This document shows, piece after piece, positions 1 to 64,000 of a DNA stretch of 64,000 bases. The notes under the pieces are model-generated. The model had not been told where the DNA came from and made no database searches. It saw only the letters and a program-made list of their open reading frames with translations. Source of the DNA: Pseudomonadota bacterium (GTDB lineage: Bacteria; Pseudomonadota; Alphaproteobacteria; Dongiales; Dongiaceae). How positions within the stretch are numbered: the stretch's first letter is position 1; every line of letters begins with the position of its first letter. Where the stretch lies: NCBI GenBank assembly GCA_016183985.1, contig JACPDN010000005.1, forward strand, positions 1-64,000, read 5' to 3'. The position numbers were made by a program, and so were the translations under genes.

Positions 1-157
1 CGCCGGATCCGATGCGGTGACCGGATTCCCCTTCGGTGCTGCAGGCAGCAGCACCCGTCACGGCCGAAACGCACGGCCGGCACAACTGCCCGAGCGGTGT
101 CGCGTGGGGATCTTGAGGAAGAGAAAACGGAGACCGGATGGAGAAAGTCATCGCTAA

Positions 158-307
158 CCCCCTCTCCCTGACCCTCCCCCACGCCGACGCATGTCGGCAT
201 GCGCCGACTGTGGGGGGAGGGGATTTCACCGAGGATGCGATAATGGTTGAGTTCAGACCGGCTGGAGTTCCCTCCCCCCTACGTGGGGGAGGGTTAGGGA
301 GAGGGGG
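158..307. repeat. Nested GC-rich intergenic inverted repeat
   Basis: Two outer arms at 158-182 and 283-307 are reverse complements over 25 bases with one mismatch; each has the pattern of C-runs interrupted by CTCTCCCT and ACCCTCCCC. A second, imperfect pair lies inside (about 208-222 against 268-282), and a small GCCGAC/GTCGGC hairpin sits at 184-199. No reading frame fits. It has the look of a dispersed repeat or mini-transposon end of the kind common in alphaproteobacterial intergenic DNA. The rest of 1-333 holds nothing else I can recognise. Confidence 0.7.
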
Positions 308-333
308 CGCCAGGTGACGGGCGTCAACGCAAT

Positions 334-610
<277 letters not shown>

Positions 611-611
<1 letters not shown>

Positions 612-2374
612 CACATCCGCTCCGGCACGCTGATGCCGAGCAGCTCGAGGCAGAGTTCGAGTTCTTTCAGCACCAGTTCCGCCAAGGCGAGGCGCGAGCG
701 GCGGCGGGCGACATCCTGTTCGGAGAGAATATGGAACGCGCTGTAATAGGAGCTGAAGGTCTGCGCCAGATTGAACGCGAAATCGGCGATGCGATTGGGC
801 GCCAACTCCGCATAGGCAGACGCAACCGCGTCTGGCATGTGTCCCAGCATCAGCACCAGATCGCGCTCGCCAGTCTCCGGCGGCAAGATGGCACCCGGCT
901 TGTCGCCTTGCGCCTCAGCTTTTTTGAGCAGCGATTTCACGCGCACGGCGGCGTAGAGCAGATAGGGGCCGGTCTTCCCCTCGAAGCGCGAGAAGCGATC
1001 GATGTCGAAGACGTAATTGGCGATCGGGTTGTTGCTCAGATCGGCGAATTTCAGCGCCGACACGCCGACTTTCTTGGCGATGTCGTCACGCTCGGCTTCG
1101 GTGTAATCGGCACCAAGGCCGTGCTCGTTGAGTTTCTTCAACGCCTCGCCCGACATCATCTGGATGAGGTCATCAAGACGCATGACGCCGCCGGCGCGCG
1201 TCTTGAACGGCTTGCCGTCGGTGCCGTTCATCGTGCCGTAGCCGAGATGGAAGAGGGTGCCCTTGCCATTGATGCCGGCCCTGATCGCGGCGCGGAACAC
1301 CTGCACGAAATGCAGGCCCTGGCGATGGTCGACGACATAGATCGATCGATCCGGATTCTGGCAATTGACGCGGTCGACGATGGTTGCAAGATCCGTCGTG
1401 CCGTACATCGCGGCGCCATCCGATTTGATGAGGATCAGCGGCGGGATGTCCTGCTTGTCGGTCTCTTCCTTCACCGGAACGATGAGCGCACCCTTGTCTT
1501 CGATGGCGATGCCCTTTTTCTTCATCTCCTCGACCATCGGCGGGATGAGGTCGTTGACGCAGGCCTCGCCCTTCCACAGATCGAAATAGACGCCGAGATT
1601 GCCGTAGTCGCGCTTCATCGCGTCGACCGAGATATCGAAGAAGTGCTGCCACACGGCGCGGTAGCCGGGGCGGCCGTCTTGAAGTTCTGCTGTCGCCTGA
1701 CGCGCACGTTCCAGACGCGCCGGGTCCGCTTTGCAATCGCCCGACGCCTTCGGATACATCTCCTCAAGCTCGGCCAGCGTCACCGGGCTTTCCTTCGGGT
1801 AAGGCCCCGTGAAATTGGCGTCGAAATAGGGGAGGTCGGGGCGGCGGATTTCCAGTTCGGAAATCAGCATGCCCATCTGCAGACCCCAATCGCCCATATG
1901 CACATCGCCGATCGTTTCGTCGCCGACGAATTTGAAGATGCGGCGGATGGAATCGCCGATGATCGCCGCGCGCAGATGGCCGACATGCATCGGCTTGGCG
2001 ATATTCGGTCCGCCGTAATCCAGCACGACGACTTCCGGCTTCGCTTTCACCGGCTGGCCGAGGCGGGCGTCACCGGCAACGCGATTCATCGCTTGGGCCA
2101 GATAGTCGTCGGTCAGGCTGAGATTGATGAAGCCGGGACCGGCCAGCGAAACGTCCCGCAAGATCGGATTGCTCTTCAGCGCCTCCGCAACCTTCTCGGC
2201 AATCGCGCGCGGGTTCTGCTTGGCGGCCTTGGCGGCAGCCAGCGCGCCGTTGCACTGGAACTGGCCGAGATCCGGGCGGCCGGAAACGATCACCTGGCCA
2301 AAGGCGGGGTCCAGGCCCTGTTCCTTGAACACGGAACCGGCGATCTCACTGAGCTGGGTGGTAAGGGAGGTCAT
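611..2374 (-). CDS. argS: arginine--tRNA ligase
   Basis: Class I aminoacyl-tRNA synthetase that charges tRNA-Arg in the cytoplasm, 587 aa, normal for the family. Residues 1-110 form the Add1-like N-terminal tRNA-binding domain. The signature GGPNIAKPMHVGHLRAA around residues 121-137 contains the HIGH-type motif (His130, His133). FKTRAGG later in the protein is the usual ArgRS replacement for KMSKS. The C-terminus ends with the all-alpha DALR anticodon-binding domain (FSSYYSAFHIL, LLGISVPERM). The start ATG at 2374 is preceded by a weak AG-rich stretch. The GNAT remnant follows with overlapping stop/start. Identification is firm. Confidence 0.97.
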
Positions 2375-2408
2375 GTCTTTTCTAACTATCTGTCTGGTCT
2401 CAGAAACA

Positions 2409-2504
2409 CGTCATCCCCGGGCGAAGTCCCGGGGATCCAGTGCTTGATCGATAGACTGGATCCCCGGCCATTCCTCAAATCAGAGGCTGGGCCCGGGGAT
2501 GACG
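2409..2504. repeat. Palindromic CGTCATCCCCGGG-type intergenic repeat
   Basis: A perfect 14-base inverted pair (cgtcatccccgggc at 2409-2422 against gcccggggatgacg at 2491-2504) encloses a second pair (cccggggatccag at 2428-2440 against ctggatccccgg at 2456-2467). It lies between bmt and argS on the minus strand. Shorter relatives with the same GTCATG...CATGAC ends occur at 35136 and 40854. The nested symmetry suggests a REP-like element; it could fold in RNA, but no terminator-type U-run follows. Confidence 0.75.
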
Positions 2505-2530
2505 TATGGAATTGGCGCCGTTATAGCGGA

Positions 2531-3577
2531 TTAGAACGCGACGTCGCCAGTCGATGTGCGCTCGCGTCGGCGGGCGCGCTTGGTCGCCTGGATCGGGTCT
2601 TCGCCCGAAAGCTGGGCCGTCGCCCCAGCGGTCACGGCACCCAGGCGGGCGACGATCGTGTCGACGCTGGGCTTTTCGCCTGGCGTATACGCATTGAGGG
2701 CGCTGCGCATATGCGCGAGGTGCTCGGCCGATGTGCCGCAGCAGCCACCGACGATCCGGGCGCCGGAATCTCGGGCCAAGCGGCTGTAATCGGCCATCAG
2801 GTCGGGGGTGCCGTTGTATTTGATCTTGCCGTTCTCGAAGAACGGGATGCCGGCATTTCCCTTGGCGATGATGACATCGCCAGGGCGGGCCGCCGCCGCC
2901 AGCTGCAGCACGGTCGCGGTCAGATCCGAGGCACCCACGCCGCAATTGGCGCCATAGGCTGCCGGTTTCGGGTCCAGTGTATGGACAAAATCGACGAAAT
3001 CGGCGGGGCTGAGGCCCATCATGGTGCGGCCATTGGTGTCGAAGCTCATCGTGGTCACGATCGGCAGGCCCGCGGCGGCAGCGCCTTTGACGGCCGCCGA
3101 AACCTCTTCCTTGGCCGACATGGTCTCGATCCAAAGGACATCGGCCCCGCCGGCCTTGAGCGCCAGGGCCTGCTCGCGGAAGGCAGCCACGGCATCTTCC
3201 TCGGTGAGGGCGCCCAGCGGCTGCAGCAATTCGCCGGTCGGGCCCATGGAGCCGGCCACCACGACATCACGGCCGCTGCGGTCAGCGACCTTGCGGGCGA
3301 GCTCGGCGGCGCGCTGGTTGATCTCCAGTACGCGACCTTCCGCATTGTGCAGCTTCAGGCGATAGCGGGTGCCGCCGAAGCTGTTGGTGAGGATGATATC
3401 GGCCCCGGCTTTGACGAAGCCCTCATGCAGCCCCTCGATCCGCTCCGGATGCTCGAAATTCCACAATTCCGGCGCGTCGCCCGCCTGGAGGCCCACCTGG
3501 AACAGATTGGTGCCGGTGGCACCATCGGCCATCAGGAAGGGCTTTTCCGCCAACAGGCGCAGGAAACGGTTCGTCAT
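2531..3577 (-). CDS. bmt: betaine/homocysteine S-methyltransferase family protein
   Basis: Zinc-dependent methyltransferase of the homocysteine S-methyltransferase family, 348 aa, a single TIM-barrel domain. It starts with DGATGTNLF (residues 18-26). The three zinc cysteines are visible: Cys212 in GANCGVG, and Cys279/Cys280 in GGCCGTS. The betaine-type rather than S-methylmethionine-type assignment rests on overall resemblance to rhizobial Bmt and on the local wealth of N-methyl catabolism genes; the donor could be another methylated compound. With glycine betaine the products would be methionine and dimethylglycine, the latter feeding the flavoproteins elsewhere in the window. It stands alone, upstream of a palindromic repeat and divergent from chaC. 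Confidence 0.8.
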   Translation of the reverse strand: MTNRFLRLLAEKPFLMADGATGTNLFQVGLQAGDAPELWNFEHPERIEGLHEGFVKAGADIILTNSFGGTRYRLKLHNAEGRVLEINQRAAELARKVADRSGRDVVVAGSMGPTGELLQPLGALTEEDAVAAFREQALALKAGGADVLWIETMSAKEEVSAAVKGAAAAGLPIVTTMSFDTNGRTMMGLSPADFVDFVHTLDPKPAAYGANCGVGASDLTATVLQLAAAARPGDVIIAKGNAGIPFFENGKIKYNGTPDLMADYSRLARDSGARIVGGCCGTSAEHLAHMRSALNAYTPGEKPSVDTIVARLGAVTAGATAQLSGEDPIQATKRARRRERTSTGDVAF

Positions 3578-3657
3578 CAGGCTATTCCCGGGTCGTGGGC
3601 GCTTTCGTTCGCGCCATGTTCTTCATATAACGACATTGTTATATCTAGGAACAACCT

Positions 3658-4380
3658 ATGTCTTTCCTGTCCCTGGTTCAAGGCAAGAGATTGTTTAAAC
3701 TGCCCGTCATGGCACCCTCCGAAAATACCCCCGACCCTATTCAAGAATGGCCCGCCCAAGAATGGCCCGACGTGCCGGCGCCAGGCTGGCTCACGGATGA
3801 GGAACGCCAAGCCTCCCTCGACGGCATCCTTGCCGAGCGCGACGGGCCGATCTGGATTTTCGGCTACGGCTCGCTGCTTTGGCGTCCGGCCTTCAAATCG
3901 GCCGAGAGCCGGCTCGCGACCTTGACCGGGTATCACCGGCGCTTCTGCCTGGTCATGCGCCGCTTTCGCGGCACCGAGGAATGCCCGGGCCTGATGCTGG
4001 CGCTCGACCGCGGCGGGCTTTGCCGCGGCATGGCGTATCGCCTCGATGATGCGACGGTGGATGACGATCTCAAAGGCCTCTGGCGGCGCGAGATGGTGAC
4101 CGGCGGCTATCGGCCGCGTTGGATCAATCTGAAGACGCCGCTCGGCCCCTTGCGCGGCATCACCTTCGTCGCCAATCGCGCCAACGAACGCTATCTCAGG
4201 CCGCATTCACTCGATTACGCGGCGGAGATGATCGCCTGCGCCTGCGGGCCTGTCGGCAGCAATGCGGAGTACCTCCATACGACCCATGAGCATCTGCTGG
4301 GCCTCGGCATCAACGATCGCGGGCTTGCCAGCCTCGACCGCCTCGTACGCGAAAAATGCGCGGCGGCGAAGGAGAAATGA
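3658..4380 (+). CDS. chaC: glutathione-specific gamma-glutamylcyclotransferase (ChaC family)
   Basis: Cytosolic enzyme expected to cleave glutathione to 5-oxoproline and Cys-Gly. The 240-aa protein has a ~60-residue Pro/Trp-rich N-terminal extension, then the family hallmark FGYGSLLWRP (residues 68-77), which forms the substrate loop. The conserved acid in LWRREMVTGGY (Glu145) matches the ChaC catalytic glutamate. The start at 3658 has an AGGA seven bases upstream; a second ATG at 3709 would remove 17 residues without touching the domain. The next gene starts two bases after its stop, so the two are probably co-transcribed. Confidence 0.88.
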   Translation: MSFLSLVQGKRLFKLPVMAPSENTPDPIQEWPAQEWPDVPAPGWLTDEERQASLDGILAERDGPIWIFGYGSLLWRPAFKSAESRLATLTGYHRRFCLVMRRFRGTEECPGLMLALDRGGLCRGMAYRLDDATVDDDLKGLWRREMVTGGYRPRWINLKTPLGPLRGITFVANRANERYLRPHSLDYAAEMIACACGPVGSNAEYLHTTHEHLLGLGINDRGLASLDRLVREKCAAAKEK

Positions 4381-4381
4381 C

Positions 4382-4855
4382 ATGCACAATGTCGCTGCCG
4401 ACTATCGTCATCGCGACAAGCTGGTAACGCCGCGTGGCATCATCCGCCACGGCAAGGCCCGCCTCAAATGGTACGACCTGGCACCTGCCGACGAACCCGT
4501 ACCGGCCGAGATTCATCAATTGGCAAAGGACTTTCTAACGCATTCCTCGCTCGACCTCGGCGACGATCTTGGCTTCGTCATCCTGCATCGCTGCGGGCGC
4601 GAATTCTACTTCCTGCTGGTCAGCTCCTGGCGTGGCAACAACGAGCTGTGGGAATCCGTCTACGCCAAGATCAGCGATGCACATCCCGATTTCGCGCTCT
4701 TCACTGTTGAGGGCACGCATCGCGGCACGTTCTGCGTCTGGGAAATGGGCGCCGTCTGGCATGAGCAGCAGGCGTGGAAACGCTATCTGCGCTCAGCTCG
4801 CAACGATGCGGCGCGCGAGGCTTATCTCGCGGACAGTTTCTCAGGCAGTGTTTAA
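4382..4855 (+). CDS. Conserved-looking hypothetical protein, 157 aa
   Basis: I do not recognise this family. The start ATG at 4382 lies directly after the chaC TGA, which fits a coupled two-gene unit. The protein is soluble: no signal peptide, no membrane segment. It is rich in aromatic residues in the middle and end (REFYFLLVSSW, WEMGAVWHEQQAWKRYL) and has a single HRCGR cysteine. The frame extends upstream inside chaC, but only the segment after 4382 has plausible codon use and a sensible start. No function is proposed; a link to glutathione turnover is only suggested by position. Confidence 0.7.
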   Translation: MHNVAADYRHRDKLVTPRGIIRHGKARLKWYDLAPADEPVPAEIHQLAKDFLTHSSLDLGDDLGFVILHRCGREFYFLLVSSWRGNNELWESVYAKISDAHPDFALFTVEGTHRGTFCVWEMGAVWHEQQAWKRYLRSARNDAAREAYLADSFSGSV

Positions 4856-4861
4856 CTGAAG

Positions 4862-5902
4862 TCAGTCGAGGTATGGTGTTTGGGAGGTTGATATCGGCAC
4901 TCTTCCGTCGATCAAACGTCGCAATTCTTCATAAACGGCATTCTGTCGACTGGACGGACCAACAATAATTCTTCGAATCGGGAGCATTTCATCGACTCCA
5001 CCAAACAGATGCATTCGATAGCGCACGCGTTGGGATTGACTGTCAAATATGGGTTTCTGCGATTCCTTTATGAGCGGGTGAAGCGAGAAGTTATCTGGAT
5101 CATCGGCAGGCAACCCATGAGATCTTTGTGGAACCGAGATGATTCTGACTTCATTCTCTTCGGAAAAGGCGTGATGCTTAAAACATGCTGAATCATTGAC
5201 GAAAGGCGTAAAACAATCCTCCAGATTCTCCTTAACTTGCATTTCATCTGGGGCTGTCCACGCATGAACAATTTTCCTAATAAGAGGCGAGAACATCTTG
5301 TCGGCATTTAGTTGGTCGTTGCTGTAGATAACTTGCCGAAAAGATCCGAATAGCGCCCTTTCTTTTCTTAGAAGATCAGTCAGGCGCTTCGTGTCGAAGA
5401 CTATGGCGCATGGCGTGCTTCGACCATAGGCACGCCACTGACTTAAGAGACCGTGCTCTCTTTCGTATTCTTGGTCGATATCGCAGTGCGTGCAAAAAGA
5501 GGAGATAAAAGGTATGGCAAAGGAATTAGCTGAAGGCACTAAGTCGGCGCCATACGTTGTGCGGTAGAGGGCCTCTGCAAGCCATTTTGTTCCTTCTTCA
5601 GCAAGCTTTGCGATTCCCCCATTTGACTTAACCCAAGCACGCATCTTTGCATTTGTTGAGGATTGTTGCTCGATATGTCTCGAGAATTCCTTTGGTAGTG
5701 CCGACCGCAAGTATTGTCGGAATAGGCCAATTTCCGAAGAATCGTTCAGACAGTCGAAGCGCGTGGCTCGAATCTTTTGACTAATCCAGATGCCAGCGAC
5801 TCCTTCTAGGTTGGTGTAGTGGTGTACTTCAGGATGGCCTTCATAGACTTCCTTGCGACTTGCTGTGGCGGAATGTTCGTTGCCTGAGAATGGTTCTTTC
5901 AT
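4862..5902 (-). CDS. DUF2971 family protein
   Basis: 346 aa. The segment HHYTNLEGVAGIW...IRATRFDCLNDSSEI (residues ~28-60) is the typical opening of DUF2971 proteins, and residues 130-300 hold the family's scattered aromatic/charged motifs (LSQWRAYG, CAIVFDTKRL, FSEENEVRII). Molecular function is unknown for the family. Codon use and base composition are clearly AT-richer than the neighbours (TTA, AAA, ATA codons are common), so recent transfer is likely. It is convergent with the 4382 gene, whose stop is 6 bases away, and faces no partner gene. DUF2971 genes often sit in defence or accessory islands; nothing here proves such a role. Confidence 0.85.
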   Translation of the reverse strand: MKEPFSGNEHSATASRKEVYEGHPEVHHYTNLEGVAGIWISQKIRATRFDCLNDSSEIGLFRQYLRSALPKEFSRHIEQQSSTNAKMRAWVKSNGGIAKLAEEGTKWLAEALYRTTYGADLVPSANSFAIPFISSFCTHCDIDQEYEREHGLLSQWRAYGRSTPCAIVFDTKRLTDLLRKERALFGSFRQVIYSNDQLNADKMFSPLIRKIVHAWTAPDEMQVKENLEDCFTPFVNDSACFKHHAFSEENEVRIISVPQRSHGLPADDPDNFSLHPLIKESQKPIFDSQSQRVRYRMHLFGGVDEMLPIRRIIVGPSSRQNAVYEELRRLIDGRVPISTSQTPYLD

Positions 5903-5986
5903 TGGACTTTCCCGAGCATCAACAGGTGCGCGTGTGGCCAGAAATTTGTCTGCTACTAGCGTTCGATCAATCTTGCTCCATCGTAG

Positions 5987-6463
5987 CTAAGTAACGGAAG
6001 CATTCAAAGGCACTGCGGTCTCGGCCTTCAGTACCGAGAGCACGATGCTCGATTGCGTGTCGCGGATGCCGGGCATGCGCAGCAGAGTGCGGGTGGTGAA
6101 TTCGCTCAGGGCATCGAGGTCGGCCGCCATGACGTGGATCAGGAAATCGCTGCTGCCGGTGATGGCATAGACCGAGACGACCTCGGGCCGGCGGAGCAGG
6201 GCGGACTGGAATCCGGCCACGGTTTTCTCCGCATGGTCGCCGAGGCGGATGTTGATGAAGGCCTGCAGCCCGCAGCCGACCTTCTTCGGATCGAGCACGG
6301 CGTGATAGCCGCGGATATAGCCATCATCCTCCAACCGCTTCAGCCGCCGGGCGCAGGGTGTCGCCGACAATCCGACCTGCTCGGCAAGCTCCGTGGTGGC
6401 GATCCGGCCATCGCGTTGCAGGATGCGGAGGATTTTGAGATCGATGCTGTCCAGTTCAGACAT
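5987..6463 (-). CDS. Lrp/AsnC family transcriptional regulator
   Basis: About 158 aa from the ATG at 6463 (an in-frame ATG at 6478 adds five residues). Residues 1-60 carry the AsnC helix-turn-helix (LDSIDLKILRILQRDGR, then TTELAEQVGLS, CARRLKRLEDDGYI). The remainder is the RAM ligand-binding/oligomerisation domain (VYAITGSSDFLIHVMAADLDAL). It is divergent from phhA with ~130 bases between the likely starts, the standard arrangement for an Lrp-type regulator controlling an aromatic amino acid catabolic gene. The effector is probably phenylalanine or tyrosine, by context only. Confidence 0.92.
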   Translation of the reverse strand: MSELDSIDLKILRILQRDGRIATTELAEQVGLSATPCARRLKRLEDDGYIRGYHAVLDPKKVGCGLQAFINIRLGDHAEKTVAGFQSALLRRPEVVSVYAITGSSDFLIHVMAADLDALSEFTTRTLLRMPGIRDTQSSIVLSVLKAETAVPLNASVT

Positions 6464-6594
6464 GGTGAATTGCTCCATTAGATCGCCATATCGTAGTGAA
6501 AAGACCTAATATGTAAATGATGGAGCCGATCTTTGGCGAAAAACACCCGCCGGGGCGGCGCACAATCGCGCATCGGATATTCGCGGAGCGCATT
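6464..6594. promoter_or_regulatory. Shared lrp-phhA divergent regulatory region
   Basis: The 131-base gap between the two likely start codons is more AT-rich than its surroundings at 6480-6520 and must contain both promoters and any Lrp-family operator. I see no unambiguous -35/-10 pair. Function is inferred from the divergent layout. Confidence 0.4.
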
Positions 6595-7485
6595 ATGCTT
6601 GATCTTCAGTCCCGACCCTCAGTGCAGCCGGCTTCCGCCAAGGATTGGCTGGCGACCCAGGAAAAGCTGCGCGGCGACTATTCGACCTGTGCCGCCGATT
6701 TCAGCATGGCGCAGGACATGGGCGCGTACACGGCGGCCGAGCATGATCTGTGGCGGCGCCTGTTCCATCGCCAGAGCGAAGTTGCACAGCGTTATGCGGC
6801 GAGCGCGTTTCTCGCCGGTATGAAGAACCTCGACATGTCGGCTGACCGCATTCCGAATTTCGAGGCGGCCAGCAAGCGGCTACGTGAATTGACCGGCTGG
6901 GAGATCGTGGCGGTGCCGGGCCTCATTCCCGACGACGCCTTCTTCCGCCATCTCGCCAACCGCCGCTTTCCGGTGACCGTCTGGATCCGCGAGGAGCATG
7001 AGATCGACTATCTGGTGGAGCCCGATGTCTTTCATGATTTCTTCGGTCACGTACCGCTGCTGACACAACCGATCTTTGCCGACTATCTGCAGGAGTACGG
7101 GCGCAAGGGCGAGGAAGCGATGGCGATGGGCGCCACCAAGATCCTGGCGCGGCTGTTCTGGTACATGGCCGAGTTCGGCCTCATCCGCGAGAACGGCAAC
7201 ATCAAGGCCTATGGCGCCGGCATGCTGTCGTCAGCGACGGAGACGGCATACAGCGTCACCTCAGCAAAGCCGCAGCGCCTGCGTTTCGATCTGCAGCGCG
7301 TGATGAGCACCGACTTTCGCATCGATGCGTTCCAGGAAACCTATTTCGTGCTGGAAAACTATGACGAACTGTTCGCCGCCATGAGCCGCGACTTCGCGCC
7401 GCTCTATCGGCAGATTCTGGCCGTACCGGCCATCCCGGCGCGGGCGATCCGCGCCGGTGACACGATCATCAATATCGCGGCTTGA
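6595..7485 (+). CDS. phhA: phenylalanine 4-monooxygenase
   Basis: Non-haem iron, pterin-dependent hydroxylase converting phenylalanine to tyrosine; 296 aa from the ATG at 6595, normal for bacterial single-domain PhhA. The iron ligands are visible: two His in VFHDFFGHVPLL (residues 147 and 152) and Glu in WYMAEFGLI (residue 193). IPGF-type substrate motifs are represented by AVPGLIPDDAFF. An upstream in-frame ATG at 6517 would add 26 residues that run into the divergent promoter region and look non-native. The divergent Lrp-type gene is the probable regulator. Confidence 0.95.
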   Translation: MLDLQSRPSVQPASAKDWLATQEKLRGDYSTCAADFSMAQDMGAYTAAEHDLWRRLFHRQSEVAQRYAASAFLAGMKNLDMSADRIPNFEAASKRLRELTGWEIVAVPGLIPDDAFFRHLANRRFPVTVWIREEHEIDYLVEPDVFHDFFGHVPLLTQPIFADYLQEYGRKGEEAMAMGATKILARLFWYMAEFGLIRENGNIKAYGAGMLSSATETAYSVTSAKPQRLRFDLQRVMSTDFRIDAFQETYFVLENYDELFAAMSRDFAPLYRQILAVPAIPARAIRAGDTIINIAA

Positions 7486-7497
7486 AGCGTCTCAGCC

Positions 7498-8271
7498 TTA
7501 CTGCTCGGCGAAGGCTTTTTCGATGACGTAGTGGCCCGGCTGGGCGACGCTGCCTTCGGTGAAGCCGCGGGTTTCGAACAGCGGGCGCAGATCGGCGAGC
7601 ATCGCGGGCGAGCCGCACAGCATGATACGATCTTCTGCCGAGTTGAGTTGCGGCAGGCCGATATCGTCGCACAGCTTGCCGCTCTCGATGAGATGCGTGA
7701 TGCGGCCGTTATGCTTGAAGGGTTCGCGCGTCACGGTCGGGTAATAGATCAGCTTCTCGCGCACCAATTCGCCGATGAGTTCGTGTGCCGGCAATTCCTT
7801 TTCCAGGAAGTCGGCGTAAGCGAGTTCGTTGATGTGGCGCACGCCGTGGACCAGGATGATCTTCTCGTACTGGTCATAGACTTCCGGATCCTTCGCCAGG
7901 CTCATGAACGGGGCGAGGCCTGTGCCGGTGCCCAGCAGATAGAGATGCTTGCCCGGCAGCAGGTTGGTCGGCAGCAACGTGCCGGTGGCCTTGCGGCCGA
8001 CGAGGATCTTGTCGCCGGTCTTCAGATGCTGAAGGCGCGAGGTGAGGGGGCCGTCCGGCACCTTGATGCTGAGGAATTCGAGCATGTCCTCATAAGCGGC
8101 GCTGGCGATCGAATAGGCGCGCAGCAGCGGCTTGCCGTTGACCTCGAGGCCGATCATCGTGAACTGGCCGCTGGCGAAACGGAACGCGGGGTCGCGGGTG
8201 GTCTTGAAGGTGAACAGGCGATCGGTCCAATGGTGAACGTCGGTGACTTCCGCCTGCAACAGATTGCTCAT
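7498..8271 (-). CDS. fpr: ferredoxin--NADP reductase
   Basis: FAD enzyme, 257 aa, typical of the bacterial subclass. It moves electrons between NADPH and ferredoxin or flavodoxin in the cytoplasm. FAD-binding motif RAYSIAS lies near residue 55, the NADP-binding GTGTGLAPF near 112, and the C-terminal CGSPAML and VEKAF-type ending (YVIEKAFAEQ) are all present. It is convergent with phhA, with 12 bases between the stops and no obvious terminator. Confidence 0.94.
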   Translation of the reverse strand: MSNLLQAEVTDVHHWTDRLFTFKTTRDPAFRFASGQFTMIGLEVNGKPLLRAYSIASAAYEDMLEFLSIKVPDGPLTSRLQHLKTGDKILVGRKATGTLLPTNLLPGKHLYLLGTGTGLAPFMSLAKDPEVYDQYEKIILVHGVRHINELAYADFLEKELPAHELIGELVREKLIYYPTVTREPFKHNGRITHLIESGKLCDDIGLPQLNSAEDRIMLCGSPAMLADLRPLFETRGFTEGSVAQPGHYVIEKAFAEQ

Positions 8272-8626
8272 GATCTCTTCTCTTCACCACATCATCGGGC
8301 CGCCCGATTCCGGCGGCACATTTTGCATTGCAGCATTAAACAGTTGATGCGCGCTGTCTAACCGGAAAACGACAGAATATCAATCACCTGCAAGGCGGTA
8401 TCCCGCGCAGGGCGGTGTGAATTCGGCGGATGGCGCCACCCATCTTTATTGCGAACCATTCGCAAGGGCAAGCCGAAATGTCGAGGCTGCGGTCTCAAAT
8501 ACCTGTCGAGCAAGGATATTTGCATGCAAACGATTTCCGGTCGCCGGCCGAGGACGGGACGGACCTGACCGACGGGTGGGGAGCCATGCAAGCCTGCATC
8601 GCCGCCACGTCAATTTCTCATCGCTC
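8272..8626. other. Intergenic stretch without recognisable gene
   Basis: About 355 bases between fpr and a GNAT gene. Short frames exist on both strands, but their predicted proteins are Arg/Ser-rich, resemble no family and lack good ribosome sites. Probably carries the fpr promoter near 8280-8360; nothing else is apparent. Confidence 0.5.
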
Positions 8627-9187
8627 TTATCGGCTGGCGCGCCATTCCCGCTGCAGCATGGCGAAGACGAGTTCGTCGGTCCATTCGCCTTTGATGAATT
8701 CATTCTCGACGAGATGTGCCTCGCGCCGAAGCCCCAGCTTTTCCATCAGGCGAGCCGAAGCGGCGTTGCGTCCATCGCAGCGTCCGATGATGCGGTGGAA
8801 GTTCATGTCTTCGAAGCCGAAGCGCATCAGCGGTGCGATCGCTTCGCCGGCCATGCCCCGCCCCTGAAAGGCCGGGTGGATGATGAAGCCGATCTCGGCG
8901 GAACGATGCGCCTCGCTCAGCCAGACCAGCACGATCTCGCCCACGAAGCGACCGGTCGCCTTTTCCTCGACGGAGAGGATCAGCCGATCGCCTTCGGCCT
9001 TGAAGGCGGTCTTCGCGCGTCGCTCGGCGAAGGATGCCGCAATCTCTTCGTCCGTGCGCGGGCCGACATAGAGATAGCGCAGGACTTCGGGAAATCGATA
9101 GAGCTCGATCACATCGGCAAGGTCGGTCTCGGCCAGCGGTCGGATCGCCAGGCGATCGGTCTCGATCGGATAGCGCGGTGCCTGCAT
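8627..9187 (-). CDS. GNAT family N-acetyltransferase
   Basis: 186 aa, RimJ/RimL-like. ETDRLAIRPL (residues 8-17) is the standard opening. SAEIGFIIHPAFQGRGMAGEA around 108-128 contains the acetyl-CoA-binding Q/RxxGxA-type loop, and NAASARLMEKLGLRREA is the C-terminal family motif. The real start is the ATG at 9185-9187. The frame continues open upstream to 9778, but that portion is antisense to the cytochrome b561 gene and not protein-like. Substrate unknown. Divergent from the cytochrome gene. Confidence 0.9.
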   Translation of the reverse strand: MQAPRYPIETDRLAIRPLAETDLADVIELYRFPEVLRYLYVGPRTDEEIAASFAERRAKTAFKAEGDRLILSVEEKATGRFVGEIVLVWLSEAHRSAEIGFIIHPAFQGRGMAGEAIAPLMRFGFEDMNFHRIIGRCDGRNAASARLMEKLGLRREAHLVENEFIKGEWTDELVFAMLQREWRASR

Positions 9188-9334
9188 TTGATAGTCCTTC
9201 GCAGTGAGGCGGGTTGAAGAATGCGGAGCCGCGACAGAAAACCGCAAGCAGGATATGGTTATGCCGCGCGTGTCATGGATGTTCTGGCTCGCTTCGAGTC
9301 GAGCAAAGCATAGACAAGCATGAGGGATGCGAAC

Positions 9335-9826
9335 ATGTCGCAATTTCTGAGACAGGGCTATTCGGGGGCGCAAATCGGCCTGCATTGGGTGATTGCACTT
9401 CTGGTTCTTTTCCAACTGATTTTCGGCGAGAGCATGGGCGCCGTCGACCGGGCGATCGCCCGGGGCGAGACGCCGGACGCGACGGACCAGTTCCTCGCCG
9501 GCGCGCATTATTGGGTCGGCATTGCGATCCTGGTACTCGTGGCATTGCGTGTCCTCATGCGCGTCGTCCAAGGCGCGCCGGAGCCGGTCGGCAGCGGCCT
9601 GCAGCTGAAGGCCGCGAAGATCATCCATGCCGTCTTCTATCTGCTGCTGATCGCGGTGCCCGTCACCGGCCTGCTGGCGGTCTATGTCAATGAGGAGATC
9701 GGCGAGGTGCATGAAATCGGCAAGCCGCTCTTCATCGCCGTCATCGTGCTGCATGCACTGGGGGCACTCTTCCATCACTTCAAGCTGAAGGACGACACAT
9801 TGCGGCGGATGTTCGTGCCGAGATAG
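9335..9826 (+). CDS. cytochrome b561-type membrane protein
   Basis: 163 aa with four predicted membrane helices. Histidines are placed as in b561/YodB-type di-haem cytochromes: GLHWVIALL in helix 1, GAHYWVGI in helix 2, IIHAVFYLLL in helix 3 and VLHALGALFHHF in helix 4. It should pass electrons from quinol across the inner membrane; the partner is not visible. The ATG at 9335 is preferred over 9320 because it gives the usual short cytoplasmic lead (MSQFLRQGYSGAQ). Its stop lies 6 bases from the convergent esterase gene. Confidence 0.85.
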   Translation: MSQFLRQGYSGAQIGLHWVIALLVLFQLIFGESMGAVDRAIARGETPDATDQFLAGAHYWVGIAILVLVALRVLMRVVQGAPEPVGSGLQLKAAKIIHAVFYLLLIAVPVTGLLAVYVNEEIGEVHEIGKPLFIAVIVLHALGALFHHFKLKDDTLRRMFVPR

Positions 9827-9832
9827 CGCCGG

Positions 9833-10744
9833 TCAATCCAGGATGAAGGCGGCGATCTCTTTGAGAGAGGCCTCCGCCTCGGGGAGATCGGCCTCGAACT
9901 CGAAGACATGCCACATGCCTTCCCAGACGCGCAGCTCGCAAGCGATGCCGGCTGCGCGCATCTTGGTCGAGAGGCGCGCGCAGTCGGAGAGGAACAGGTC
10001 GCGCGTGCCGGTGGTGATCAGGGTCTTCGGGAAATCCTTCGGGATATCTGCATAGATCGGTGAGACTTCGGGCGCCGTGAGATCGCGGCTGCCGGCATAG
10101 GCCCGCGCTGCGGGTTCGAGCGTTAGTTCGTAATGCAGCCAGGGATCGTTGCCGACCAGGGTCGAGAGCGTATCGCCGGTCTTGGTGAGATCCGACCAGG
10201 GCGACATCAGCGCGGCCTTCGCCGGTTTCTCCGCGACCTGCAGGAGCAGCGCCAGCGCCAAGCCGCCGCCGGCAGACTCACCGGCGACCGTCAGCGCTGC
10301 AGCGCCATAATGCGCGACGAGTGCCCGGTAGACGGAGAGGCCATTCTCCAACCCCTGCGGAAAGGGATGCTCCGGCGCCAAAGCGTAATAGGGCGCATAG
10401 ACCTTGCGCTTGGTGAGATGCGCGAGCCGCGCCGTGATGGCGAGATCCTCATCGGGCGAGCCCTGCACATAACCACCGCCGAAGAAATAAAGGATGGCAC
10501 TGTTGCCGACGATGTTGGCCGGCGTCACCACCTGCGTCGGCACCCCACCGATGACTTCCTCTGCCAGTGTCACGCCGAGGTCGAGCGCGAGGCGCAAGGC
10601 ATCCGGCACATAGAAGGCGGCACTCGCCTTGCGCCGTTCTTGAATGGCTCTTAGTTCCATTGACCTCGCGACGATCTCCGGCGCGTCACGCAACAAGGCC
10701 TGGGCCTGCGAACTGATGGTTGTGGGTGGCGGAGTATACGACAT
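9833..10744 (-). CDS. alpha/beta hydrolase, hormone-sensitive-lipase family
   Basis: 303 aa esterase-like protein. Nucleophile elbow GESAGGG near residue 146; probable acid in GTRDLFLSD; probable catalytic His in WEGMWHVFE near the end. The oxyanion-hole motif that is normally HGGG reads FGGGYVQGS here (context ILYFFGGG), so the family His is replaced by Phe. The hydrolase could still work through backbone amides but may have altered activity. No signal peptide, so cytoplasmic. Substrate unknown; short-chain acyl esters are usual for the family. Confidence 0.88.
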   Translation of the reverse strand: MSYTPPPTTISSQAQALLRDAPEIVARSMELRAIQERRKASAAFYVPDALRLALDLGVTLAEEVIGGVPTQVVTPANIVGNSAILYFFGGGYVQGSPDEDLAITARLAHLTKRKVYAPYYALAPEHPFPQGLENGLSVYRALVAHYGAAALTVAGESAGGGLALALLLQVAEKPAKAALMSPWSDLTKTGDTLSTLVGNDPWLHYELTLEPAARAYAGSRDLTAPEVSPIYADIPKDFPKTLITTGTRDLFLSDCARLSTKMRAAGIACELRVWEGMWHVFEFEADLPEAEASLKEIAAFILD

Positions 10745-10781
10745 TGCGAAGTAGTTTCCTTTGGGCCTACTATACTAAACA

Positions 10782-12809
10782 CTAACGGCAAAGCGCTTCG
10801 GCGACGCGAGCCACAATCTTTGCAGCGTTATCTTTTAGCGCAGGGCCAATGGCATCCAATTCGTCTACTGATTTCATTTTCTGTATATCAGTTCTTATAC
10901 TCTTGGCGACTGATGCCTTGTTAAATCGAATGTGATGACTTTCGCATGCGGTTACAAGCCTTCGCACGTTACCAGACCCTGGCGGAAGCTCTAAAGACAC
11001 CATGCCCGCGGCTCGCAGCTTGTCTGCATGAGTGCGTTCAAATGCCTGCAAGTAATAGACGTCACTGAAAAGGTCCTCCAGGGTAAAATCTCCTTCCGCC
11101 CCGACGACCTCGCCGATAAGCGCAGTGACTGCCTTCGTGTTTTTGTATTTTGTAAGCCATTTGGTTCTCAGTTTTTCTTCGCCTTTTCGTCCTGCATCAT
11201 CGGAATCGAACAACGCGAAGACGTCTAGATTCTGCCCGATCATATAGCTGGCAAGATAAACTAGCTCTGACGCGCCTCCTGCTGCGGTGATCAGAATGTC
11301 GTCGCTGATGCATGGAAGTGCTGAGCGAGTTAAGAGGCTTGATAGTTCTGACAAGATCCAAAAATCATCGACACCCTCGACCACAAGATTCTTCTGAGAA
11401 ACCAAAAAATGCTGACCAAGTGTCATTCCCAGAGCGGCCTGGAGGGTCAGTCGTTCGTCACTTCCGCTCCCAGATAAATTATCGGTGACCTCAGCTCCTC
11501 CATTTCGCTCAGTCATAATATGCAATCGTTTAGGCTCGCGTAGATCGACCAAGAACGGCAAGTGAGTAGTGTAGATCAAGGTGTTGAGTTCTGCGTACGC
11601 ATCCAGCCTCTTCAAGAGATCTGATTGCCCCCCTGGATGGAGGTGTAGGCCTGGCTCATCAAGCAATAATACGCAGTTCTTAAATGATGACTCGCTGTCA
11701 TGCATGAAGTGCAGATCGAAGGAGAAAAACCACTTAAAGCCCTGGGACTGCTCCTCGAATGGCACCATCCCCATGCCCTTATCTATTTCCTCGATGTTTG
11801 CAAAGAAAGTTTGTCCATCAACGCGAAACTCAAGTTTGTATTTGTGCTGGCCCCAGCGATTTGAGACAGCTTGCGTGATGTTCCTAGCACCGTCTTGCAA
11901 ATCATGCTGACGTTCTTCGATTTGCTGGGCGTCTTTTCCTTGCGCAATGAGTTTATTGAGATCAAGTCCGGCGAGATTGAGAAGCATTAGAATCGTCTCA
12001 TCTTCGCGCGTACATTTTTGAGTTTTTAGCCGAGAACTCAATTGCTCCAAGTCTGCGCGCCCGGAAAATTCTCGATACTCGTCCATGTATACAAATATGG
12101 GAACGCTCCGGAGAACAAATTTCAGAGCAATGGCACTGCACGTAGGAAGCTGCTCAACGGCAGCGAGGAGTTCATTGGTAGTAATTGTAAAATGCTGAAG
12201 CGTCGATTGCTCCGCTCCTTGTGTAGAAGGGTCGCTTGAGAACTCAGACTTCAACTGGCGCCGAGCTTCTGCGAGAGCTTCTTTAGCTCGGCCAAATTCG
12301 CCGTTGAGGACAAGAACTTCAATTCGTTGGTAGGCGACTTGCAGCTGAGAGATAAATTTATGGCCTCCTATCTTTAAATTAGGTGCCGTGTATTTCTTTA
12401 CTGCCTCTTGAAGCGATCGCTTCATAGGGCGATCAGGAAAGCATTCAAGCGGCGAACCAATGAACGAGAGCTGACCATCGTAACGTCGGCCGATAGTGAT
12501 GTGCTCGGGCGTTGAATCGCGCCAACTGAGATTTGTCAGCTGTTGGTGTTCTTTTTGATCAAGTGCAAATGTGCACTCACATACGATTGTATTGGCATCC
12601 CTTTGTCTACGTCTGCCGCGGGGCCATTCTTTGTTGATGTCGTAGGCGATATTTTTCTGATGGGGATTAAATTTGTGTAGGGCCTTAAGCAGTGATGTTT
12701 TCCCGGATTGATTCTTGCCGACGATGCAGTTCAGCGGATCCAAAATATGAACATCCCCTGAGTCATTGATGTTGCGGAAATTCCGCACGCGGAAGGATAG
12801 CAGCTGCAT
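10782..12809 (-). CDS. OLD-family ATP-dependent endonuclease-like protein (AAA ATPase + TOPRIM)
   Basis: 675 aa from the ATG at 12809, which has a GGGGGC site seven bases upstream; the frame stays open to 12887. N-terminal ABC/SMC-like ATPase: Walker A GKNQSGKTSLLKAL near residue 34-47, Walker B-like NCVLLLDEPGLHLHPGG near 380, and D-loop/H-region YTTHLPFLVD. C-terminal TOPRIM: acidic VVEGVDDFWIL and FALFDSDDAGRKG. This matches overcoming-lysogenization-defect (OLD) nucleases, used in phage defence or DNA repair. No GajB-type helicase lies next to it, so it would be a stand-alone class 1 type. Its AT-rich codons contrast with both neighbours, indicating transfer. Confidence 0.87.
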   Translation of the reverse strand: MQLLSFRVRNFRNINDSGDVHILDPLNCIVGKNQSGKTSLLKALHKFNPHQKNIAYDINKEWPRGRRRQRDANTIVCECTFALDQKEHQQLTNLSWRDSTPEHITIGRRYDGQLSFIGSPLECFPDRPMKRSLQEAVKKYTAPNLKIGGHKFISQLQVAYQRIEVLVLNGEFGRAKEALAEARRQLKSEFSSDPSTQGAEQSTLQHFTITTNELLAAVEQLPTCSAIALKFVLRSVPIFVYMDEYREFSGRADLEQLSSRLKTQKCTREDETILMLLNLAGLDLNKLIAQGKDAQQIEERQHDLQDGARNITQAVSNRWGQHKYKLEFRVDGQTFFANIEEIDKGMGMVPFEEQSQGFKWFFSFDLHFMHDSESSFKNCVLLLDEPGLHLHPGGQSDLLKRLDAYAELNTLIYTTHLPFLVDLREPKRLHIMTERNGGAEVTDNLSGSGSDERLTLQAALGMTLGQHFLVSQKNLVVEGVDDFWILSELSSLLTRSALPCISDDILITAAGGASELVYLASYMIGQNLDVFALFDSDDAGRKGEEKLRTKWLTKYKNTKAVTALIGEVVGAEGDFTLEDLFSDVYYLQAFERTHADKLRAAGMVSLELPPGSGNVRRLVTACESHHIRFNKASVAKSIRTDIQKMKSVDELDAIGPALKDNAAKIVARVAEALCR

Positions 12810-12891
12810 TGCTTTGCGCCCCCTAACTATTACTTTTAATTGATGTGAAATATACGTGACCCGCCATGCGAGTGACAAGTCCGCCAAAAAA

Positions 12892-12922
12892 ACGCCCCGG
12901 TCTTTCGGCCGGGGCGTTTTGT
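12892..12922 (-). terminator. Rho-independent terminator after the dehydrogenase gene
   Basis: Stem AAAACGCCCCGG / CCGGGGCGTTTT around a short TCTTTCGG-type loop, read on the minus strand after the 12946 stop and ending in a T-run. The symmetric A/T flanks mean it could act in both directions, but only the minus-strand gene ends here. Confidence 0.88.
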
Positions 12923-12945
12923 TTGGGTCGGACTGAAGCTCGCTA

Positions 12946-15507
12946 TCAGGTACGCGGCTTCAGGTTTTCCGGGTCATAGAGCGGCTTGTAGCCCACGCCC
13001 GCCACTTCCATCGTGTAGTGTTCGCCGAAATATTCGACGATGAGCTTGCGGCCGACTTGGGCATAGGACCAGGGGAGGTAGGCCAGCGCGATGTTCTTGC
13101 CGATGGTGGGGCCGTAGGCGATCGAGGTGGTGAAGGAGCGGCGGCCGAGGTCGTCGACCAGGGTCTCCTTCGTCTCCGGGTCCATGACCGGCAGGATGCC
13201 GACGGGATAGCGGGCCACACCCTTGCTGTCGATGTTATCGGTCATCACGAGGGTGCAGAGCATCGCCACCTGGTTCGGCAGCGCGCGGTGCCGGATGTTC
13301 GCCGCCTTGCCGCGGAAGTCGGCTTCCTTGACCTTCGGACGCTGCAGGTCGCTTTCGATGAGGTTGTACTCGGTCAAGAGATCGGCGTTCTGCAGGCGCA
13401 GGCTCTTTTCCATGCGGCGGCTGTTGGCGTAGGTCTCGACGCCGAAAGCCATGACGCCGGTCGAGCGCAGGGCGTCCCAGACGGCGAGGCCGTCCTCGTA
13501 CTTCATATGGAGTTCCCAGCCCTGCTCGCCGACATAGGAGATGCGGAAGGCGGTGACGTTCTTGCCGCCGATCTTGATCTGCTTGATGGCGGCGAAGGGG
13601 AAGGCTGCGGGTTCGAGGCCGGCCGGGTCTTCCACGACCTTCTGCAGGGTCACGCGGGCATTGGGGCCCCAGATGCCGATGGTGATGTACTCGGCGGCAA
13701 CGTCGGTCACCTTGACGTTGTAGCCCTTATCCTCGGCCATGCGGCGGATGTAGTGGAAATCGCGCGGGCCGGCATCGGCACCGTCGATGACGCGGATGCG
13801 GTCCGGCATGCGGATGACGGTAAGGTCAGCGCGCACCATGCCCTCGTCATCGAGGAAGTGCGTGTAGATGCCCTTGCCGATATTAGCGTCGCCGCCGATC
13901 TTGGCGGCGCAGATCCATTCCATGAGTTCGACATGGTCCGGACCTTCGACGTCGAACATGTAGAAGTGCGAGAGGTTGACGATACCGCAATCCTCGCTCA
14001 TGGCGAGATGTTCGGCATTGGAGACGCGCCAGAAATGGCGGTTGTCCCACTCGTTCGCACGCACCGGCACGCGGTTGCCGTACTTTTCGAGGAGATGCTC
14101 ATTGGCCTTGTAGCCATGAGCACGTTCCCAGCCGCCGAGTTCCATGAAGTAGCCGCCGAGTTCCTTCTCGCGCTCGTAGAAGGGCGAGCGCTTCACGTTG
14201 CGGCCGGTGTCATAGGGTTCGCGCGGATGGACAGCCGGGTTGTAGATCTTGCGCGCGGCTTCGCCGCAGCGGCCTTCGATGAAGCTCTCTTCCATCATAT
14301 GCGGATAGAAGCGGGCGAAGTCGATCTTGTTGTGATCGATCGGCGTGCGGCCATCGGTCATCCAATCGGCCAAGAGCTTGCCCATGCCGGGGCCGTCCTT
14401 GACCCAGACGCCGACGGCGTACCACAGGCCGCGCACCTTCTGGCTTTCGCCGATAGAGGGGCCGCCATCGGTGGTCACCTGCAGCAGGCCGTTGAAGGAG
14501 CGCTTCTCCTCATAGCCGAGTTCGCCCAGGATCGGCGTCAGTTCGATGGCGCGCTCCAGCGGCTCGAGGATCTGCTCCATGTCGAGATCGCGCTGCGAGG
14601 GGGAGAGGCGGGCTTGTTCCTTTTCAAGAAGATCGCGCGGATGGACCATGCGCGGGTTCTTCTCTTCGTAATAGCCCCACTCGATCATGCCGCCTTCGGC
14701 CGTGGTGGGATCGCCGGTGTCGCGCATATAGGCCGAGTTGCCCTGGTCGCGCAGCAGCGGCCAGCCGATTTCCTTGCCGGTGCCCTTGAACTGGTCATAG
14801 GGCCCGAAGAAGCACAGCGGGTGATCGACCGGCATGACCGGGAGATCCTCGCCCGCCATTTCGGCGATGAGGCGGCCCCAGAGGCCGGCGCTCACCACGA
14901 CGTAATCGGCCATGACGGTGCCGCGGTCGGTGACGACGCCTTTGACGCGGCCGTTCTCGATCACCAGCGACTTCGCCGCGGTATGGGCGAAGACCTGGAG
15001 CTTGCCGGCGGCTTCAGCCTGTTCCACGAGCTTGCCCGCGACGGTCTGCGAGCGCGGGATGACGAGGCCGGCATCCGGATCCCACAGGCCGCCCTGGACC
15101 TTGTCTTCCTCAATGAGCGGGAACTTCTTCTTGATCTCGGCCGGGGTCACAAGCCGCGCGCGGGTGCCGAAGGCCTTGGCAGACGCGACCTTGCGCTTGA
15201 TTTCGTCCATGCGGCCGGTGTCGCCGACGCGGGCGACTTCCAGGCCGCCGACGCGGTCGTAATGGCCGAGCTTGCTGTAGAAATCGATGGAGTAGAGGGA
15301 GGACCAGCAGGACAGGAAGTCGTGGCTGGTCATGTAGCAGAAGTCCGAGGCGTGGGCCGTCGAACCGATATCGGTGGGGACACCGGACTTGTCGATGCCG
15401 ACAATGTCGTCCCAGCCGCGTTCGACCAGGTGATGCGCGATCGACGCGCCGACGATGCCGCCCAAACCGACGATGACGACCTTGGCCTTAGCCGGAAACT
15501 CTGCCAT
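12946..15507 (-). CDS. dimethylglycine/sarcosine dehydrogenase-like FAD oxidoreductase with GcvT domain
   Basis: 853 aa, two-part architecture. Residues 1-~390 form a DAO-type FAD domain: GLGGIVGASIAHHL nucleotide fold, then GSTAHASDF, where His52 aligns with the His that carries covalent FAD in dimethylglycine dehydrogenase. Residues ~430-850 form the GcvT-like tetrahydrofolate domain (SYVGEQGWELHM, GVETYANSRRMEKSLR). The expected reaction is oxidative N-demethylation of dimethylglycine or a related methylamine, giving methylene-tetrahydrofolate. The segment ASDFCYMTSHDFLSCW after the flavin His differs from the usual HAAGL and marks a separate subfamily. It is divergent from an MttB-type methyltransferase across a 365-base gap and ends at a clear terminator. 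Exact substrate unproven. Confidence 0.85.
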   Translation of the reverse strand: MAEFPAKAKVVIVGLGGIVGASIAHHLVERGWDDIVGIDKSGVPTDIGSTAHASDFCYMTSHDFLSCWSSLYSIDFYSKLGHYDRVGGLEVARVGDTGRMDEIKRKVASAKAFGTRARLVTPAEIKKKFPLIEEDKVQGGLWDPDAGLVIPRSQTVAGKLVEQAEAAGKLQVFAHTAAKSLVIENGRVKGVVTDRGTVMADYVVVSAGLWGRLIAEMAGEDLPVMPVDHPLCFFGPYDQFKGTGKEIGWPLLRDQGNSAYMRDTGDPTTAEGGMIEWGYYEEKNPRMVHPRDLLEKEQARLSPSQRDLDMEQILEPLERAIELTPILGELGYEEKRSFNGLLQVTTDGGPSIGESQKVRGLWYAVGVWVKDGPGMGKLLADWMTDGRTPIDHNKIDFARFYPHMMEESFIEGRCGEAARKIYNPAVHPREPYDTGRNVKRSPFYEREKELGGYFMELGGWERAHGYKANEHLLEKYGNRVPVRANEWDNRHFWRVSNAEHLAMSEDCGIVNLSHFYMFDVEGPDHVELMEWICAAKIGGDANIGKGIYTHFLDDEGMVRADLTVIRMPDRIRVIDGADAGPRDFHYIRRMAEDKGYNVKVTDVAAEYITIGIWGPNARVTLQKVVEDPAGLEPAAFPFAAIKQIKIGGKNVTAFRISYVGEQGWELHMKYEDGLAVWDALRSTGVMAFGVETYANSRRMEKSLRLQNADLLTEYNLIESDLQRPKVKEADFRGKAANIRHRALPNQVAMLCTLVMTDNIDSKGVARYPVGILPVMDPETKETLVDDLGRRSFTTSIAYGPTIGKNIALAYLPWSYAQVGRKLIVEYFGEHYTMEVAGVGYKPLYDPENLKPRT

Positions 15508-15872
15508 TTCCCGTGACTCCGAAGTGGTAATTTGCGCGAGACTATATGGCGGCGGTGGGGCGATTGCTGCCTGTTTGCGACATTAGCAAAATGGGCCGCG
15601 ACAAGGGGCCGAGAAAGTGGGCGCTATGCGCCGGTTTTCGCAGGAAATTTGGGTTCTGTAGGCCACCCTGCGGGTGGCTGGCCCAATTGTGACGCAAATA
15701 GGACAAGTCCCGGTATTGCGCCGCAAAATCAACGTTTTCCGGAATGGCGCATTTGGCGCGATCTGGTGAGGCATTGTCGCGCTTTCGCTAGAGCAACAGG
15801 GCGTCCGGTGCCGATATGGGCGACGATTTAGTCATCCCTCTATTAGTTTGATTCACGGGAAAGGCCTTTAAA
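15508..15872. promoter_or_regulatory. Divergent promoter region between dehydrogenase and mttB1
   Basis: 365 bases with no protein-like frame. It contains a perfect 7-bp hairpin GCCACCC-TGC-GGGTGGC at 15662-15678. I see no cobalamin-riboswitch B12 box or other recognisable leader. A regulator shared by both genes is plausible. Confidence 0.5.
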
Positions 15873-17435
15873 ATGTCGACAGCGGAACAGACAGCGGAAG
15901 CCGGCGGCGGCAGGCGTGCGCGCGGCGGCGCCGACGCGCGCCGGGCGCAGCGTCAGAAGCCCAAGCTGGTCCAGAACCCTTATATCGTCCGCAAGATTCC
16001 GCTGGTGACGGTGCTGGATGAAGAAGGCCTTGCCATGATGGAGCGCAATGCCGACACCATCCTGCAGGAAGTCGGCATCGAGTTCCGGGACGAGCCGGAA
16101 GCGCTTGAGCTGTGGAAAAAGGCCGGCGCCGATGTGAAGGGCACCCGCATCCGCTTCCCGCGCGGCCTTGCGCGCTCGATCGTGCAGAAATCGGCACCCA
16201 GCCAATACATCCAGTATGCCCGCAACCCAGAGCGGAACGTGCAGATCGGCGGCAACGCCACGGTCTTCGCCCCGGTCTATGGCCCGCCCTTCGTGCGTGA
16301 CCTCGATAACGGCCGCCGCTATGCGACCATCGCCGACTTCCAGAACTTCGTGAAGCTCGCCTATATGTCGCCCTCGATTCATCATTCGGGTGGCACGGTG
16401 TGCGAGCCGGTCGATCTGCCGGTCAATAAGCGGCATCTCGACATGGTCTACAGCCATATCAAGCTCAGCGATAAGCCGTTCATGGGCTCGGTCACGGCGC
16501 CGGAACGCGCCGAGGACACGGTCGAGATGGCCAAGATCCTGTTCGGCGCCGATTTCGTCGCCAAGAACACGGTGCTGACCAGCCTCATCAACGCGAACTC
16601 GCCGATGGTCTGGGACGGCACCATGCTGGGTGCCATGAAGGTCTATGCCCGCAACAACCAGGCCTGCATCACCACGCCGTTCATTCTGGCGGGTGCCATG
16701 AGCCCGGTGACGGCGGCCGGCACCATCGCCCAGGTTCTGGCCGAGGTTCTGGCCGGCGCGGCGACGGCCCAGCTTTACAATCCCGGCGCACCGGTGATCT
16801 TCGGCGTGTTTGCCTCCTCGATCTCGATGCAGTCCGGTGCGCCGACTTTCGGTACGCCGGAGCCGACGCTGGTGTCGCTGGCTTGCGCCCAGCTCGCCCG
16901 TCGCCTCGGCATCCCGTTCCGCACCGGCGGCTCGCTCTGCGGTTCCAAGATCGCCGATGCCCAGGCGGCCTATGAGAGCGCCCAGACGCTGCTGCCGACC
17001 CTGCAGGCGGGCACCAATTTCGTGCTGCATGGCGCCGGTTGGCTCGAAGGCGGTCTCTCGGCCGGCTACGAGAAGTTCATCATGGATGCCGACCAGCTCG
17101 GCATGATGCAGACGCTGGCCAAGGGCATTGATCTGTCGGAGAACGGCCAGGCGCTCGACGCCATCCGCGAAGTGGGGCCGGGCAGCCATTTCCTGGGCTG
17201 CGCCCATACCCAGGCCAATTTCGAGACGGCCTTCTATCGCTCCAACATTGCCGATAACAACTCGTTCGAGCAGTGGGAAGCGGAAGGCGCCCAGGATGCC
17301 GCGCAGCGCGCCAACAAGATCTTCAAGCGCATGCTGGGCGATTACGAGGCCCCGGCCCTCGATCCGGCCGTCGACGAGGCGCTGAAGGAATTCATTGCCA
17401 AGAAAAAGGCCGCGACTCCGGACAGCAACGTCTAA
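15873..17435 (+). CDS. MttB-family (trimethylamine/glycine-betaine type) methyltransferase, paralogue 1
   Basis: 520 aa, full-length member of the trimethylamine methyltransferase MttB superfamily, with a basic Arg/Gly-rich ~35-residue lead. Family landmarks include SGAPTFGTPEP, FRTGGSLCGSKIADAQAAYES, LHGAGWLEGGL and REVGPGSHFLGCAHT. There is no in-frame amber codon, so it is the non-pyrrolysine type typified by glycine betaine methyltransferase MtgB. Such enzymes move a methyl group from a quaternary amine to a corrinoid protein; no MtgC/MttC-like corrinoid protein is in this window. Divergent from the dehydrogenase and followed by a strong terminator, so it is a single-gene unit. Its true substrate is unknown. 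Confidence 0.88.
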   Translation: MSTAEQTAEAGGGRRARGGADARRAQRQKPKLVQNPYIVRKIPLVTVLDEEGLAMMERNADTILQEVGIEFRDEPEALELWKKAGADVKGTRIRFPRGLARSIVQKSAPSQYIQYARNPERNVQIGGNATVFAPVYGPPFVRDLDNGRRYATIADFQNFVKLAYMSPSIHHSGGTVCEPVDLPVNKRHLDMVYSHIKLSDKPFMGSVTAPERAEDTVEMAKILFGADFVAKNTVLTSLINANSPMVWDGTMLGAMKVYARNNQACITTPFILAGAMSPVTAAGTIAQVLAEVLAGAATAQLYNPGAPVIFGVFASSISMQSGAPTFGTPEPTLVSLACAQLARRLGIPFRTGGSLCGSKIADAQAAYESAQTLLPTLQAGTNFVLHGAGWLEGGLSAGYEKFIMDADQLGMMQTLAKGIDLSENGQALDAIREVGPGSHFLGCAHTQANFETAFYRSNIADNNSFEQWEAEGAQDAAQRANKIFKRMLGDYEAPALDPAVDEALKEFIAKKKAATPDSNV

Positions 17436-17455
17436 ACCGGCCCATATGAACCAGC

Positions 17456-17485
17456 GAAAAGGCGCCCTTGCGGCGCCTTTTTGTT
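17456..17485 (+). terminator. Rho-independent terminator after mttB1
   Basis: Stem AAAAGGCGCC / GGCGCCTTTTT with a CTTGC loop, followed by TTGTTTTG, 20 bases after the mttB1 stop. Confidence 0.9.
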
Positions 17486-17546
17486 TTGCGCCGGCCGCAA
17501 GCACATGTAGAGATTGGGCCAGACTATCGGGGGAACGGCCATCAGC

Positions 17547-19100
17547 ATGGGTCTTATTTCTCGCCTGCCCAGGTTGCGGTTTGCAGTATTTGCGCTGGCG
17601 GTTCTCCTCGGTGGCTGCGGCACGACGGTGAACTGGGACTATCCACGGACCGCCAGCGCGGCCTTGGATCGGCCGGAAACGACGTCCGTCGGAGCCATGC
17701 TGCAGGACGTCGCCGTGCAGCATCCCGGACAGTCGGGCTTTGCGCTGGTGGCGGGAGATGACAAGGCCTTCGCCGCCCGCCTCGCCATGGCGGACCTCGC
17801 CGAAAAGACACTCGACGCGCAGTATTACATCTGGGACGTGGATACGACGGGGCGGATTCTGGCCGATCGCCTCATCCTTGCGGCTGACCGTGGCGTGCGG
17901 GTCAGGCTGCTGCTCGACGACCATTATCAGAACGAGGCGCTCGACCACAGCATCGCCGTGCTCGACGCCCATCCCAATATCGAGGTGCGCTTCTTCAATC
18001 CGGTGCACAACAGGCGGTGGCGGGTGACGAGCTTCCTGTCCGATTTCGGCCGCGTCAATCACCGGATGCACAACAAGCTCTTCATCATGGACAACGCGTT
18101 GGGGATCACTGGCGGCCGCAACATTGCCGACACCTATTTCGGCGTCCGCCCGGACCAGAATTTCCGCGACCTCGACCTCGCCATGGCGGGGCCGGTCGTC
18201 CAGGATCTCTCATCCGGTTTCGATCGGTTCTGGAACAGCGAATGGTCCGTGCCAGTTGGTGCGGTGGTCGGCGAGAAGGCCAGCACCGACGAATTTACCA
18301 AACGACGCGCGCAGCTCAGCCGGAACGTTGCCGATGCGGGCTATCCCTTTGCGGTCGACGAGCAGATCGCCAAGCTGCGGCAGGATCTGACGCTGTTGCG
18401 GGACGCCTTTACCTGGGCGCCCGGGCGGGCGCTGGTCGAGGATCCGACACGCGTCAACAATGACGCCGGCAGCCTTGTCATCACCGACGCCATTGTCGAC
18501 AGGCTGGATCACACAAGCAAAGAGGTGTTGATCGAATCGCCATACTTCATCCTGCTCGACCGGGGTGTCGACATGATGAAGCATCTGACAGCGCGCGGCG
18601 TGACGGTGCGTGTATTGACGAATTCTGCCGCGACCAATGACGTGTTGGCGGCACATGCCGGTTATGCCAACACCCGCGAAGCCCTGCTCGAAGCGGGTGT
18701 CGAGCTTTATGAATTGCGGCCGGACAGCAATATGAAGCGCGCCTGGTCGCTGGCCGCGGGCAAGTCACGATCAGCCCTCCACAGCAAGGCCCTGGTATTT
18801 GACCGCCAGACGGTCTTCGTCGGCAGCTTCAACCTCGATCCCCGGTCCCGTTTCATCAATACGGAAATCGGCGTGATGGTGGACAGTCCGGTTCTCGCCA
18901 GGGAACTGGCGGCGTTCATGGATGCGGGCGTTGCACCCGGCAGCGCCTTCCAGCTGTCGCTCGACGCGCGCGGCGATGTCGTCTGGAGCGCCGAGACGAA
19001 CGGGGTAAAGGTGACATACGATACCGATCCCGGCACGTCGGTCTGGCGCCGCTTTCTCATCGATGTCATGGGCCTGCTGCCGATTGACGAGCAGCTCTAA
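17547..19100 (+). CDS. phospholipase D family lipoprotein (cardiolipin synthase C-like)
   Basis: 517 aa from the ATG at 17547. The N-terminus is a type II signal peptide ending in LLGGC, with the lipidated Cys at residue 24, so it is anchored to a membrane facing the periplasm. Two HKD catalytic motifs are present: HNKLFIMD (His175) and HSKALVFD (His412), the usual pair for PLD-type phosphatidyl transferases. The match is to the ClsC/YmdC branch rather than classical transmembrane Cls. Likely role: cardiolipin formation or phospholipid hydrolysis. A GGGGG-type site lies upstream. Its stop overlaps the convergent TauE gene by four bases. Confidence 0.88.
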   Translation: MGLISRLPRLRFAVFALAVLLGGCGTTVNWDYPRTASAALDRPETTSVGAMLQDVAVQHPGQSGFALVAGDDKAFAARLAMADLAEKTLDAQYYIWDVDTTGRILADRLILAADRGVRVRLLLDDHYQNEALDHSIAVLDAHPNIEVRFFNPVHNRRWRVTSFLSDFGRVNHRMHNKLFIMDNALGITGGRNIADTYFGVRPDQNFRDLDLAMAGPVVQDLSSGFDRFWNSEWSVPVGAVVGEKASTDEFTKRRAQLSRNVADAGYPFAVDEQIAKLRQDLTLLRDAFTWAPGRALVEDPTRVNNDAGSLVITDAIVDRLDHTSKEVLIESPYFILLDRGVDMMKHLTARGVTVRVLTNSAATNDVLAAHAGYANTREALLEAGVELYELRPDSNMKRAWSLAAGKSRSALHSKALVFDRQTVFVGSFNLDPRSRFINTEIGVMVDSPVLARELAAFMDAGVAPGSAFQLSLDARGDVVWSAETNGVKVTYDTDPGTSVWRRFLIDVMGLLPIDEQL

Positions 19101-19861
19101 CCGAGAAACGCCCTGCCGATGGCGAGCACGGCAATGACCATCAGGAAAGCCAGCGCCACGCGCTGATAGGTACTGGCCTTCGCGCGATTGAACAGGCGGT
19201 CGCCCAACACATTGCCCACGGCCATGACTGGGATCATCAGCAAGGCCAGGATGAGAACCTTGAGGTCGAGCAGGCCGGCCACCGCCTGTGCCACGATGCT
19301 CCAGGCGGAGATGAAGAAGAAATAGACGAGCAGCGATGCGCGCCCCACGACGACGCCTTCGGGCGAGGCAAGGAAGAACAGGATCACCGGCGGGCCACCC
19401 ATGGCGGTCGCGCCGTTCAAGATGCCCGAGGCAACGCCAATACCGATCTGCGCCCCCGTGTGCGGCCGCCGCGTGAAGCGATAGCCGCGCCACAAGGCAA
19501 GGACGGCGGCCAGCAGCACCAGGCCGATCATGACACGCATGACATTGGCGGAGAAATAGGTGAGGGCCAGCACGCCCAATGGCGCGCCGATGACGGCGCC
19601 GATCAAGAGGCGGTAGATCGCATGCCAATTGGCGCTTTTCCATGCACGCGGCAGCTGTTCGGCGCCGGCGACCATGGCGACAATCGGAATGGCAGGCACG
19701 ACCGCCGCCGGGGCGACAAAAAGGGTGAGAACCGGCACGGCCGCCAAGGCGAAGCCGAATCCGGTGAACCCACGCAGGAAGCCCGCCAGAAAAACCGTGC
19801 CGAAGATGAGTATCGCGGCACCGGCGCTCATATGCGGAAGGAGGGTCAACAAAGGCGGCAA
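19097..19861 (-). CDS. TauE/SafE-family sulfite/organosulfonate exporter-like permease
   Basis: 254 aa integral membrane protein with seven to eight hydrophobic segments. The opening FLAGFLRGFTGFGFALAAVPVL and the internal repeat around GILNGATAMGGPPVILFFLASPEG are the two family signatures. Predicted to move a small anionic sulfur compound or similar substrate through the inner membrane; the substrate is not determined by sequence. It ends two bases from yciB on the same strand (yciB first), so the two are probably co-transcribed. Confidence 0.88.
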   Translation of the reverse strand: MPPLLTLLPHMSAGAAILIFGTVFLAGFLRGFTGFGFALAAVPVLTLFVAPAAVVPAIPIVAMVAGAEQLPRAWKSANWHAIYRLLIGAVIGAPLGVLALTYFSANVMRVMIGLVLLAAVLALWRGYRFTRRPHTGAQIGIGVASGILNGATAMGGPPVILFFLASPEGVVVGRASLLVYFFFISAWSIVAQAVAGLLDLKVLILALLMIPVMAVGNVLGDRLFNRAKASTYQRVALAFLMVIAVLAIGRAFLG

Positions 19862-19863
19862 GG

Positions 19864-20430
19864 TCAGGCCGCCTCGTCACCCTCGATCATATGCCGCTTC
19901 ATCAGCGGCATCTGGCTGAGGCTGAAGAGGATTGTGAGGCCCAGGATGCCGAACACTTTGAAGTCGATCCACAGGTCTTCGGACACATTGCGCCAGACGA
20001 TCTCGTTGAGGATCGCCATAGCTGTGAAGAACAGCGCAAAGCGCAGGGTCAAAATCCGCCAGCCCGCTTCCGTTAGCTGCAGGGCATCGCCCATGACATA
20101 TTGTAGCGTCGGGCGCTTCAGAGCCAAGCCGCCAAACAGCAGCACGGCGAAGATACCCTGCACGATGGTGGGCTTCATCTTGATGAAAACGGCGTCATTG
20201 AACCACAAAGTGAGGCCGCCAAAGATAACGACGACGACAGCCGTGATCAGCGGCATGATGGCAAGGCGCTTGGTCGCGATATAACCGATGGCGAGCGCAA
20301 TAACCGTGGCGATGATGAGGGCAACGGTGGCACTCATCAGGCCGGCCGCTTTATATGCGATGAAGAACACCACCAGAGGGCCGAAATCGACCAGGAGTTT
20401 GATGCCTTTGGACGAAGATGCGCCGGCCAT
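19864..20430 (-). CDS. yciB: YciB/IspZ-type inner membrane protein (septation protein A)
   Basis: 188 aa from the ATG at 20430, which has an AGGA about ten bases upstream; an alternative ATG at 20469 adds 13 residues. KLLVDFGPLVVFFIAYK is the signature start, followed by at least five membrane helices and the family segment TLRFALFFTAMAILNEIVWR. Linked in enterobacteria to cell envelope integrity and septation; molecular activity not established. Downstream gene is tauE. Confidence 0.92.
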   Translation of the reverse strand: MAGASSSKGIKLLVDFGPLVVFFIAYKAAGLMSATVALIIATVIALAIGYIATKRLAIMPLITAVVVVIFGGLTLWFNDAVFIKMKPTIVQGIFAVLLFGGLALKRPTLQYVMGDALQLTEAGWRILTLRFALFFTAMAILNEIVWRNVSEDLWIDFKVFGILGLTILFSLSQMPLMKRHMIEGDEAA

Positions 20431-20555
20431 GAAGGGTTCGGATCCTATTGTTTTGATGCGTTGCGGCATGGTATGCGAGGCAGTTCATTCTGCCTAGCCC
20501 CCGGCGAGACGCGCGGGGAAATGAGGCCGAATTCGCGGAAATCAAGGGCCAGGAT

Positions 20556-21215
20556 ATGACCGAAAAGACCCATGCCGAGGTTTTCCTGCGCAACCGGAAA
20601 TGGGCCGAGCGCAAGGTTGCGGCCGATCCGGACTATTTCAACCGCCTTGCCGATCAGCAGGCGCCGAAATATTTCTGGATCGGGTGTTCAGATGCCCGCG
20701 TCCCGGCGAACCAGATTCTCGATTTGCCGCCGGGCGAGATCTTCGTTCACCGCAACATCGCGAACCTCGTCTATCACATCGACACCAACTGCCTGTCAGT
20801 CCTGGAATTCGCCGTCAACGTGCTGAAGGTCGAGCACATCATCGTCTGTGGCCATTACGGTTGCGGCGGCGTGCGGGCGGCGATGGGCAACACGGAACTC
20901 GGCCTCATCGACAATTGGCTGCGTCAGATCAAGGACGTCTATGCCGCCAACACCGAGGTTCTGGAGGCCGAGCCCAATATCGAGCGGCGCCTCAACATGC
21001 TGTGCGAGATGAACGTTCGCCAACAGGTGCGCAATGTCTGCCATACGACGATCGTGCAGAATGCCTGGAAGGCCGGCCAGCCCTTAAGCGTCCATGGCTG
21101 GGCCTATTCGGTGCGCGACGGGCGCCTGCGTGATCTCGACTTCTGGGCCGACGGCGTTCACGATCTCGACCCGATTTACCAGATGCTCTCCTTCGAAGAG
21201 ACGCCGAGTTTCTAA
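20556..21215 (+). CDS. can: beta-carbonic anhydrase
   Basis: 219 aa cytosolic zinc enzyme interconverting CO2 and bicarbonate. Zinc ligands: Cys44 in GCSDARVP, and His100 and Cys103 in GHYGCGGV. The Asp46-Arg48 catalytic dyad is present. The length and RNIANLVYHID loop match the E. coli Can group. Divergent from yciB with ~125 bases between. Confidence 0.95.
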   Translation: MTEKTHAEVFLRNRKWAERKVAADPDYFNRLADQQAPKYFWIGCSDARVPANQILDLPPGEIFVHRNIANLVYHIDTNCLSVLEFAVNVLKVEHIIVCGHYGCGGVRAAMGNTELGLIDNWLRQIKDVYAANTEVLEAEPNIERRLNMLCEMNVRQQVRNVCHTTIVQNAWKAGQPLSVHGWAYSVRDGRLRDLDFWADGVHDLDPIYQMLSFEETPSF

Positions 21216-21613
21216 TTCGGCGGCGTCTGGTTTCCCTGCAGCCAGGTCGATGTGTAGTGGTTGCCGTCGCGGGTGACCCAGATCAGGGTCCAGCCGTCTT
21301 TGAGGATGTCATAGCAGGCCGGCGGCGCCTCGCCCCAGATCGAGCAATATTGCGTCGCTGTCGTGCTCCAGCGCCCGGTCTGTAAGGGCGCGCCTTTGGT
21401 CTTGTAGGTGGTCCAGCCGTCGGGGCCGAAATAGCTCCAGTATTCGGTGCCGGCCCAGTCGCCGTGTACGGTGTTGCCCTTGAAGAGATCGTAGATTTCC
21501 TGGCCGCTCATGCGGAGGGGTTCGGCTACAGCCGGTGCTGCGAGGCAGCCGAGCAGCGCCGCGCTATTCAGGAAGAGCCGGATTTTCCGGGACGATGTCC
21601 TTCTTCCGGGCAT
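21212..21613 (-). CDS. Putative periplasmic protein, 133 aa
   Basis: The start at 21613 gives a basic lead and a hydrophobic stretch ending in APAVAEP, a good Sec signal peptide. The mature part (SGQEIYDLFKGNTVHGDW, WSYFGPDGWTTYK, two Cys about a dozen residues apart) resembles small alphaproteobacterial periplasmic proteins of the DUF995 type; family assignment is tentative. Its 5' end overlaps the eamA gene upstream by 50 bases, so it is part of that operon. The stop overlaps the carbonic anhydrase stop by four bases. Confidence 0.75.
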   Translation of the reverse strand: MPGRRTSSRKIRLFLNSAALLGCLAAPAVAEPLRMSGQEIYDLFKGNTVHGDWAGTEYWSYFGPDGWTTYKTKGAPLQTGRWSTTATQYCSIWGEAPPACYDILKDGWTLIWVTRDGNHYTSTWLQGNQTPPN

Positions 21614-22502
21614 GATGCACCTCGCGCTGGGCGATGTAGAGGTTGGCGGCAATGATGATCGCCGCACCGGCCAGGGTCTGCAAGGTCGGAATCTCGTTCC
21701 AGATCGACCAGCCGAAAAAGGCGGCCCAGATGAGGGCGGTGTATTCCAGCGGCACCAGCATCGAGGCTTCGCCGCTGCGGAAGGCCTTGATCATGCACAA
21801 TTGGGCGACGGCCGAACTGCCGCCCTGGAGGAGGAGCACACCCCAATCGGCCGCATTCGGCCAGTTCCATTCCATGACTGCCAACGGGCAGACGATCACC
21901 AGGGTCGCGGTGGATGTGTGGAAGAGAATGTTATGCGAGCTGTCCTTGCCCGAGATGCGCCGCAGGGTGATGAGGGTGAGGGAGTAGAAGAAGGCCGAGG
22001 CCAGGACCAGAACGGCGCCGAGGTTGAGTTGGCTGAAGAAATTGCCATTCGCGCGTGGGCTGGCGATGAGGGCCACGACGACGCCGACGAAGCCCACGCC
22101 AACGGCCGCCCAGCGCCTGCTACCAACACGCTCGCCGATGAGCGGGCCGGAGAGGGCGGTGACAAAGAGCGGTGCGGCAAAGGCGATGGCGATGCAATCC
22201 ACCAATGGAAGGAAGCGCAACCCTTCAAAGAAGGTATAGCCCGTCAACATGATGAGGACGCTGCGCATGGCATGGAAGCGGAAGTGGGACGTCTTCACTT
22301 TGAACGGACTGCCGGTTGCGCGCCAGGTAAGGCCGATGGCCACGACCAATGCCGGCACGCGACCGACCGCCAGGATCTGCCAGGTGCTGTAGCCGCTGGT
22401 CAGCCATTTGACACTGGCATCGGCGACGCCGAACAGGAGAACGCCGAGGCCCATGAACAGCATGGCGCCGGCGGGCGAGAGCATCTTGGCCGTCGTCGTC
22501 AT
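21564..22502 (-). CDS. EamA/DMT-family transporter (second of a tandem pair)
   Basis: 312 aa with ten predicted membrane helices in two EamA halves; GVADASVKWLTSG and PLEYTALIWAAFFGW are typical. It starts on the ATGA overlap with the preceding homologous gene (22499). The motif order in the two proteins is nearly identical (YTFFEGLRFL/WTFFECLRYL, AIAFAAPLFVTALSGP/AIAFAAPLFITAMSGP), so they arose by local duplication. Substrate unknown; the family exports metabolites or amino acids. Confidence 0.88.
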   Translation of the reverse strand: MTTTAKMLSPAGAMLFMGLGVLLFGVADASVKWLTSGYSTWQILAVGRVPALVVAIGLTWRATGSPFKVKTSHFRFHAMRSVLIMLTGYTFFEGLRFLPLVDCIAIAFAAPLFVTALSGPLIGERVGSRRWAAVGVGFVGVVVALIASPRANGNFFSQLNLGAVLVLASAFFYSLTLITLRRISGKDSSHNILFHTSTATLVIVCPLAVMEWNWPNAADWGVLLLQGGSSAVAQLCMIKAFRSGEASMLVPLEYTALIWAAFFGWSIWNEIPTLQTLAGAAIIIAANLYIAQREVHHARKKDIVPENPALPE

Positions 22503-23386
22503 GACGCAGCGCCGCGTTTGACGGCCTCACGGTGCGCAATGTAAAGGCTGGCGCCGATGATGATCACGGCACCGGCCAATACTTGGAGCGTCGGCACGTC
22601 GCCCCAGAAAATGTAGCCGAAAAGGCCGGCCCAGATCAGCGCCGTATATTCGAATGGCGCCAGCAGAGAGGCTTCACCGACACGGAAGGCACGCACCATG
22701 GAGAGCTGGCCCAAGGTGCTGCAACTGCCTTGAACCAGAAACAACATCCAGTCAAAGGCACTGGTTGGCCATTTCCATTCATGGATGGCAGGCCCCAGCA
22801 CGATCAGGCCGCTGAACAGCGTTCCATAAAAAATGATGTTGTGGCCCTGCTCACGGCCGGCGAGCGGGCGCAGCCATATCTGGCCCATGGCATAGGTGAT
22901 GGCAGCGATGAGGGCCAGGAGGGCACCCCAGCTGATGCCATGCCGCCCAGGCTCAACGGCCACCACCACGCCGATAAAACCGACGACAACGGCGGTCCAT
23001 CGGCGCCAACCGACTTGTTCGCCGAGAATCGGGCCGGACATGGCTGTAATGAAGAGGGGTGCCGCAAAGGCGATGGCGATGGCATCCGCAAGTTCCAGGT
23101 AGCGGAGACATTCGAAAAAGGTCCAGGTCGTGGCGACGATGAGGAGTGAGCGCAGCATATGCGTCCTGATGAAGCTGCTGCGCAGGACGAGCGGGCTGCG
23201 GTGCTGATGCAGGATCATCACCAGCATGACGCTGACAGTGATGATGCGCGACGTGGCACTGATCTGCCACGTGCCATACCCTTCCGTGAGCCGCTTCGTA
23301 ACGGCGTCGAGGACGGAGAACCAGAATACGCCGAAGGCCATGAACGCCATGGCACGGTAGAGGGCTTTGGTGGTCGGCGCGGTCAT
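22499..23386 (-). CDS. EamA/DMT-family transporter (first of a tandem pair)
   Basis: 295 aa from the ATG at 23386 (the frame stays open to 23440). Ten-helix DMT protein, paralogue of its downstream partner, with which it shares WQI-type helix 2 and PFEYTALIWAGLFGY near the end. The pair is translationally coupled, which would allow hetero-dimer formation as in some small drug/metabolite exporters, although ten-helix members usually act alone. Confidence 0.88.
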   Translation of the reverse strand: MTAPTTKALYRAMAFMAFGVFWFSVLDAVTKRLTEGYGTWQISATSRIITVSVMLVMILHQHRSPLVLRSSFIRTHMLRSLLIVATTWTFFECLRYLELADAIAIAFAAPLFITAMSGPILGEQVGWRRWTAVVVGFIGVVVAVEPGRHGISWGALLALIAAITYAMGQIWLRPLAGREQGHNIIFYGTLFSGLIVLGPAIHEWKWPTSAFDWMLFLVQGSCSTLGQLSMVRAFRVGEASLLAPFEYTALIWAGLFGYIFWGDVPTLQVLAGAVIIIGASLYIAHREAVKRGAAS

Positions 23387-23523
23387 GGGGGAGGGCACGC
23401 GGGAGTTGCTGTCGGGATTTGTTATCCAACTGGATAGCACGCCGAATGCCGGGTGTGGCCCCCCTATTAACGCGTCCCCCTCATGCGCCGCTCATCTTCG
23501 CGAATGCAGCAAAGGCCCAGCTA

Positions 23524-24054
23524 TCAACCACCCAAAGGAATGGCGACCAGGACCAAGGCGACGCCGATCGACATGATCAGCAGACCCGATTGGATCGGTC
23601 TGGCGCCGACATGCTTTCCCCAACGATAGCCGACAACGAAGAGCAACAGCGTCATCAATCCGTTTGAAACACGGAGTGCCACATAGCTGTCATCCAGGAA
23701 CATGAAGGGCAGGGCGGCGGGGACGGCCGTCAGGATGACCAGGATGCAGATGATGGCGGCGGCACGGAAATCGCCGGCATGGAGGCCAATAGGCTCTGCC
23801 GAAGTGACAGAACCGTTGGCCTTGTGCCGGCGCTCATAGGCGGCACCCAGCAGATAGAGAAAGCCGTCGATGATGCCCCAGGCGATGTTGCAGCCCAGCG
23901 CCGCGATCATCAACTCGCGGCCGTCGGTCGGCTCATCGGCGCCGAGCAGGCGCGCCCCGAGGGTGAAGGTCATCACCATGATCATGCCGAAGATAAGCTC
24001 ACCCAGCGTATCGCCGGGATCGATATGCCGATGCAGGCGCAGGAACGGCTTCAT
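23524..24054 (-). CDS. VIT-like integral membrane protein, 176 aa
   Basis: From the ATG at 24054, which overlaps the end of the CDF transporter gene (ATGA). Five hydrophobic segments; GELIFGMIMVMTFTLGARLL and GCNIAWGIIDGFLYLLGA resemble the membrane core of VIT/CCC1-type iron-manganese proteins, without their metal-binding cytoplasmic domain. Coupling to a CDF gene supports a metal or ion function. Family call is moderate. Confidence 0.7.
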   Translation of the reverse strand: MKPFLRLHRHIDPGDTLGELIFGMIMVMTFTLGARLLGADEPTDGRELMIAALGCNIAWGIIDGFLYLLGAAYERRHKANGSVTSAEPIGLHAGDFRAAAIICILVILTAVPAALPFMFLDDSYVALRVSNGLMTLLLFVVGYRWGKHVGARPIQSGLLIMSIGVALVLVAIPLGG

Positions 24055-24962
24055 GCCTTCTCTCCCCGACCTGTTGCCGATTGCGCAAGCGGGAATTGCC
24101 AGTAGACATGGTCGACCGTCTTGCCGAGCGCTTTGGCGATGTGGTCTTTGATCTCGTCGCCGATGAGGTTGAGGCGCGCGAAATCGACATTCGCCGGCAA
24201 GGTCGACGGCGTCACATGAACGAACAGCAGGCAATGCTCGGAATCCATCAGGCTCGACGCCACATGGAGTTCAATGCCGGCGCGCTCGCGGATGGCCCGC
24301 TCGATCTCGGCGTCGATTTTGAGATCGGCGATATCGATGAGCACGTCCTTGTTGAGCTTTGCCAGCATGAGCGCCATGGAGCCCAGCAACAGGCCAATGA
24401 AGATGGAAATGATCGCATCCATCAGCGGGGCCGGCTCCACCAGCCGGGACCAGAAAGCGACGAAGAGCGTAATAGCGATGCCGAGCAGCGCCACGGAATC
24501 TTCCAGCAGAACGGCAAGCACCGTGGTGTTGGTCCGTGCGGCGCGTAAACCGGACATGCCACCCAGTTCATGCCAAGCGACCCTGAACGTATAGAGCTCG
24601 AGAAGGCCGGCGAAGATCAGCAGGCCGATGGCGAGATTGGAAAAAGGCGTGCCGGGCTCATGGTGGCTCAGCGCCTCAATGCCGTGGCGAATGGACACGC
24701 CGCAACCCAGAAACAAGACTGAGATCGACGAGACCAGGGCCCAGAAATAGCGTTCCTTGCCGAAGCCGAAGGGGTGTAGCTGCGTGGATTGTCGCTGGGC
24801 CTTAACCTCGCCGACTTTCAGCAAGACCTGGTTTATGACGTCGGTGGCCGAATGGATTGTTTCGGCAAACAGGGTCGGCGAGCCCGTGGTCAGGAAGCCG
24901 AACAACTTCGATATGGTGATGACGCTGTTCGTGGCGATTGAAACGCTGACCGAGTTGGACAT
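24051..24962 (-). CDS. cation diffusion facilitator family transporter
   Basis: 303 aa from the ATG at 24962. About six membrane helices with the helix-2 metal-site motif FAETIHSATDVINQ (H-x-x-x-D) and a C-terminal cytoplasmic domain ending GKTVDHVYWQFPL. Expected to export a divalent cation such as Zn or Mn by proton antiport. The first half of the usual tetrahedral site is E rather than D, so metal choice cannot be read from sequence. It is followed by a coupled VIT-like membrane gene. Confidence 0.87.
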   Translation of the reverse strand: MSNSVSVSIATNSVITISKLFGFLTTGSPTLFAETIHSATDVINQVLLKVGEVKAQRQSTQLHPFGFGKERYFWALVSSISVLFLGCGVSIRHGIEALSHHEPGTPFSNLAIGLLIFAGLLELYTFRVAWHELGGMSGLRAARTNTTVLAVLLEDSVALLGIAITLFVAFWSRLVEPAPLMDAIISIFIGLLLGSMALMLAKLNKDVLIDIADLKIDAEIERAIRERAGIELHVASSLMDSEHCLLFVHVTPSTLPANVDFARLNLIGDEIKDHIAKALGKTVDHVYWQFPLAQSATGRGEKA

Positions 24963-25052
24963 GGCCGTTCCCCTCCGACCTGTTGCCGTGTCGCAAGGGT
25001 AGGGCCTGGATTGTCTGCTGTAAACGAGGCGTGGGCGCTGTTTGCAGTGCAC

Positions 25053-25086
25053 AAAAGAAAAGAGCCGCTCCGAAGAGCGGCCCTTC
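25053..25086 (-). terminator. Rho-independent terminator of the sox operon
   Basis: Read on the minus strand: GGGCCGCTC-TTCG-GAGCGGCTC followed by TTTTCTTTTG, about 30 bases after the soxG stop. Confidence 0.9.
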
Positions 25087-25087
25087 C

Positions 25088-25116
25088 TAGAGCAACTGAT
25101 TCGTAATCAGTAGGTC
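25088..25116 (+). other. tRNA-Thr(CGU) gene fragment, possible attachment-site remnant
   Basis: Reading the plus strand, bases fall exactly on tRNA positions: the 3' half of the D arm (TAGAGC), A26, anticodon stem ACTGA, seven-base loop TTCGTAA with U33 and anticodon CGT, matching stem TCAGT, then variable-loop AGGTC. The stem pairs perfectly. Nothing before it forms an acceptor or 5' D strand, and no T-arm GTTCGA follows, so this is not a functional tRNA. It overlaps the soxG stop codon by two bases. Anticodon arms are frequent targets of tyrosine integrases. Confidence 0.6.
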
Positions 25117-25726
25117 AGTGAGCGCGAATGGCAAATTTGAAATCGCGGCCCACCAGCCAGAACCATTGCCACAGGTAGTCGGCAAAGCTCTTCAGGATAT
25201 AGATATCGTAGCTGGGATTGTCCGAAACCTGGTCGAGCAGGATGTTGGCCTTGGTGAGGCCGGTCTGCGCGCATTGTCCCGGACCGAAGACACGCGGATG
25301 CAGATCGAGGCTGCAGCCACGGGCCAGCACGTCACGGGCGGAGGGGCCGGAAACGTTGATCACTGTGCGGCTCTCGGACACGTCGATCACGGCGGCATGT
25401 TGGCCGTTGAAGGCCTGGCGCAGATCGTCCGCCAGCTTGGCCGAATCCACATTGGCGCTGACGACCCACCATTCGGTGGGGCCGAGCCACAGGATGCGGA
25501 AATCGCCAGCCGCAGCTGTGGTGTTCGGTGTCACCGGCAGCTCGGCACCGGTGACTGACCGAACCGCCGCCTTGAAGGCATCGCCGCCATCGCCGCGGAT
25601 GTTGACGATGGTGCGATGGGCGGCCTCACCGATGAGGAGATCTGCACCGGCGACGTCACCTTTGGCGGCAGCGGCAGTGAGGCCGAAGTGCTGCAATGCG
25701 CTGCGGCGGGCATAAGCGTTAGCCAT
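25115..25726 (-). CDS. soxG: sarcosine oxidase gamma subunit
   Basis: 203 aa, small GcvT-like subunit of heterotetrameric sarcosine oxidase. WLGPTEWWVVSA and ESRTVINVSGPSARDVLARGCSLDLHP are the diagnostic segments. Starts at 25726, overlapping the end of soxA by eight bases. Last gene of the soxBDAG operon; its stop codon lies against a tRNA-like fragment and a terminator follows. Confidence 0.93.
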   Translation of the reverse strand: MANAYARRSALQHFGLTAAAAKGDVAGADLLIGEAAHRTIVNIRGDGGDAFKAAVRSVTGAELPVTPNTTAAAGDFRILWLGPTEWWVVSANVDSAKLADDLRQAFNGQHAAVIDVSESRTVINVSGPSARDVLARGCSLDLHPRVFGPGQCAQTGLTKANILLDQVSDNPSYDIYILKSFADYLWQWFWLVGRDFKFAIRAH

Positions 25727-28700
25727 TGGCGGGGGCTCCATCCTCAAGGAAGGTCGGTTTGCTGATCTTGGCGGCGACGACCTTGCCTTCATATGGCAGG
25801 TAGACGGTCTGACCCATGCGGTTGCGGCCGTCCTTGATCACCGCCATGGCGATCGAACGACCCGCATTCGGGCTCCAATAGCTGGAGGTCACATGGCCGA
25901 TCATGGTCATGGGCGGCTTGTCTTTGACATGCTCGACGACCTGGGCACCTTCCGGCAGCACTTCCGTCGGGTTTTCGGTGAGGAGACCGACGAGATGCTT
26001 GCGGTCGGTCCGCTTCGTGTCCGAGCGCAGATGCGAGCGGCGGCCGATGAAATCCGGCTTCGCCTTGCCGATGATCCATTCGAAGCCGAGATCCTGCGGC
26101 GTCATCGTGCCGTCGGTTTCCTGGCCGACGATCACGAAGCCCTTCTCGGCGCGGAGCACGTGCATCGCTTCGGTGCCGTAGGGTGTGATGTTGAACTCCT
26201 CACCGGCATCCATCAATGCGCGCCAGACCTGCAGGGCATAGCTCGGCGGGATGTTGAGCTCGAAGGAGAGGGCGCCGGTGAAGCTGATGCGGAAGATGCG
26301 CGTCTTGACGCCCGCAACCTTGCAATCGCGCCAGGTCATGAACGGGAAGGCTTCTTCCGAAATGTCGATGCCTTCGACGACCTTCTCCAGCACCTTGCGG
26401 GCGTTGGGGCCGTTCAAGGCAATCACCGCCCATTGCTCGGTAACGCTGGTGAAATAGACCTGCTTGTCCGGCCATTCGCACTGATGCCATTCCTCAAGCC
26501 AGGAAAGCACGCGCGGTGCGCCGCCGGTCGTGGTGGTCATGTGGAAATGATTTTCCGAGATGCGGCTGGTGACACCGTCATCGAAGACCATGCCATCTTC
26601 ACCGCACATGAAGCCGTAGCGGCACTTGCCGGGCTCCAGCTTGGTCCAGGCATTGGTATAGACCATGTTGAGAAACCAGGCCGCATCCGGGCCCTGGATG
26701 TCGATCTTGCCGAGTGTCGAGGCGTCGAAGATGCCGACGGAATCGCGCGTGGCTTTCACCTCGCGATTGACCGCGTCATGCATGCTCTCGCCGGACTTCG
26801 GATAGTACCAGGCGCGGTGCCACTGGCCGACGCACTCAAACGGTGCGCCGTGGTCGGTGTGCCAGGAATGCAGCGCCGTCTTGCGGATCGGGTCCAGGTA
26901 GTCGCCCTTGTCCGGACCAGCGAACACGCCGAAGGTCACTGGCGTGTAAGGCGGGCGGAAGGTCGTGGTGCCGACCTCGGGGATCGAGACGTTCTTCAAG
27001 CCTGCCATGATGGCGAGCGCGTTGACGTTGCTGGTCTTGCCCTGATCGGTCGCCATGCCCATCGTGGTATAGCGCTTCAAATGCTCGACCGAGAGATAGC
27101 CTTCGCGATGTGCGAGCTTCACGTCACCGGCGGTGACATCGTTCTGATAGTCGACGAAATGCTTGCCGCCCTGGCCGACCGGCACGTTGGAGGGCACGAT
27201 CCAGACCGAACGCAGCGGCTGGCTCTCGGGTTCAGCTTCGGCACTCGGCGCATTGCCGGTGACGTTGCTGAAGCCAAACTTCGCCGCGGCTTCCGCACCG
27301 GCCTGATGGCCTTCCTTCAGCGCCGCATCGAGACCGAAGACGCCGCGTGCGGAGCTGATCGAGCGGTTGTTCTGGCCGGGCATGATCGGGCCCGGGATGA
27401 AGGCCTGGATGCCGTCATCCCAGACGACCTTGGCGCGGGTCTGCGAATGGAGATGCACGGTCGGCTGCCAGCCGCCCGAGCTTAGCACCGTGTCGCAATA
27501 GATGTGCCGGGCGGAACCGACGACGCCGGTGGCATCGCTCGTGAGGCTCTGCACCTCGACCTCGCGCACTTGCTTATTGCCCTTCACCTGGGTGATCGCC
27601 GAATTGTCGATGATCTCGATGCCTTTGGCGCGGGCTGCCTGGGGCAGGCCGCCGGTGGGATTGGCGCGCAGATCGACGACGGCCGCGACCGAGACGCCGG
27701 CGGCGGTGAGGTCGAGGGCCGTCTGATAGGCGGTATCATTGTTGGTCATGATGACCACGCGCTGGCCCGGCGTTGTGCCATAGCGATTGACATAGATGCG
27801 CGCGGCCGAAGCAAGCATGCAGCCCGGGCGGTCGTTGTCGCTATAGACCAGCGGGCGCTCGATGGCGCCGGTCGCCAGGATCACTTCCTTGGCGCGGATG
27901 CGCCACAGGCGCTGGCGCGGACCCGTCGCGGTCGGGCCGATATGGTCGGTGAGGCGCTCGACCAGGCTCAGCATGTTGGCGTCGAGATAGGCAAAAGCGG
28001 TCGTGCGGGTCAGCACGCGGACTTCCGGCATGCCGGCGAGTTCCGCCTTGGCAGCTTCGACCCACTCATTGACCGGCTTGCCGTCGATGGTGCGATCGCG
28101 CTCGGAGAGCAGCGAGCCGCCCAGTTCCGATTGCTCGTCGGCCAGCACCACGCGGGCGCCGGCGCGGCCGGCGGCGAGGGCCGCAGCGAGACCGGCGGGA
28201 CCGCCACCGACCACCATCACGTCGCAATGACCATAGACCTTGTCATAGCGATCGGGGTCGGTTTCGGTCGAACCCGTGCCGAGACCGGCGGCGCGACGGA
28301 TGAATTTTTCGTAGAACAGCCAACCATCCTTCGGCCATTTGAAGGTCTTGTAATAGAAGCCCGACGGAATGAAGCGGCTCATGACCGAGTTGACCGCGCC
28401 GATGTCGAAATCGAGGCTCGGCCAGCGGTTCTGGCTCTGTGTGACAAGGCCGTCATAGAGCTCGACCTGCGGCGCGCGCGTGTTCGGCTCGCGATAGGCG
28501 CCGGTGCCGATTTCAACGAGCGCGTTCGGCTCTTCCGGGCCAGCGGTCACGATGCCGCGCGGGCGATGATATTTGAACGACCGGCCGACCAGCGTCACGC
28601 CATTGGCGAGAAGAGCGGAGGCCAGGTTGTCGCCCTGATAGCCGTAATAGGTCTTGCCGTCGAAGCTGAAGCGGACCGGCTTCGAACGGTCGATGCGGCC

Positions 28701-28733
28701 ACCGGTGGCGACGCGGTTCTTCTGGGCGCTCAT
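25719..28733 (-). CDS. soxA: sarcosine oxidase alpha subunit
   Basis: 1004 aa, the large subunit of the cytoplasmic heterotetrameric enzyme that oxidises sarcosine to glycine, methylene-tetrahydrofolate and H2O2. Residues ~15-95: ferredoxin-like domain (FDGKTYYGYQGDNLASALLA). Residues ~170-460: NAD-binding Rossmann domain (CDVMVVGGGPAGLAAALAAGRAG), with ILATGAIERP. Residues ~600-1000: GcvT-type folate-binding domain (TLGKIDIQGPDA, FNITPYGTEAMHVLRAEKG). Lies between soxD (one base away) and soxG (overlap). Confidence 0.96.
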   Translation of the reverse strand: MSAQKNRVATGGRIDRSKPVRFSFDGKTYYGYQGDNLASALLANGVTLVGRSFKYHRPRGIVTAGPEEPNALVEIGTGAYREPNTRAPQVELYDGLVTQSQNRWPSLDFDIGAVNSVMSRFIPSGFYYKTFKWPKDGWLFYEKFIRRAAGLGTGSTETDPDRYDKVYGHCDVMVVGGGPAGLAAALAAGRAGARVVLADEQSELGGSLLSERDRTIDGKPVNEWVEAAKAELAGMPEVRVLTRTTAFAYLDANMLSLVERLTDHIGPTATGPRQRLWRIRAKEVILATGAIERPLVYSDNDRPGCMLASAARIYVNRYGTTPGQRVVIMTNNDTAYQTALDLTAAGVSVAAVVDLRANPTGGLPQAARAKGIEIIDNSAITQVKGNKQVREVEVQSLTSDATGVVGSARHIYCDTVLSSGGWQPTVHLHSQTRAKVVWDDGIQAFIPGPIMPGQNNRSISSARGVFGLDAALKEGHQAGAEAAAKFGFSNVTGNAPSAEAEPESQPLRSVWIVPSNVPVGQGGKHFVDYQNDVTAGDVKLAHREGYLSVEHLKRYTTMGMATDQGKTSNVNALAIMAGLKNVSIPEVGTTTFRPPYTPVTFGVFAGPDKGDYLDPIRKTALHSWHTDHGAPFECVGQWHRAWYYPKSGESMHDAVNREVKATRDSVGIFDASTLGKIDIQGPDAAWFLNMVYTNAWTKLEPGKCRYGFMCGEDGMVFDDGVTSRISENHFHMTTTTGGAPRVLSWLEEWHQCEWPDKQVYFTSVTEQWAVIALNGPNARKVLEKVVEGIDISEEAFPFMTWRDCKVAGVKTRIFRISFTGALSFELNIPPSYALQVWRALMDAGEEFNITPYGTEAMHVLRAEKGFVIVGQETDGTMTPQDLGFEWIIGKAKPDFIGRRSHLRSDTKRTDRKHLVGLLTENPTEVLPEGAQVVEHVKDKPPMTMIGHVTSSYWSPNAGRSIAMAVIKDGRNRMGQTVYLPYEGKVVAAKISKPTFLEDGAPANG

Positions 28734-28734
28734 G

Positions 28735-29025
28735 TTACTTCTGCTCCAGCTTCGGGGCCGGTTCGCCCATCTTGTAGACCTTGACGATTTCGTGCGTCAC
28801 CGTGTGGCGCGCAACGTTGAACCACTGGCGGCAGCCGCGGCTGTGCACCCAGCGCTCGAAATGAACGCCCTTCGGGTTCTTGCGCATGAACAGGTAATCG
28901 GCCCATTCGGCATCTGACATGGTTTGCTGCTGTTCCAGCGTCGGGCGCGCGATATGCGCCTCGTGGCCGTAAGCGAACTCATGCTCGTCGCGGGGACCGC
29001 AATAGGGGCAGGAGATGAGAAGCAT
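28735..29025 (-). CDS. soxD: sarcosine oxidase delta subunit
   Basis: 96 aa zinc-binding subunit. Starts at 29025 with MLLISCPYCGPRDEHEF, which carries the first two zinc ligands (CPYC), followed by the HxxRGCRQWFN motif near residue 61. Full length for SoxD. Positioned 22 bases after soxB. Confidence 0.95.
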   Translation of the reverse strand: MLLISCPYCGPRDEHEFAYGHEAHIARPTLEQQQTMSDAEWADYLFMRKNPKGVHFERWVHSRGCRQWFNVARHTVTHEIVKVYKMGEPAPKLEQK

Positions 29026-29047
29026 CTGATTGTCTCGTCTGCTTGAA

Positions 29048-30301
29048 TTAGTGCGCGACGCCGGCGGCGCCGTGCTCGTCGATGAGGTAGCCGGTCGTAA
29101 AACGCTCCAGCGCGAAGGGCTGGGCCAATTGATGCGGCTCGCCACGCGCGATGGTGTGCGCAAAGACGTTGCCGGAGCCCGGTGTCGCCTTGAAGCCGCC
29201 CGTGCCCCAACCGCAATTGATGAACAGGTTCTCGACCGGCGTCTTGCCGATGATGGGCGAGGCGTCGGGGCAGGTATCCACGATGCCGCCCCACTGACGC
29301 AGCATGCGCAGGCGACCGAAGCACGGGAAGAGGTCGGTCAGCGCGTTGAGCTGGTTCTCGATGATGAAGGGCGAGCCGACCTGGGCGTAGGAGGTGTAGG
29401 CGTCGATACCGGCGCCCAGCACCAATTCGCCCTTGTCCGACTGGCTCACATAGACGTGGACCTGCGGCGACATGACGACGGTGTTGAGGATCGGCTTGAT
29501 CGGTTCGGAAACGAGGGCCTGCAGCGGATGGCTCTCGACCGGCAGGCGGAAGCCCGCAAGGCCCGCCATCACGCCGGAATGGCCGGCGACGACGATGCCG
29601 ACCTTCTTGCCGCCGATGAAGCCGCGCGTCGTCTCGACGCCCTTCACAACGCCGCCCACGATCTTGAAGCCGGTCACTTCGGTGTTCTGCAGAATGTCGA
29701 CACCGCGCTCATCGGCCTTGCGGGCAAAGCCCCAGGCGACGGCATCGTGGCGGGCGACACCGCCGCGACGCTGCAAGCTTGCACCCATGATCGGATAGCG
29801 CGCCTTGGATGAGCAATCGAGGATCGGCACCATTTCCTTGATCTGCTCGGGCGTCAGGATCTCGCTGTCGATGCCGTTCAATTGAATGGCGTAGACGCGC
29901 CGGCGCAGGGCCTGCATGTCATGTTGCGTATGCGCGAGGTTCATCAGGCCGCGCTGGCTGAACATGACGTTGTAGTTGAGATCCTGGCTGAGGCCCTCGA
30001 ACAGCTTCAATGAGTGTTCGTAGAGATGAGCCGATTCATCCCACAGATAGTTCGACCGCACGATGGTCGTGTTGCGGCCGGTATTGCCGCCACCGATCCA
30101 ACCCTTTTCCACGACCGCGACATTGGTGATGCCGTGTTCCTTGGCGAGGTAGTAGGCCGTCGCTAGGCCATGGCCGCCGCCGCCGATGATGATGACGTCG
30201 TATTCCGGCTTCGGCGCCGGGCTGCGCCAGGCCTCCTGCCAGCCCTGGTGGTAGCTGAGGGCGTTCCGGACCAGGCTGAAAATCGAATAGTTCTGCTTCA
30301 T
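29048..30301 (-). CDS. soxB: sarcosine oxidase beta subunit
   Basis: 417 aa from the ATG at 30301. DAO-type flavoprotein subunit that holds the sarcosine-oxidising FAD and covalent FMN. FAD fold at residues 35-55 ([18 protein letters not shown]). RHDAVAW contains His185, which corresponds to the His that binds FMN covalently in the family. C-terminal [15 protein letters not shown] is the usual FAD-binding end. First gene of soxBDAG; the divergent GlxA-type gene upstream is the likely activator. Confidence 0.96.
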
Positions 30302-30686
30302 AGCATTCCCGATTTGGGGGTTTCCCGGACAAGCTGTCGCGCGATTTGGGTATGGTGCGTGTTTTACGGTTGCGGATGATGCCAAGGCAATGGCGGCGAA
30401 TCCCCCGACCCCGCGCCATCTAATGTCGCGTTAACGCCGTGGGTCAAGTTGGCACAGCGCATAGGCTTTTGAGTTTTTTGCCCTCATAGCCATGGTGTTA
30501 GTGGGGATGCAGCTATTATTCGCGCGTCATTACAAGAAATTGGCGCAATGGCGGAAAACGGCCGATTCCTGACCGATGGGTCCAATTAATGTCGCGTGTG
30601 CGCCATTTTGCCTGTGGACGACATGTCGGAAATGAGATATTTCCCAGCCCTCATTTTTCGCTGAACTTACTCGATGGGGGTTGGCC
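30302..30686. promoter_or_regulatory. soxB / glxA-type regulator divergent promoter region
   Basis: 385 bases with no protein-like frame. A 10-bp palindrome CGACATGTCG is at 30619-30628 and AT-rich runs lie near 30525-30600. GbdR-type proteins bind promoters of betaine catabolic genes, so an operator here is expected, but I cannot assign one. Confidence 0.5.
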
Positions 30687-31691
30687 GTGTTCGGTGATTT
30701 GCCAGTGAAGCTGCCGCAGGAGATTGCGTTTCTGCTGGTGCCCAATTTTTCGATGATCGCCTTCACGTCCGCCGTCGAGCCATTGCGTCTCGCCAATCGC
30801 GTGGCGGGGAAGGAACTCTACCGCTGGCACCTATACTCGTCCGACGGCAAGGCGGTTGCCGCTTCGAACAGCATTCCGCTGACGCCGGAAGGTTCGGTCG
30901 AACAGATCCTTAATTACGAGACCATCGTGCTGTGCAGCGGCGTCGACGGTCATCTCTACGAAGACAAGAACGTATTTGCGCATTTGCGCCGCGCTGAGCG
31001 GCAGGGTGCCGATATCGGGGCACTTTGCACCGGCGCCCATATCCTTGCCAAAGCCAACATGCTCAATGGCTATCGCTGCACCATCCACTGGGAGAATCTG
31101 GCGAGCTTTGCGGAGAATTTCCCGGATATCGAAACCACGTCGGAACTCTTTGAGATCGACCGCAACCGCTTCACCTGTTCAGGCGGCACGGCGGCGCTCG
31201 ACATGATGCTCAATCTCATCTCGCAGCAGCACGGACATGAGCTCGCCGCGGCGGTCTCGGAGCAGTTCATCCACGAGCGTATCCGCGATCGCCACGACCA
31301 CCAGCGCATGGCCCTGACCGCGCGCCTCGGCGTGCGGCATCCCAAGCTCATCCAGGTCATCCAGCAGATGGAGGCCAATCTGGAAGAGCCGCTGGATCGG
31401 GCGGAACTTGCCGATGCGGCGGGGCTGTCCAGCCGCCAGATGGAGCGCTTGTTTGCGAAGTATCTGCATCGCTCGCCTGCACGTTATTACGTGGAACTGC
31501 GCCTGCACCGCGCGCGTCTCTTGTTGCTGCAGACCAACATGTCGGTCATCGACGTGGCACTGGCCTGCGGCTTCGTCTCGGCGTCGCATTTCTCCAAGTG
31601 CTATCGCGACTTCTTCGGCAAGACGCCGCGTCGCGAACGGGCAACGCCCAGTGCCAATCCACGCATGCAGATCGGCAGCGTGGCCGCTTAA
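30687..31691 (+). CDS. GlxA/GbdR-type AraC transcriptional regulator
   Basis: 334 aa. N-terminal DJ-1/PfpI-like sensor domain (residues ~10-175; elbow GALCTGAHILAKA) and C-terminal AraC DNA-binding domain (~215-320; ELADAAGLSSRQMERLFAKYLH, then VALACGFVSASHFSKCYRDFFG). The GTG at 30687 is favoured, with a GGGGG site six bases upstream; a TTG at 30681 is also in frame. In Pseudomonas, GbdR of this architecture senses betaine and dimethylglycine and switches on sarcosine oxidase genes. The divergent position next to soxB makes the same role likely. Confidence 0.88.
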   Translation: MFGDLPVKLPQEIAFLLVPNFSMIAFTSAVEPLRLANRVAGKELYRWHLYSSDGKAVAASNSIPLTPEGSVEQILNYETIVLCSGVDGHLYEDKNVFAHLRRAERQGADIGALCTGAHILAKANMLNGYRCTIHWENLASFAENFPDIETTSELFEIDRNRFTCSGGTAALDMMLNLISQQHGHELAAAVSEQFIHERIRDRHDHQRMALTARLGVRHPKLIQVIQQMEANLEEPLDRAELADAAGLSSRQMERLFAKYLHRSPARYYVELRLHRARLLLLQTNMSVIDVALACGFVSASHFSKCYRDFFGKTPRRERATPSANPRMQIGSVAA

Positions 31692-31984
31692 ATCTCGAGC
31701 GGCGCGTCGCGCTTGATTTCCGGTTCTTCGATGGTTTCAGCATCGACGGCCGGGCTGGTCGAGCCGCCGTTCAGATAGTCGCTGAAATCGTATTTGTCCT
31801 GGTCGCGCTCGGCGAGGTTGGGCTCGTAGAAGTCTTCGACCGGGCGCGAGGCATCGATGGTCTGCTCTTGCGCCGTGCCGGTGCTGATGTCGGTCTTGCC
31901 TTCGTCGGCGAAGGCGAGGCCAGCGCCGATGAAGAAGCACAGGGCGATCAAAACCAGCGTGGCGATGCTCATGATGCGGAACAT
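31688..31984 (-). CDS. Small secreted or membrane-anchored acidic protein, 98 aa
   Basis: Start at 31984. A hydrophobic segment (SIATLVLIALCFFIGAGLAFA) acts as signal peptide or anchor, followed by a hydrophilic, acidic tail rich in D and E (EDFYEPNLAERDQDKYDFSDYL). No family recognised. Its stop overlaps that of the regulator by four bases. Confidence 0.65.
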   Translation of the reverse strand: MFRIMSIATLVLIALCFFIGAGLAFADEGKTDISTGTAQEQTIDASRPVEDFYEPNLAERDQDKYDFSDYLNGGSTSPAVDAETIEEPEIKRDAPLEI

Positions 31985-32160
31985 ATCGAACCTCTTGGCA
32001 AGCTCTCGATTCGGGCGATGCCGCCGTCTCGATGCTGCCAATCTAGGCTTAACGGGACCGGGCCGTCTGTGATCCGGCCCACAGCTTGGATCCGGACTTA
32101 AGTAGTGGAAATGTCTAATAAAAGAGCGTCAATGTGACGCGCCTCACCGCGTTAACCGGC

Positions 32161-32436
32161 TCAGTTGCCGAGGCGGAGGCTCTTTTTCCAGTATTCGAGT
32201 GCGCAAGCCACTGGCACAGGCAGGTTCCGGTACTTGTCGCGCATCGCCTGTTCGGCCAGCGCGCCGCCGGAGAGGTTCTGAAGGACATTGCTGCCAAGAT
32301 CGTTGCCGCCGGTTTCCAGCGCGATGGTCTTCTGTTCCAGGGCGTCGCAGGGGTTGCTGGCGGATTCGAGCAATTGCGGCGCCCATAGGAAGGCAACCGC
32401 CAGCAACACAAGCGGGATCAGCAGGCGTCGGATCAT
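32161..32436 (-). CDS. Small putative periplasmic protein, 91 aa
   Basis: Begins with a Sec-type signal (IRRLLIPLVLLAVAFLW), then a ~65-residue mature part with two cysteines (NPCDALE, PVACALEYWKKS) that could form a disulfide. The gene starts 5 bases after the HD-domain gene on the same strand, so it is probably its operon partner. Similar small proteins are common in alphaproteobacteria; function unknown. Confidence 0.7.
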   Translation of the reverse strand: MIRRLLIPLVLLAVAFLWAPQLLESASNPCDALEQKTIALETGGNDLGSNVLQNLSGGALAEQAMRDKYRNLPVPVACALEYWKKSLRLGN

Positions 32437-32440
32437 CGCT

Positions 32441-33013
32441 CTACGCCGCCCGGACGCGGCCGAAGGGCGGCTTGGCGAAGAGACGCTGCACCATCGGTTC
32501 GAACGCCTCTATCGGTGCCGTGTCGTAAGTGGGGTCGAAGCTGTTCTGATCGTAGTTCTGGCAGAAGAGGGCGGTCTTCTCGAACATCGGGTGGCCGCGA
32601 TAGCGCTCACGCTCGAAGCGGTCGAGGCCGATATGGTGGAAGAAGTAATAGCCCTGGAAGATGCCGTGGTGCTTCACCAGCCAGTAATTCTCCTCCGAGA
32701 CATAGGGCCGCAGGATCGACGCGGCGAGCTCGGAGTGGTTTTCCGGCGCCAGCAGATCGCCGATGTCGTGGAGCAGGGCGCAGACGATCATTTCTTCATC
32801 GGTGCCGTCCCGCATCGCCCGCGTCGCTGATTGCAGGGAATGCTGATAGCGGTCGATTTTATAGCCCATCTTGTCGCCCTCAAGCAGCTTGAGATTGCCA
32901 AGGACATTGTCGGCGAGCTCGTGGTTGAGCTTCTGATAGACGCGATCGAGAAACTGGTATTCCTCGTAGGTGCCGTCTTCCATGCGGATGAAGTTGACGG
33001 ATTCAGAGTCCAT
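32441..33013 (-). CDS. HD-domain protein resembling PhnZ/TmpB-type diiron oxygenases
   Basis: 190 aa, single HD domain. Candidate metal ligands in order: His58 (RYQHSLQSA), His82-Asp83 (LLHDIGD), His93 (ENHSELA), His115 (VKHHGIF) and Asp155 (NYDQNSF). This six-ligand set, with the extra His inserted between the HD pair and the later His, and the HSLQSA segment, resembles the mixed-valence diiron oxygenases PhnZ and TmpB rather than simple phosphohydrolases. TmpB releases glycine betaine from a hydroxylated trimethylaminoethylphosphonate, which would fit the nearby betaine genes. No TmpA-like hydroxylase is visible. A plain HD phosphohydrolase remains possible. Divergent from the CblC-like gene with 89 bases between. 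Confidence 0.72.
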   Translation of the reverse strand: MDSESVNFIRMEDGTYEEYQFLDRVYQKLNHELADNVLGNLKLLEGDKMGYKIDRYQHSLQSATRAMRDGTDEEMIVCALLHDIGDLLAPENHSELAASILRPYVSEENYWLVKHHGIFQGYYFFHHIGLDRFERERYRGHPMFEKTALFCQNYDQNSFDPTYDTAPIEAFEPMVQRLFAKPPFGRVRAA

Positions 33014-33102
33014 GGCGGCGCATCCTCGACATCATTTTGCCAAAATCGCGTGCAGTTTAAGGGGCAGAAACATTCCGGTCCAGGTCTCACCCAGGTTTAT
33101 CG

Positions 33103-33780
33103 ATGCTCGCCGCGCTTCATGATGCTCTTGCGCCCCTCGGAATGGCGTTGCGCGGTGGCTTTGTGCCCGAAAGCGGCGACACGGTGCCGCTTTTGGGCGA
33201 TGGCAGTGCAACGCGTGCTGTGCTTCTCATCGGCAATATCGGTGGTGCGATGTGGCCGGCCTTTGCCGATTCAGACGCGCGGGCACACGACGCCGAGCAC
33301 CCGCTCGACAACTGGACGCGTGACGCGCTGGATCCCGTCGCCGCGCGTTTCGCCGCCAAAGTGGTCTATCCGTCGGATGGGCCGCCTTATCATCCATTCC
33401 AGCGCTGGGCGGCGCGGGCCGAGCCGGTCCACGTCTCGCCGCTCAGGATCTTCATTCACCCAACCTATGGGCTGTGGCACGCCTATCGCGCGGCCTTTCT
33501 CCTGGCCGACGACCCTGGGTTGCCGGTGCCGATGCAGGCCCGATCGCCTTGCATCAGCTGCGCTGCACGGCCGTGTCTTTCGACCTGCCCGGTGGGCGCC
33601 TTCAGCGAAACCGGCTTCGACGATCGGACCTGCGCCCGTCATGTCGACAGCCCGGCGGGGACGGAGTGCCGTGAACGCGGCTGCCTCGCCCGGCGCGCCT
33701 GCCCCGTTGGGAGAGAGTATTCCTATCCGCCGGCGCAGATGGCATTCCATATGGAGGCGTTCCTGGCACTCCGCCGCTGA
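33103..33780 (+). CDS. CblC-like corrinoid-binding domain fused to Fe-S cluster domain (QueG/RdhA-related)
   Basis: 225 aa. Residues 1-~140 match the MMACHC/CblC pattern: an LxxxxAPLGMALR opening, and IHPTYGLWHAYRAAFLL (118-134), the counterpart of the family's IHP..G.W...R..LL cobalamin-binding segment. Residues 150-201 have two cysteine groups (C150-x2-C153-x4-C158-x3-C162-P, then C177, C189, C193, C200-P) suiting two [4Fe-4S] clusters, as in QueG and reductive dehalogenases. Automatic annotation would probably call this a ferredoxin. Shorter than QueG, and it lacks QueG's HEAT-like C-terminus. Likely role: corrinoid handling or low-potential reduction of a corrinoid; this is inference. Confidence 0.65.
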   Translation: MLAALHDALAPLGMALRGGFVPESGDTVPLLGDGSATRAVLLIGNIGGAMWPAFADSDARAHDAEHPLDNWTRDALDPVAARFAAKVVYPSDGPPYHPFQRWAARAEPVHVSPLRIFIHPTYGLWHAYRAAFLLADDPGLPVPMQARSPCISCAARPCLSTCPVGAFSETGFDDRTCARHVDSPAGTECRERGCLARRACPVGREYSYPPAQMAFHMEAFLALRR

Positions 33781-33875
33781 TCCGCCCAGCTTCCCTTGAA
33801 CCGAAACCCCGTCCGATGCGACCGACGGGCCCGGCCCAACAACACGACAATAGCTTCAGTTATCAGACCAAGATC

Positions 33876-33989
33876 ATGAAACACCTTCCTGGACTTAAAG
33901 CATTCGGCGGCCTCGCAGTGGCAGCCTTCCTGATGATCGGCGGCGCCTTGCTTGCGGGCTTCCTGGCCGGTTCCGGCTTCGGCGGCTAA
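33876..33989 (+). CDS. Possible 37-aa hydrophobic peptide
   Basis: ATG at 33876, TAA at 33987. The peptide is one hydrophobic, Gly/Ala-rich segment with a short basic lead (MKHLPGLKAFGG) and a Gly-rich end, suited to a single membrane helix. The ribosome site is weak (AGACCAAGATC). Lies between the CblC-like gene and the three-repeat protein. Codon use is consistent with the genome, but shortness keeps confidence low. Confidence 0.35.
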   Translation: MKHLPGLKAFGGLAVAAFLMIGGALLAGFLAGSGFGG

Positions 33990-34105
33990 GGCCCCCGACA
34001 AAGCGCGTCCGCCTCACTGGCGCGGTTGGAGAAAAATGTCCCTTTGCAAGGGCTTGTGACATCTTAACGATGTCACCCGCATAGTCTGCCGTCGGGCTTG
34101 TCCCT

Positions 34106-35110
34106 ATGGGAGTCGATGCGGTATCTACTACTTCTCCAAAAATAGCTCCAACTGCTGGAGGGCGGGCTTTGCGCTCACTCATTCTTTCGCTAGCGGCATT
34201 TTGCGCTGGCCTTGCTGTCGTTGTCGGTCTCACCATCTCGGCGGCACAAGCAGCCGAAGTCACCTTGCTCGCGGTTGAAAAGGCCGGCGGCGCGGAAGTG
34301 AAGGGCGACATCGCCTGGTCCGTGGTGAAGGTGAACAAGGAAACCGGCAAGCCCGAAGCAAAGGCGGCTGCCAGCGGCACCGGCGCACGCTTCGTCGCTA
34401 AGCTCGATCCCGGCCAATACCTGGTCACTGCCAAACTCGGCAAAATCGAGAGCAGCCAGGCAATCCTCATCGGCAAGTCCGCGACCACGCGTTCGCTGGT
34501 GCTCGCCGATCCGACAAAAGCGACCGCTTCGAAACAGCCTGAGGCTGGCCCGCCGGCCCAACTTTCCATCAATCTGAAACTCAGCAAGGGCAAGGCGCCG
34601 ATCAAGGAGCCGGTCCTGTGGGAAGTCTATAAGTATCAGAAGGGCGCCACCGAAAACGGTGAGAAGCTGACCGAGCAGAGGGCCGCAGTCGGCCAGTTCA
34701 CCTTGCCCGGCGGCTCCTATGTCGTGCGCGCACATTTCAAGGATGCCAAGGCCGATCTGGTTATTCCGATCCAGGCCGGCCAGTCGCTGAAATACACACT
34801 CAACCTTTATGCCGGTTATGTGAAGCTCGCGGCGCTGAAGCCCAAGAAGCAGAAGACCCAGGCCGAGGCGCTTAACTGGCAGATCCTGCGCCAGCGCCCG
34901 AATGCGCCCGGTGTTTATGAGCTGGTCGCCAGCAGCGCCAAGCCCGACCCCACCATGATGCTACGGGAAGGCCGCTATCTCGCGGTGGCGCGTCTGGGTG
35001 CAAAGCTCTGGGGCAGCGAGCAGATCGTGATCACGGCCGGCCAGACAACCAGCAAGAAGATCAACCTCAAGGAAGGCGTCGGCGCCCCCGAGGTTGCCCA
35101 GGCGAACTAA
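34106..35110 (+). CDS. Secreted protein with three tandem beta-type repeats, 334 aa
   Basis: A ~20-residue polar lead is followed by a hydrophobic signal region ending in AAQAAEV (cleavage near residue 50). The mature part has three ~85-residue repeats, each with a Trp followed by a Gly-[YS]-Y-x-V or similar ending: IAWSVVKV...LDPGQYLVTAKL, VLWEVYKY...LPGGSYVVRAHF, and LNWQILRQ...LREGRYLAVARL. Each closes with an xIxIxxGQ/K-xxxxxLxL strand. This pattern suits small beta-sandwich (carboxypeptidase-regulatory-like) domains. Lys-rich between repeats. Envelope or periplasmic role likely; no known family named. Confidence 0.75.
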   Translation: MGVDAVSTTSPKIAPTAGGRALRSLILSLAAFCAGLAVVVGLTISAAQAAEVTLLAVEKAGGAEVKGDIAWSVVKVNKETGKPEAKAAASGTGARFVAKLDPGQYLVTAKLGKIESSQAILIGKSATTRSLVLADPTKATASKQPEAGPPAQLSINLKLSKGKAPIKEPVLWEVYKYQKGATENGEKLTEQRAAVGQFTLPGGSYVVRAHFKDAKADLVIPIQAGQSLKYTLNLYAGYVKLAALKPKKQKTQAEALNWQILRQRPNAPGVYELVASSAKPDPTMMLREGRYLAVARLGAKLWGSEQIVITAGQTTSKKINLKEGVGAPEVAQAN

Positions 35111-35135
35111 CGCTTAGGCGAACTATCGCTTACTT

Positions 35136-35164
35136 GTCATGCCCCGGCGCGGCCTGGGCATGAC
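35136..35164. repeat. GTCATG...CATGAC intergenic palindrome
   Basis: GTCATGCCCCGG and CCTGGGCATGAC flank a short CGCGG centre. Same ends as the copies at 2409 and 40854. Lies between the three-repeat gene and mttB2. Confidence 0.7.
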
Positions 35165-35324
35165 AATAGAGAAGGAGTAAGCGGCGCCCCGCCAGTCGGT
35201 TGGGCGCCGTTTCCGTTTGAGCCCGATGACAAGCCGGAATGCACCGTATGAGACTTTCAGGTGCCCGGAATTCGCCTGCCTTTGCTAGTTTGGTGACAGA
35301 CGTTAACACCCAACGAGGCTTATC

Positions 35325-36863
35325 ATGTCACGGGAAGCAGCGCGCGAGGCGCGCGGTCGCCGCAACACCAGGCAGGCGAAAGGGCTGAAGCAGCTCCCCT
35401 GGCGCAACCATCGCAACAATTACGATCCGGTCCGGGTCTTGAGTGATGACCAGATCGAAGCGATCCATCAAACGTCGCTCCGTATCCTCTCGGAGCTCGG
35501 CATCGAGTTTCTGGAAGAGAATGCGCTCCGCATCCTCAAGGAGAACGGGGCCGAGGTGAAAGCCGGCTCTAATCTGGTGCGCTTCGATCCTGCCTTGATC
35601 ATGGAAAAGATCAAGACGGTGCCGAAGACTTTCACGCTGCATGCGCGCAACCCAGCGCATAATCTCTCCTTCGGTGGCAACCATATCAATTTCGGCTCCG
35701 TTGCCTCGGCACCCAACGTCTCCGATCTCGACAAGGGCCGCCGCCCGGGCAATTTCGAGGATTATTGCAATCTCGTGCGGCTCGCACAGTCACTCAATGC
35801 CGTGCAGTTCCTGGGCGGCTATCCGGTCGAGCCCGCCGATTTGCCGCCGAGTACCCGTCATCTCGATGCGCTCTATGTGGCGGCAACACTCACCGACAAA
35901 GTCTGGCATCCGTATTCGCTTGGCAATGAGCGCATCGAGGATGCGATCGAGTTGATGGCGCTTGCGCGCGGTATCTCGAAAGAGCAACTGGCCAAGGAGC
36001 CGAGTGTCTTCTCGATCATCAACAGCAACTCGCCTTTGCGTCTCGATACGCCTATGCTGCAAGGCTTGCAGGCGATGGCGAAAGCGGGGCAGCCGATCGT
36101 CCTCACGCCGTTCACGCTCTCTGGTGCCATGGCACCGGCGACCATTGCCGGTGCCCTCGCACAGGCCAATGCCGAAGCGCTGGCTGGCCTTGCGTTCACG
36201 CAGATGGTCAATCCGGGTGTGCCTTGCGTCTATGGCGGTTTCACCTCGAATGTCGACATGAAGACTGGGGCACCAGCCTTCGGCACGCCGGAATATACCC
36301 GTGCCGCCATGGCCGGCGGCCAGCTTGCGCGCAAATACGGTTTCCCCTACCGCTCCAGCAATGCCTGCGCTGCCAATGCGGTCGACGCGCAGGCGGCCTA
36401 TGAATCCCAGATGTCGTTGTGGGGCGCCGTGATGGGCCATGCCAATCTCATCCTGCACGGTGCCGGGTGGATGGAGGGTGGCCTGGTTGCGTCGTTCGAG
36501 AAGATGGTCATCGACGCCGAGATGATCCAGGGTATGAGCGAGTTCATGATGCCGCTCGACGTCTCGGAGGACGCGCTCGGCTTTGAAGCCATGCGCGAGG
36601 TCGGACCGGGCGGCCATTTCTTTGGTGCCGCGCATACGCTGGCGCGCTACGAGACCGCGTTCTATTCGCCGCTCGTTTCCGATTGGCGCAATTACGAGAC
36701 CTGGCGCCTCGCCGGGGCACAGGATGCGGCACAGCGCGCCAACACCTTGTGGAAGCAGGCCCTGGCCGAGTTCGAAGCACCGGCAATCGATCCCGCGATC
36801 GACGATGCCATGAAGGACTTCATCGGCCGCCGCAAGGCTGAGGGTGGCGTGAAGCAGATCTGA
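35325..36863 (+). CDS. MttB-family methyltransferase, paralogue 2
   Basis: 512 aa, same superfamily and layout as the gene at 15873: FTSNVDMKTGAPAFGTPEYTRA, NAVDAQAAYESQMSLWG, ILHGAGWMEGGLVASFEKM and REVGPGGHFFGAAHT. No in-frame amber codon, so a non-pyrrolysine member. It shares only family-level similarity with paralogue 1 in many segments, so the two probably act on different amines or are old duplicates. A basic lead (REAARGRRNTRQAKG-like) again precedes the domain. It stands alone; a palindromic repeat lies upstream and a hairpin without U-run (36851-36873) marks the 3' end. No corrinoid protein gene adjoins it. Confidence 0.88.
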   Translation: MSREAAREARGRRNTRQAKGLKQLPWRNHRNNYDPVRVLSDDQIEAIHQTSLRILSELGIEFLEENALRILKENGAEVKAGSNLVRFDPALIMEKIKTVPKTFTLHARNPAHNLSFGGNHINFGSVASAPNVSDLDKGRRPGNFEDYCNLVRLAQSLNAVQFLGGYPVEPADLPPSTRHLDALYVAATLTDKVWHPYSLGNERIEDAIELMALARGISKEQLAKEPSVFSIINSNSPLRLDTPMLQGLQAMAKAGQPIVLTPFTLSGAMAPATIAGALAQANAEALAGLAFTQMVNPGVPCVYGGFTSNVDMKTGAPAFGTPEYTRAAMAGGQLARKYGFPYRSSNACAANAVDAQAAYESQMSLWGAVMGHANLILHGAGWMEGGLVASFEKMVIDAEMIQGMSEFMMPLDVSEDALGFEAMREVGPGGHFFGAAHTLARYETAFYSPLVSDWRNYETWRLAGAQDAAQRANTLWKQALAEFEAPAIDPAIDDAMKDFIGRRKAEGGVKQI

Positions 36864-36875
36864 CGTCTGCTTCCA

Positions 36876-37121
36876 TCACGCCTGCCAGAACTGTTTGGCG
36901 CCTTCCGCCTCGGCATCGGCGCGGCTGGCACCGAAATCCTTCAGTGCCATATCCGAGAGCCCGAGCAATTGGCGCCGCTCGCGCGCCTGCGCCTGGCGGT
37001 CGAGCCATGTGATGATCAACCGGCTGGTATAAGCGGCGACCTTCGCCGCGCATGCCTTGAATGACAGGCGTGATGGGTGGGCGACGAGTGCGGTTGGAAT
37101 GTGGGTACTGGTCATGGCCAT
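36876..37121 (-). CDS. DUF1127 domain protein, 81 aa
   Basis: Start at 37121 with AAGGAG a few bases upstream. The C-terminal half carries the DUF1127 motif: WLDRQAQARERRQLLGLSDMALKDFGASRADAEAE. Such small basic proteins are RNA-binding regulators linked to carbon and phosphate metabolism in some alphaproteobacteria. The N-terminal ~35 residues are variable. The small gene upstream (37133) probably shares its transcript. Confidence 0.88.
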   Translation of the reverse strand: MAMTSTHIPTALVAHPSRLSFKACAAKVAAYTSRLIITWLDRQAQARERRQLLGLSDMALKDFGASRADAEAEGAKQFWQA

Positions 37122-37132
37122 GGTCGATCTCC

Positions 37133-37387
37133 TTAGAACAGCTGGCGCAACAGGCTGGCCGGCCCGTGAAGGCGCGGCATCCGCAGGTGCGGAAAATCGA
37201 AATCGAGCAAAATTCTGACGCAACGGCCGACGATTGATTGCAAGCCGATGAGATGATCGTCCTGCGTCGTGGGACATCCGTGGGTAACAATGGTTACCGG
37301 CGATCGGCTGAGCCAGCCCACCGGCTGCGGCCTGCTCCAATCCTCGGCGGGATCGTGCCGGTTCATGTCTTCCGGGTAGGGTCTCAT
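37133..37387 (-). CDS. Small hypothetical protein, 84 aa
   Basis: The start at 37387 has a consensus AGGAGG seven bases upstream, the best support that it is translated. The sequence is polar at the front (PEDMNRHDPAEDW), includes THGCPTTQDDHLIG and ends LHGPASLLRQLF. No membrane segment and no family recognised. Only 11 bases separate its stop from the DUF1127 start, so they form an operon. Confidence 0.55.
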   Translation of the reverse strand: MRPYPEDMNRHDPAEDWSRPQPVGWLSRSPVTIVTHGCPTTQDDHLIGLQSIVGRCVRILLDFDFPHLRMPRLHGPASLLRQLF

Positions 37388-37646
37388 GGCCGTTCCTCCT
37401 GCTCTTTGGCCCTGTCGCCGGTGGTTGCGGCGATGAGATCTTTGTAGCCGCGGGGCGGGATTTGACCGGGGGACCGCGCGGGAATTGGGCCGCCCAGGGA
37501 TATGCCGATCGGGAAACGGACGTTGTTTTCATCGTGAAAACTCCGTTAAATCCCATTGCGGGCGTCGTTCATGGGCCTGTCCGGGTGGCGTAGCGGCAGG
37601 CAAGCGGGACGGCGGCCATGTGGCATCGCATCGGGGGCAGTACCGG

Positions 37647-39632
37647 ATGGCGGTTGCAGCGCTCAGACTTCTTGGGACCTTCGAGTTGACGCTCGGCGAT
37701 GGGCGGCCGGTGGACTTGCCCGGTCAGAAGGACCGCGCCTTGCTGGCGGTGCTCGCCCTGTCCGGCAGTGCGCCGCAATCAAGGGAAAAGCTGGCGAGCC
37801 TGTTATGGGGCGACCATGGCGAGGCGCAGGCGCGAGACAGCCTCAAGCACGCCTTGACTCGCATCAGGCAATGTCTGGGTGACACCGCGCAGGCGGCACT
37901 GTTTGCGGACCGGCAATCGGTCAGGTTGGATCCGGGCGGATTGTCCAGCGACGTCACCGATTTCGAACACCTGGCGCGCCAGCAGTCACAGGACGCGCTG
38001 GAGCGGGCCTGTGCGCTCTATGCGGGCGAGCTGTTGGAAGACATCAATCTGCGCAGTACCGAATTCGAAGCCTGGCTGCTGGTCGAGCGCCAGCGTTTGC
38101 GTCGGCTGCATGAGGAGGCATTGTCGGCATTGCTGCGGCCGTCGGTGCCGATCGGCATGCGCGAAAGCGCCGCCTGGCGCCTCGTGAAACTCGACCCACT
38201 GCGCGAGGCGGCCAGCCGCGCGCTCATGCAGATCCATGTCGACCGGGGTGAGACCGCGCAGGCGATCAGGCTGTTTGAAGCGCTGCGCGACCGGTTGCAT
38301 GCCGAAATGGGCGTGAAGCCGGAACGGGAAACCACGGCGCTCTATGAAGCATTGCGGTGGCAACACACGGAACCGGCGGTATCAGCCGCAGCACCCGTCA
38401 CGGCGCAGGCCGCGGCTCCGGTCGAACCACCACTGCCGGCCAAACCGTCGATTGCCGTCCTGCCATTCCAGAATTTGAGCGGCGATCCGGAGCAGGAATA
38501 TTTCGCGGATGGCATGGTGGAGGAGATCATCACGGCTCTGTCGCGCATGCGTTGGCTGTTCGTGATCGCCCGCAATTCCAGTTTCACCTATCGCAGCCGT
38601 GCCGTGGACGTGAAGCAGATCAGCCGTGAACTCGGTGTGCGCTATGTCCTTGAAGGCAGTGTGCGCAAGGCGGCAAATCGCGTGCGCATCACCGGCCAGT
38701 TGATCGATGCGACGACTGGCGCGCATCTTTGGGCCGACCGTTTCGACGGTGGGCTCGACGAGGTCTTCGATCTGCAGGATCAAGTCGCGACCAGCGTGGT
38801 CTGTGCAATCGCGCCGAAACTGGAACGCGCGGAAATCGAGCGCACGAAACGCAAGGCGACGGGAAGCCTGGACGCCTATGATCATTTCCTGCGGGGCATG
38901 GCCAGCGTGCATCATTGGACGCAGGAGGCGAGCGATGAGGCGCTGCAACACTTTCGCCGTGCCATCGAGCTCGACCCGGATTACATCTCGGCTTACGGCA
39001 TGGTGGCGCGTTGCTATTCCCAGCGCAAGGTCAGCGGATGGGTGAAGGATCGGGAAGAAGAAATTGCCGATTCCGTCCGCCTTGCCAAGCATGTGGCACA
39101 ATTCGGCACCGACGATCCGCTGGCGCTCGTAACGGCCGGGATGGCACTCGGCTATGTGGTCGGCGAACTGGAAGATGGCGATGCCATGATCGAGCGGGGT
39201 CTCATCCTCGACCCCAATCTCACCTGGGGATGGCTGTTCAGCGGTTGGACCAAGGTCTGGCTCGGCGACTGGGAGGCGGCGCTGGAACGCATGCAGCGCG
39301 CCATGCGCCTCAGTCCCCAGGATCCACAATTCTTCAACATGCAGACGGGAGCGGCCTGGGCGTACCTTCTCGCGGGCCGCTATGCCGAGGCGCAATCATG
39401 GGCTCAGGCTGCCTTGCGTGCCCGGCCCGACTATCTCAATCCGCTTTGCATCATGGCGGCTTGCGCGGCACTTGCGGGCAATTTGGAGGATGCCCGGAAG
39501 AACCTCGCCCATATGCAGCAGATCGATCCGGGTGCGCGCATATCCAATATCCAGCAGCGCTATCCCTTCCGCCGGCAGGAAGACCTGGCGCGGTTTGGCG
39601 AGGGACTTAGGTTGGCGGGATTGCCGGAGTAG
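37647..39632 (+). CDS. SARP-type regulator with TolB-like and TPR domains
   Basis: 661 aa from the ATG at 37647. Residues 1-~95: OmpR/SARP winged-helix DNA-binding domain (LRLLGTFELTLGDGRPVDLPGQKDRALLAVLAL). Residues ~95-245: bacterial transcriptional activation (BTAD) domain (LYAGELLEDINLRSTEFEAWLLVERQRL). Residues ~265-400: TolB-like domain (AVLPFQNLSGDPEQEYFADGM, GVRYVLEGSVRKA). Residues ~410-655: TPR-like repeats (ALQHFRRAIELDPDY, AQSWAQAALRARPDY). No cyclase catalytic domain is present, although homologues are often called adenylate cyclases. Targets unknown. Confidence 0.88.
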   Translation: MAVAALRLLGTFELTLGDGRPVDLPGQKDRALLAVLALSGSAPQSREKLASLLWGDHGEAQARDSLKHALTRIRQCLGDTAQAALFADRQSVRLDPGGLSSDVTDFEHLARQQSQDALERACALYAGELLEDINLRSTEFEAWLLVERQRLRRLHEEALSALLRPSVPIGMRESAAWRLVKLDPLREAASRALMQIHVDRGETAQAIRLFEALRDRLHAEMGVKPERETTALYEALRWQHTEPAVSAAAPVTAQAAAPVEPPLPAKPSIAVLPFQNLSGDPEQEYFADGMVEEIITALSRMRWLFVIARNSSFTYRSRAVDVKQISRELGVRYVLEGSVRKAANRVRITGQLIDATTGAHLWADRFDGGLDEVFDLQDQVATSVVCAIAPKLERAEIERTKRKATGSLDAYDHFLRGMASVHHWTQEASDEALQHFRRAIELDPDYISAYGMVARCYSQRKVSGWVKDREEEIADSVRLAKHVAQFGTDDPLALVTAGMALGYVVGELEDGDAMIERGLILDPNLTWGWLFSGWTKVWLGDWEAALERMQRAMRLSPQDPQFFNMQTGAAWAYLLAGRYAEAQSWAQAALRARPDYLNPLCIMAACAALAGNLEDARKNLAHMQQIDPGARISNIQQRYPFRRQEDLARFGEGLRLAGLPE

Positions 39633-39714
39633 CGACGCCCAGTGTCTGGGCCGATCCTTCCGGCAGAATCATGCAAGCATCTCGCAGGAACAGGTATTAA
39701 GTACCGACCTTGAT

Positions 39715-39724
39715 TGTGATCACA
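39715..39724. promoter_or_regulatory. TGTGATCACA palindrome upstream of the aldo/keto reductase
   Basis: Perfect 10-bp palindrome, 32 bases before the gene start. It resembles two CRP/FNR half-sites without the usual six-base spacer, so a CRP operator is not supported; another dimeric regulator is possible. Confidence 0.3.
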
Positions 39725-39755
39725 TGCGCGCCTTCATTAGTTTTGAAGGTGCACC

Positions 39756-40835
39756 ATGCCGCTTGATCATTTCGTGACTCTCGGCCGTTCCGGCCTGCGC
39801 GTTTCACCGCTTTGCCTCGGTACCATGACTTTTGGTGAGGAATGGGGCTGGGGAGCATCGGTCGATGAGTCGAACAAAATTCTCGATGCCTATCTCGACC
39901 GTGGCGGAAATTTCATCGATACCGCCAATATCTATACCAAGGGCCATTCGGAAAAGATCATCGGCGATCACCTGGGACGCCATTCAGCACGCCGCCATAG
40001 GGCGGTGATTGCTACCAAGTTCTTCGGCAATCTCTATCGCGGCGATCCCAATGGTGGCAGTGCCAATAGGAAGAGCATCATCAGCGCCTGCGAGAACTCG
40101 CTGCGTCGATTGCAGACCGACTATATCGATCTCTACTGGATGCACGCCTGGGACCCGCTGACGCCGATCGAGGAAACCATGCGCGCCCTCGACGATCTCG
40201 TCGACAGCGGCAAGGTCCGCTATATCGGCTTCTCCGACACGCCGGCCTGGAAATGTGCCGAGGCGCAGACCATCGCGCGCTTCCGTGGCTGGGCGCCACT
40301 CATCGCGTTGCAGATCGAATACTCGCTGCTGGAACGGACGGTGGAGGGTGATCTGGTGCCGATGGCGCTTGACCACGGTCTTGGTATTACGCCCTGGTCG
40401 CCGTTGAAGGGCGGCGCACTCACGGGCAAGTATCGGCGTGGCGGCAACGTCCAGGCGGGTCGAGGTGAACGGGTGACGGCGGCACTCACCGACAAGACCT
40501 ACGACATTGTCGATGCGTTGGTCGAGATCGCTGAAAGGCTCGGCACCACTCCTTCGCGTGTTGCCCTGGCCTGGCTATCGGCACGATCCGGCGTGGCCTC
40601 GCCGATCATTGGTGCACGAACACTTGCACAGCTTGATGACAATCTCGGTGCGTTGGACGTGAAATTGACATCTGAGATGGCACAAAAACTCGACGCGCTC
40701 AGTGTACCGGCCCTCAACTTCCCTGCCGGTTTCCTGAACTATGTCTCCCAAGTGGCGCAGGGTGGCACCACAGTCAACGGCGTCAGCGCCGAGCCTTGGC
40801 CCTTGTCACCAGTGACTGACGCCGAAAGGCATTGA
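39756..40835 (+). CDS. aldo/keto reductase
   Basis: 359 aa cytosolic NADPH-dependent oxidoreductase, TIM barrel. LGRSGLRVSPLCLGTMTFG opens the protein; DTANIYTKGHSEKIIG has the catalytic Tyr region, and the Asp-Lys-His partners fit FIDTAN, IATKFFG and DLYWMHAWD. Near the end, PIIGARTLAQLDDNLGAL is the cofactor-binding segment. Matches the YajO/Gpr-like group; physiological substrate not predicted. Single-gene unit followed by a repeat. Confidence 0.92.
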   Translation: MPLDHFVTLGRSGLRVSPLCLGTMTFGEEWGWGASVDESNKILDAYLDRGGNFIDTANIYTKGHSEKIIGDHLGRHSARRHRAVIATKFFGNLYRGDPNGGSANRKSIISACENSLRRLQTDYIDLYWMHAWDPLTPIEETMRALDDLVDSGKVRYIGFSDTPAWKCAEAQTIARFRGWAPLIALQIEYSLLERTVEGDLVPMALDHGLGITPWSPLKGGALTGKYRRGGNVQAGRGERVTAALTDKTYDIVDALVEIAERLGTTPSRVALAWLSARSGVASPIIGARTLAQLDDNLGALDVKLTSEMAQKLDALSVPALNFPAGFLNYVSQVAQGGTTVNGVSAEPWPLSPVTDAERH

Positions 40836-40853
40836 TGTCCGACCTAAACCTAC

Positions 40854-40884
40854 CGTCATGCCCGGGCTTGGCCCGGCCATGACG
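40854..40884. repeat. CGTCATG...CATGACG intergenic palindrome
   Basis: CGTCATGCCCGGGC and GGCCCGGCCATGACG around a TT centre, after the aldo/keto reductase stop. Third local member of the family at 2409 and 35136. It may fold as a transcript end but lacks a U-run. Confidence 0.7.
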
Positions 40885-41023
40885 TGAAGGATGGGAAATA
40901 CATCCCGCAGTTTTGTGCAAACAAAGCGGATGATCGGGCATTTGTCCGCATTCGAATTCGTGCTCCAATTCATGTCTCGTCCGCCGCTTCCATTTGGGGG
41001 CCGCCAGCCAATAGGAGACGCTG

Positions 41024-41623
41024 ATGCGTTTCGCGCAGATTTGTCTTCGACAATTTGCCGTCATTTCTCTGTCCGTCGTTTTCGGGACCGCCTTGCTGTT
41101 CTGGCAGGCCAGCAACAATCTCAGCCATGGTGAAGGCACGGCGAGCGCCGCCGACAGTCTCAAAGCCTGGGACAAGATCGCCACCGTGCTCGAAAACCCA
41201 CGGTGCTTGAATTGCCATCAGGTGAATTCGCCTCTTCAGGGCGATGAGCGGCGCCTGCATGTGCCATTGGTGGTGCGTGGCGAGGACAATCTCGGCGTTC
41301 CCGGCATGCGCTGTACCACCTGCCATAGCCAGACCGGCAACAACCCGACCTCGAGCGTGCCGGGTGCGCCGCATTGGTCGCTGGCGCCGTTGGAGATGAA
41401 TTGGCAAGGCCTTTCCCCAGGCGATATCTGCCGCCAGCTGCGTGACCCGAAGAAGAACGGCAACCGCAATGCCGAAAAGCTGGTGACGCACTTTGCTGAA
41501 GACGAATTGGTGGGCTGGGGCTGGACTCCCGGCAAGGGCCGCATGCCGGTCGCCATGCCACGCGCCGAGCTGACCGAGCATGTGAAGACATGGCTCGCCG
41601 GCGGCAGCGAATGCCCGAAATAA
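41024..41623 (+). CDS. Di-haem c-type cytochrome, likely electron acceptor of the IorAB enzyme
   Basis: 199 aa with an N-terminal membrane segment ([18 protein letters not shown]) acting as signal or anchor. Two haem c sites: CLNCH at residues 61-65 and CTTCH at 97-101; a Met-rich stretch GRMPVAMP supplies a possible distal ligand. It lies 22 bases upstream of the 2Fe-2S gene in the same direction, and related molybdenum hydroxylases use a membrane cytochrome c as electron acceptor instead of a FAD subunit. Confidence 0.85.
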
Positions 41624-41645
41624 CGGACCGGACAAGGAGGATCGG

Positions 41646-42101
41646 ATGATTACCCTCAATATTAACGGTCAGAACCACGATCTCGACGTCGAGCCGGAGA
41701 TGCCGCTGCTTTGGGTGCTGCGGGACCGGCTCAACATGACGGGGACGAAATTCGGCTGCGGTGTCGCTCAATGCGGCGCCTGCACCGTTCATGTCGACGG
41801 TGAATCGCGCCGTTCCTGCTCGACCATGGTGGGCGATGTGGTGGGCAGCGAGATCACCACCATCGAAGGCCTTGATGGCAAAGTGGCCAAGGCCGTGCAG
41901 ACGGCCTGGCAGAAGCTTGATGTGGTGCAATGCGGCTATTGCCAGTCCGGGCAGATCATGTCGGCGATCGCCTTGCTCTCGATGATCGAGAAGCCGACGG
42001 ATGCGGATATCGATGCCGGCATGGAGGGCAATATCTGTCGCTGTGGCACCTATCAGCGCATCCGCGCCGCGATCCACGAAGCTGCCAAGTCACTGGCATA
42101 G
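41646..42101 (+). CDS. (2Fe-2S) small subunit of an IorAB-type molybdenum hydroxylase
   Basis: 151 aa. First cluster of plant-ferredoxin type: Cys38, 43, 46 and 58 ([23 protein letters not shown]). Second cluster: Cys96, 99, 131 and 133 (QCGYCQSGQ and NICRCGTY). Matches the small subunit of isoquinoline 1-oxidoreductase and aldehyde dehydrogenases of that group. An AAGGAGG site precedes the start. Co-transcribed with the large subunit 12 bases downstream. Confidence 0.93.
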
Positions 42102-42113
42102 AGGGAGGATGCG

Positions 42114-44297
42114 ATGTTGAAGATGCGTCAAGCTGATATGCCGACGTCACGCCGCGCCTTTCTGAAAGGTGCTGCCGTTGCCAGTGCGACCTTTGTCCTT
42201 GGCACCTTCGTGCCATTTGGCCGCTTTGCCCTCGCGGAAGGGGATGCAGCGGCGCCCAAGCCAGTGATCGATCCCAATTTCTTCCTTCGTATCGACAGCG
42301 ACGACACGGTCACCGTGCTGTTGAAGCATCTGGAAATGGGGCAGGGCGTCAGCACGGGCCTTTCGACCTTGGTGGCGGAGGAACTGGATGCCGATTGGTC
42401 GAAGATGCGCTTCGACCATGGACCAAATAATCCGAAAGTCTTCAACAACCTGTTCTTCGGGTCCTATATCGGCACCGGCGGCAGTACCTCTATGGCCAAT
42501 TCCTGGACACAGATGCGCCAGGTCGGTGCGGCGGCGCGGGCCATGTTCGTCGCCGCAGCGGCCAAGCAATGGAATGTGCCGGCTGCCGAGATCACGGTCG
42601 AGAACAGTGTCCTCAAGCACCCGTCCGGAAAATCGGCGCGCTTGGGTGAATTGGTCGAGGCGGCAATGAAGGAGCCGGTGCCGCAAGAGATCAAGTTGAA
42701 GGAGCCGAAAGACTGGAAGTATATCGGCCAGAAACTGCCGCGCCTCGATACGCCGGGCAAGACGACGGGCAAGGCGATCTTCGCGCTCGATTTCAGACGG
42801 CCGAACATGCTGGTCGCCATGGTCGCCCGACCGCCACGCTTCGGCGGCACGGCTGGCAAGGTCGACGATGCGGCGGCACGCAAGATCGCCGGAGTGGTCG
42901 ACGTCGTTCAGATCCCCAGCGGTGTTGCCGTGTTGGCGAAAGATACCTGGGCAGCGATGCGGGGCCGTGAAGCACTCACCATCGACTGGCAGCTCGACAA
43001 ATCCGAAGGCCGTTCCAGCGACGAGATGCTGGCGGAATATCGCGACCTTGCCGGCAAGCCGGGCCTCAAGGCGGATCGCCGTGGTGACGCGGCGGCGGCG
43101 CTGGGAAATGCCAGCGACGTCCATGAAGCGGAATTCGTCTTCCCCTTCCTGGCGCATGCGCCGATGGAGCCGATGAACTGCGTTATCGAGCTGACCAAGG
43201 ATGGTGCCGAAATCTGGGGCGGCAGCCAGTTCCAGAGCATCGACGACTATGCTGTCAGCCAGGTGCTGGGCACCACGCCTGACAAGATCAAGATCCACAC
43301 CTTGCTGAGCGGTGGCAGCTTTGGCCGTCGCGCCAATGCCTTTGCCGATTGGGCGGTCGAAGCCGCGCATATCGCCAAGGCGATCGGTGGCAAGGCGCCG
43401 GTGCAACTGGTCTGGACGCGCGAGGATGACATCAAGGGCGGCCTCTATCGCCCGATGGTGTTGCACAAGCTGAAGGCTGGTCTGAAGGATGGCCGGATCA
43501 CCGGCTGGCAACATGCCATCGTCGCCAAGTCGATCCTGGTGGGCACGCCGTTCGAAGGCATGATGGTCAAGGACGGTGTCGATGCGACTACGGTCGAGGG
43601 TGTCGCCGAGACGCCCTACCAGATCGAGAATTTCGCGGTCGACGTCCATAACGCCAAGACCGAGGTGCCGGTCCTGTGGTGGCGCTCGGTCGGTCACAGC
43701 CACACTGCCCATGTCATGGAGACGACCATGGACGAACTGGCAGGCAAGGCCGGCCAGGATCCGCTCGCCTTCCGCCTCTCTTATCTCAAGGAGGGGGCGC
43801 GGGAAGCGGGTGTTCTGAAACTCGCCGCCGAGAAGGCCGGTTGGGGCAAGGAGATGCCGGCAGGGACTGGGCAGGGCATCGCCATGCACCATTCCTTCGG
43901 TTCCTATGTTGGTATGGTAGCAGAGGTCGCGGCCCAGGAGGGCGGCTTCAAGGTCAGCCGCATCGTGGCGGCGGTCGATGTCGGCATCGCGATCAATCCG
44001 GATGTGATCGCTGCCCAGGTCGAAGGCGCCATCGGCTTTGCCATGTCGGCGATATTGCGCAATCGGATCACCTTCAAGGACGGCGTCGTCGAGCAGGGCA
44101 ATTTCGACGATTACGAACCGACCCGGATGAAGGAGATGCCGGTGGTCGAGGTGCATCTGGTGACCTCCGCCGAGCCGCCCTCGGGCATCGGCGAACCGGG
44201 CCTTCCGCCTCTGGCCCCCGCGATCGGCAATGCGATTTTTGCAGCAACGGGCAAGCGGTTCCGCTCGCTACCGTTCCAAGGGCCGATTTCGGCCTAA
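42114..44297 (+). CDS. Molybdopterin large subunit of an IorAB-type hydroxylase, Tat-exported
   Basis: 727 aa, xanthine-dehydrogenase-family large subunit without FAD domain. Tat signal at residues 12-35 ([19 protein letters not shown]), so the small subunit and cofactor are probably carried to the periplasm with it. [38 protein letters not shown] and the terminal [19 protein letters not shown] are the family's molybdopterin-cytosine-dinucleotide and active-site landmarks, the last containing the catalytic Glu region. Substrate is unknown; relatives oxidise N-heterocycles or aldehydes. SD GAGGGAGG lies upstream. Confidence 0.93.
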
Positions 44298-44300
44298 AAG

Positions 44301-44343
44301 GGAGCCAGCTAAACGATTAGCTAAACGTTTAGCTGGCTTTTTT
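44301..44343. terminator. Probable bidirectional terminator overlapping the desaturase 3' end
   Basis: GCCAGCTAAACG and CGTTTAGCTGGC form a perfect 12-bp stem with a loop of about 10 bases, followed by TTTTTTG on the plus strand; the reverse reads hairpin then CCCTTTT. The desaturase stop (44329-44331) and last two codons are inside the right arm. Confidence 0.85.
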
Positions 44344-45282
44344 GTACGGGTGGAAGATCGGTTCCTTGGGGCGGAACAAATAGGCCCGGACAATCGCCCC
44401 ATAGCCGGGGACGAAGTAATTGCCATTCTCGGCGAGCAGCTGGGCCTTCAACTGGCGGTACCGCGCCGGGCGCTTGTACCAAGCCAAAGCGGGCTCGGCG
44501 TGATGGAGCGCGTGCAGATTGTTATAGAGGAACATGAAGCCCCAGAAGGCTCCTGCCTCGCAGATGATCGAACGGGTCTTCTCATCGGGGGTGGCGCGGT
44601 GCTCGGCGTATGAGCGCACCAGGGCCATGGATGTGCCGGGATAAGCAAAGAAGGCGACATAGGCCCAGAACGGGATCTGGCAGATGCCGATCACCCAATA
44701 GAGGATGATCGCCATGGTAAAGAAGTGCCAGGCCCAGGGGACGATCCGGTAACGATCGCCGGATGAGAGGTCGCGGGCGCATTCCCGAATGGATGCAATG
44801 GTATAGTAGCCAGGCCCCAGCAGCATCCGGCCGGCCAGCGTGCGCATCGCCTGTCGCACGGCACGATGCAGACCCGACATGTCAGCCCACTGTTCCTCGG
44901 TCAGGTAATTCGATTCCGGGTCGAGGAAGGGATCGGTCAGATCCTGGTCGATGTGATGGCGCGTATGCGTCTTCACATAGATGTCGTAGGGGATCCACAG
45001 CCATAGCGACCAGCCGACGATCCAGCGATTGAGCCGCCGGGACTTGAACGGATAGCCATGCACCGCCTCGTGCTGCAACGACCCATGAAGGCAGACCGTC
45101 GAGGCACCGAGCGCCAAGGCTGCCCACCAGGGCAACGCATGGAAGTTCCAAGTGATGAGAAAAAAGGCGGCGTATATCCCTGCTGCCAAAAGCAAAGTCG
45201 GGATATCGGCCTCATAGGCGTGGCGGCCAATTTCACCCTTATTTAACCGCAAGGGTTCAGCGGCGTGCGTCTCGGCGGTCAT
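44329..45282 (-). CDS. fatty acid desaturase
   Basis: 317 aa membrane di-iron enzyme. Three histidine boxes: HEAVHG, HTRHH and HALHH, with HxxxxxH spacing as in the FA_desaturase family (PF00487). Four or so membrane segments. The start ATG at 45282 is preferred over the TTG at 45291. The long N-terminus and the DPFLDPESNYLTEEQW loop resemble beta-carotene ketolase/desaturase-like bacterial proteins, so the substrate may be an acyl chain or a carotenoid-like lipid. No partner gene adjoins. Confidence 0.88.
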   Translation of the reverse strand: MTAETHAAEPLRLNKGEIGRHAYEADIPTLLLAAGIYAAFFLITWNFHALPWWAALALGASTVCLHGSLQHEAVHGYPFKSRRLNRWIVGWSLWLWIPYDIYVKTHTRHHIDQDLTDPFLDPESNYLTEEQWADMSGLHRAVRQAMRTLAGRMLLGPGYYTIASIRECARDLSSGDRYRIVPWAWHFFTMAIILYWVIGICQIPFWAYVAFFAYPGTSMALVRSYAEHRATPDEKTRSIICEAGAFWGFMFLYNNLHALHHAEPALAWYKRPARYRQLKAQLLAENGNYFVPGYGAIVRAYLFRPKEPIFHPYKKAS

Positions 45283-45428
45283 GTGCCTCAAATGGGCGCT
45301 AGGTTTCTAGGGTTATTGGTATCCAAAGTATAGGTGGCCAGCAATGAAGAAATACTTATACCCGCCATGCGTGGGCCTTGGTTGCACCCGGCGCGGCGGC
45401 TATGCTCCGGCGCGGAAGGAAATGGTTA

Positions 45429-46286
45429 ATGTCGCTGGAAATGCATCGCGGCCGCTGCCTGTGCGGCGCCGTCAGCTTTGAAATCGAGGGGGATCTCGCC
45501 ACCCCTGCCGCCTGCCATTGCGCCATGTGCCGCCGTTGGCATGGTTCCTTGGGCGTCTATACCTCGGCGCCGGCCGACAGGGTGTATCTGAAAGGGGCGG
45601 AGCATGTCGCCTGGTACCCGTCCAGCGGCGGCGCCGAGCGGGGTTTCTGCCGCCGGTGCGGTTCGAAACTGTTCTGGCGCAAGGTTGGCGATAGTGGCCT
45701 CGATATCACCATGGGCTCCCTGGATGGCCCAAGCGGGCTGCAGCTTTCGAAGCATATCTGGGTCGCCTTCAAGGGGGATTACTACGACATTGGCGACGGC
45801 CTGCCCCAATTCAGCCAATCCTCGGCGAATGCCGCCCCCATCGCACCGGCCGCTGCCGTTGCACCGCCGGCCGCCATCGACATTCACCGCGGCCACTGCC
45901 TGTGTGGCAAGGTAACGATCACGGTCGCCGGCAAGCTGCGCGACATCAGCCAATGCCATTGCAGCCAGTGCCGTCACTGGCACGGGCATGCAGGCGCCTA
46001 TACCAAAGCCTATTGGAAAGACATCGCGCTGACCGGCCGGGAGCACGTGGCCTGGTACCAGTCTTCCGACGCGGCGCGGAGAGGCTTTTGCGATACCTGT
46101 GGCTCATCGCTGTTTTGGGCGCGCAGCGGCGCCGATACAGTTTCCATGCCGGCCGGCGTCTTCGAGGCGCCGATCGCGCCGCGGCAACGGCACCACATCT
46201 TCGTCGCCGACAAGGGCGACTATTATGAGATTCCCGACAAGTTGCCGCAATTTCCCGGCACGGGCGGAAATGCGCTGCCCTTCTGA
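45429..46286 (+). CDS. Tandem GFA-domain protein (two S-(hydroxymethyl)glutathione-synthase-like domains)
   Basis: 285 aa from the ATG at 45429. Domain 1 (residues ~5-115) and domain 2 (~150-265) have the same zinc-binding cysteine set: CLCGAVSF, CHCAMCRRWHG, FCRRCGS and CLCGKVTI, CHCSQCRHWHG, FCDTCGS, and both end KGDYY[DE]I. A Pro/Ala linker (AAPIAPAAAVAPPA) joins them. GFA/CENP-V proteins are usually ~130 aa single domains, so this is an internal duplication. Related enzymes bind the formaldehyde-glutathione adduct, which would fit a demethylating cell; the activity is not established. Confidence 0.88.
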   Translation: MSLEMHRGRCLCGAVSFEIEGDLATPAACHCAMCRRWHGSLGVYTSAPADRVYLKGAEHVAWYPSSGGAERGFCRRCGSKLFWRKVGDSGLDITMGSLDGPSGLQLSKHIWVAFKGDYYDIGDGLPQFSQSSANAAPIAPAAAVAPPAAIDIHRGHCLCGKVTITVAGKLRDISQCHCSQCRHWHGHAGAYTKAYWKDIALTGREHVAWYQSSDAARRGFCDTCGSSLFWARSGADTVSMPAGVFEAPIAPRQRHHIFVADKGDYYEIPDKLPQFPGTGGNALPF

Positions 46287-46316
46287 TCGCATCCACCAGC
46301 CAAAGAGCCAAATCCC

Positions 46317-47120
46317 ATGATCGCGGCGCTGCCGATGTATGACGTTCCGGAGCTCAAGGAAACGACCGACGCATTCTGGCAAGCCTTGCGCGGGCATTTC
46401 GCGGCGGCCGGCGTCACAAAGCTGCCGGAGCAGCTGACGCGTTCTGACGATTCTTATGCGTTGTGGCGGTCGAGTGATCTTATTTTTGCGCAGACCTGCG
46501 GTTTCCCGTTCACCCATGATCTCAAGGACCAGGTGCGCTATCTGGCGACGCCTTGCTATGACGCGCCGGGTTGCGAAGGCAGCAATTACTGCTCCTTCAT
46601 CATCGTGCGCGAAGGCGATACGGCAGCGAAGGGCAGCGATCTTGCCGGTCGGGTTGCTGCCTTCAACAGCAAGGATTCGCAATCCGGCTGCAACATATTG
46701 AAGCACTATCTGGCCGAGCAGGGCGTCGCCAATGGCCTGTTGCGGGGGGCGATCGAAAGCGGTGCACACCGGCAATCGGTAAAAATGGTGAAACAGGATC
46801 TCGCCGATTTCTGTGCCATCGATTGCGTGAGCTGGGCCTTGATCGCGGCCGTGGCACCGGAAGAGCTTGAGGGCTTGCGCGTGCTGGACCGGACCGCCAT
46901 GGCGCCGTGCCTGCCCTATATCACCAGCCTCAGCCTGCCGGTCGAAGATGTGGCGGCACTCAGGGGCGGCCTCGCTGCAGCCTTCGGTGACCCGGAACTG
47001 GAAGAGATCCGCAAGCGGCTGCTGCTGGATGGTGTCGCTGTGCTCGACGAGGACGAATACGACGTAATTCCGCAGCAGGAATTGGCGGCGAAGCTTTCCG
47101 GCTGGGCGCAGGTTGCCTGA
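46317..47120 (+). CDS. PhnD-like phosphate/phosphonate-binding family protein without signal peptide
   Basis: 267 aa, PF12974-type periplasmic-binding fold: ALPMYDVPELKETTDAFWQAL, ATPCYDAPGCEGSNYCSFIIVRE and FNSKDSQSGCNILKHYL. No N-terminal signal peptide or lipobox is present, so it would remain in the cytoplasm, unlike a transporter subunit. No ABC ATPase or permease is nearby. It is read in one direction with the EamA and TusA genes that follow. Could be a ligand sensor or enzyme derived from the fold. Confidence 0.78.
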   Translation: MIAALPMYDVPELKETTDAFWQALRGHFAAAGVTKLPEQLTRSDDSYALWRSSDLIFAQTCGFPFTHDLKDQVRYLATPCYDAPGCEGSNYCSFIIVREGDTAAKGSDLAGRVAAFNSKDSQSGCNILKHYLAEQGVANGLLRGAIESGAHRQSVKMVKQDLADFCAIDCVSWALIAAVAPEELEGLRVLDRTAMAPCLPYITSLSLPVEDVAALRGGLAAAFGDPELEEIRKRLLLDGVAVLDEDEYDVIPQQELAAKLSGWAQVA

Positions 47121-47124
47121 CACC

Positions 47125-48066
47125 ATGACGCCCGGTTCACAAACCATCCCCGGCAGCGGCACCTTGTGGCCAAGCCTTGCCATGATCGGGTCATCCATTT
47201 TCTGGGGGTCGATGTGGTATGCCCTGCGCGAAGTCGAGGCGCAGGGGATTCCGGCAGCGCTTGCCGGCGCACTCTGTTATGGCGTGCCGCTCATTCCGCT
47301 GCTGCCGTTCCTGTTCACGCGCCGCCGCCAGCTGGCTGACGGAGGCTGGCGCGTGCTGCTATGCGGCGGTTCGCTTGCCTGCTGCAACATCTTCTTCGCC
47401 GTCGCCGTGGTGCTCGGTGAAGTCGGCGTCATCATCCTGCTGTTCTATTTGAGCCCAATCTGGTCCACCATTCTGGAGCGGGTGTTCATGAAAACGCCGC
47501 TCACGCCGATCCGGTGGGCGGGGATAGGGCTGGCACTGGTGGGCCTTGCCATTCTCCAAGGTGTCGGTGGCCGCGCGCCCTGGCCCTCAAACCTTGCCGA
47601 ATGGATGGGGCTGGCCGCAGGCATGTTCTGGGCAGTGGCGCTGCTAACCGCGCGCATGTGGTCGCAGATTTCCGTGCTCGACAAAAGCATCGCCCAATTC
47701 GGCTGCGCGCTGCCGATCGGGCTTGCCGTCTATCTGCTGATCGGCAGCCGATATGGCGCTGCTGACTGGCCCCATGCCGCGACGCTGATCGGCGCCTTGC
47801 CATGGATTGCCGCTGCCGGCTTCATCTGGGTGGTGCCTGCGATGGTCCTTAGCCTTTGGGGCGCCGCACGCCTTTCGCCCGGCCGCGCCAGCATCCTGAT
47901 GACCTCGGAAGTCATCGTCGGCGTCGGCTCCGCTGCCTGGCTCGCCGGTGAGGAACTGGGATGGCATAAGATTTTGGGCGGTATCCTGATCGTCAGCGCC
48001 AGCCTGCTGGAATCCTGGCAGGCGCGCCGTGAAAACCAGGCCGCCCGCGAAGGAGCAACCGCATGA
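47125..48066 (+). CDS. EamA/DMT-family transporter
   Basis: 313 aa from the ATG at 47125; a TTG at 47113 inside the preceding gene is the other possible start. Ten helices in two EamA halves (SSIFWGSMWYALREVE, VIILLFYLSPIWSTILERV, SEVIVGVGSAAWLAGEELGW). It overlaps tusA by the ATGA junction at 48063. Not closely related to the two EamA proteins at 21.6-23.4 kb. Substrate unknown. Confidence 0.87.
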   Translation: MTPGSQTIPGSGTLWPSLAMIGSSIFWGSMWYALREVEAQGIPAALAGALCYGVPLIPLLPFLFTRRRQLADGGWRVLLCGGSLACCNIFFAVAVVLGEVGVIILLFYLSPIWSTILERVFMKTPLTPIRWAGIGLALVGLAILQGVGGRAPWPSNLAEWMGLAAGMFWAVALLTARMWSQISVLDKSIAQFGCALPIGLAVYLLIGSRYGAADWPHAATLIGALPWIAAAGFIWVVPAMVLSLWGAARLSPGRASILMTSEVIVGVGSAAWLAGEELGWHKILGGILIVSASLLESWQARRENQAAREGATA

Positions 48067-48290
48067 TTCGCCAATACGATGCCCGGGGCCTCAAATGCCC
48101 GATCCCGGTCCTTAAGGCGCGGAAGCTGATCAAAGAGCTTTCGGCGGGGGACATTCTGGAAGTGGATGCGACGGATCCGGGCGCGCCGAAGGACTTCGCT
48201 CATTTCTGCGAGATGACCGGAAACAAGCTTCTGGAAGGCAGCGAGCCGGAACCGGGCGTGTTTCGGATCCGGGTCGAAGTCGTGGGGTAG
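48063..48290 (+). CDS. TusA/SirA-like sulfur-carrier family protein
   Basis: 75 aa. The signature YDARGLKCPIPVLKARKLIK has the active Cys12 in CPxP, followed by DILEVDATDPGAPKDF. TusA proteins pass persulfide sulfur for tRNA thiolation or molybdenum-cofactor maturation; cofactor sulfuration would be useful to the molybdenum hydroxylase upstream, but that is only context. Coupled to the EamA gene. Confidence 0.9.
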   Translation: MIRQYDARGLKCPIPVLKARKLIKELSAGDILEVDATDPGAPKDFAHFCEMTGNKLLEGSEPEPGVFRIRVEVVG

Positions 48291-48378
48291 GGCGCGAGGC
48301 TACTGGCCCATTGTCCGATCTCCATCGGTGCCGCGCCGCTCGGGCGAAAGAACACCTTCGGCTTGGATATCTTCAGAC

Positions 48379-49416
48379 TCAGAAATTGACGGCCAAGGCG
48401 AGCGTAACAGCGTGGGCCAGCGTCTCGGCATCCTGCTCCGTGGTATCGAGGTGGTCGAAAGCGTAGCCGGCGCTGATGTCGAAGGCGCGGATCATGGGAT
48501 CCCGATTGTGCCAGGTCGCGCGCAAGTCGAGGTGCTGGCTGTCTTCGCTCTGGCGCGCATCACTGGAGAAGCGTGGAAGCTCGTCGGTGCTGCGGCAATA
48601 GCGGAAGCTGCCGGCGAATTCGATCTCGTCGGAGATCGGGAAGGACATGGCGACCACAGGGCCGAAGGAGCTGGCGACATCGGCCAGATCATCGATATTG
48701 GTGACCTTGCGTCCATTCTCCTTCGAAAGCGTATAGGTCGCATCGAAGGCGACATTCAATGACGCATGTTTGCCGAAGCGATAGGCAAGGGCCGTGCTGG
48801 CGGTGCCGGTCGACCAATCATCGCCCAGGGCGGTCGCATCATGAACGCCATAGCGCAGACCGTTGACCATGCGAAGGCCGTCCGCAAGGCCTGTCTCGAG
48901 GCGGAGTGCGGCACCGTAATCGTGGGCGACGATTTCTGCCTCGGTAACAGTGACACGCCAACTCGGCTCGAAATTCAGCGCCAGGTCGTTATCACCGTAA
49001 CGCCACTTCGTTTCGGCCCTCGCCACGTCGGTGCCCCATCCGTCGCTGAGATATTTTGTCTTGGCCAGGGAGGCGACGGCAGAGAGGCTGAGGCGGTCAT
49101 CGAGCTTTGTCTCATAACCGGCGTAGAGGCCTGCCTCGACACCAGGGCCACGATCGATGGCCGCGTCTCGCTCACCGAATGTCAAAGGCAGGCCGATAAA
49201 TTCCATCGCTGTCGGTGCTGCAGGCCCCTCCACTTTATCCTCGGCTTCGCGTTCGGCATGGTCCTTGAGAACATCGACATGGAAGGCAAGTTTCAGCGGC
49301 TTCTTTTTTGCGTCGTCTCCCAGTGCTGGCGCCACGCATGTGCTGGCAAGCATAAGTGAGATGGCGACCGGCCGGACGCCGCGATAGGCGCGACCTGCAA
49401 AACAGCGATGATCCAT
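48379..49416 (-). CDS. Predicted outer-membrane beta-barrel protein, 345 aa
   Basis: Start at 49416 gives a signal peptide ending APALGDD. The mature part alternates polar and hydrophobic residues in ~10-residue strands (LSLSAVASLAKTKYL, ALNFEPSWRVTV, ASTALAYRFG, ASLNVAFDATYTL), and the protein ends in LALAVNF with a C-terminal Phe, the Bam recognition signature. No known family named. Single gene. Confidence 0.72.
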   Translation of the reverse strand: MDHRCFAGRAYRGVRPVAISLMLASTCVAPALGDDAKKKPLKLAFHVDVLKDHAEREAEDKVEGPAAPTAMEFIGLPLTFGERDAAIDRGPGVEAGLYAGYETKLDDRLSLSAVASLAKTKYLSDGWGTDVARAETKWRYGDNDLALNFEPSWRVTVTEAEIVAHDYGAALRLETGLADGLRMVNGLRYGVHDATALGDDWSTGTASTALAYRFGKHASLNVAFDATYTLSKENGRKVTNIDDLADVASSFGPVVAMSFPISDEIEFAGSFRYCRSTDELPRFSSDARQSEDSQHLDLRATWHNRDPMIRAFDISAGYAFDHLDTTEQDAETLAHAVTLALAVNF

Positions 49417-49616
49417 GACGCGACCCTTTGACTGATTCCCCTGCAAGCACAGGGTTCGTCAGCGGCATGAACATATGTTTAAGCAGAGATCGTCAGGTTG
49501 GCGGAGAAAGCGGCGCATCGCGCCCTTTCATCCGATTGCAGTGCGTATCGGGCCAGAGAGCAGTTAACCTTTGCGCATATCGATGCGGTTGTCACAGCTG
49601 CGTGAGCGTGCGGCGC

Positions 49617-50219
49617 TTAGTTTTCCGGTCGATTGAGATCGTCTTCAGTCCAGGAGATGAAGAAGAGCAGCACGGTTTCCTGCTGGTAGGAGGCGCTGGC
49701 AGGAGGTGAGGCCGTCGCGATGAGCGTGCCTTCCTTTGCGTCATAGGCAGTGGCCGAGAATTTCGCGACACCTTGCTCGGTGCCGCGTTTGAAGAGGGCG
49801 ATCTCGGGGAAATCAAAGGCGCCACCGGCGAGGGGGACGGGCAGTTCGAAGCTTGGAATGCCGATCAGCATATCTTGCTGATCGACTGAGAGAGCGCCGG
49901 CGCGGATTTCAATGATGCACTCGGCATCCTTCTTGTCTTGGACGAGACGTAGCCCCTGGCGTAGGGCCTGTTCGTGGATGGCCGCGATCGCGTATTTGGC
50001 GTCGTAGCCTTCGAAATTCGCAGGTTCGACGAAGACCTTCTTTCCCGACGGTACGCCGAAATCAATGCTCTGGGCTTGCTTCTCCGCGGCAGTCGAGATG
50101 AGGAGTTGCTCGGTCGCCGTCCGGTCAGGCTTGCTGTCGCGCATGGTCGTGCAGGAAGCAAGCAAGGGCTGGGCGACAAGCAGAGATAGGGCGGGTAGCA
50201 GCGGGAACAGGCGCAGCAT
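49617..50219 (-). CDS. Lipoprotein, DUF6655-like, 200 aa
   Basis: Signal peptide with lipobox LLASC, lipidated Cys at residue 23. The conserved block FGVPSGKKVFVEPANFEGYDAKYAIAAIHEQALRQG (broken here for length: FGVPSGKKVFVEP and YDAKYAIAAIHEQALRQG) is typical of this lipoprotein group, which may assemble at the envelope. It ends with ISWTEDDLNRPEN. Function unknown. Flanked by the OMP gene (divergent ends) and the TAXI binding protein. Confidence 0.75.
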   Translation of the reverse strand: MLRLFPLLPALSLLVAQPLLASCTTMRDSKPDRTATEQLLISTAAEKQAQSIDFGVPSGKKVFVEPANFEGYDAKYAIAAIHEQALRQGLRLVQDKKDAECIIEIRAGALSVDQQDMLIGIPSFELPVPLAGGAFDFPEIALFKRGTEQGVAKFSATAYDAKEGTLIATASPPASASYQQETVLLFFISWTEDDLNRPEN

Positions 50220-50317
50220 ACGACAAGGTCCGGGAAGGTCGCGGGAACTGCCCCATCAACAACGCAAGCCGCGTTTTGGTTTCGTCGGACGGAGATTTTA
50301 CCGGGAGAAGAGGACGG

Positions 50318-51472
50318 TCAGTTCGTCTTGATCGCCGGATCGGCCCGCAGCGCGGCCGGCAGGAAGCGGGTCACACCGTGCTCGTCGTAGTATTTGAGGG
50401 CGCCGGCATGGAACGGCACACTGACACCGGCGATGGCGAGCTGCAGATCGAGCGCCTTGCCGGCAGCGGAGACCTGGTCGAGGTTTTTGCGCGTGGCTTC
50501 CAGCCAAACCGCGCGGGTCAGCTCATAGGCAATCTCGGCATCGAGGGCCGCCGGAACAAGCCAGACCGCCACCAGTTCAACCGTCCGCGTTTCCGGGACA
50601 TTGCGGAAGGTGCCGGTCTTGATGACGCCGGCGGCGACGAAGCCGAAGCTCTTCATCATTTTGTTGACCGGCTCGCCCTCGATGGGGAGGAAGCGCAATG
50701 GCATCGAGTTGGCGAGATTGGTCACGTCACGGCTATCGAGCGCGTCAACGACGATCATGGCGTCGATCTTGCCGGCGGCGAGCGCTTCGGAGGCGGCGGG
50801 GAAGTCGAGATAGCTGGGCTTCACCCGCTTGGTGCTGAGGCCGTGGAAAGCGAGGATTTGGCGGGCGGTGACGGCATTATCGCTGTTCTCGGCGCCGAGA
50901 TTGACGCGCAAGCCCTTGAGCTCGACGACATTCTTTGCGGCTGATTGCGGGCCCACGATGATCTTCACATTGAGCCGACCTAGGCCGCAGATGGCGCGCA
51001 GATCGGCGTCCTTGCCAGGCGTCTTGAAGATGTCCTTGCCGCTGTAGGCGAGATAAGCGATGTCCGCCTGAGCTACCGCCGATTCAACCATCTTGGAGCG
51101 AAGCTGGCCCAGATTTTCGACCGAGCCGGAGCTGGTTTGGGCCAAGCCGATCATGCCCGGAATGCCACAGGAGCCGCCTTCGTCGCAGCTGCGCGTCCCT
51201 GGCGGATTGCTGATGGCGCCGCCGATGAGACCGGCCAGCTCATAAATTGGCGTGCCTGGAGCGCCGGCACCGACCCGGAAATAGCTCAGTTCCTGGGCGC
51301 TGGTGCGGACCGGCGCGGAAAGCAGCGGCAGGCCGAAACCGATGGCGCCGGCGGCGCAGGCAGCGCCGCCAAGGCCGAAGAGCACGTTGCGTCGGCTGAT
51401 CAGGTCCGCGCGCAGCCGATCCGATGAAGCCATCGAACGGAATACGCCTTTGCTGACCTTCAAAAAGTCCAT
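50318..51472 (-). CDS. TAXI-family TRAP transporter solute-binding protein
   Basis: 384 aa from the ATG at 51472. Tat-type leader (SRRNVLFGLGGAACAAGAIGF) places it in the periplasm. TAXI landmarks: YFRVGAGAPGTPIYELAGLIGGAISNPPG, then KGLRVNLGAENSDNAVTARQILAFHGL. Typically binds a carboxylate or glutamate-like ligand and delivers it to a 4TM/12TM TRAP permease; no permease gene is in the window, so it may serve a distant one. Confidence 0.88.
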   Translation of the reverse strand: MDFLKVSKGVFRSMASSDRLRADLISRRNVLFGLGGAACAAGAIGFGLPLLSAPVRTSAQELSYFRVGAGAPGTPIYELAGLIGGAISNPPGTRSCDEGGSCGIPGMIGLAQTSSGSVENLGQLRSKMVESAVAQADIAYLAYSGKDIFKTPGKDADLRAICGLGRLNVKIIVGPQSAAKNVVELKGLRVNLGAENSDNAVTARQILAFHGLSTKRVKPSYLDFPAASEALAAGKIDAMIVVDALDSRDVTNLANSMPLRFLPIEGEPVNKMMKSFGFVAAGVIKTGTFRNVPETRTVELVAVWLVPAALDAEIAYELTRAVWLEATRKNLDQVSAAGKALDLQLAIAGVSVPFHAGALKYYDEHGVTRFLPAALRADPAIKTN

Positions 51473-51594
51473 TGTTGTGCCAGTCACTGGGGAGTCGGGC
51501 TGCGGCAAATTTCCGCTTGCACAGCGCCCTTATGATATAGCGCGAGTGTTAATGAGTCGCCAATGCCATGGCGTCACAAAGGTGTGCGTTTCCG

Positions 51595-53082
51595 TCAAAA
51601 GTCCGCGATGGAGAATGGTTGCGGCGCGCTTAACGTTTGTGACGGAACCGCGGCACGACGTGGCAAAGGGCGGCCTGGACGTGCGCCGGTAGCACCCCCG
51701 TCGCGCCACGTGAAGGCCCCATTTACAAGCACAAATCGAATGCCGAGGCTGGGTTCGGTCGGGCTCGTGAACGTGGCGCGGTCGATGACGGTCGCGGGGT
51801 CGAAGACTGTGACATCGGCAAAGGCGCCTTTAGCCAGTTTGCCGCGATCGATGATGCCAAAGCGCCGGGCGGTCAGGCCGGTCATCTTGTGGATTGCGGT
51901 TTCAAGGTCGAAGAGGCCGAGGTCGCGGGCGTAATGGCCAAGAACCCTGGGAAAACTGCCCCAAAGTCGGGGGTGGTTGATTTCCCCGCCAGGCAGGCCG
52001 TCGCTGCCGATCATGGTCGGGCCGTATTGCAGGATCCGCTGCACATCGGCCTCGTCCTGGCAGAAATAGATGGCACCGCCTGGGACCAGCCGCAGGGCCG
52101 CCGCATCGCGGTCGACGCCCCATTCGGCGGCAATGTCATCGAGCTCGCGGCCAGCCATTTCGGGATGCGGCTGGGAGGAACTGATGAGGATCCGGGCCGC
52201 CGAAATGACGAAGGCCGGGTCGATGATCGTGGCAGCGGCGTTGTAGGGATAGACGTCGAGGGCGACCGCCTGCTTCTCGCGCGCCTTGTCGATCATGGGC
52301 AGCGACCAATCGGTATGGCCGATGTTTTCCGGTCCATCCCCCTGGTGATGAGAGAGGATCACGGGGGTCTCGGCGGCACGGCCGATCTCGATCGCTTCCT
52401 CAAGCGCCGCGCGGAATTGGGCATCGTAATTGCGGGAATGGGTGGTGTAGACGGCACCGGCCTCGCCGGCGAGCCGTGCAAGGGCCACGACCTCGCGTGT
52501 GTCGGCTGCCTTGTTGCTGGGGTATTCGAGGCCGGTGGAGAAGCCGATAGCGCCGTCGGCAAGCGCCTGTTGCAGGCGTTCGGCCATGGCGGCGATTTCC
52601 GCTTCGGTCGCCGGCCGATCGAGCCGGTCCATGCATTCGACCCGCAGGACCGAGTGGCCCACGAGGGCAGCGCTGTTGACGGCGGCAGGCGCTTCCTCGA
52701 GTGCCGAGAAATAGTCGGCAAGACGCGGGAAGCGATAATAGCTTTGGTCACCCAGCAGGAAATCGTGTGGATAGCTTTCGCGCGGCGTAAGGGGCGCCGC
52801 ACTGAAACCGCAATTGCCGATGACGACGGTGGTGCAGCCCTGGCTCACCTTTGACGGCATGTCCGGCTGGGCCAGCAGGGCGATATCGTCATGGGCATGG
52901 CAGTCGATGAAGCCGGGGGCGACGACGCAGCCTGTGGCATCGATCACCTCGAAGGCACTGTCCGCCGACAGATCGCCGATGGCGCTGATACGGTCGCCGA
53001 CGATGCCGACATCTGCGGCAAAGCGTTTGCTGCCGCTGCCATCGATGATATGGCCGTGACGGATAATGATGTCGTGCTTCAT
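51595..53082 (-). CDS. N-acyl-D-amino-acid deacylase (D-aminoacylase) family amidohydrolase
   Basis: 495 aa metal-dependent hydrolase. Metal site residues: HAHDD in GFIDCHAHDD, Cys in GNCGFS, His in THSRNY and SHHQGDG, and GSDGLPGG with the catalytic Asp. Domain layout is a small N- and C-terminal beta-sandwich (residues 1-60 and ~420-495) round a TIM-barrel. It should release D-amino acids from N-acyl-D-amino acids. Divergent from the acyl-CoA synthetase gene. Confidence 0.93.
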   Translation of the reverse strand: MKHDIIIRHGHIIDGSGSKRFAADVGIVGDRISAIGDLSADSAFEVIDATGCVVAPGFIDCHAHDDIALLAQPDMPSKVSQGCTTVVIGNCGFSAAPLTPRESYPHDFLLGDQSYYRFPRLADYFSALEEAPAAVNSAALVGHSVLRVECMDRLDRPATEAEIAAMAERLQQALADGAIGFSTGLEYPSNKAADTREVVALARLAGEAGAVYTTHSRNYDAQFRAALEEAIEIGRAAETPVILSHHQGDGPENIGHTDWSLPMIDKAREKQAVALDVYPYNAAATIIDPAFVISAARILISSSQPHPEMAGRELDDIAAEWGVDRDAAALRLVPGGAIYFCQDEADVQRILQYGPTMIGSDGLPGGEINHPRLWGSFPRVLGHYARDLGLFDLETAIHKMTGLTARRFGIIDRGKLAKGAFADVTVFDPATVIDRATFTSPTEPSLGIRFVLVNGAFTWRDGGATGARPGRPLPRRAAVPSQTLSAPQPFSIADF

Positions 53083-53183
53083 GGCTGTCCCCGGGTGTCG
53101 CGTGTGGTGTCGTTTTTCATCAAGCCAATGGCGATTTGCCTCATACCCTCTCAGCTTGGTATTAGCACTTCTAACGGATCACG

Positions 53184-55310
53184 ATGGAATTGGAATCCCC
53201 CCAGATGAGTAATCTTACGAAGCGGCAGCAGAACATCCGGCGCCTTCTGAAGCCGCGCCATGTGTGCATCGTCGGCGGCCAGGCGATGGCGGATTCGATC
53301 CGCCGCTGCGCTGACGCCGGTTTTGCCGGTGAGATCTGGGTTGTGAACCCCAAATATCCGGAACTCGGCGGACGCCAATGCTATCCAAGCATCGCCGATC
53401 TGCCGGAAGCGCCCGATGCCACTTTCATCGCCGTACCGCGCGAGGCGACGATCGAGATTCTGAAGGAACTGAGCGCCCGGGGCGCGGGTGGGGCGATTTG
53501 TTATGCCGCCGGCTTTGCCGAAGTGGGCGGTGAGGGTGTGGAGCTGCAGAAGCAATTCATTGCCGCGGCTGGCGATCTCGCTGTGGTTGGGCCGAATTGC
53601 TACGGCATTCTCAATTACCTCGACGGGATCGTGCTGTGGCCGACGGGCCATAACGGTCAGCGCGTCGAGGAGGGCTGCGCGCTGGTGGCGCAGAGCGGCA
53701 ATATCGCCCTCAACCTCACCTGCAATGACCGCTCGGTGCCCTTCGCCTATGTCATCACTTCAGGGAATCAGGTGGTGCTCAATGTCGCCGATTTCGTCGA
53801 TGCGCTGGCCGAGGATCCAAAGGTCAATGCCATCGGCCTCTATATCGAGGCGGTGAGCGATATTCCGGCCTTTTCCCGTGCCGCCGCGAAGGCGCTCGCC
53901 AATGGCAAGCCGCTCATCGCCTTGAAGGCCGGCAAATCGGAACTGGGCAGCCAGCTTGCCATGAGCCACACGTCGTCGCTTGCCGGCAGTGACCGCATGT
54001 ACGATGCGTTGTTCGATCGCCTGGGGGTCATCCGCGTGCATTCCATTCCAGACCTCCTGGAGACGATGAAGCTGATCTCGATTGCCGGCCTGCCCAAGGG
54101 CAAGAGCTTGGCGGTCTTCACCTGCTCGGGCGGCGACGGCCTGATGACGGCGGATCTCGCGGAGGAGTTGGACGTGCCGCTCAACCCGCACAGCCCCGAG
54201 CAAGTGGCCGATCTCAAGACGCAGCTGCCGAATTTTGCCAGCGTCACCAATCCGCTCGATTACAACACGTCGCTGTGGAGTCATGAGGATCTGCTCACCA
54301 AATGCTTCGGCACGGTGATGCGTGGCGATTATGACGCTGGCATGCTGATCCTCGACTATGCGACAGATGGCGCGGCCAGCGAAAAGGCCTGCGACGCATC
54401 GGTCAATGCCATTATGGCGGCCTGCGCCACGCACGGCAAAATGCCGATCGTGACGGCGACGCTTCCCGAATTGCTGCCGGCTAAAGTGCGGGCGCGGATG
54501 GCGAAGAAGCATGCCGCCCCCATGCAGGGGCTGCCCGAGGCAATGCGAGCGTTCGCCGCCGCCGCACGCTTTGCGCGCCAGCGGGAAGACCTGAAAGCAA
54601 GCTCGGCTGATGCGCTCGTCATGCCGCAGACCCCCGTCCTGAATGGACCGACACACATCGTCTCGGAGCATGAGGCAAAGGCCGCTTTGGGCCATTTCGG
54701 CCTCAAAACCCCGGCGAGCCGCATCGTGGCGCCGGTGGATGCTGCCAAGGCCGCGGCCGATTTGGGTTTCCCGGTCGTGGTGAAGGTTGCGGCCCCGGTC
54801 ATCGCCCACAAGACGGAGGCCGGCGCCGTCGCGGTCAATTTGAAATCTGCGGCGGAAGTCGAAGCCGCCGTCGCGCGCATGCATGAAAGCGTCGCCGCCT
54901 ATATGCCAGGGACCAGGATCGAGCAGGTGCTGGTCGAGGCGATGGTCAAGGACGTGATTGCCGAGCTCATCATCGGCATCAAGCGCGATCCGCAATTCGG
55001 CCTGGCGCTGGTGGTCGGTGCCGGCGGCATCCTGGTCGAGATGGTTGAGGATTCGGCATTGCTGCTACTGCCGACCGAACGCAAGACGGTGGAGAAGGCG
55101 ATCCACGGCCTCAAGATCGCCAAGCTGCTGCGTGGCTATCGCGGCAAACCGGCGGGTGATATCGAGGCTGTTGTTAACGCTGTCATGGCTGTGGCTGGTT
55201 ATGCCGAGGCGCATCGTGCCGACCTCGTCGAGCTCGACGTCAATCCGCTGATGGTTCTGCCCAATGGCGCCGTGGCCGTCGACGCGCTAATTATCCAGTC
55301 GGACAAGTAA
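53184..55310 (+). CDS. ADP-forming acetate/acyl--CoA ligase, fused alpha-beta chain
   Basis: 708 aa. Residues ~20-130: CoA-binding Rossmann domain; ~150-450: two succinyl-CoA-synthetase-like domains with phospho-His262 in AMSHTSSLAGSD (family form SHTGSLAGSD); ~490-705: ATP-grasp domain (ALGHFGLKTPASRIV, FPVVVKVAAPVIAHKTEAGAV, VGAGGILVEM). Converts a carboxylate, CoA and ATP to acyl-CoA, ADP and Pi. Alternative start at 53205. Next gene is an aminotransferase, so the acid may be a small metabolite such as glycolate- or malate-like; unproven. Confidence 0.9.
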   Translation: MELESPQMSNLTKRQQNIRRLLKPRHVCIVGGQAMADSIRRCADAGFAGEIWVVNPKYPELGGRQCYPSIADLPEAPDATFIAVPREATIEILKELSARGAGGAICYAAGFAEVGGEGVELQKQFIAAAGDLAVVGPNCYGILNYLDGIVLWPTGHNGQRVEEGCALVAQSGNIALNLTCNDRSVPFAYVITSGNQVVLNVADFVDALAEDPKVNAIGLYIEAVSDIPAFSRAAAKALANGKPLIALKAGKSELGSQLAMSHTSSLAGSDRMYDALFDRLGVIRVHSIPDLLETMKLISIAGLPKGKSLAVFTCSGGDGLMTADLAEELDVPLNPHSPEQVADLKTQLPNFASVTNPLDYNTSLWSHEDLLTKCFGTVMRGDYDAGMLILDYATDGAASEKACDASVNAIMAACATHGKMPIVTATLPELLPAKVRARMAKKHAAPMQGLPEAMRAFAAAARFARQREDLKASSADALVMPQTPVLNGPTHIVSEHEAKAALGHFGLKTPASRIVAPVDAAKAAADLGFPVVVKVAAPVIAHKTEAGAVAVNLKSAAEVEAAVARMHESVAAYMPGTRIEQVLVEAMVKDVIAELIIGIKRDPQFGLALVVGAGGILVEMVEDSALLLLPTERKTVEKAIHGLKIAKLLRGYRGKPAGDIEAVVNAVMAVAGYAEAHRADLVELDVNPLMVLPNGAVAVDALIIQSDK

Positions 55311-55438
55311 CAACTCACGCATCACTTTCGGCACGATGTCGGCGTTTGGTCATTGATCGGCGTCGCTTTCGGACCAGCCCAACATCGACGCCGGCCTCAC
55401 GCTTCTCTCGACAAGCGACAAACGCATGGGGAGAGACG

Positions 55439-56632
55439 ATGAGCTATCAGCCCGGTCGGCAGTTCCTGAATATCCCGGGACCGACCAATATTCCCGAACG
55501 TGTCCTGCGCGCGATTGCGGCGCCCGTGCTCGATCATCGCGGACCGGAATTCGCCAGCCTGGCCACGGAAGTATTGGCCCGTATCAAGCCCGTCTTTAAG
55601 ACGACGCAGCCGGTGCTGATTTTCCCCGCCTCCGGCACGGGTGCCTGGGAGTCTGCCCTGGTCAACACGCTGTCGCCCGGGGACACGGTACTGGGCTTCG
55701 ATAGCGGCCAGTTTGCGTTGCTGTGGACGCAGATGGCGAAGAAGCTTGGCCTTGTCGTTCAGACCATCGCAACCGATTGGCGTCGTGCGCCTGATCCCGC
55801 GGCGATTGAAGCCGCACTCGCCGAGGACCGCGAGAAGAAAATCAAGGCCGTGCTGCTGGTCCATAACGAAACGGCGAACGGCTGCATGACGCGGGTGGCC
55901 GAAATCCGCCAGGCGATCGATCGCGCGGGTCATCCGGCGCTGCTGCTGGTTGATACCATCTCGTCCCTCGGCAGCGCCGATTTCCGCATGGACGAATGGG
56001 GTGTCGACGTCGCCATCGGCGGCTCGCAGAAGGGCCTGATGCTGCCGGCGGGTCTGGCATTCTGCGCCGTGAGCGAGAAGGCAATTGCAGCGTCGAAGCA
56101 GGCGAAGATGCCGCGCTCGTTCTGGGATTGGGAGCCGCTGCTCGGCAATACCGGCGGCAACTTTCCCTATACGCCGGCCTGCAACCTATTCTTCGGTCTC
56201 AAGGAGGCGCTGAACCTCATCGATGCCGAGGGGTTGGAGAATGTCTTTATCCGTCATGCCCGCCATGCCGAAGCAGCGCGCCGTGCCATCCGGGGCTGGG
56301 GCCTTGAGGTCGTCTGTGCCGAACCGAAGGATTACAGCCGATCGATCACGGCGGCTTTCATGCCGGAAGGATATTCGGCCGACGGTTTCCGCAAGCTCAT
56401 CCTGGAACGCTTCAACATGCCGCTCGGTGGTGGCCTGGGGCGTCTGGCGGACAAGGCCTTCCGCATCGGGCATCTTGGTGACACCAACGACCTGATGCTG
56501 GGTGGGGCCTTGTTCGGTATTGAGATGGGGCTGGCGGCCGCAAAGATCCCGCATAAGGCTGGTGGCGTGCAGGAGGCCCTCAACTACTTGGCTGACCAAT
56601 CGGGCAGTGCTGCGCGGCTCGCGGCCGAATAG
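55439..56632 (+). CDS. Class V aminotransferase, serine/alanine--glyoxylate type
   Basis: 397 aa PLP enzyme; start at 55439 after a GGGGAGAG site. N-terminus RQFLNIPGPTNIPERVLRAI and the PLP-Lys block AIGGSQKGLMLPAGL (Lys in GGSQKG) match serine-glyoxylate aminotransferase, and the ending GHLGDTNDLMLGGALFGIEMGL is conserved. Likely makes glycine plus hydroxypyruvate from serine and glyoxylate in C1 or glycolate metabolism. Codes between the acyl-CoA ligase and an HDAC-like gene. Whether the amino donor is serine or alanine is not settled by sequence. Confidence 0.9.
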   Translation: MSYQPGRQFLNIPGPTNIPERVLRAIAAPVLDHRGPEFASLATEVLARIKPVFKTTQPVLIFPASGTGAWESALVNTLSPGDTVLGFDSGQFALLWTQMAKKLGLVVQTIATDWRRAPDPAAIEAALAEDREKKIKAVLLVHNETANGCMTRVAEIRQAIDRAGHPALLLVDTISSLGSADFRMDEWGVDVAIGGSQKGLMLPAGLAFCAVSEKAIAASKQAKMPRSFWDWEPLLGNTGGNFPYTPACNLFFGLKEALNLIDAEGLENVFIRHARHAEAARRAIRGWGLEVVCAEPKDYSRSITAAFMPEGYSADGFRKLILERFNMPLGGGLGRLADKAFRIGHLGDTNDLMLGGALFGIEMGLAAAKIPHKAGGVQEALNYLADQSGSAARLAAE

Positions 56633-56647
56633 CGCTTGCCTTGCCTA

Positions 56648-56700
56648 CATGACCCGGTCGATGCTGCGACCCCGAACATCGCAGCGAAGGCCGGGTCATG
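56648..56700. promoter_or_regulatory. Hairpin covering the start codon of the HDAC-like gene
   Basis: CATGACCCGG (56648-56657) pairs with CCGGGTCATG (56691-56700), and inside GCTGCGA (56663-56669) pairs with TCGCAGC (56679-56685). The right arm ends with the ATG at 56698. No U-run follows, so this is more likely a translational control structure or repeat than a terminator, although it could also end the aminotransferase transcript. Confidence 0.6.
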
Positions 56701-57717
56701 CAGGTTTTCTTCTCTGACATCCAATTGCGCCACGCGCCGCGCGAATTCCTGGTGCGTGGACAATGGAGGCCATGTCCGGAGAAGCCGGAGCGCGCCACGG
56801 CGCTGAAGGCGGCCTTGCTGGCGGCGGCACATCAAGTGACGGCACCGCCAGCCGGTGATCGTGCCGCTATCGCCGCCGTGCACGACCACCGCTATCTCAA
56901 TTTCCTTGAAACCGGTCACGAGCGCTGGCGGCAATTGCCGGGTGCCTCAGAGACCATTGTGCCCAATATTCATCCCAACAGCCGGGGCGTCGGTTATCCG
57001 CGCTCGGTGGTGGGCCAGGCCGGCTACCACATGGCCGACACGGCCTGCCCGATTGATGCTGACAGCCTCGACGCTATCCTGGCCAGCGCCGACTGCGCCA
57101 TTGCTGCCGCGCGGCACCTGCTGGATGGGCGAGGCGCCGCCTATGCGCTGTGTCGTCCGCCTGGGCATCATGCCTTTGCCGACATGGCCGGTGGCTTCTG
57201 CTTTATCAACAACAGCGCCGTCGCTGCGCAGATGCTTCGGCGCCAATTCAACAAAGTCGCTATCGTCGACGTCGACCTGCATCACGGCAATGGCACGCAG
57301 GGCATCTTCTATGACCGCGGTGACGTACTGACTGTTTCTGTCCATGCTGACCCGGCTGAGTTCTATCCCTTCTTTTGGGGACATGCGGATGAGCGCGGCA
57401 CCGGAGCCGGTGAGGGTGCCAACCTAAACCTGCCCTTGCCGTTGGGAAGCGGCGATACTGCCTTCCTGGCCGCCCTTGAGGTGGGTTTGGCGAAGGTGAA
57501 GGACTTCGGTGCCGAGGCCCTGGTTGTAGCTCTTGGCCTGGATGCCTTTGAGGGAGATCCTTTTGCGGGCCTTGCCGTGACGGAGGATGGCTTTCGCCGC
57601 ATTGCCGCCAAGCTCGCCGCGTTGAACCTGCCTTGCGTTCTGGTGCAGGAAGGCGGCTATCTGTGCCCCGAGTTGGGACGCAATCTAGTGGCATTTCTGG
57701 ATGGCTTTGCGGGATAA
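56698..57717 (+). CDS. Histone deacetylase/acetylpolyamine amidohydrolase family protein
   Basis: 339 aa zinc amidohydrolase. Active-site motifs: RPPGHHA (tandem catalytic His), IVDVDLHHGNGTQGIFY (zinc Asp and His), and ALGLDAFEGDPFAG (zinc Asp). Bacterial members deacetylate polyamines or small amides. PERATALKAAL near residue 29 is the usual rim loop. The start lies in a hairpin. Convergent with the histidine kinase gene. Confidence 0.92.
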   Translation: MQVFFSDIQLRHAPREFLVRGQWRPCPEKPERATALKAALLAAAHQVTAPPAGDRAAIAAVHDHRYLNFLETGHERWRQLPGASETIVPNIHPNSRGVGYPRSVVGQAGYHMADTACPIDADSLDAILASADCAIAAARHLLDGRGAAYALCRPPGHHAFADMAGGFCFINNSAVAAQMLRRQFNKVAIVDVDLHHGNGTQGIFYDRGDVLTVSVHADPAEFYPFFWGHADERGTGAGEGANLNLPLPLGSGDTAFLAALEVGLAKVKDFGAEALVVALGLDAFEGDPFAGLAVTEDGFRRIAAKLAALNLPCVLVQEGGYLCPELGRNLVAFLDGFAG

Positions 57718-57754
57718 GCCCCGCGACCGAGCGGCTTGTCTTCTTGATATTTGG

Positions 57755-59275
57755 TCAGCAGAGGCGGCTGGCGGGGATATGGAAGCCAACCTTTGTGCCG
57801 TGATCCTGTCGGCTCACCAAGCTGAGACGGCCATCGTGCAATTCCGCAATGCGGCGGGATAGAGCGAGTCCCAGTCCGGTCCCGCCATAGCGCCGCGCGC
57901 GATGCGATTCCACCTGGATGAAAGGTTCGAGGACGCGATCCACGTCCTTTTCGGGAATGCCGATGCCGTTGTCCTCGATCTCGAGGACAAGGCCGCCGTT
58001 CTCCTCGCGAAAGGCGCGGAGCGCGATCCTCCCGCCTGCCGGTGTGAATTTCACCGCATTCGACAGCAGATTGACCAGGATCTGGCGCGTGAGGCGGTGG
58101 TCGACCAGAATCAGCGGCAAGTCGTTCGGAATTTCGATGGCAAGGATAAGGTCGGCGGCGCGGGCGCGGTCCTGGATCGAGCGAATAACCGGGTCGCACA
58201 GCATCGGGACCGAGATTTCTTCTTCGTTGAGATGCAGGCGGCCTGACTCGATCTTGGAGAGATCGAGGATGTCATTGATCATCGTGAGCAGTTGATCGGC
58301 ACTAGACTGGATGTCCTGCGCATATTCGGTTGCCTGGTTGCGGGCCGGCATTTCAGATACCTGGCGCGCAAGGAGATCGGCGAAGCCAATGATCGAATTG
58401 AGCGGCGTGCGCAATTCGTGGCTCATATTGGCGAGGAAATCCGATTTGGCACGATTGGCGATCTCGGCCGCTTCCTTGGCCAGGATCAAGGAATGTTCGC
58501 GACGGACAAGGTCCGTAATGTCATTGGCCGTGCCGCGGAAGCCGGTATGCGCGCCCGTCGCGGCGGAAAATGTCGGGACGCCGCTCAAGAGGAATAGGCG
58601 TGTCTCGCCTGACTTTGTCAGTGCCTCAAGCCGATGATCGCGGAATGGCGTCATCGGGGCAAAACGCTGGCGGAGGGATATGGCACCTGCTTCGCCATCG
58701 GCAAGAGCGCCGAGCGGTCGACCGGCCAATTCCTGCGGCAGGAAGCCGAGAATTTTGGTGATGCGATCAGACAGCATCGTAAAGTTAAGATCCGGATCGA
58801 CCTCCCAGACCCAGTCCGACGTCAACCGAACGATATCGTCGAAACGCTCCTGTGCCACGGCCAGATCAGCGGCGATCTTGGTGGCGGTATCGACAGGTGA
58901 AATCAGGCCGGCCAGACCATTCGTCTTGCCTTGCTTGTCGGCGATCGGGACGTGATGGGCATACAATATCTGCGACTGGCCATCGAGCGTCACCGCAATG
59001 TCTCGGCGGATGACGCGACCCCGATCCTCGGCTTCATTCAACAGAGCATCGATCGGCAGCAATTCGACCACGCCGTCGCGCAGCGCCAACCGTTCTCCCA
59101 ACTGGCGATAGGGCAGGTTACACCATGTCAGCCGTCCGTCCTTGTCCACCAGATAGAGTGGCGAGGTAAAGTCGAACAGCCTTTGCGCGAATATCTGTTT
59201 GATCTGCTCGGCGGTTGGCTGGCGGGAGACAACCGGCTCTGGCTTTACCAGGCGGAGTTTCTCGCGCATGCCCAC
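57755..59275 (-). CDS. PAS-containing sensor histidine kinase
   Basis: 506 aa, soluble (no membrane segments). Two PAS-like regions (~30-130: [22 protein letters not shown]; ~145-255: [25 protein letters not shown]). HisKA domain with H-box [18 protein letters not shown], phospho-acceptor His286. HATPase domain: [15 protein letters not shown] and GGTGLGLAL. It follows the DUF2336 gene by one base (59275 against 59277), a frequent pairing. No response regulator is adjacent. Signal unknown, probably cytoplasmic. Confidence 0.93.
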
Positions 59276-59276
59276 C

Positions 59277-60401
59277 TCAGCGCGACTGGTTTTCCAGCCG
59301 CCGGATGGATTTCAGGAAGAACGGATTGATCTTCCAGCGCTCGACCACCTTGCGTGCCGTGTCCGGCTTCAGGCGGTCGAACATTTCCATCGATCGCGAC
59401 AGTTGATAGGGATTGTTGGCAAGCTCAGTCGGTCGAGCCCGCTGCAACATCAGGAACAGGGCCGTGAAATCGGTGCGATTAATATTGCTCGCCCGACAGG
59501 CGATCACGAGGCCTTCGCCGCCGTCTTCATAGATAAGCTTCCGGGCAACCTGCGGGCGGAGCCCGATCATCTGCGCGAGCATGGCTTCAAACAGGGCGAT
59601 TTCGCCCCGGCGTAGCGTCTTGACCAGCATATCGGCAGTAAGTTCGGAGCGCTTTGCCAGCTGCTCGGCGAGCGCCATCGCCGCATCCTCAGCACGCGCG
59701 GCACTTTCGCCGTCGTGCTCCGCAACGTCCTCGGCGACTTTGGCCACGGTGAGGTCCAGCTCAGCCTTATCGACCGGATAATGCTCAACAATGTACTGGC
59801 GCAGGGCGGCCGACACCCACACATACATTTTCTTGGTCAATTCGACGGGGAGATCCTTGCGGCGCAGCAGCGGCTCCTGAAATTCGTCAACACTTTCCGA
59901 CTGCTGCACCAGATAGGACATGGTGGCTTCGGTGATTTGGGAACCATGATTTTCCAGCAGTGCCTTGATGACATCGACCGAACTGGTGCCGACGAGCGCG
60001 TCACTGACAACCGTGCTGACACTGCGGCGCATGGCGATAGCGAGGCGGTGGCTGAGCGTGCGATGGCGCACAATCTCGACGAGATCCTCGTCGCTCAGAA
60101 GATCGCTCTTCAACAGGACCGGCGAGGCGATATCGAATTCGTCATTGCCCAGCAGATTGACGATTTCGTGCGGCGCATTTGGTGACTGGGACAGCTTTTC
60201 AGCAAGAGCCTTGCGGATGGGCCGCGCGACATCCTGAATGAGCTTCTTCAGGATATCGTTCATCAAAGCCTTTTCCTGCAATGTCAGGATGCGGCCGGAA
60301 TCGTCCATCAGATCGCCAATGGCGGTGACAAGGCTGGATCTACCCTGACTGGACTTGTCACGGGCAAGATCGACCAGCATGCGAACGTCAGTGGCGATCA
60401 A
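59277..60401 (-). CDS. DUF2336 domain protein
   Basis: 374 aa, alpha-helical repeat protein of the DUF2336 family ([27 protein letters not shown] and [34 protein letters not shown]). These proteins are found almost only in alphaproteobacteria and are often next to or fused with sensor kinases; the fold is HEAT-like. No catalytic motif. First gene of the two-gene unit with the kinase. Confidence 0.9.
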
Positions 60402-60719
60402 GGAGCTTCTCGTAATCGTGTTGTTGTGGATGTTTCAGGTCGGGGTCGCAAACGGGCAATTTGGGCTTTCTTTTGATCTGAAAACGATAGGGGGAGGATC
60501 GTTACTAGAATGTTAAATCGGGCTCTTTGCGCTGCCATTATGGTGTGAGTCCAATCCGCGCTGAATCGGCGGAATTTGATCGATTGGCCGCCGATCTGCC
60601 GCGTTTTTATGTAATTATTTCAATCAATTGATAAGTAGTATCTAATAGTAGTCTAATTTACTAAAACAATGCACACTTCTCGTTGAGACGGAAATATTTC
60701 AACCGATTGGATAGGCGGC
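60402..60719. other. Intergenic stretch with an AT-rich core
   Basis: 318 bases between DUF2336 (start side) and the dioxygenase (end side). 60600-60690 is strongly AT-rich (runs such as TGTAATTATTTCAATCAATTG), far below the local GC. It probably holds the DUF2336 promoter. No gene, repeat or terminator recognised. Confidence 0.5.
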
Positions 60720-61529
60720 CTATCGACCCCAGGCATAACTGCTCATCCCGAGGCTGCCAAAGGTGAAGCCTCGATGCAATTGGCTACCCTCGATAGTAGC
60801 CAGATTACCGGCGGCCGCGCCGAGCGATACGAAGAGTGGCAAAATATGGTCTTCGCTGGGATGTGCGATTGAGGCATTGGGTGCTCGCACGCGATAATCA
60901 CTGAGGGCGTCGAAATTGCCAGCAACGATATTGGCCGTCAGCCAATCGTCGAAGGCGCTTGCCCATTCCGGAATGCCGGACTGGTTGTGCCAATCCAATG
61001 CCCGCAGGTTATGTACCGCGCCGCCGGACCCGAGAATGAGGACGCCCTCGTCGCGCAAGGGTGCCAGCAGCCGCCCAAGCGCAATATGATCGGCAGGCGA
61101 ATGGCGATGCAGCAAAGACAGCTGCACGACCGGTATGCCTGATTGTGGATAGGCAAGCAGAAGCGGTGACCATGCCCCGTGATCAAGGCCGCGATCATAA
61201 TCGATCGCCGGCGCATGCCCGCCGGCTTCAAGAAGGCCGACAATCCGCGCGGCCAATGCCGGGTCGCCCGGGGCATCATAGCGCAGTTCGTAGAGCACCT
61301 GCGGAAAGCCGTAGAAATCGTGGATCGTGCCGGGTGTATCGCTGCCGGTGACGCTGGGGACCGCGGCCTCCCAATGTGCGGATATGCACACAATGGCCTT
61401 CGGGCGCGGCAGGAGCGAGCCGAGCCTGACCAGAAAGTCGCGTGCTGGCACGTTGTCGAAGGCGAGCGTCGGGCTGCCGTGCGAAATGAAGGCGACGGGC
61501 ATGCGCGTGGCGTTGTCGGCTGCGGTCAA
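60720..61529 (-). CDS. DODA-type extradiol ring-cleavage dioxygenase (YgiD-like)
   Basis: 269 aa, LigB-superfamily fold. ISHGSPTLAFD (metal His), CISAHWE (second His), YDRGLDHGAWSPLLLAYP (third family His) and LILGSGGAVHNLRAL. The start chosen is TTG 61529 with an AAGGGG site eight bases upstream; an ATG at 61502 gives a more usual N-terminus MPVAFISHGSP. Predicted to cleave a catechol such as DOPA; the substrate is not certain. It is downstream of radC on the minus strand. Confidence 0.88.
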   Translation of the reverse strand: MTAADNATRMPVAFISHGSPTLAFDNVPARDFLVRLGSLLPRPKAIVCISAHWEAAVPSVTGSDTPGTIHDFYGFPQVLYELRYDAPGDPALAARIVGLLEAGGHAPAIDYDRGLDHGAWSPLLLAYPQSGIPVVQLSLLHRHSPADHIALGRLLAPLRDEGVLILGSGGAVHNLRALDWHNQSGIPEWASAFDDWLTANIVAGNFDALSDYRVRAPNASIAHPSEDHILPLFVSLGAAAGNLATIEGSQLHRGFTFGSLGMSSYAWGR

Positions 61530-61541
61530 GATCGGTGCCCC

Positions 61542-62276
61542 TTATGAGCGGCGGCGCTTTGCGGGTTCCATGTGACCCATGGAACGCAGCGAGGCATGAC
61601 CCTTGCGCCCGATGATGATGTGATCGTGGACCTGGACGCCGACCGGTTCCAAAGCCTGTTGGATCGCATGGGTCATGTCGATATCGTCACGTGATGGAGT
61701 GGGATCGCCGGTCGGATGATTGTGCGCCATGATGATCGATGATGCGCCGAGCGTCAGCGTCCGCTTCACCACCTCGCGCACATAGACGGGCGCATGATTG
61801 ACGGTCCCGCGGCTTTGCACCTCGTCGGCGATCAGTGCGTTCTTTCCATCGAGGAAAAGCAGGCGGAACTGTTCGTTTTGCTCGTGCGCCATCACGGAAT
61901 GGCAATACTCCAGGACGGCTTTCCATGAGCTGAGGACCGGCTTGTCGAGGACCATCTGCTTTTGCATGAGCAGGGCCGCCGCCTGAACGGTCTTGATGGC
62001 GATGGCGCTGTTTTCCTTGATGCCGGAAACTTCCATCAGCTGCCCGGGTGCTGCCGCCATCACGCCGGCAAAGCTGCCGAAGCGCTGGATGAGGTCTTTG
62101 GCGAGTGGCTTCACATCCCGTTGCGGAATAGCGAGATAGAGCAGCAATTCCAGCAATTCGTAGTCGGCAAGGGCGTCAGCACCGCCGTTCAGGAAGCGCT
62201 CGCGCAGCCGCTGGCGATGGCCGTGATAATGCGGCTTCTCGGTAGTTTCGGTGTCGCTTTCGGCCTTAGGCGGCAT
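61542..62276 (-). CDS. radC: RadC-family JAB-domain protein
   Basis: 244 aa from the ATG at 62276. N-terminal UPF0758 helix-hairpin part (HGHRQRLRERFLNGG, LLLYLAIPQRDVKPLAKDL) and the C-terminal JAB/MPN metal motif MAHNHPTGDPTPSRDD (H-x-H-x7-D type). Despite the name no DNA-repair activity is established. Its first codons overlap the end of map (62266). Confidence 0.93.
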   Translation of the reverse strand: MPPKAESDTETTEKPHYHGHRQRLRERFLNGGADALADYELLELLLYLAIPQRDVKPLAKDLIQRFGSFAGVMAAAPGQLMEVSGIKENSAIAIKTVQAAALLMQKQMVLDKPVLSSWKAVLEYCHSVMAHEQNEQFRLLFLDGKNALIADEVQSRGTVNHAPVYVREVVKRTLTLGASSIIMAHNHPTGDPTPSRDDIDMTHAIQQALEPVGVQVHDHIIIGRKGHASLRSMGHMEPAKRRRS

Positions 62277-63090
62277 AGGGCGGACGATCGAGCCCCGCTG
62301 GCGAAGTTGTAAAGATCTCGACACCTGTTTCGGTCACACCGACGGTATGCTCGAATTGGGCCGAGAGTTTCTTGTCGCGCGTAACCGCCGTCCAGCCGTC
62401 ATCAAGGATCTTCACCTGCCAAGTGCCGGCGTTGATCATCGGCTCGACGGTGAAGAACATGCCTGGCTTGATCTCCGGGCCGGTGCCTTTGCGGCCGAAA
62501 TGAAGCACGGACGGGGAATCATGAAACACCTTGCCGATGCCATGTCCGCAGAAGTCGCGCACGACCGAAAAGCGCTGCTTCTCAGCAAAACTCTGAATGG
62601 CGTAACCGACATCTCCTAGTGTTGCACCCGGTTGCGCCGCCTCGATGCCTCGCATCATCGCTTCGTAAGTGACGTCCGTCAGGCGCTGCGCCTGCACGCC
62701 GACCTTGCCGACATTGTACATGCGGCTGGTGTCGCCGTGCCATCCGTCGAGGATCACGGTCACGTCGATATTGACGACGTCGCCATCCAGGAGTTTCTTC
62801 GCGCCGGGAATGCCGTGGCAGACCACGTGGTTGACCGAGGTGCAGATGGATTTCGGAAAACCCCGATAGTTGAGAGGGGCGGGGATCGCCTTCCGCTCAA
62901 CGATGAAATCGTGGCAAAGCTTGTCGAGCGCCTCGGTCGTTACGCCGGGGACGACATGGGGCGTGATGAAGTCGAGCGTTTCTGCGGCAAGACGCCCGGC
63001 CTTGCGCATGGCGGCGAAGTCGGCTGCCTTATGCAGCTTGATCTTCTCACCGTCATCGATCCAGTCGCTCTCCACGTCCTTTTTTTGCAT
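62266..63090 (-). CDS. map: methionine aminopeptidase, type I
   Basis: 274 aa, removes the initiator Met from nascent proteins. Metal ligands: Asp in NIDVTVILDGWHGDTSRMY (two Asp), His in GHGIGKVFHDSPSV, Glu in FTVEPMIN and Glu in QFEHTVGVTETG. Slightly long N-terminus (KKDVESDWIDDGEKIKL). Genes sfsA, map and radC are in the order seen in many alphaproteobacteria. Confidence 0.96.
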   Translation of the reverse strand: MQKKDVESDWIDDGEKIKLHKAADFAAMRKAGRLAAETLDFITPHVVPGVTTEALDKLCHDFIVERKAIPAPLNYRGFPKSICTSVNHVVCHGIPGAKKLLDGDVVNIDVTVILDGWHGDTSRMYNVGKVGVQAQRLTDVTYEAMMRGIEAAQPGATLGDVGYAIQSFAEKQRFSVVRDFCGHGIGKVFHDSPSVLHFGRKGTGPEIKPGMFFTVEPMINAGTWQVKILDDGWTAVTRDKKLSAQFEHTVGVTETGVEIFTTSPAGLDRPPYAA

Positions 63091-63189
63091 CGGCTGCTTC
63101 GCTTGTCCTAAAACATATCAATAGAGTTAACGATAGATACGCCCCGCTCGAGGGTCGCGCAACCCCTGCAAAGGCATGCCACCGTTGGT

Positions 63190-63894
63190 TTATGCTCGAA
63201 AAGCGATTGGATTCGTTAGGAAAATGCCGGTGGTGGCGACGTCGCAGGCATAGCTGAGAATTTCAACGCCACCTGATCGGGCCGCCTCAAGGCCAGCGGC
63301 ATAGGCCGGGTCAACATCCGCGGCGGCCTGCATTTCACGGCAATCGCCTCGTTGAATGAGGAAGAGCAGCGCGGCGCGATGGCCCATCTTCTGTGCCACC
63401 ATCAATTCTCGCAGATGCTTGGCACCGCGTTCGGTCCGTGAGTCCGGGAATTCGGCCAAGCCCGGTGCACGCGACAGTGTGACGCTTTTGACCTCAAGGA
63501 ATGTCAGCGTGCCGTCATCCGCCGTATGGCAAAAGTCGAACCGCGTACCGGTGCCGAACGGCACTTCGGCACGCCACTGGCCCGTGATTGGCAGGCCGGC
63601 AATAGCGCCTTTGGCCAAGGCTTCGGCCACGACCCGATTGGCATGGCCGGTATTGATGCCGACCTTGGCACCGTCGGGTGTTTCGACGATTTCCCAGCCA
63701 AAATCGAGCTTTCGGCCCTTTGCTGCCTTGGTCGAAAGCCAGCAAGGCGAGTTGGGGGCCGCAAGACCCAGCATGGACCCCGGATTAGGGCAATGGGCCG
63801 TCACCGTCCGGCCATCGGGCAGCAGCATATCGGCCAAAAAGCGCTTGTAGCGACGGACCAATCGCGCCGGCTGGAGGGGTGGATCGAAAAGCAT
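63190..63894 (-). CDS. sfsA: SfsA family protein (sugar fermentation stimulation homologue)
   Basis: 234 aa, full length. Signature RRYKRFLADMLLPDGRTVTAHCPNPGSMLGL at residues 13-43 is split here for length: RRYKRFLADMLL and TAHCPNPGSMLGL. The later DFCHTADDGTLTFLEVKSVTL and GAKHLREL are also conserved. Role in nucleic-acid binding or sugar metabolism is not settled. Start at 63894; the last 106 bases of the window hold no recognised feature. Confidence 0.95.
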   Translation of the reverse strand: MLFDPPLQPARLVRRYKRFLADMLLPDGRTVTAHCPNPGSMLGLAAPNSPCWLSTKAAKGRKLDFGWEIVETPDGAKVGINTGHANRVVAEALAKGAIAGLPITGQWRAEVPFGTGTRFDFCHTADDGTLTFLEVKSVTLSRAPGLAEFPDSRTERGAKHLRELMVAQKMGHRAALLFLIQRGDCREMQAAADVDPAYAAGLEAARSGGVEILSYACDVATTGIFLTNPIAFRA

Positions 63895-64000
63895 GATTGC
63901 AGCGTTCTGCTCACTGGAAAACGTGCCGGAGGGCCCCTTGTTGCATCAGGCCGCCATTCCCGGCAAGTTATCCGCACTTTCAACAAGGGTCTCAATCATG

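Follow-up and report, generated by a model that had tools for sequence, protein, structure and literature searches.

A probable dispersed MtgBCDE system in a Dongia genome, with six MttB paralogues, one MtgC-like protein and a stand-alone CblC-fold Fe–S protein

Results

Gene content of the locus

We analysed a window of 64,000 nucleotides, the first part of contig JACPDN010000005.1 (C11) in assembly GCA_016183985.1, a genome of the genus Dongia with completeness listed as 100%. A first-pass annotation had described a betaine-type N-demethylation system at positions 12946–36863, with two MttB paralogues and without a corrinoid partner. The genes of this span were verified: two MttB proteins of the non-pyrrolysine type, a DMGDH-like flavoprotein with four matching domains, soxBDAG (in the order soxG, A, D, B at 25115–30301, minus strand), a GbdR-like regulator, an HD-domain protein and a CblC-fold Fe–S protein (Table 1). 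The gene annotated as bmt was indeed found 9.4 kb from the DMGDH gene, close to the 9 kb described. The regulator resembles GbdR and stays below the equivalog cut-off, and the HD protein has an HD domain, with only a remote likeness to PhnZ/TmpB. The conserved neighbours of MttB2 (44329–47120) fall beyond the annotated span.

Table 1 Features of the window, with the evidence for each assignment.
Feature	Position	Strand	Evidence or remark
MtgE, homocysteine methyltransferase module of split methionine synthase (annotated earlier as bmt)	2531..3577	-	PF02574 218.9 bits; NF005718 507.3 vs cut-off 338
DMGDH-like flavoprotein, divergent from mttB1	12946..15507	-	DAO, FAO_M, GCV_T, GCV_T_C
MttB1, likely MtgB (glycine betaine:corrinoid methyltransferase)	15873..17435	+	PF06253 783.7 bits; 45.5% identity to DhMtgB (2QNE)
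soxG	25115..25726	-	PF04268; start assigned in this analysis
soxA	25719..28733	-	TIGR01372 1501.3 bits vs cut-off 1164
soxD	28735..29025	-	PF04267
soxB	29048..30301	-	TIGR01373 724.7 vs cut-off 529.45 for 445-aa frame; start assigned in this analysis
GbdR-like AraC-family regulator	30681..31691	+	NF052371 428.8 bits, below equivalog cut-off 480
HD-domain protein, remotely PhnZ/TmpB-like	32441..33013	-	PF01966 25.8 bits
Stand-alone CblC-fold protein, eight invariant cysteines, two putative [4Fe-4S] clusters	33103..33780	+	Model and alignment
Protein of no assigned family	34106..35110	+	Between Fe–S gene and mttB2, likewise in G037 and G165; no Pfam match
MttB2, MttB paralogue	35325..36863	+	PF06253 671.2 bits; lacks DhMtgB Tyr94
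Fatty-acid-desaturase-family protein, MttB2 conserved neighbour	44329..45282	-	PF00487
GFA-domain protein (glutathione-dependent formaldehyde-activating family), MttB2 conserved neighbour	45429..46286	+	PF04828
PhnD-like (Phosphonate-bd) protein, MttB2 conserved neighbour	46317..47120	+	PF12974

MttB1 is likely a glycine betaine methyltransferase

Besides MttB1 and MttB2, the genome encodes four further MttB paralogues. A pyrrolysine type was ruled out: none of the six genes has an in-frame stop, MttB1 and MttB2 score 280.3 and 306.2 bits against the pyrrolysine-MttB (TIGR02369) cut-off of 525, and the Pyl-equivalent site is occupied by Leu in MttB1 and MttB3, by Met in MttB6 and by a gap in MttB2, MttB4 and MttB5. 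MttB1 resembles DhMtgB of Desulfitobacterium hafniense (PDB 2QNE) both in overall identity and in the Leu at this site. It also keeps all four residues of DhMtgB, Tyr94, Asn199, Arg309 and His345, that were predicted by docking to bind betaine (PMC6855144). Unlike DhMtgB, MttB1 lacks Phe353, which is replaced by Gly in MttB1–5, and it lies in an aerobic context without an adjacent MtgC. MttB1 is likely MtgB, the glycine betaine:corrinoid methyltransferase.

We then compared 80 loci of MttB1 orthologues. Neighbours were called from tblastn matches at E ≤ 1e-10 spanning a quarter of the query, a rule that lets in a few weak matches (L045, L054). MtgC was found within 10 kb in 46 of the 80 loci; it is more than 65% identical in 45, and in 25 it is divergent from MttB1 at less than 600 bp. 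At 32 loci, including the two named Dongia loci, the examined stretch contained none of MtgC, MtgD, RamA and DUF1638. The DMGDH-like gene accompanies MttB1 in seven loci.

The MttB2 orthologues have other companions. Genes for the desaturase, the GFA-domain protein and the PhnD-like protein recur beside them in a set of 14 loci, in which L132 was exchanged for L145, further downstream in the same genome. In the Dongia genome, about 7.4 kb of other genes separate MttB2 from these partners.

A single corrinoid protein is encoded on another contig

Genome-wide searches with PF02607 and PF02310 confirmed that C11, and with it the window, has no gene for a corrinoid protein. The absence did not extend to the whole genome. 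One protein of 234 amino acids on contig C13 (641645–642349) matches both families; it is stand-alone, has no MttB gene nearby and gives the only PF02607 match in the genome, against six MttB genes. Its best-scoring models are MtgC/MtbC, although it falls short of every curated NCBIfam cut-off (best 201 vs 370). The D-x-H-x-x-G motif is invariant across the 15 sequences, of 43, that entered the alignment. Additionally, genes for RamA, MtgD, MetF2, DUF5981, Virulence_fact and DUF1638 are consecutive on contig C2, so that the mtg pieces are spread over three contigs: C11, C13 (MtgC) and C2 (MtgD, RamA and DUF1638).

The full-genome search for MtgC/MttC homologues, proposed in the first-pass annotation, thus located the carrier elsewhere, one of the two alternatives raised there. 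The lack of a corrinoid partner is refuted because the genome has this MtgC-like protein, and a non-standard carrier in the window was rejected, since the genome encodes an MtgC-like protein, MtgD, RamA and DUF1638. At the level of gene content, a canonical corrinoid system encoded elsewhere explains both MttB proteins of the window. This removes the false puzzle of orphan MttB proteins; with scattered genes, it was the whole-genome check that found the carrier.

No match to MetE was found in the genome by a search in which 10 of 14 controls gave signal, and MetH was judged absent from the single PF02607 and the two PF00809 matches in the genome. Absence of both is typical, though not universal, of the MtgBCDE system.

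The arrangement, which had been expected to be new, is already known from aerobic bacteria. In Ruegeria pomeroyi, MtgBCDE was shown genetically to act as a dual methionine synthase and glycine betaine methyltransferase (Mausz et al. 2025, PMC12478193). The Dongia genome shares with that system MtgB, MtgC, MtgD, MtgE, RamA, DUF1638 and metF2 as well as the lack of a detected MetH or MetE, and has six MttB paralogues where the 2025 paper mentions up to seven; as far as the available description goes, it differs in having its pieces on three contigs with MtgC alone, and in the CblC-fold Fe–S gene and the MttB2 partners, which that description does not include. A split methionine synthase is likewise described for Phaeobacter inhibens, together with RamA-like and DUF1638 proteins (Price et al. 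2018, PMC5764234). Its modules for making methionine and reactivating B12 are the same as those of Dongia; the part of that study available to us is about methionine synthesis and does not deal with MttB.

The NCBIfam name of the MtgE family (NF005718), betaine--homocysteine S-methyltransferase, suggests another reading, in which MtgC works for the split methionine synthase alone. Betaine would then be demethylated either directly by MtgE, acting as a betaine-homocysteine methyltransferase, or by an oxygenase (for example, of the GbcAB type), and the MttB proteins would act on other compounds or be little used. We consider this improbable. MttB1 orthologues co-localise with MtgC, and the R. 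pomeroyi study reports that mtgC and mtgD mutants fail to grow on glycine betaine even with methionine and makes the case that MtgE protein of the S. meliloti type lacks betaine-binding residues (PMC12478193).

MttB, MtgC and RACo co-occur across the class

Among 190 genomes of the class, MttB was found in 40 and MtgC in 35, with both in 35; RACo was found in 41, of which 38 also have MttB (kinship ignored in both comparisons). MtgC was counted at E ≤ 1e-100, although 40 genomes match at E ≤ 1e-40. Of the five left out, G081, G125 and G187 lack MttB but have RACo together with a weaker corrinoid protein; in G002 and G026 the matches lie in frames of 639 and 1172 aa. Even at E ≤ 1e-40, MtgC is missing from five of the 40 MttB genomes. 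Each of these is a draft of at least 120 contigs, but for two (G176 and G077) the listed completeness is 93% and 95%, with at most 2% contamination.

These counts bear on whether the MttB proteins could act without MtgC, through a non-standard carrier, for instance the CblC-fold Fe–S protein or free cobalamin. The window itself has no corrinoid gene, and the Fe–S protein has a B12-enzyme fold and is encoded 1.5 kb from mttB2. However, MtgC is present in the genome and occurs without MttB in none of the 190 genomes. Furthermore, 12 of the 40 MttB genomes lack the Fe–S protein, which is therefore not a general carrier. We regard such a mechanism as very improbable.

A proposed pathway around one MtgC

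Taken together, the locus is best read as part of an aerobic MtgBCDE system whose genes are dispersed and in which MttB1–6 share one MtgC (probability about 0.85), and aerobic corrinoid-dependent N-demethylation is its likely function class. Dongia would then be a further bearer of the MtgBCDE pattern, one in which six MttB paralogues are served by a single corrinoid hub. From the gene content, neighbourhoods and co-occurrence obtained here we infer which reactions take place, on which substrates, and that MtgC is shared. MttB1 would demethylate a quaternary amine, most probably glycine betaine, and load the methyl group onto the cob(I)alamin of MtgC. MtgD would pass the methyl group from MtgC to tetrahydrofolate for oxidation via MetF2; in the reverse direction, MtgD and MtgC would supply methyl groups to MtgE for methionine. 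Oxidised corrinoid would be reactivated by RamA and DUF1638. The DMGDH-like protein and SoxBDAG, controlled by the GbdR-like regulator, would then remove methyl groups from dimethylglycine and sarcosine, and MttB2 and the four other paralogues may act on other quaternary amines through the same MtgC.

A stand-alone CblC-fold Fe–S protein is linked to mtg genes

With the MtgBCDE arrangement known, the stand-alone CblC-fold Fe–S protein is the part left over. This protein of 225 aa has no Pfam match at E ≤ 0.001. A confident model (pLDDT 94) resembles CblC and QueG, in agreement with its description as CblC-like: the top Foldseek matches are MMACHC (E 1.7e-6), and each of the 22 PDB matches at E ≤ 0.001 is to CblC or QueG, with moderate superposition (TM-scores of about 0.45–0.57). 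It shares the fold of CblC/MMACHC and QueG and carries a QueG-like ferredoxin cysteine pattern, but is shorter than QueG (a chain of 437 aa). MMACHC is not known to have the eight invariant cysteines.

The cysteines were aligned in 32 of 35 usable sequences (three were left out; L032 and L070 were not included). Profile searches with PF16690 and TIGR00276 (QueG) reached no curated family cut-off for the protein or its relatives. PF16690 matched 18 of the 32 relatives weakly (best E 0.0016) and the window sequence not at all at E ≤ 1; TIGR00276 matched 17 weakly (best E 2e-4, below the cut-off), and the ferredoxin NapG model matched 18 just as weakly. A listing-level literature search found no description of such a stand-alone protein.

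Is the protein part of the Mtg system? Matches at E ≤ 0.001 occur in 49 genomes, of which 39 (E ≤ 1.3e-16) were counted; the ten left out have E-values of 4.8e-8 to 9.7e-4, and seven of these lie in frames of 434–495 aa, the length of QueG. The protein and RACo occur together in 28 genomes (odds ratio 27, p 4.6e-15, kinship ignored). Moreover, its gene adjoins mtg genes in several layouts: in 27 of the 80 loci it follows the MttB1 orthologue at less than 1 kb, and it lies beside MtgC and DUF1638 in G125 and beside RamA–MtgD in G088. On the other hand, it is missing from 13 of the 41 genomes with RACo, and 11 of its 39 carriers have no RACo, so that it was rejected as an obligatory component of all Mtg systems; no common neighbours of its gene were seen in the 11 loci of the RACo-less genomes. 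The odds seem about even that it is a general cobalamin-handling or redox protein, unrelated to Mtg and nearby by chance.

The protein may be an accessory corrinoid-processing factor. More specifically, and only tentatively, it could be a further factor for corrinoid reactivation or loading, beside RamA and DUF1638, that helps MtgC to stay functional in the presence of air. The CblC and ferredoxin modules that QueG and reductive dehalogenases also contain would then serve in a free chaperone or reductase, not in an enzyme. This small Pfam-less family, linked to mtg genes, is a candidate for corrinoid handling in aerobic bacteria.

Assignment of the neighbouring HD protein as a known phosphonate oxygenase is unsupported. 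Its scores are far below the PhnZ/TmpB family cut-offs (39.3 vs 214.6 and 34.6 vs 300 bits), and Lys and Tyr occupy the positions aligned with the PhnZ gate residues Tyr24 and Glu27. Whether the protein belongs to the demethylation system is uncertain: it occurs in none of the 80 MttB1 loci, and its gene adjoins the Fe–S gene in G037 and G165.

Demethylation genes and their probable corrinoid carrier

The window is Dongia DNA; among the best 80 of at least 575 MttB1 loci, its nearest named relative is Dongia mobilis (92% identity by MttB1, the likely MtgB), and genome G037 of the 190-genome class set is placed in the same genus. The genome comprises 4.65 Mb in 16 contigs, with completeness listed as 100%; the window covers 1-64000 of contig C11. 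Every gene named in the first-pass annotation was found in the window. The GbdR-like activator gene is present but scores under its cut-off; the HD-domain protein is likewise present, but its PhnZ/TmpB likeness is only remote and the PhnZ gate residues are missing. The HD gene also adjoins the Fe-S gene in G037 and in G165, another class genome.

Features of the window
Feature	Position	Remark
bmt (MtgE)	2531-3577	
DMGDH-like protein	12946-15507	
MttB1	15873-17435	
soxB, soxD, soxA, soxG	in window	
GbdR-like regulator	in window	428.8 bits, cut-off 480
HD-domain protein	32441-33013	
CblC-like Fe-S protein	33103-33780 (+)	
Protein without Pfam family	34106-35110	between Fe-S gene and mttB2; kept in G037 and G165
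MttB2	35325-36863	
BTAD/TPR regulator, aldo-keto reductase, 2Fe-2S and molybdopterin-binding oxidoreductase genes	36876-44300	aldo-keto reductase and 2Fe-2S labels assigned by reading sequence

Searches with PF02607 and PF02310 placed no corrinoid protein in the window, confirming the earlier observation. The headline proposal, a new route without a corrinoid partner, fails: genome-wide domain searches yielded one MtgC-like corrinoid protein, on contig C13, and the window system is a scattered member of an already described kind. PF02607 matched this protein alone across the genome, and PF02310 matched it together with two long frames (740 and 691 aa). The carrier (234 aa) contains both domains, and its top models are MtgC, MtbC and a related corrinoid model (201.3, 183.2 and 174 bits; cut-offs of 370, 350 and 215.3 not reached). 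Its alignment with 14 proteins whose genes lie near MttB1 orthologues shows 73–84% identity and a D-x-H-x-x-G motif that does not vary. An aromatic-amino-acid-lyase gene (L011:10702-12228) adjoins mtgC in this genome.

A probable split methionine synthase

Contig C2 carries consecutive genes for RamA/RACo (corrinoid reactivation), MtgD, MetF2, a DUF5981 protein, a Virulence_fact-domain protein and DUF1638; passages of PMC5764234 provide a precedent in Phaeobacter, whose split synthase is accompanied by RamA-like and DUF1638 proteins. Meth_synt_2, the MetE domain, had no match in the window genome and matched in 10 of 14 control genomes. MetH is probably absent too, because it would add one PF02607 and one PF00809 match to a tally limited to MtgC, MtgD and a single additional protein with PF00809 (contig C4). 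MtgC, MtgD and MtgE are therefore the only methionine synthase detected, setting aside a second PF02574 protein on contig C1. The latter, of the homocysteine S-methyltransferase family (299 aa, L023:7613-8512), has no adjoining mtg gene.

According to passages of PMC12478193, in R. pomeroyi MtgB loads a methyl group onto MtgC, from which MtgD moves it to tetrahydrofolate; working backwards, MtgC and MtgD supply MtgE, making methionine. These passages also report mtgC and mtgD mutants and as many as seven MttB genes per genome. By analogy, MttB1 would methylate MtgC, from which MtgD would hand the methyl group to tetrahydrofolate, and MtgD and MtgC may supply MtgE for methionine. The DMGDH-like and Sox proteins would take the dimethylglycine and sarcosine steps. 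We infer the substrates of the MttB proteins.

Linkage of MttB1 and MtgC across genomes

In the best 80 of at least 575 MttB1 loci, tblastn found MtgC in 46 (>65% identical in 45), DUF1638 in 44, MtgD in 42, RamA and MtgE in 38 each, and the CblC-fold protein in 35. In 25 of these 80, the genes for MtgC and MttB1 are divergently oriented and less than 600 bp apart. MtgC, MtgD, RamA and DUF1638 are all missing from the stretch examined in 32, among them the two loci from named Dongia and a number of short contigs. One MAG contig (L045) has weak MtgE, MtgD and MtgC-like matches (34–36%) beside MttB1 and a second MtgC, 76% identical.

MttB occurs in 40 of the 190 class genomes and RACo in 41, both being present in 38 (p-values for co-occurrence ignore kinship); the two MttB genomes lacking RACo are 68% and 74% complete. 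MtgC (E <= 1e-100) was found in 35 genomes, all with MttB. The five MttB genomes without MtgC are all drafts of at least 120 contigs, two of them (G176 and G077) with listed completeness of 93% and 95%.

The CblC-fold Fe-S protein

The main remaining lead is the CblC-fold Fe-S protein, for which Pfam gave nothing at E <= 0.001; eight cysteines are invariant across 32 relatives. Against the PDB, its AlphaFold2 model (mean pLDDT 94.0, pTM 0.89) had 22 matches at E <= 0.001, every one to human/worm MMACHC/CblC or to QueG; reductive dehalogenases ranked next. TM-scores of ~0.45–0.57 (query length) and rmsd of 6–9 Å make the match remote. In a profile search of PDB sequences, the E-value was 0.017 for QueG and over 0.3 for MMACHC. 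Family scans of the 32 relatives were weakly positive for MMACHC in 18 (the window's own sequence had no match), QueG in 17 and NapG ferredoxin in 18.

The gene lies co-directionally <1 kb downstream of the MttB1 orthologue in 27 of the best 80 of at least 575 loci; in G125 it has MtgC and DUF1638 close by, and in G088 it adjoins RamA-MtgD. Against a tight link, RACo is missing from 11 of 39 genomes with the CblC-fold protein, and the latter from 13 of 41 RACo genomes; no common neighbours of the gene were seen in RACo-less genomes. Titles and abstracts of open-licence papers yielded no description of the protein, which does not prove that none exists. In its main text, PMC12478193 does not mention ferredoxin, 4Fe-4S, iron-sulfur or CblC; in PMC5764234, the single mention of 4Fe-4S refers to an oxidase of the serine pathway, and the word ferredoxin is used of the homocysteine pathway and of a domain in the RamA-like protein.

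Divergence of the MttB paralogues

The six MttB paralogues share 26–57% pairwise identity. Docking described in passages of PMC6855144 predicted Tyr94, Asn199, Arg309 and His345 of Desulfitobacterium hafniense MtgB as betaine residues, and Phe353 is also discussed there. All four predicted residues are kept in MttB1 and MttB3, three in MttB2 and MttB5, two in MttB4 and none in MttB6; the Phe353 site is Gly in MttB1–5 and Leu in MttB6. MttB6, the most divergent (26–29% identity to the rest), scores nearest to pyrrolysine MttB among the paralogues and has Met at the Pyl site; two DMGDH-like flavoproteins adjoin it (L015:4201-11055). An OYE-type flavoprotein (Oxidored_FMN plus pyridine-nucleotide domain) adjoins each of MttB3 (L012:9523-16112) and MttB5 (L013:10503-14107), as if a methyl-amine dehydrogenase acted on the product; a DMGDH-like protein also lies near MttB3.

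The conserved neighbours of MttB2 are the second remaining lead, after the CblC-fold protein. MttB2 belongs with desaturase-family, GFA and PhnD-like genes, and desaturase or PhnD-like genes lie alongside its orthologues in 7 of 14 loci. Other genes space mttB2 from the desaturase gene by ~7.4 kb in the window and ~6.4 kb in G165, where the BTAD gene had no match within the 6.4 kb between mttB2 and its neighbours; in G037 the desaturase gene starts ~40 bp from mttB2. Near one MttB2 orthologue lies an aromatic-amino-acid-lyase gene (L133:217-1638), whose blast cluster has members in two other loci, L138 and L139.
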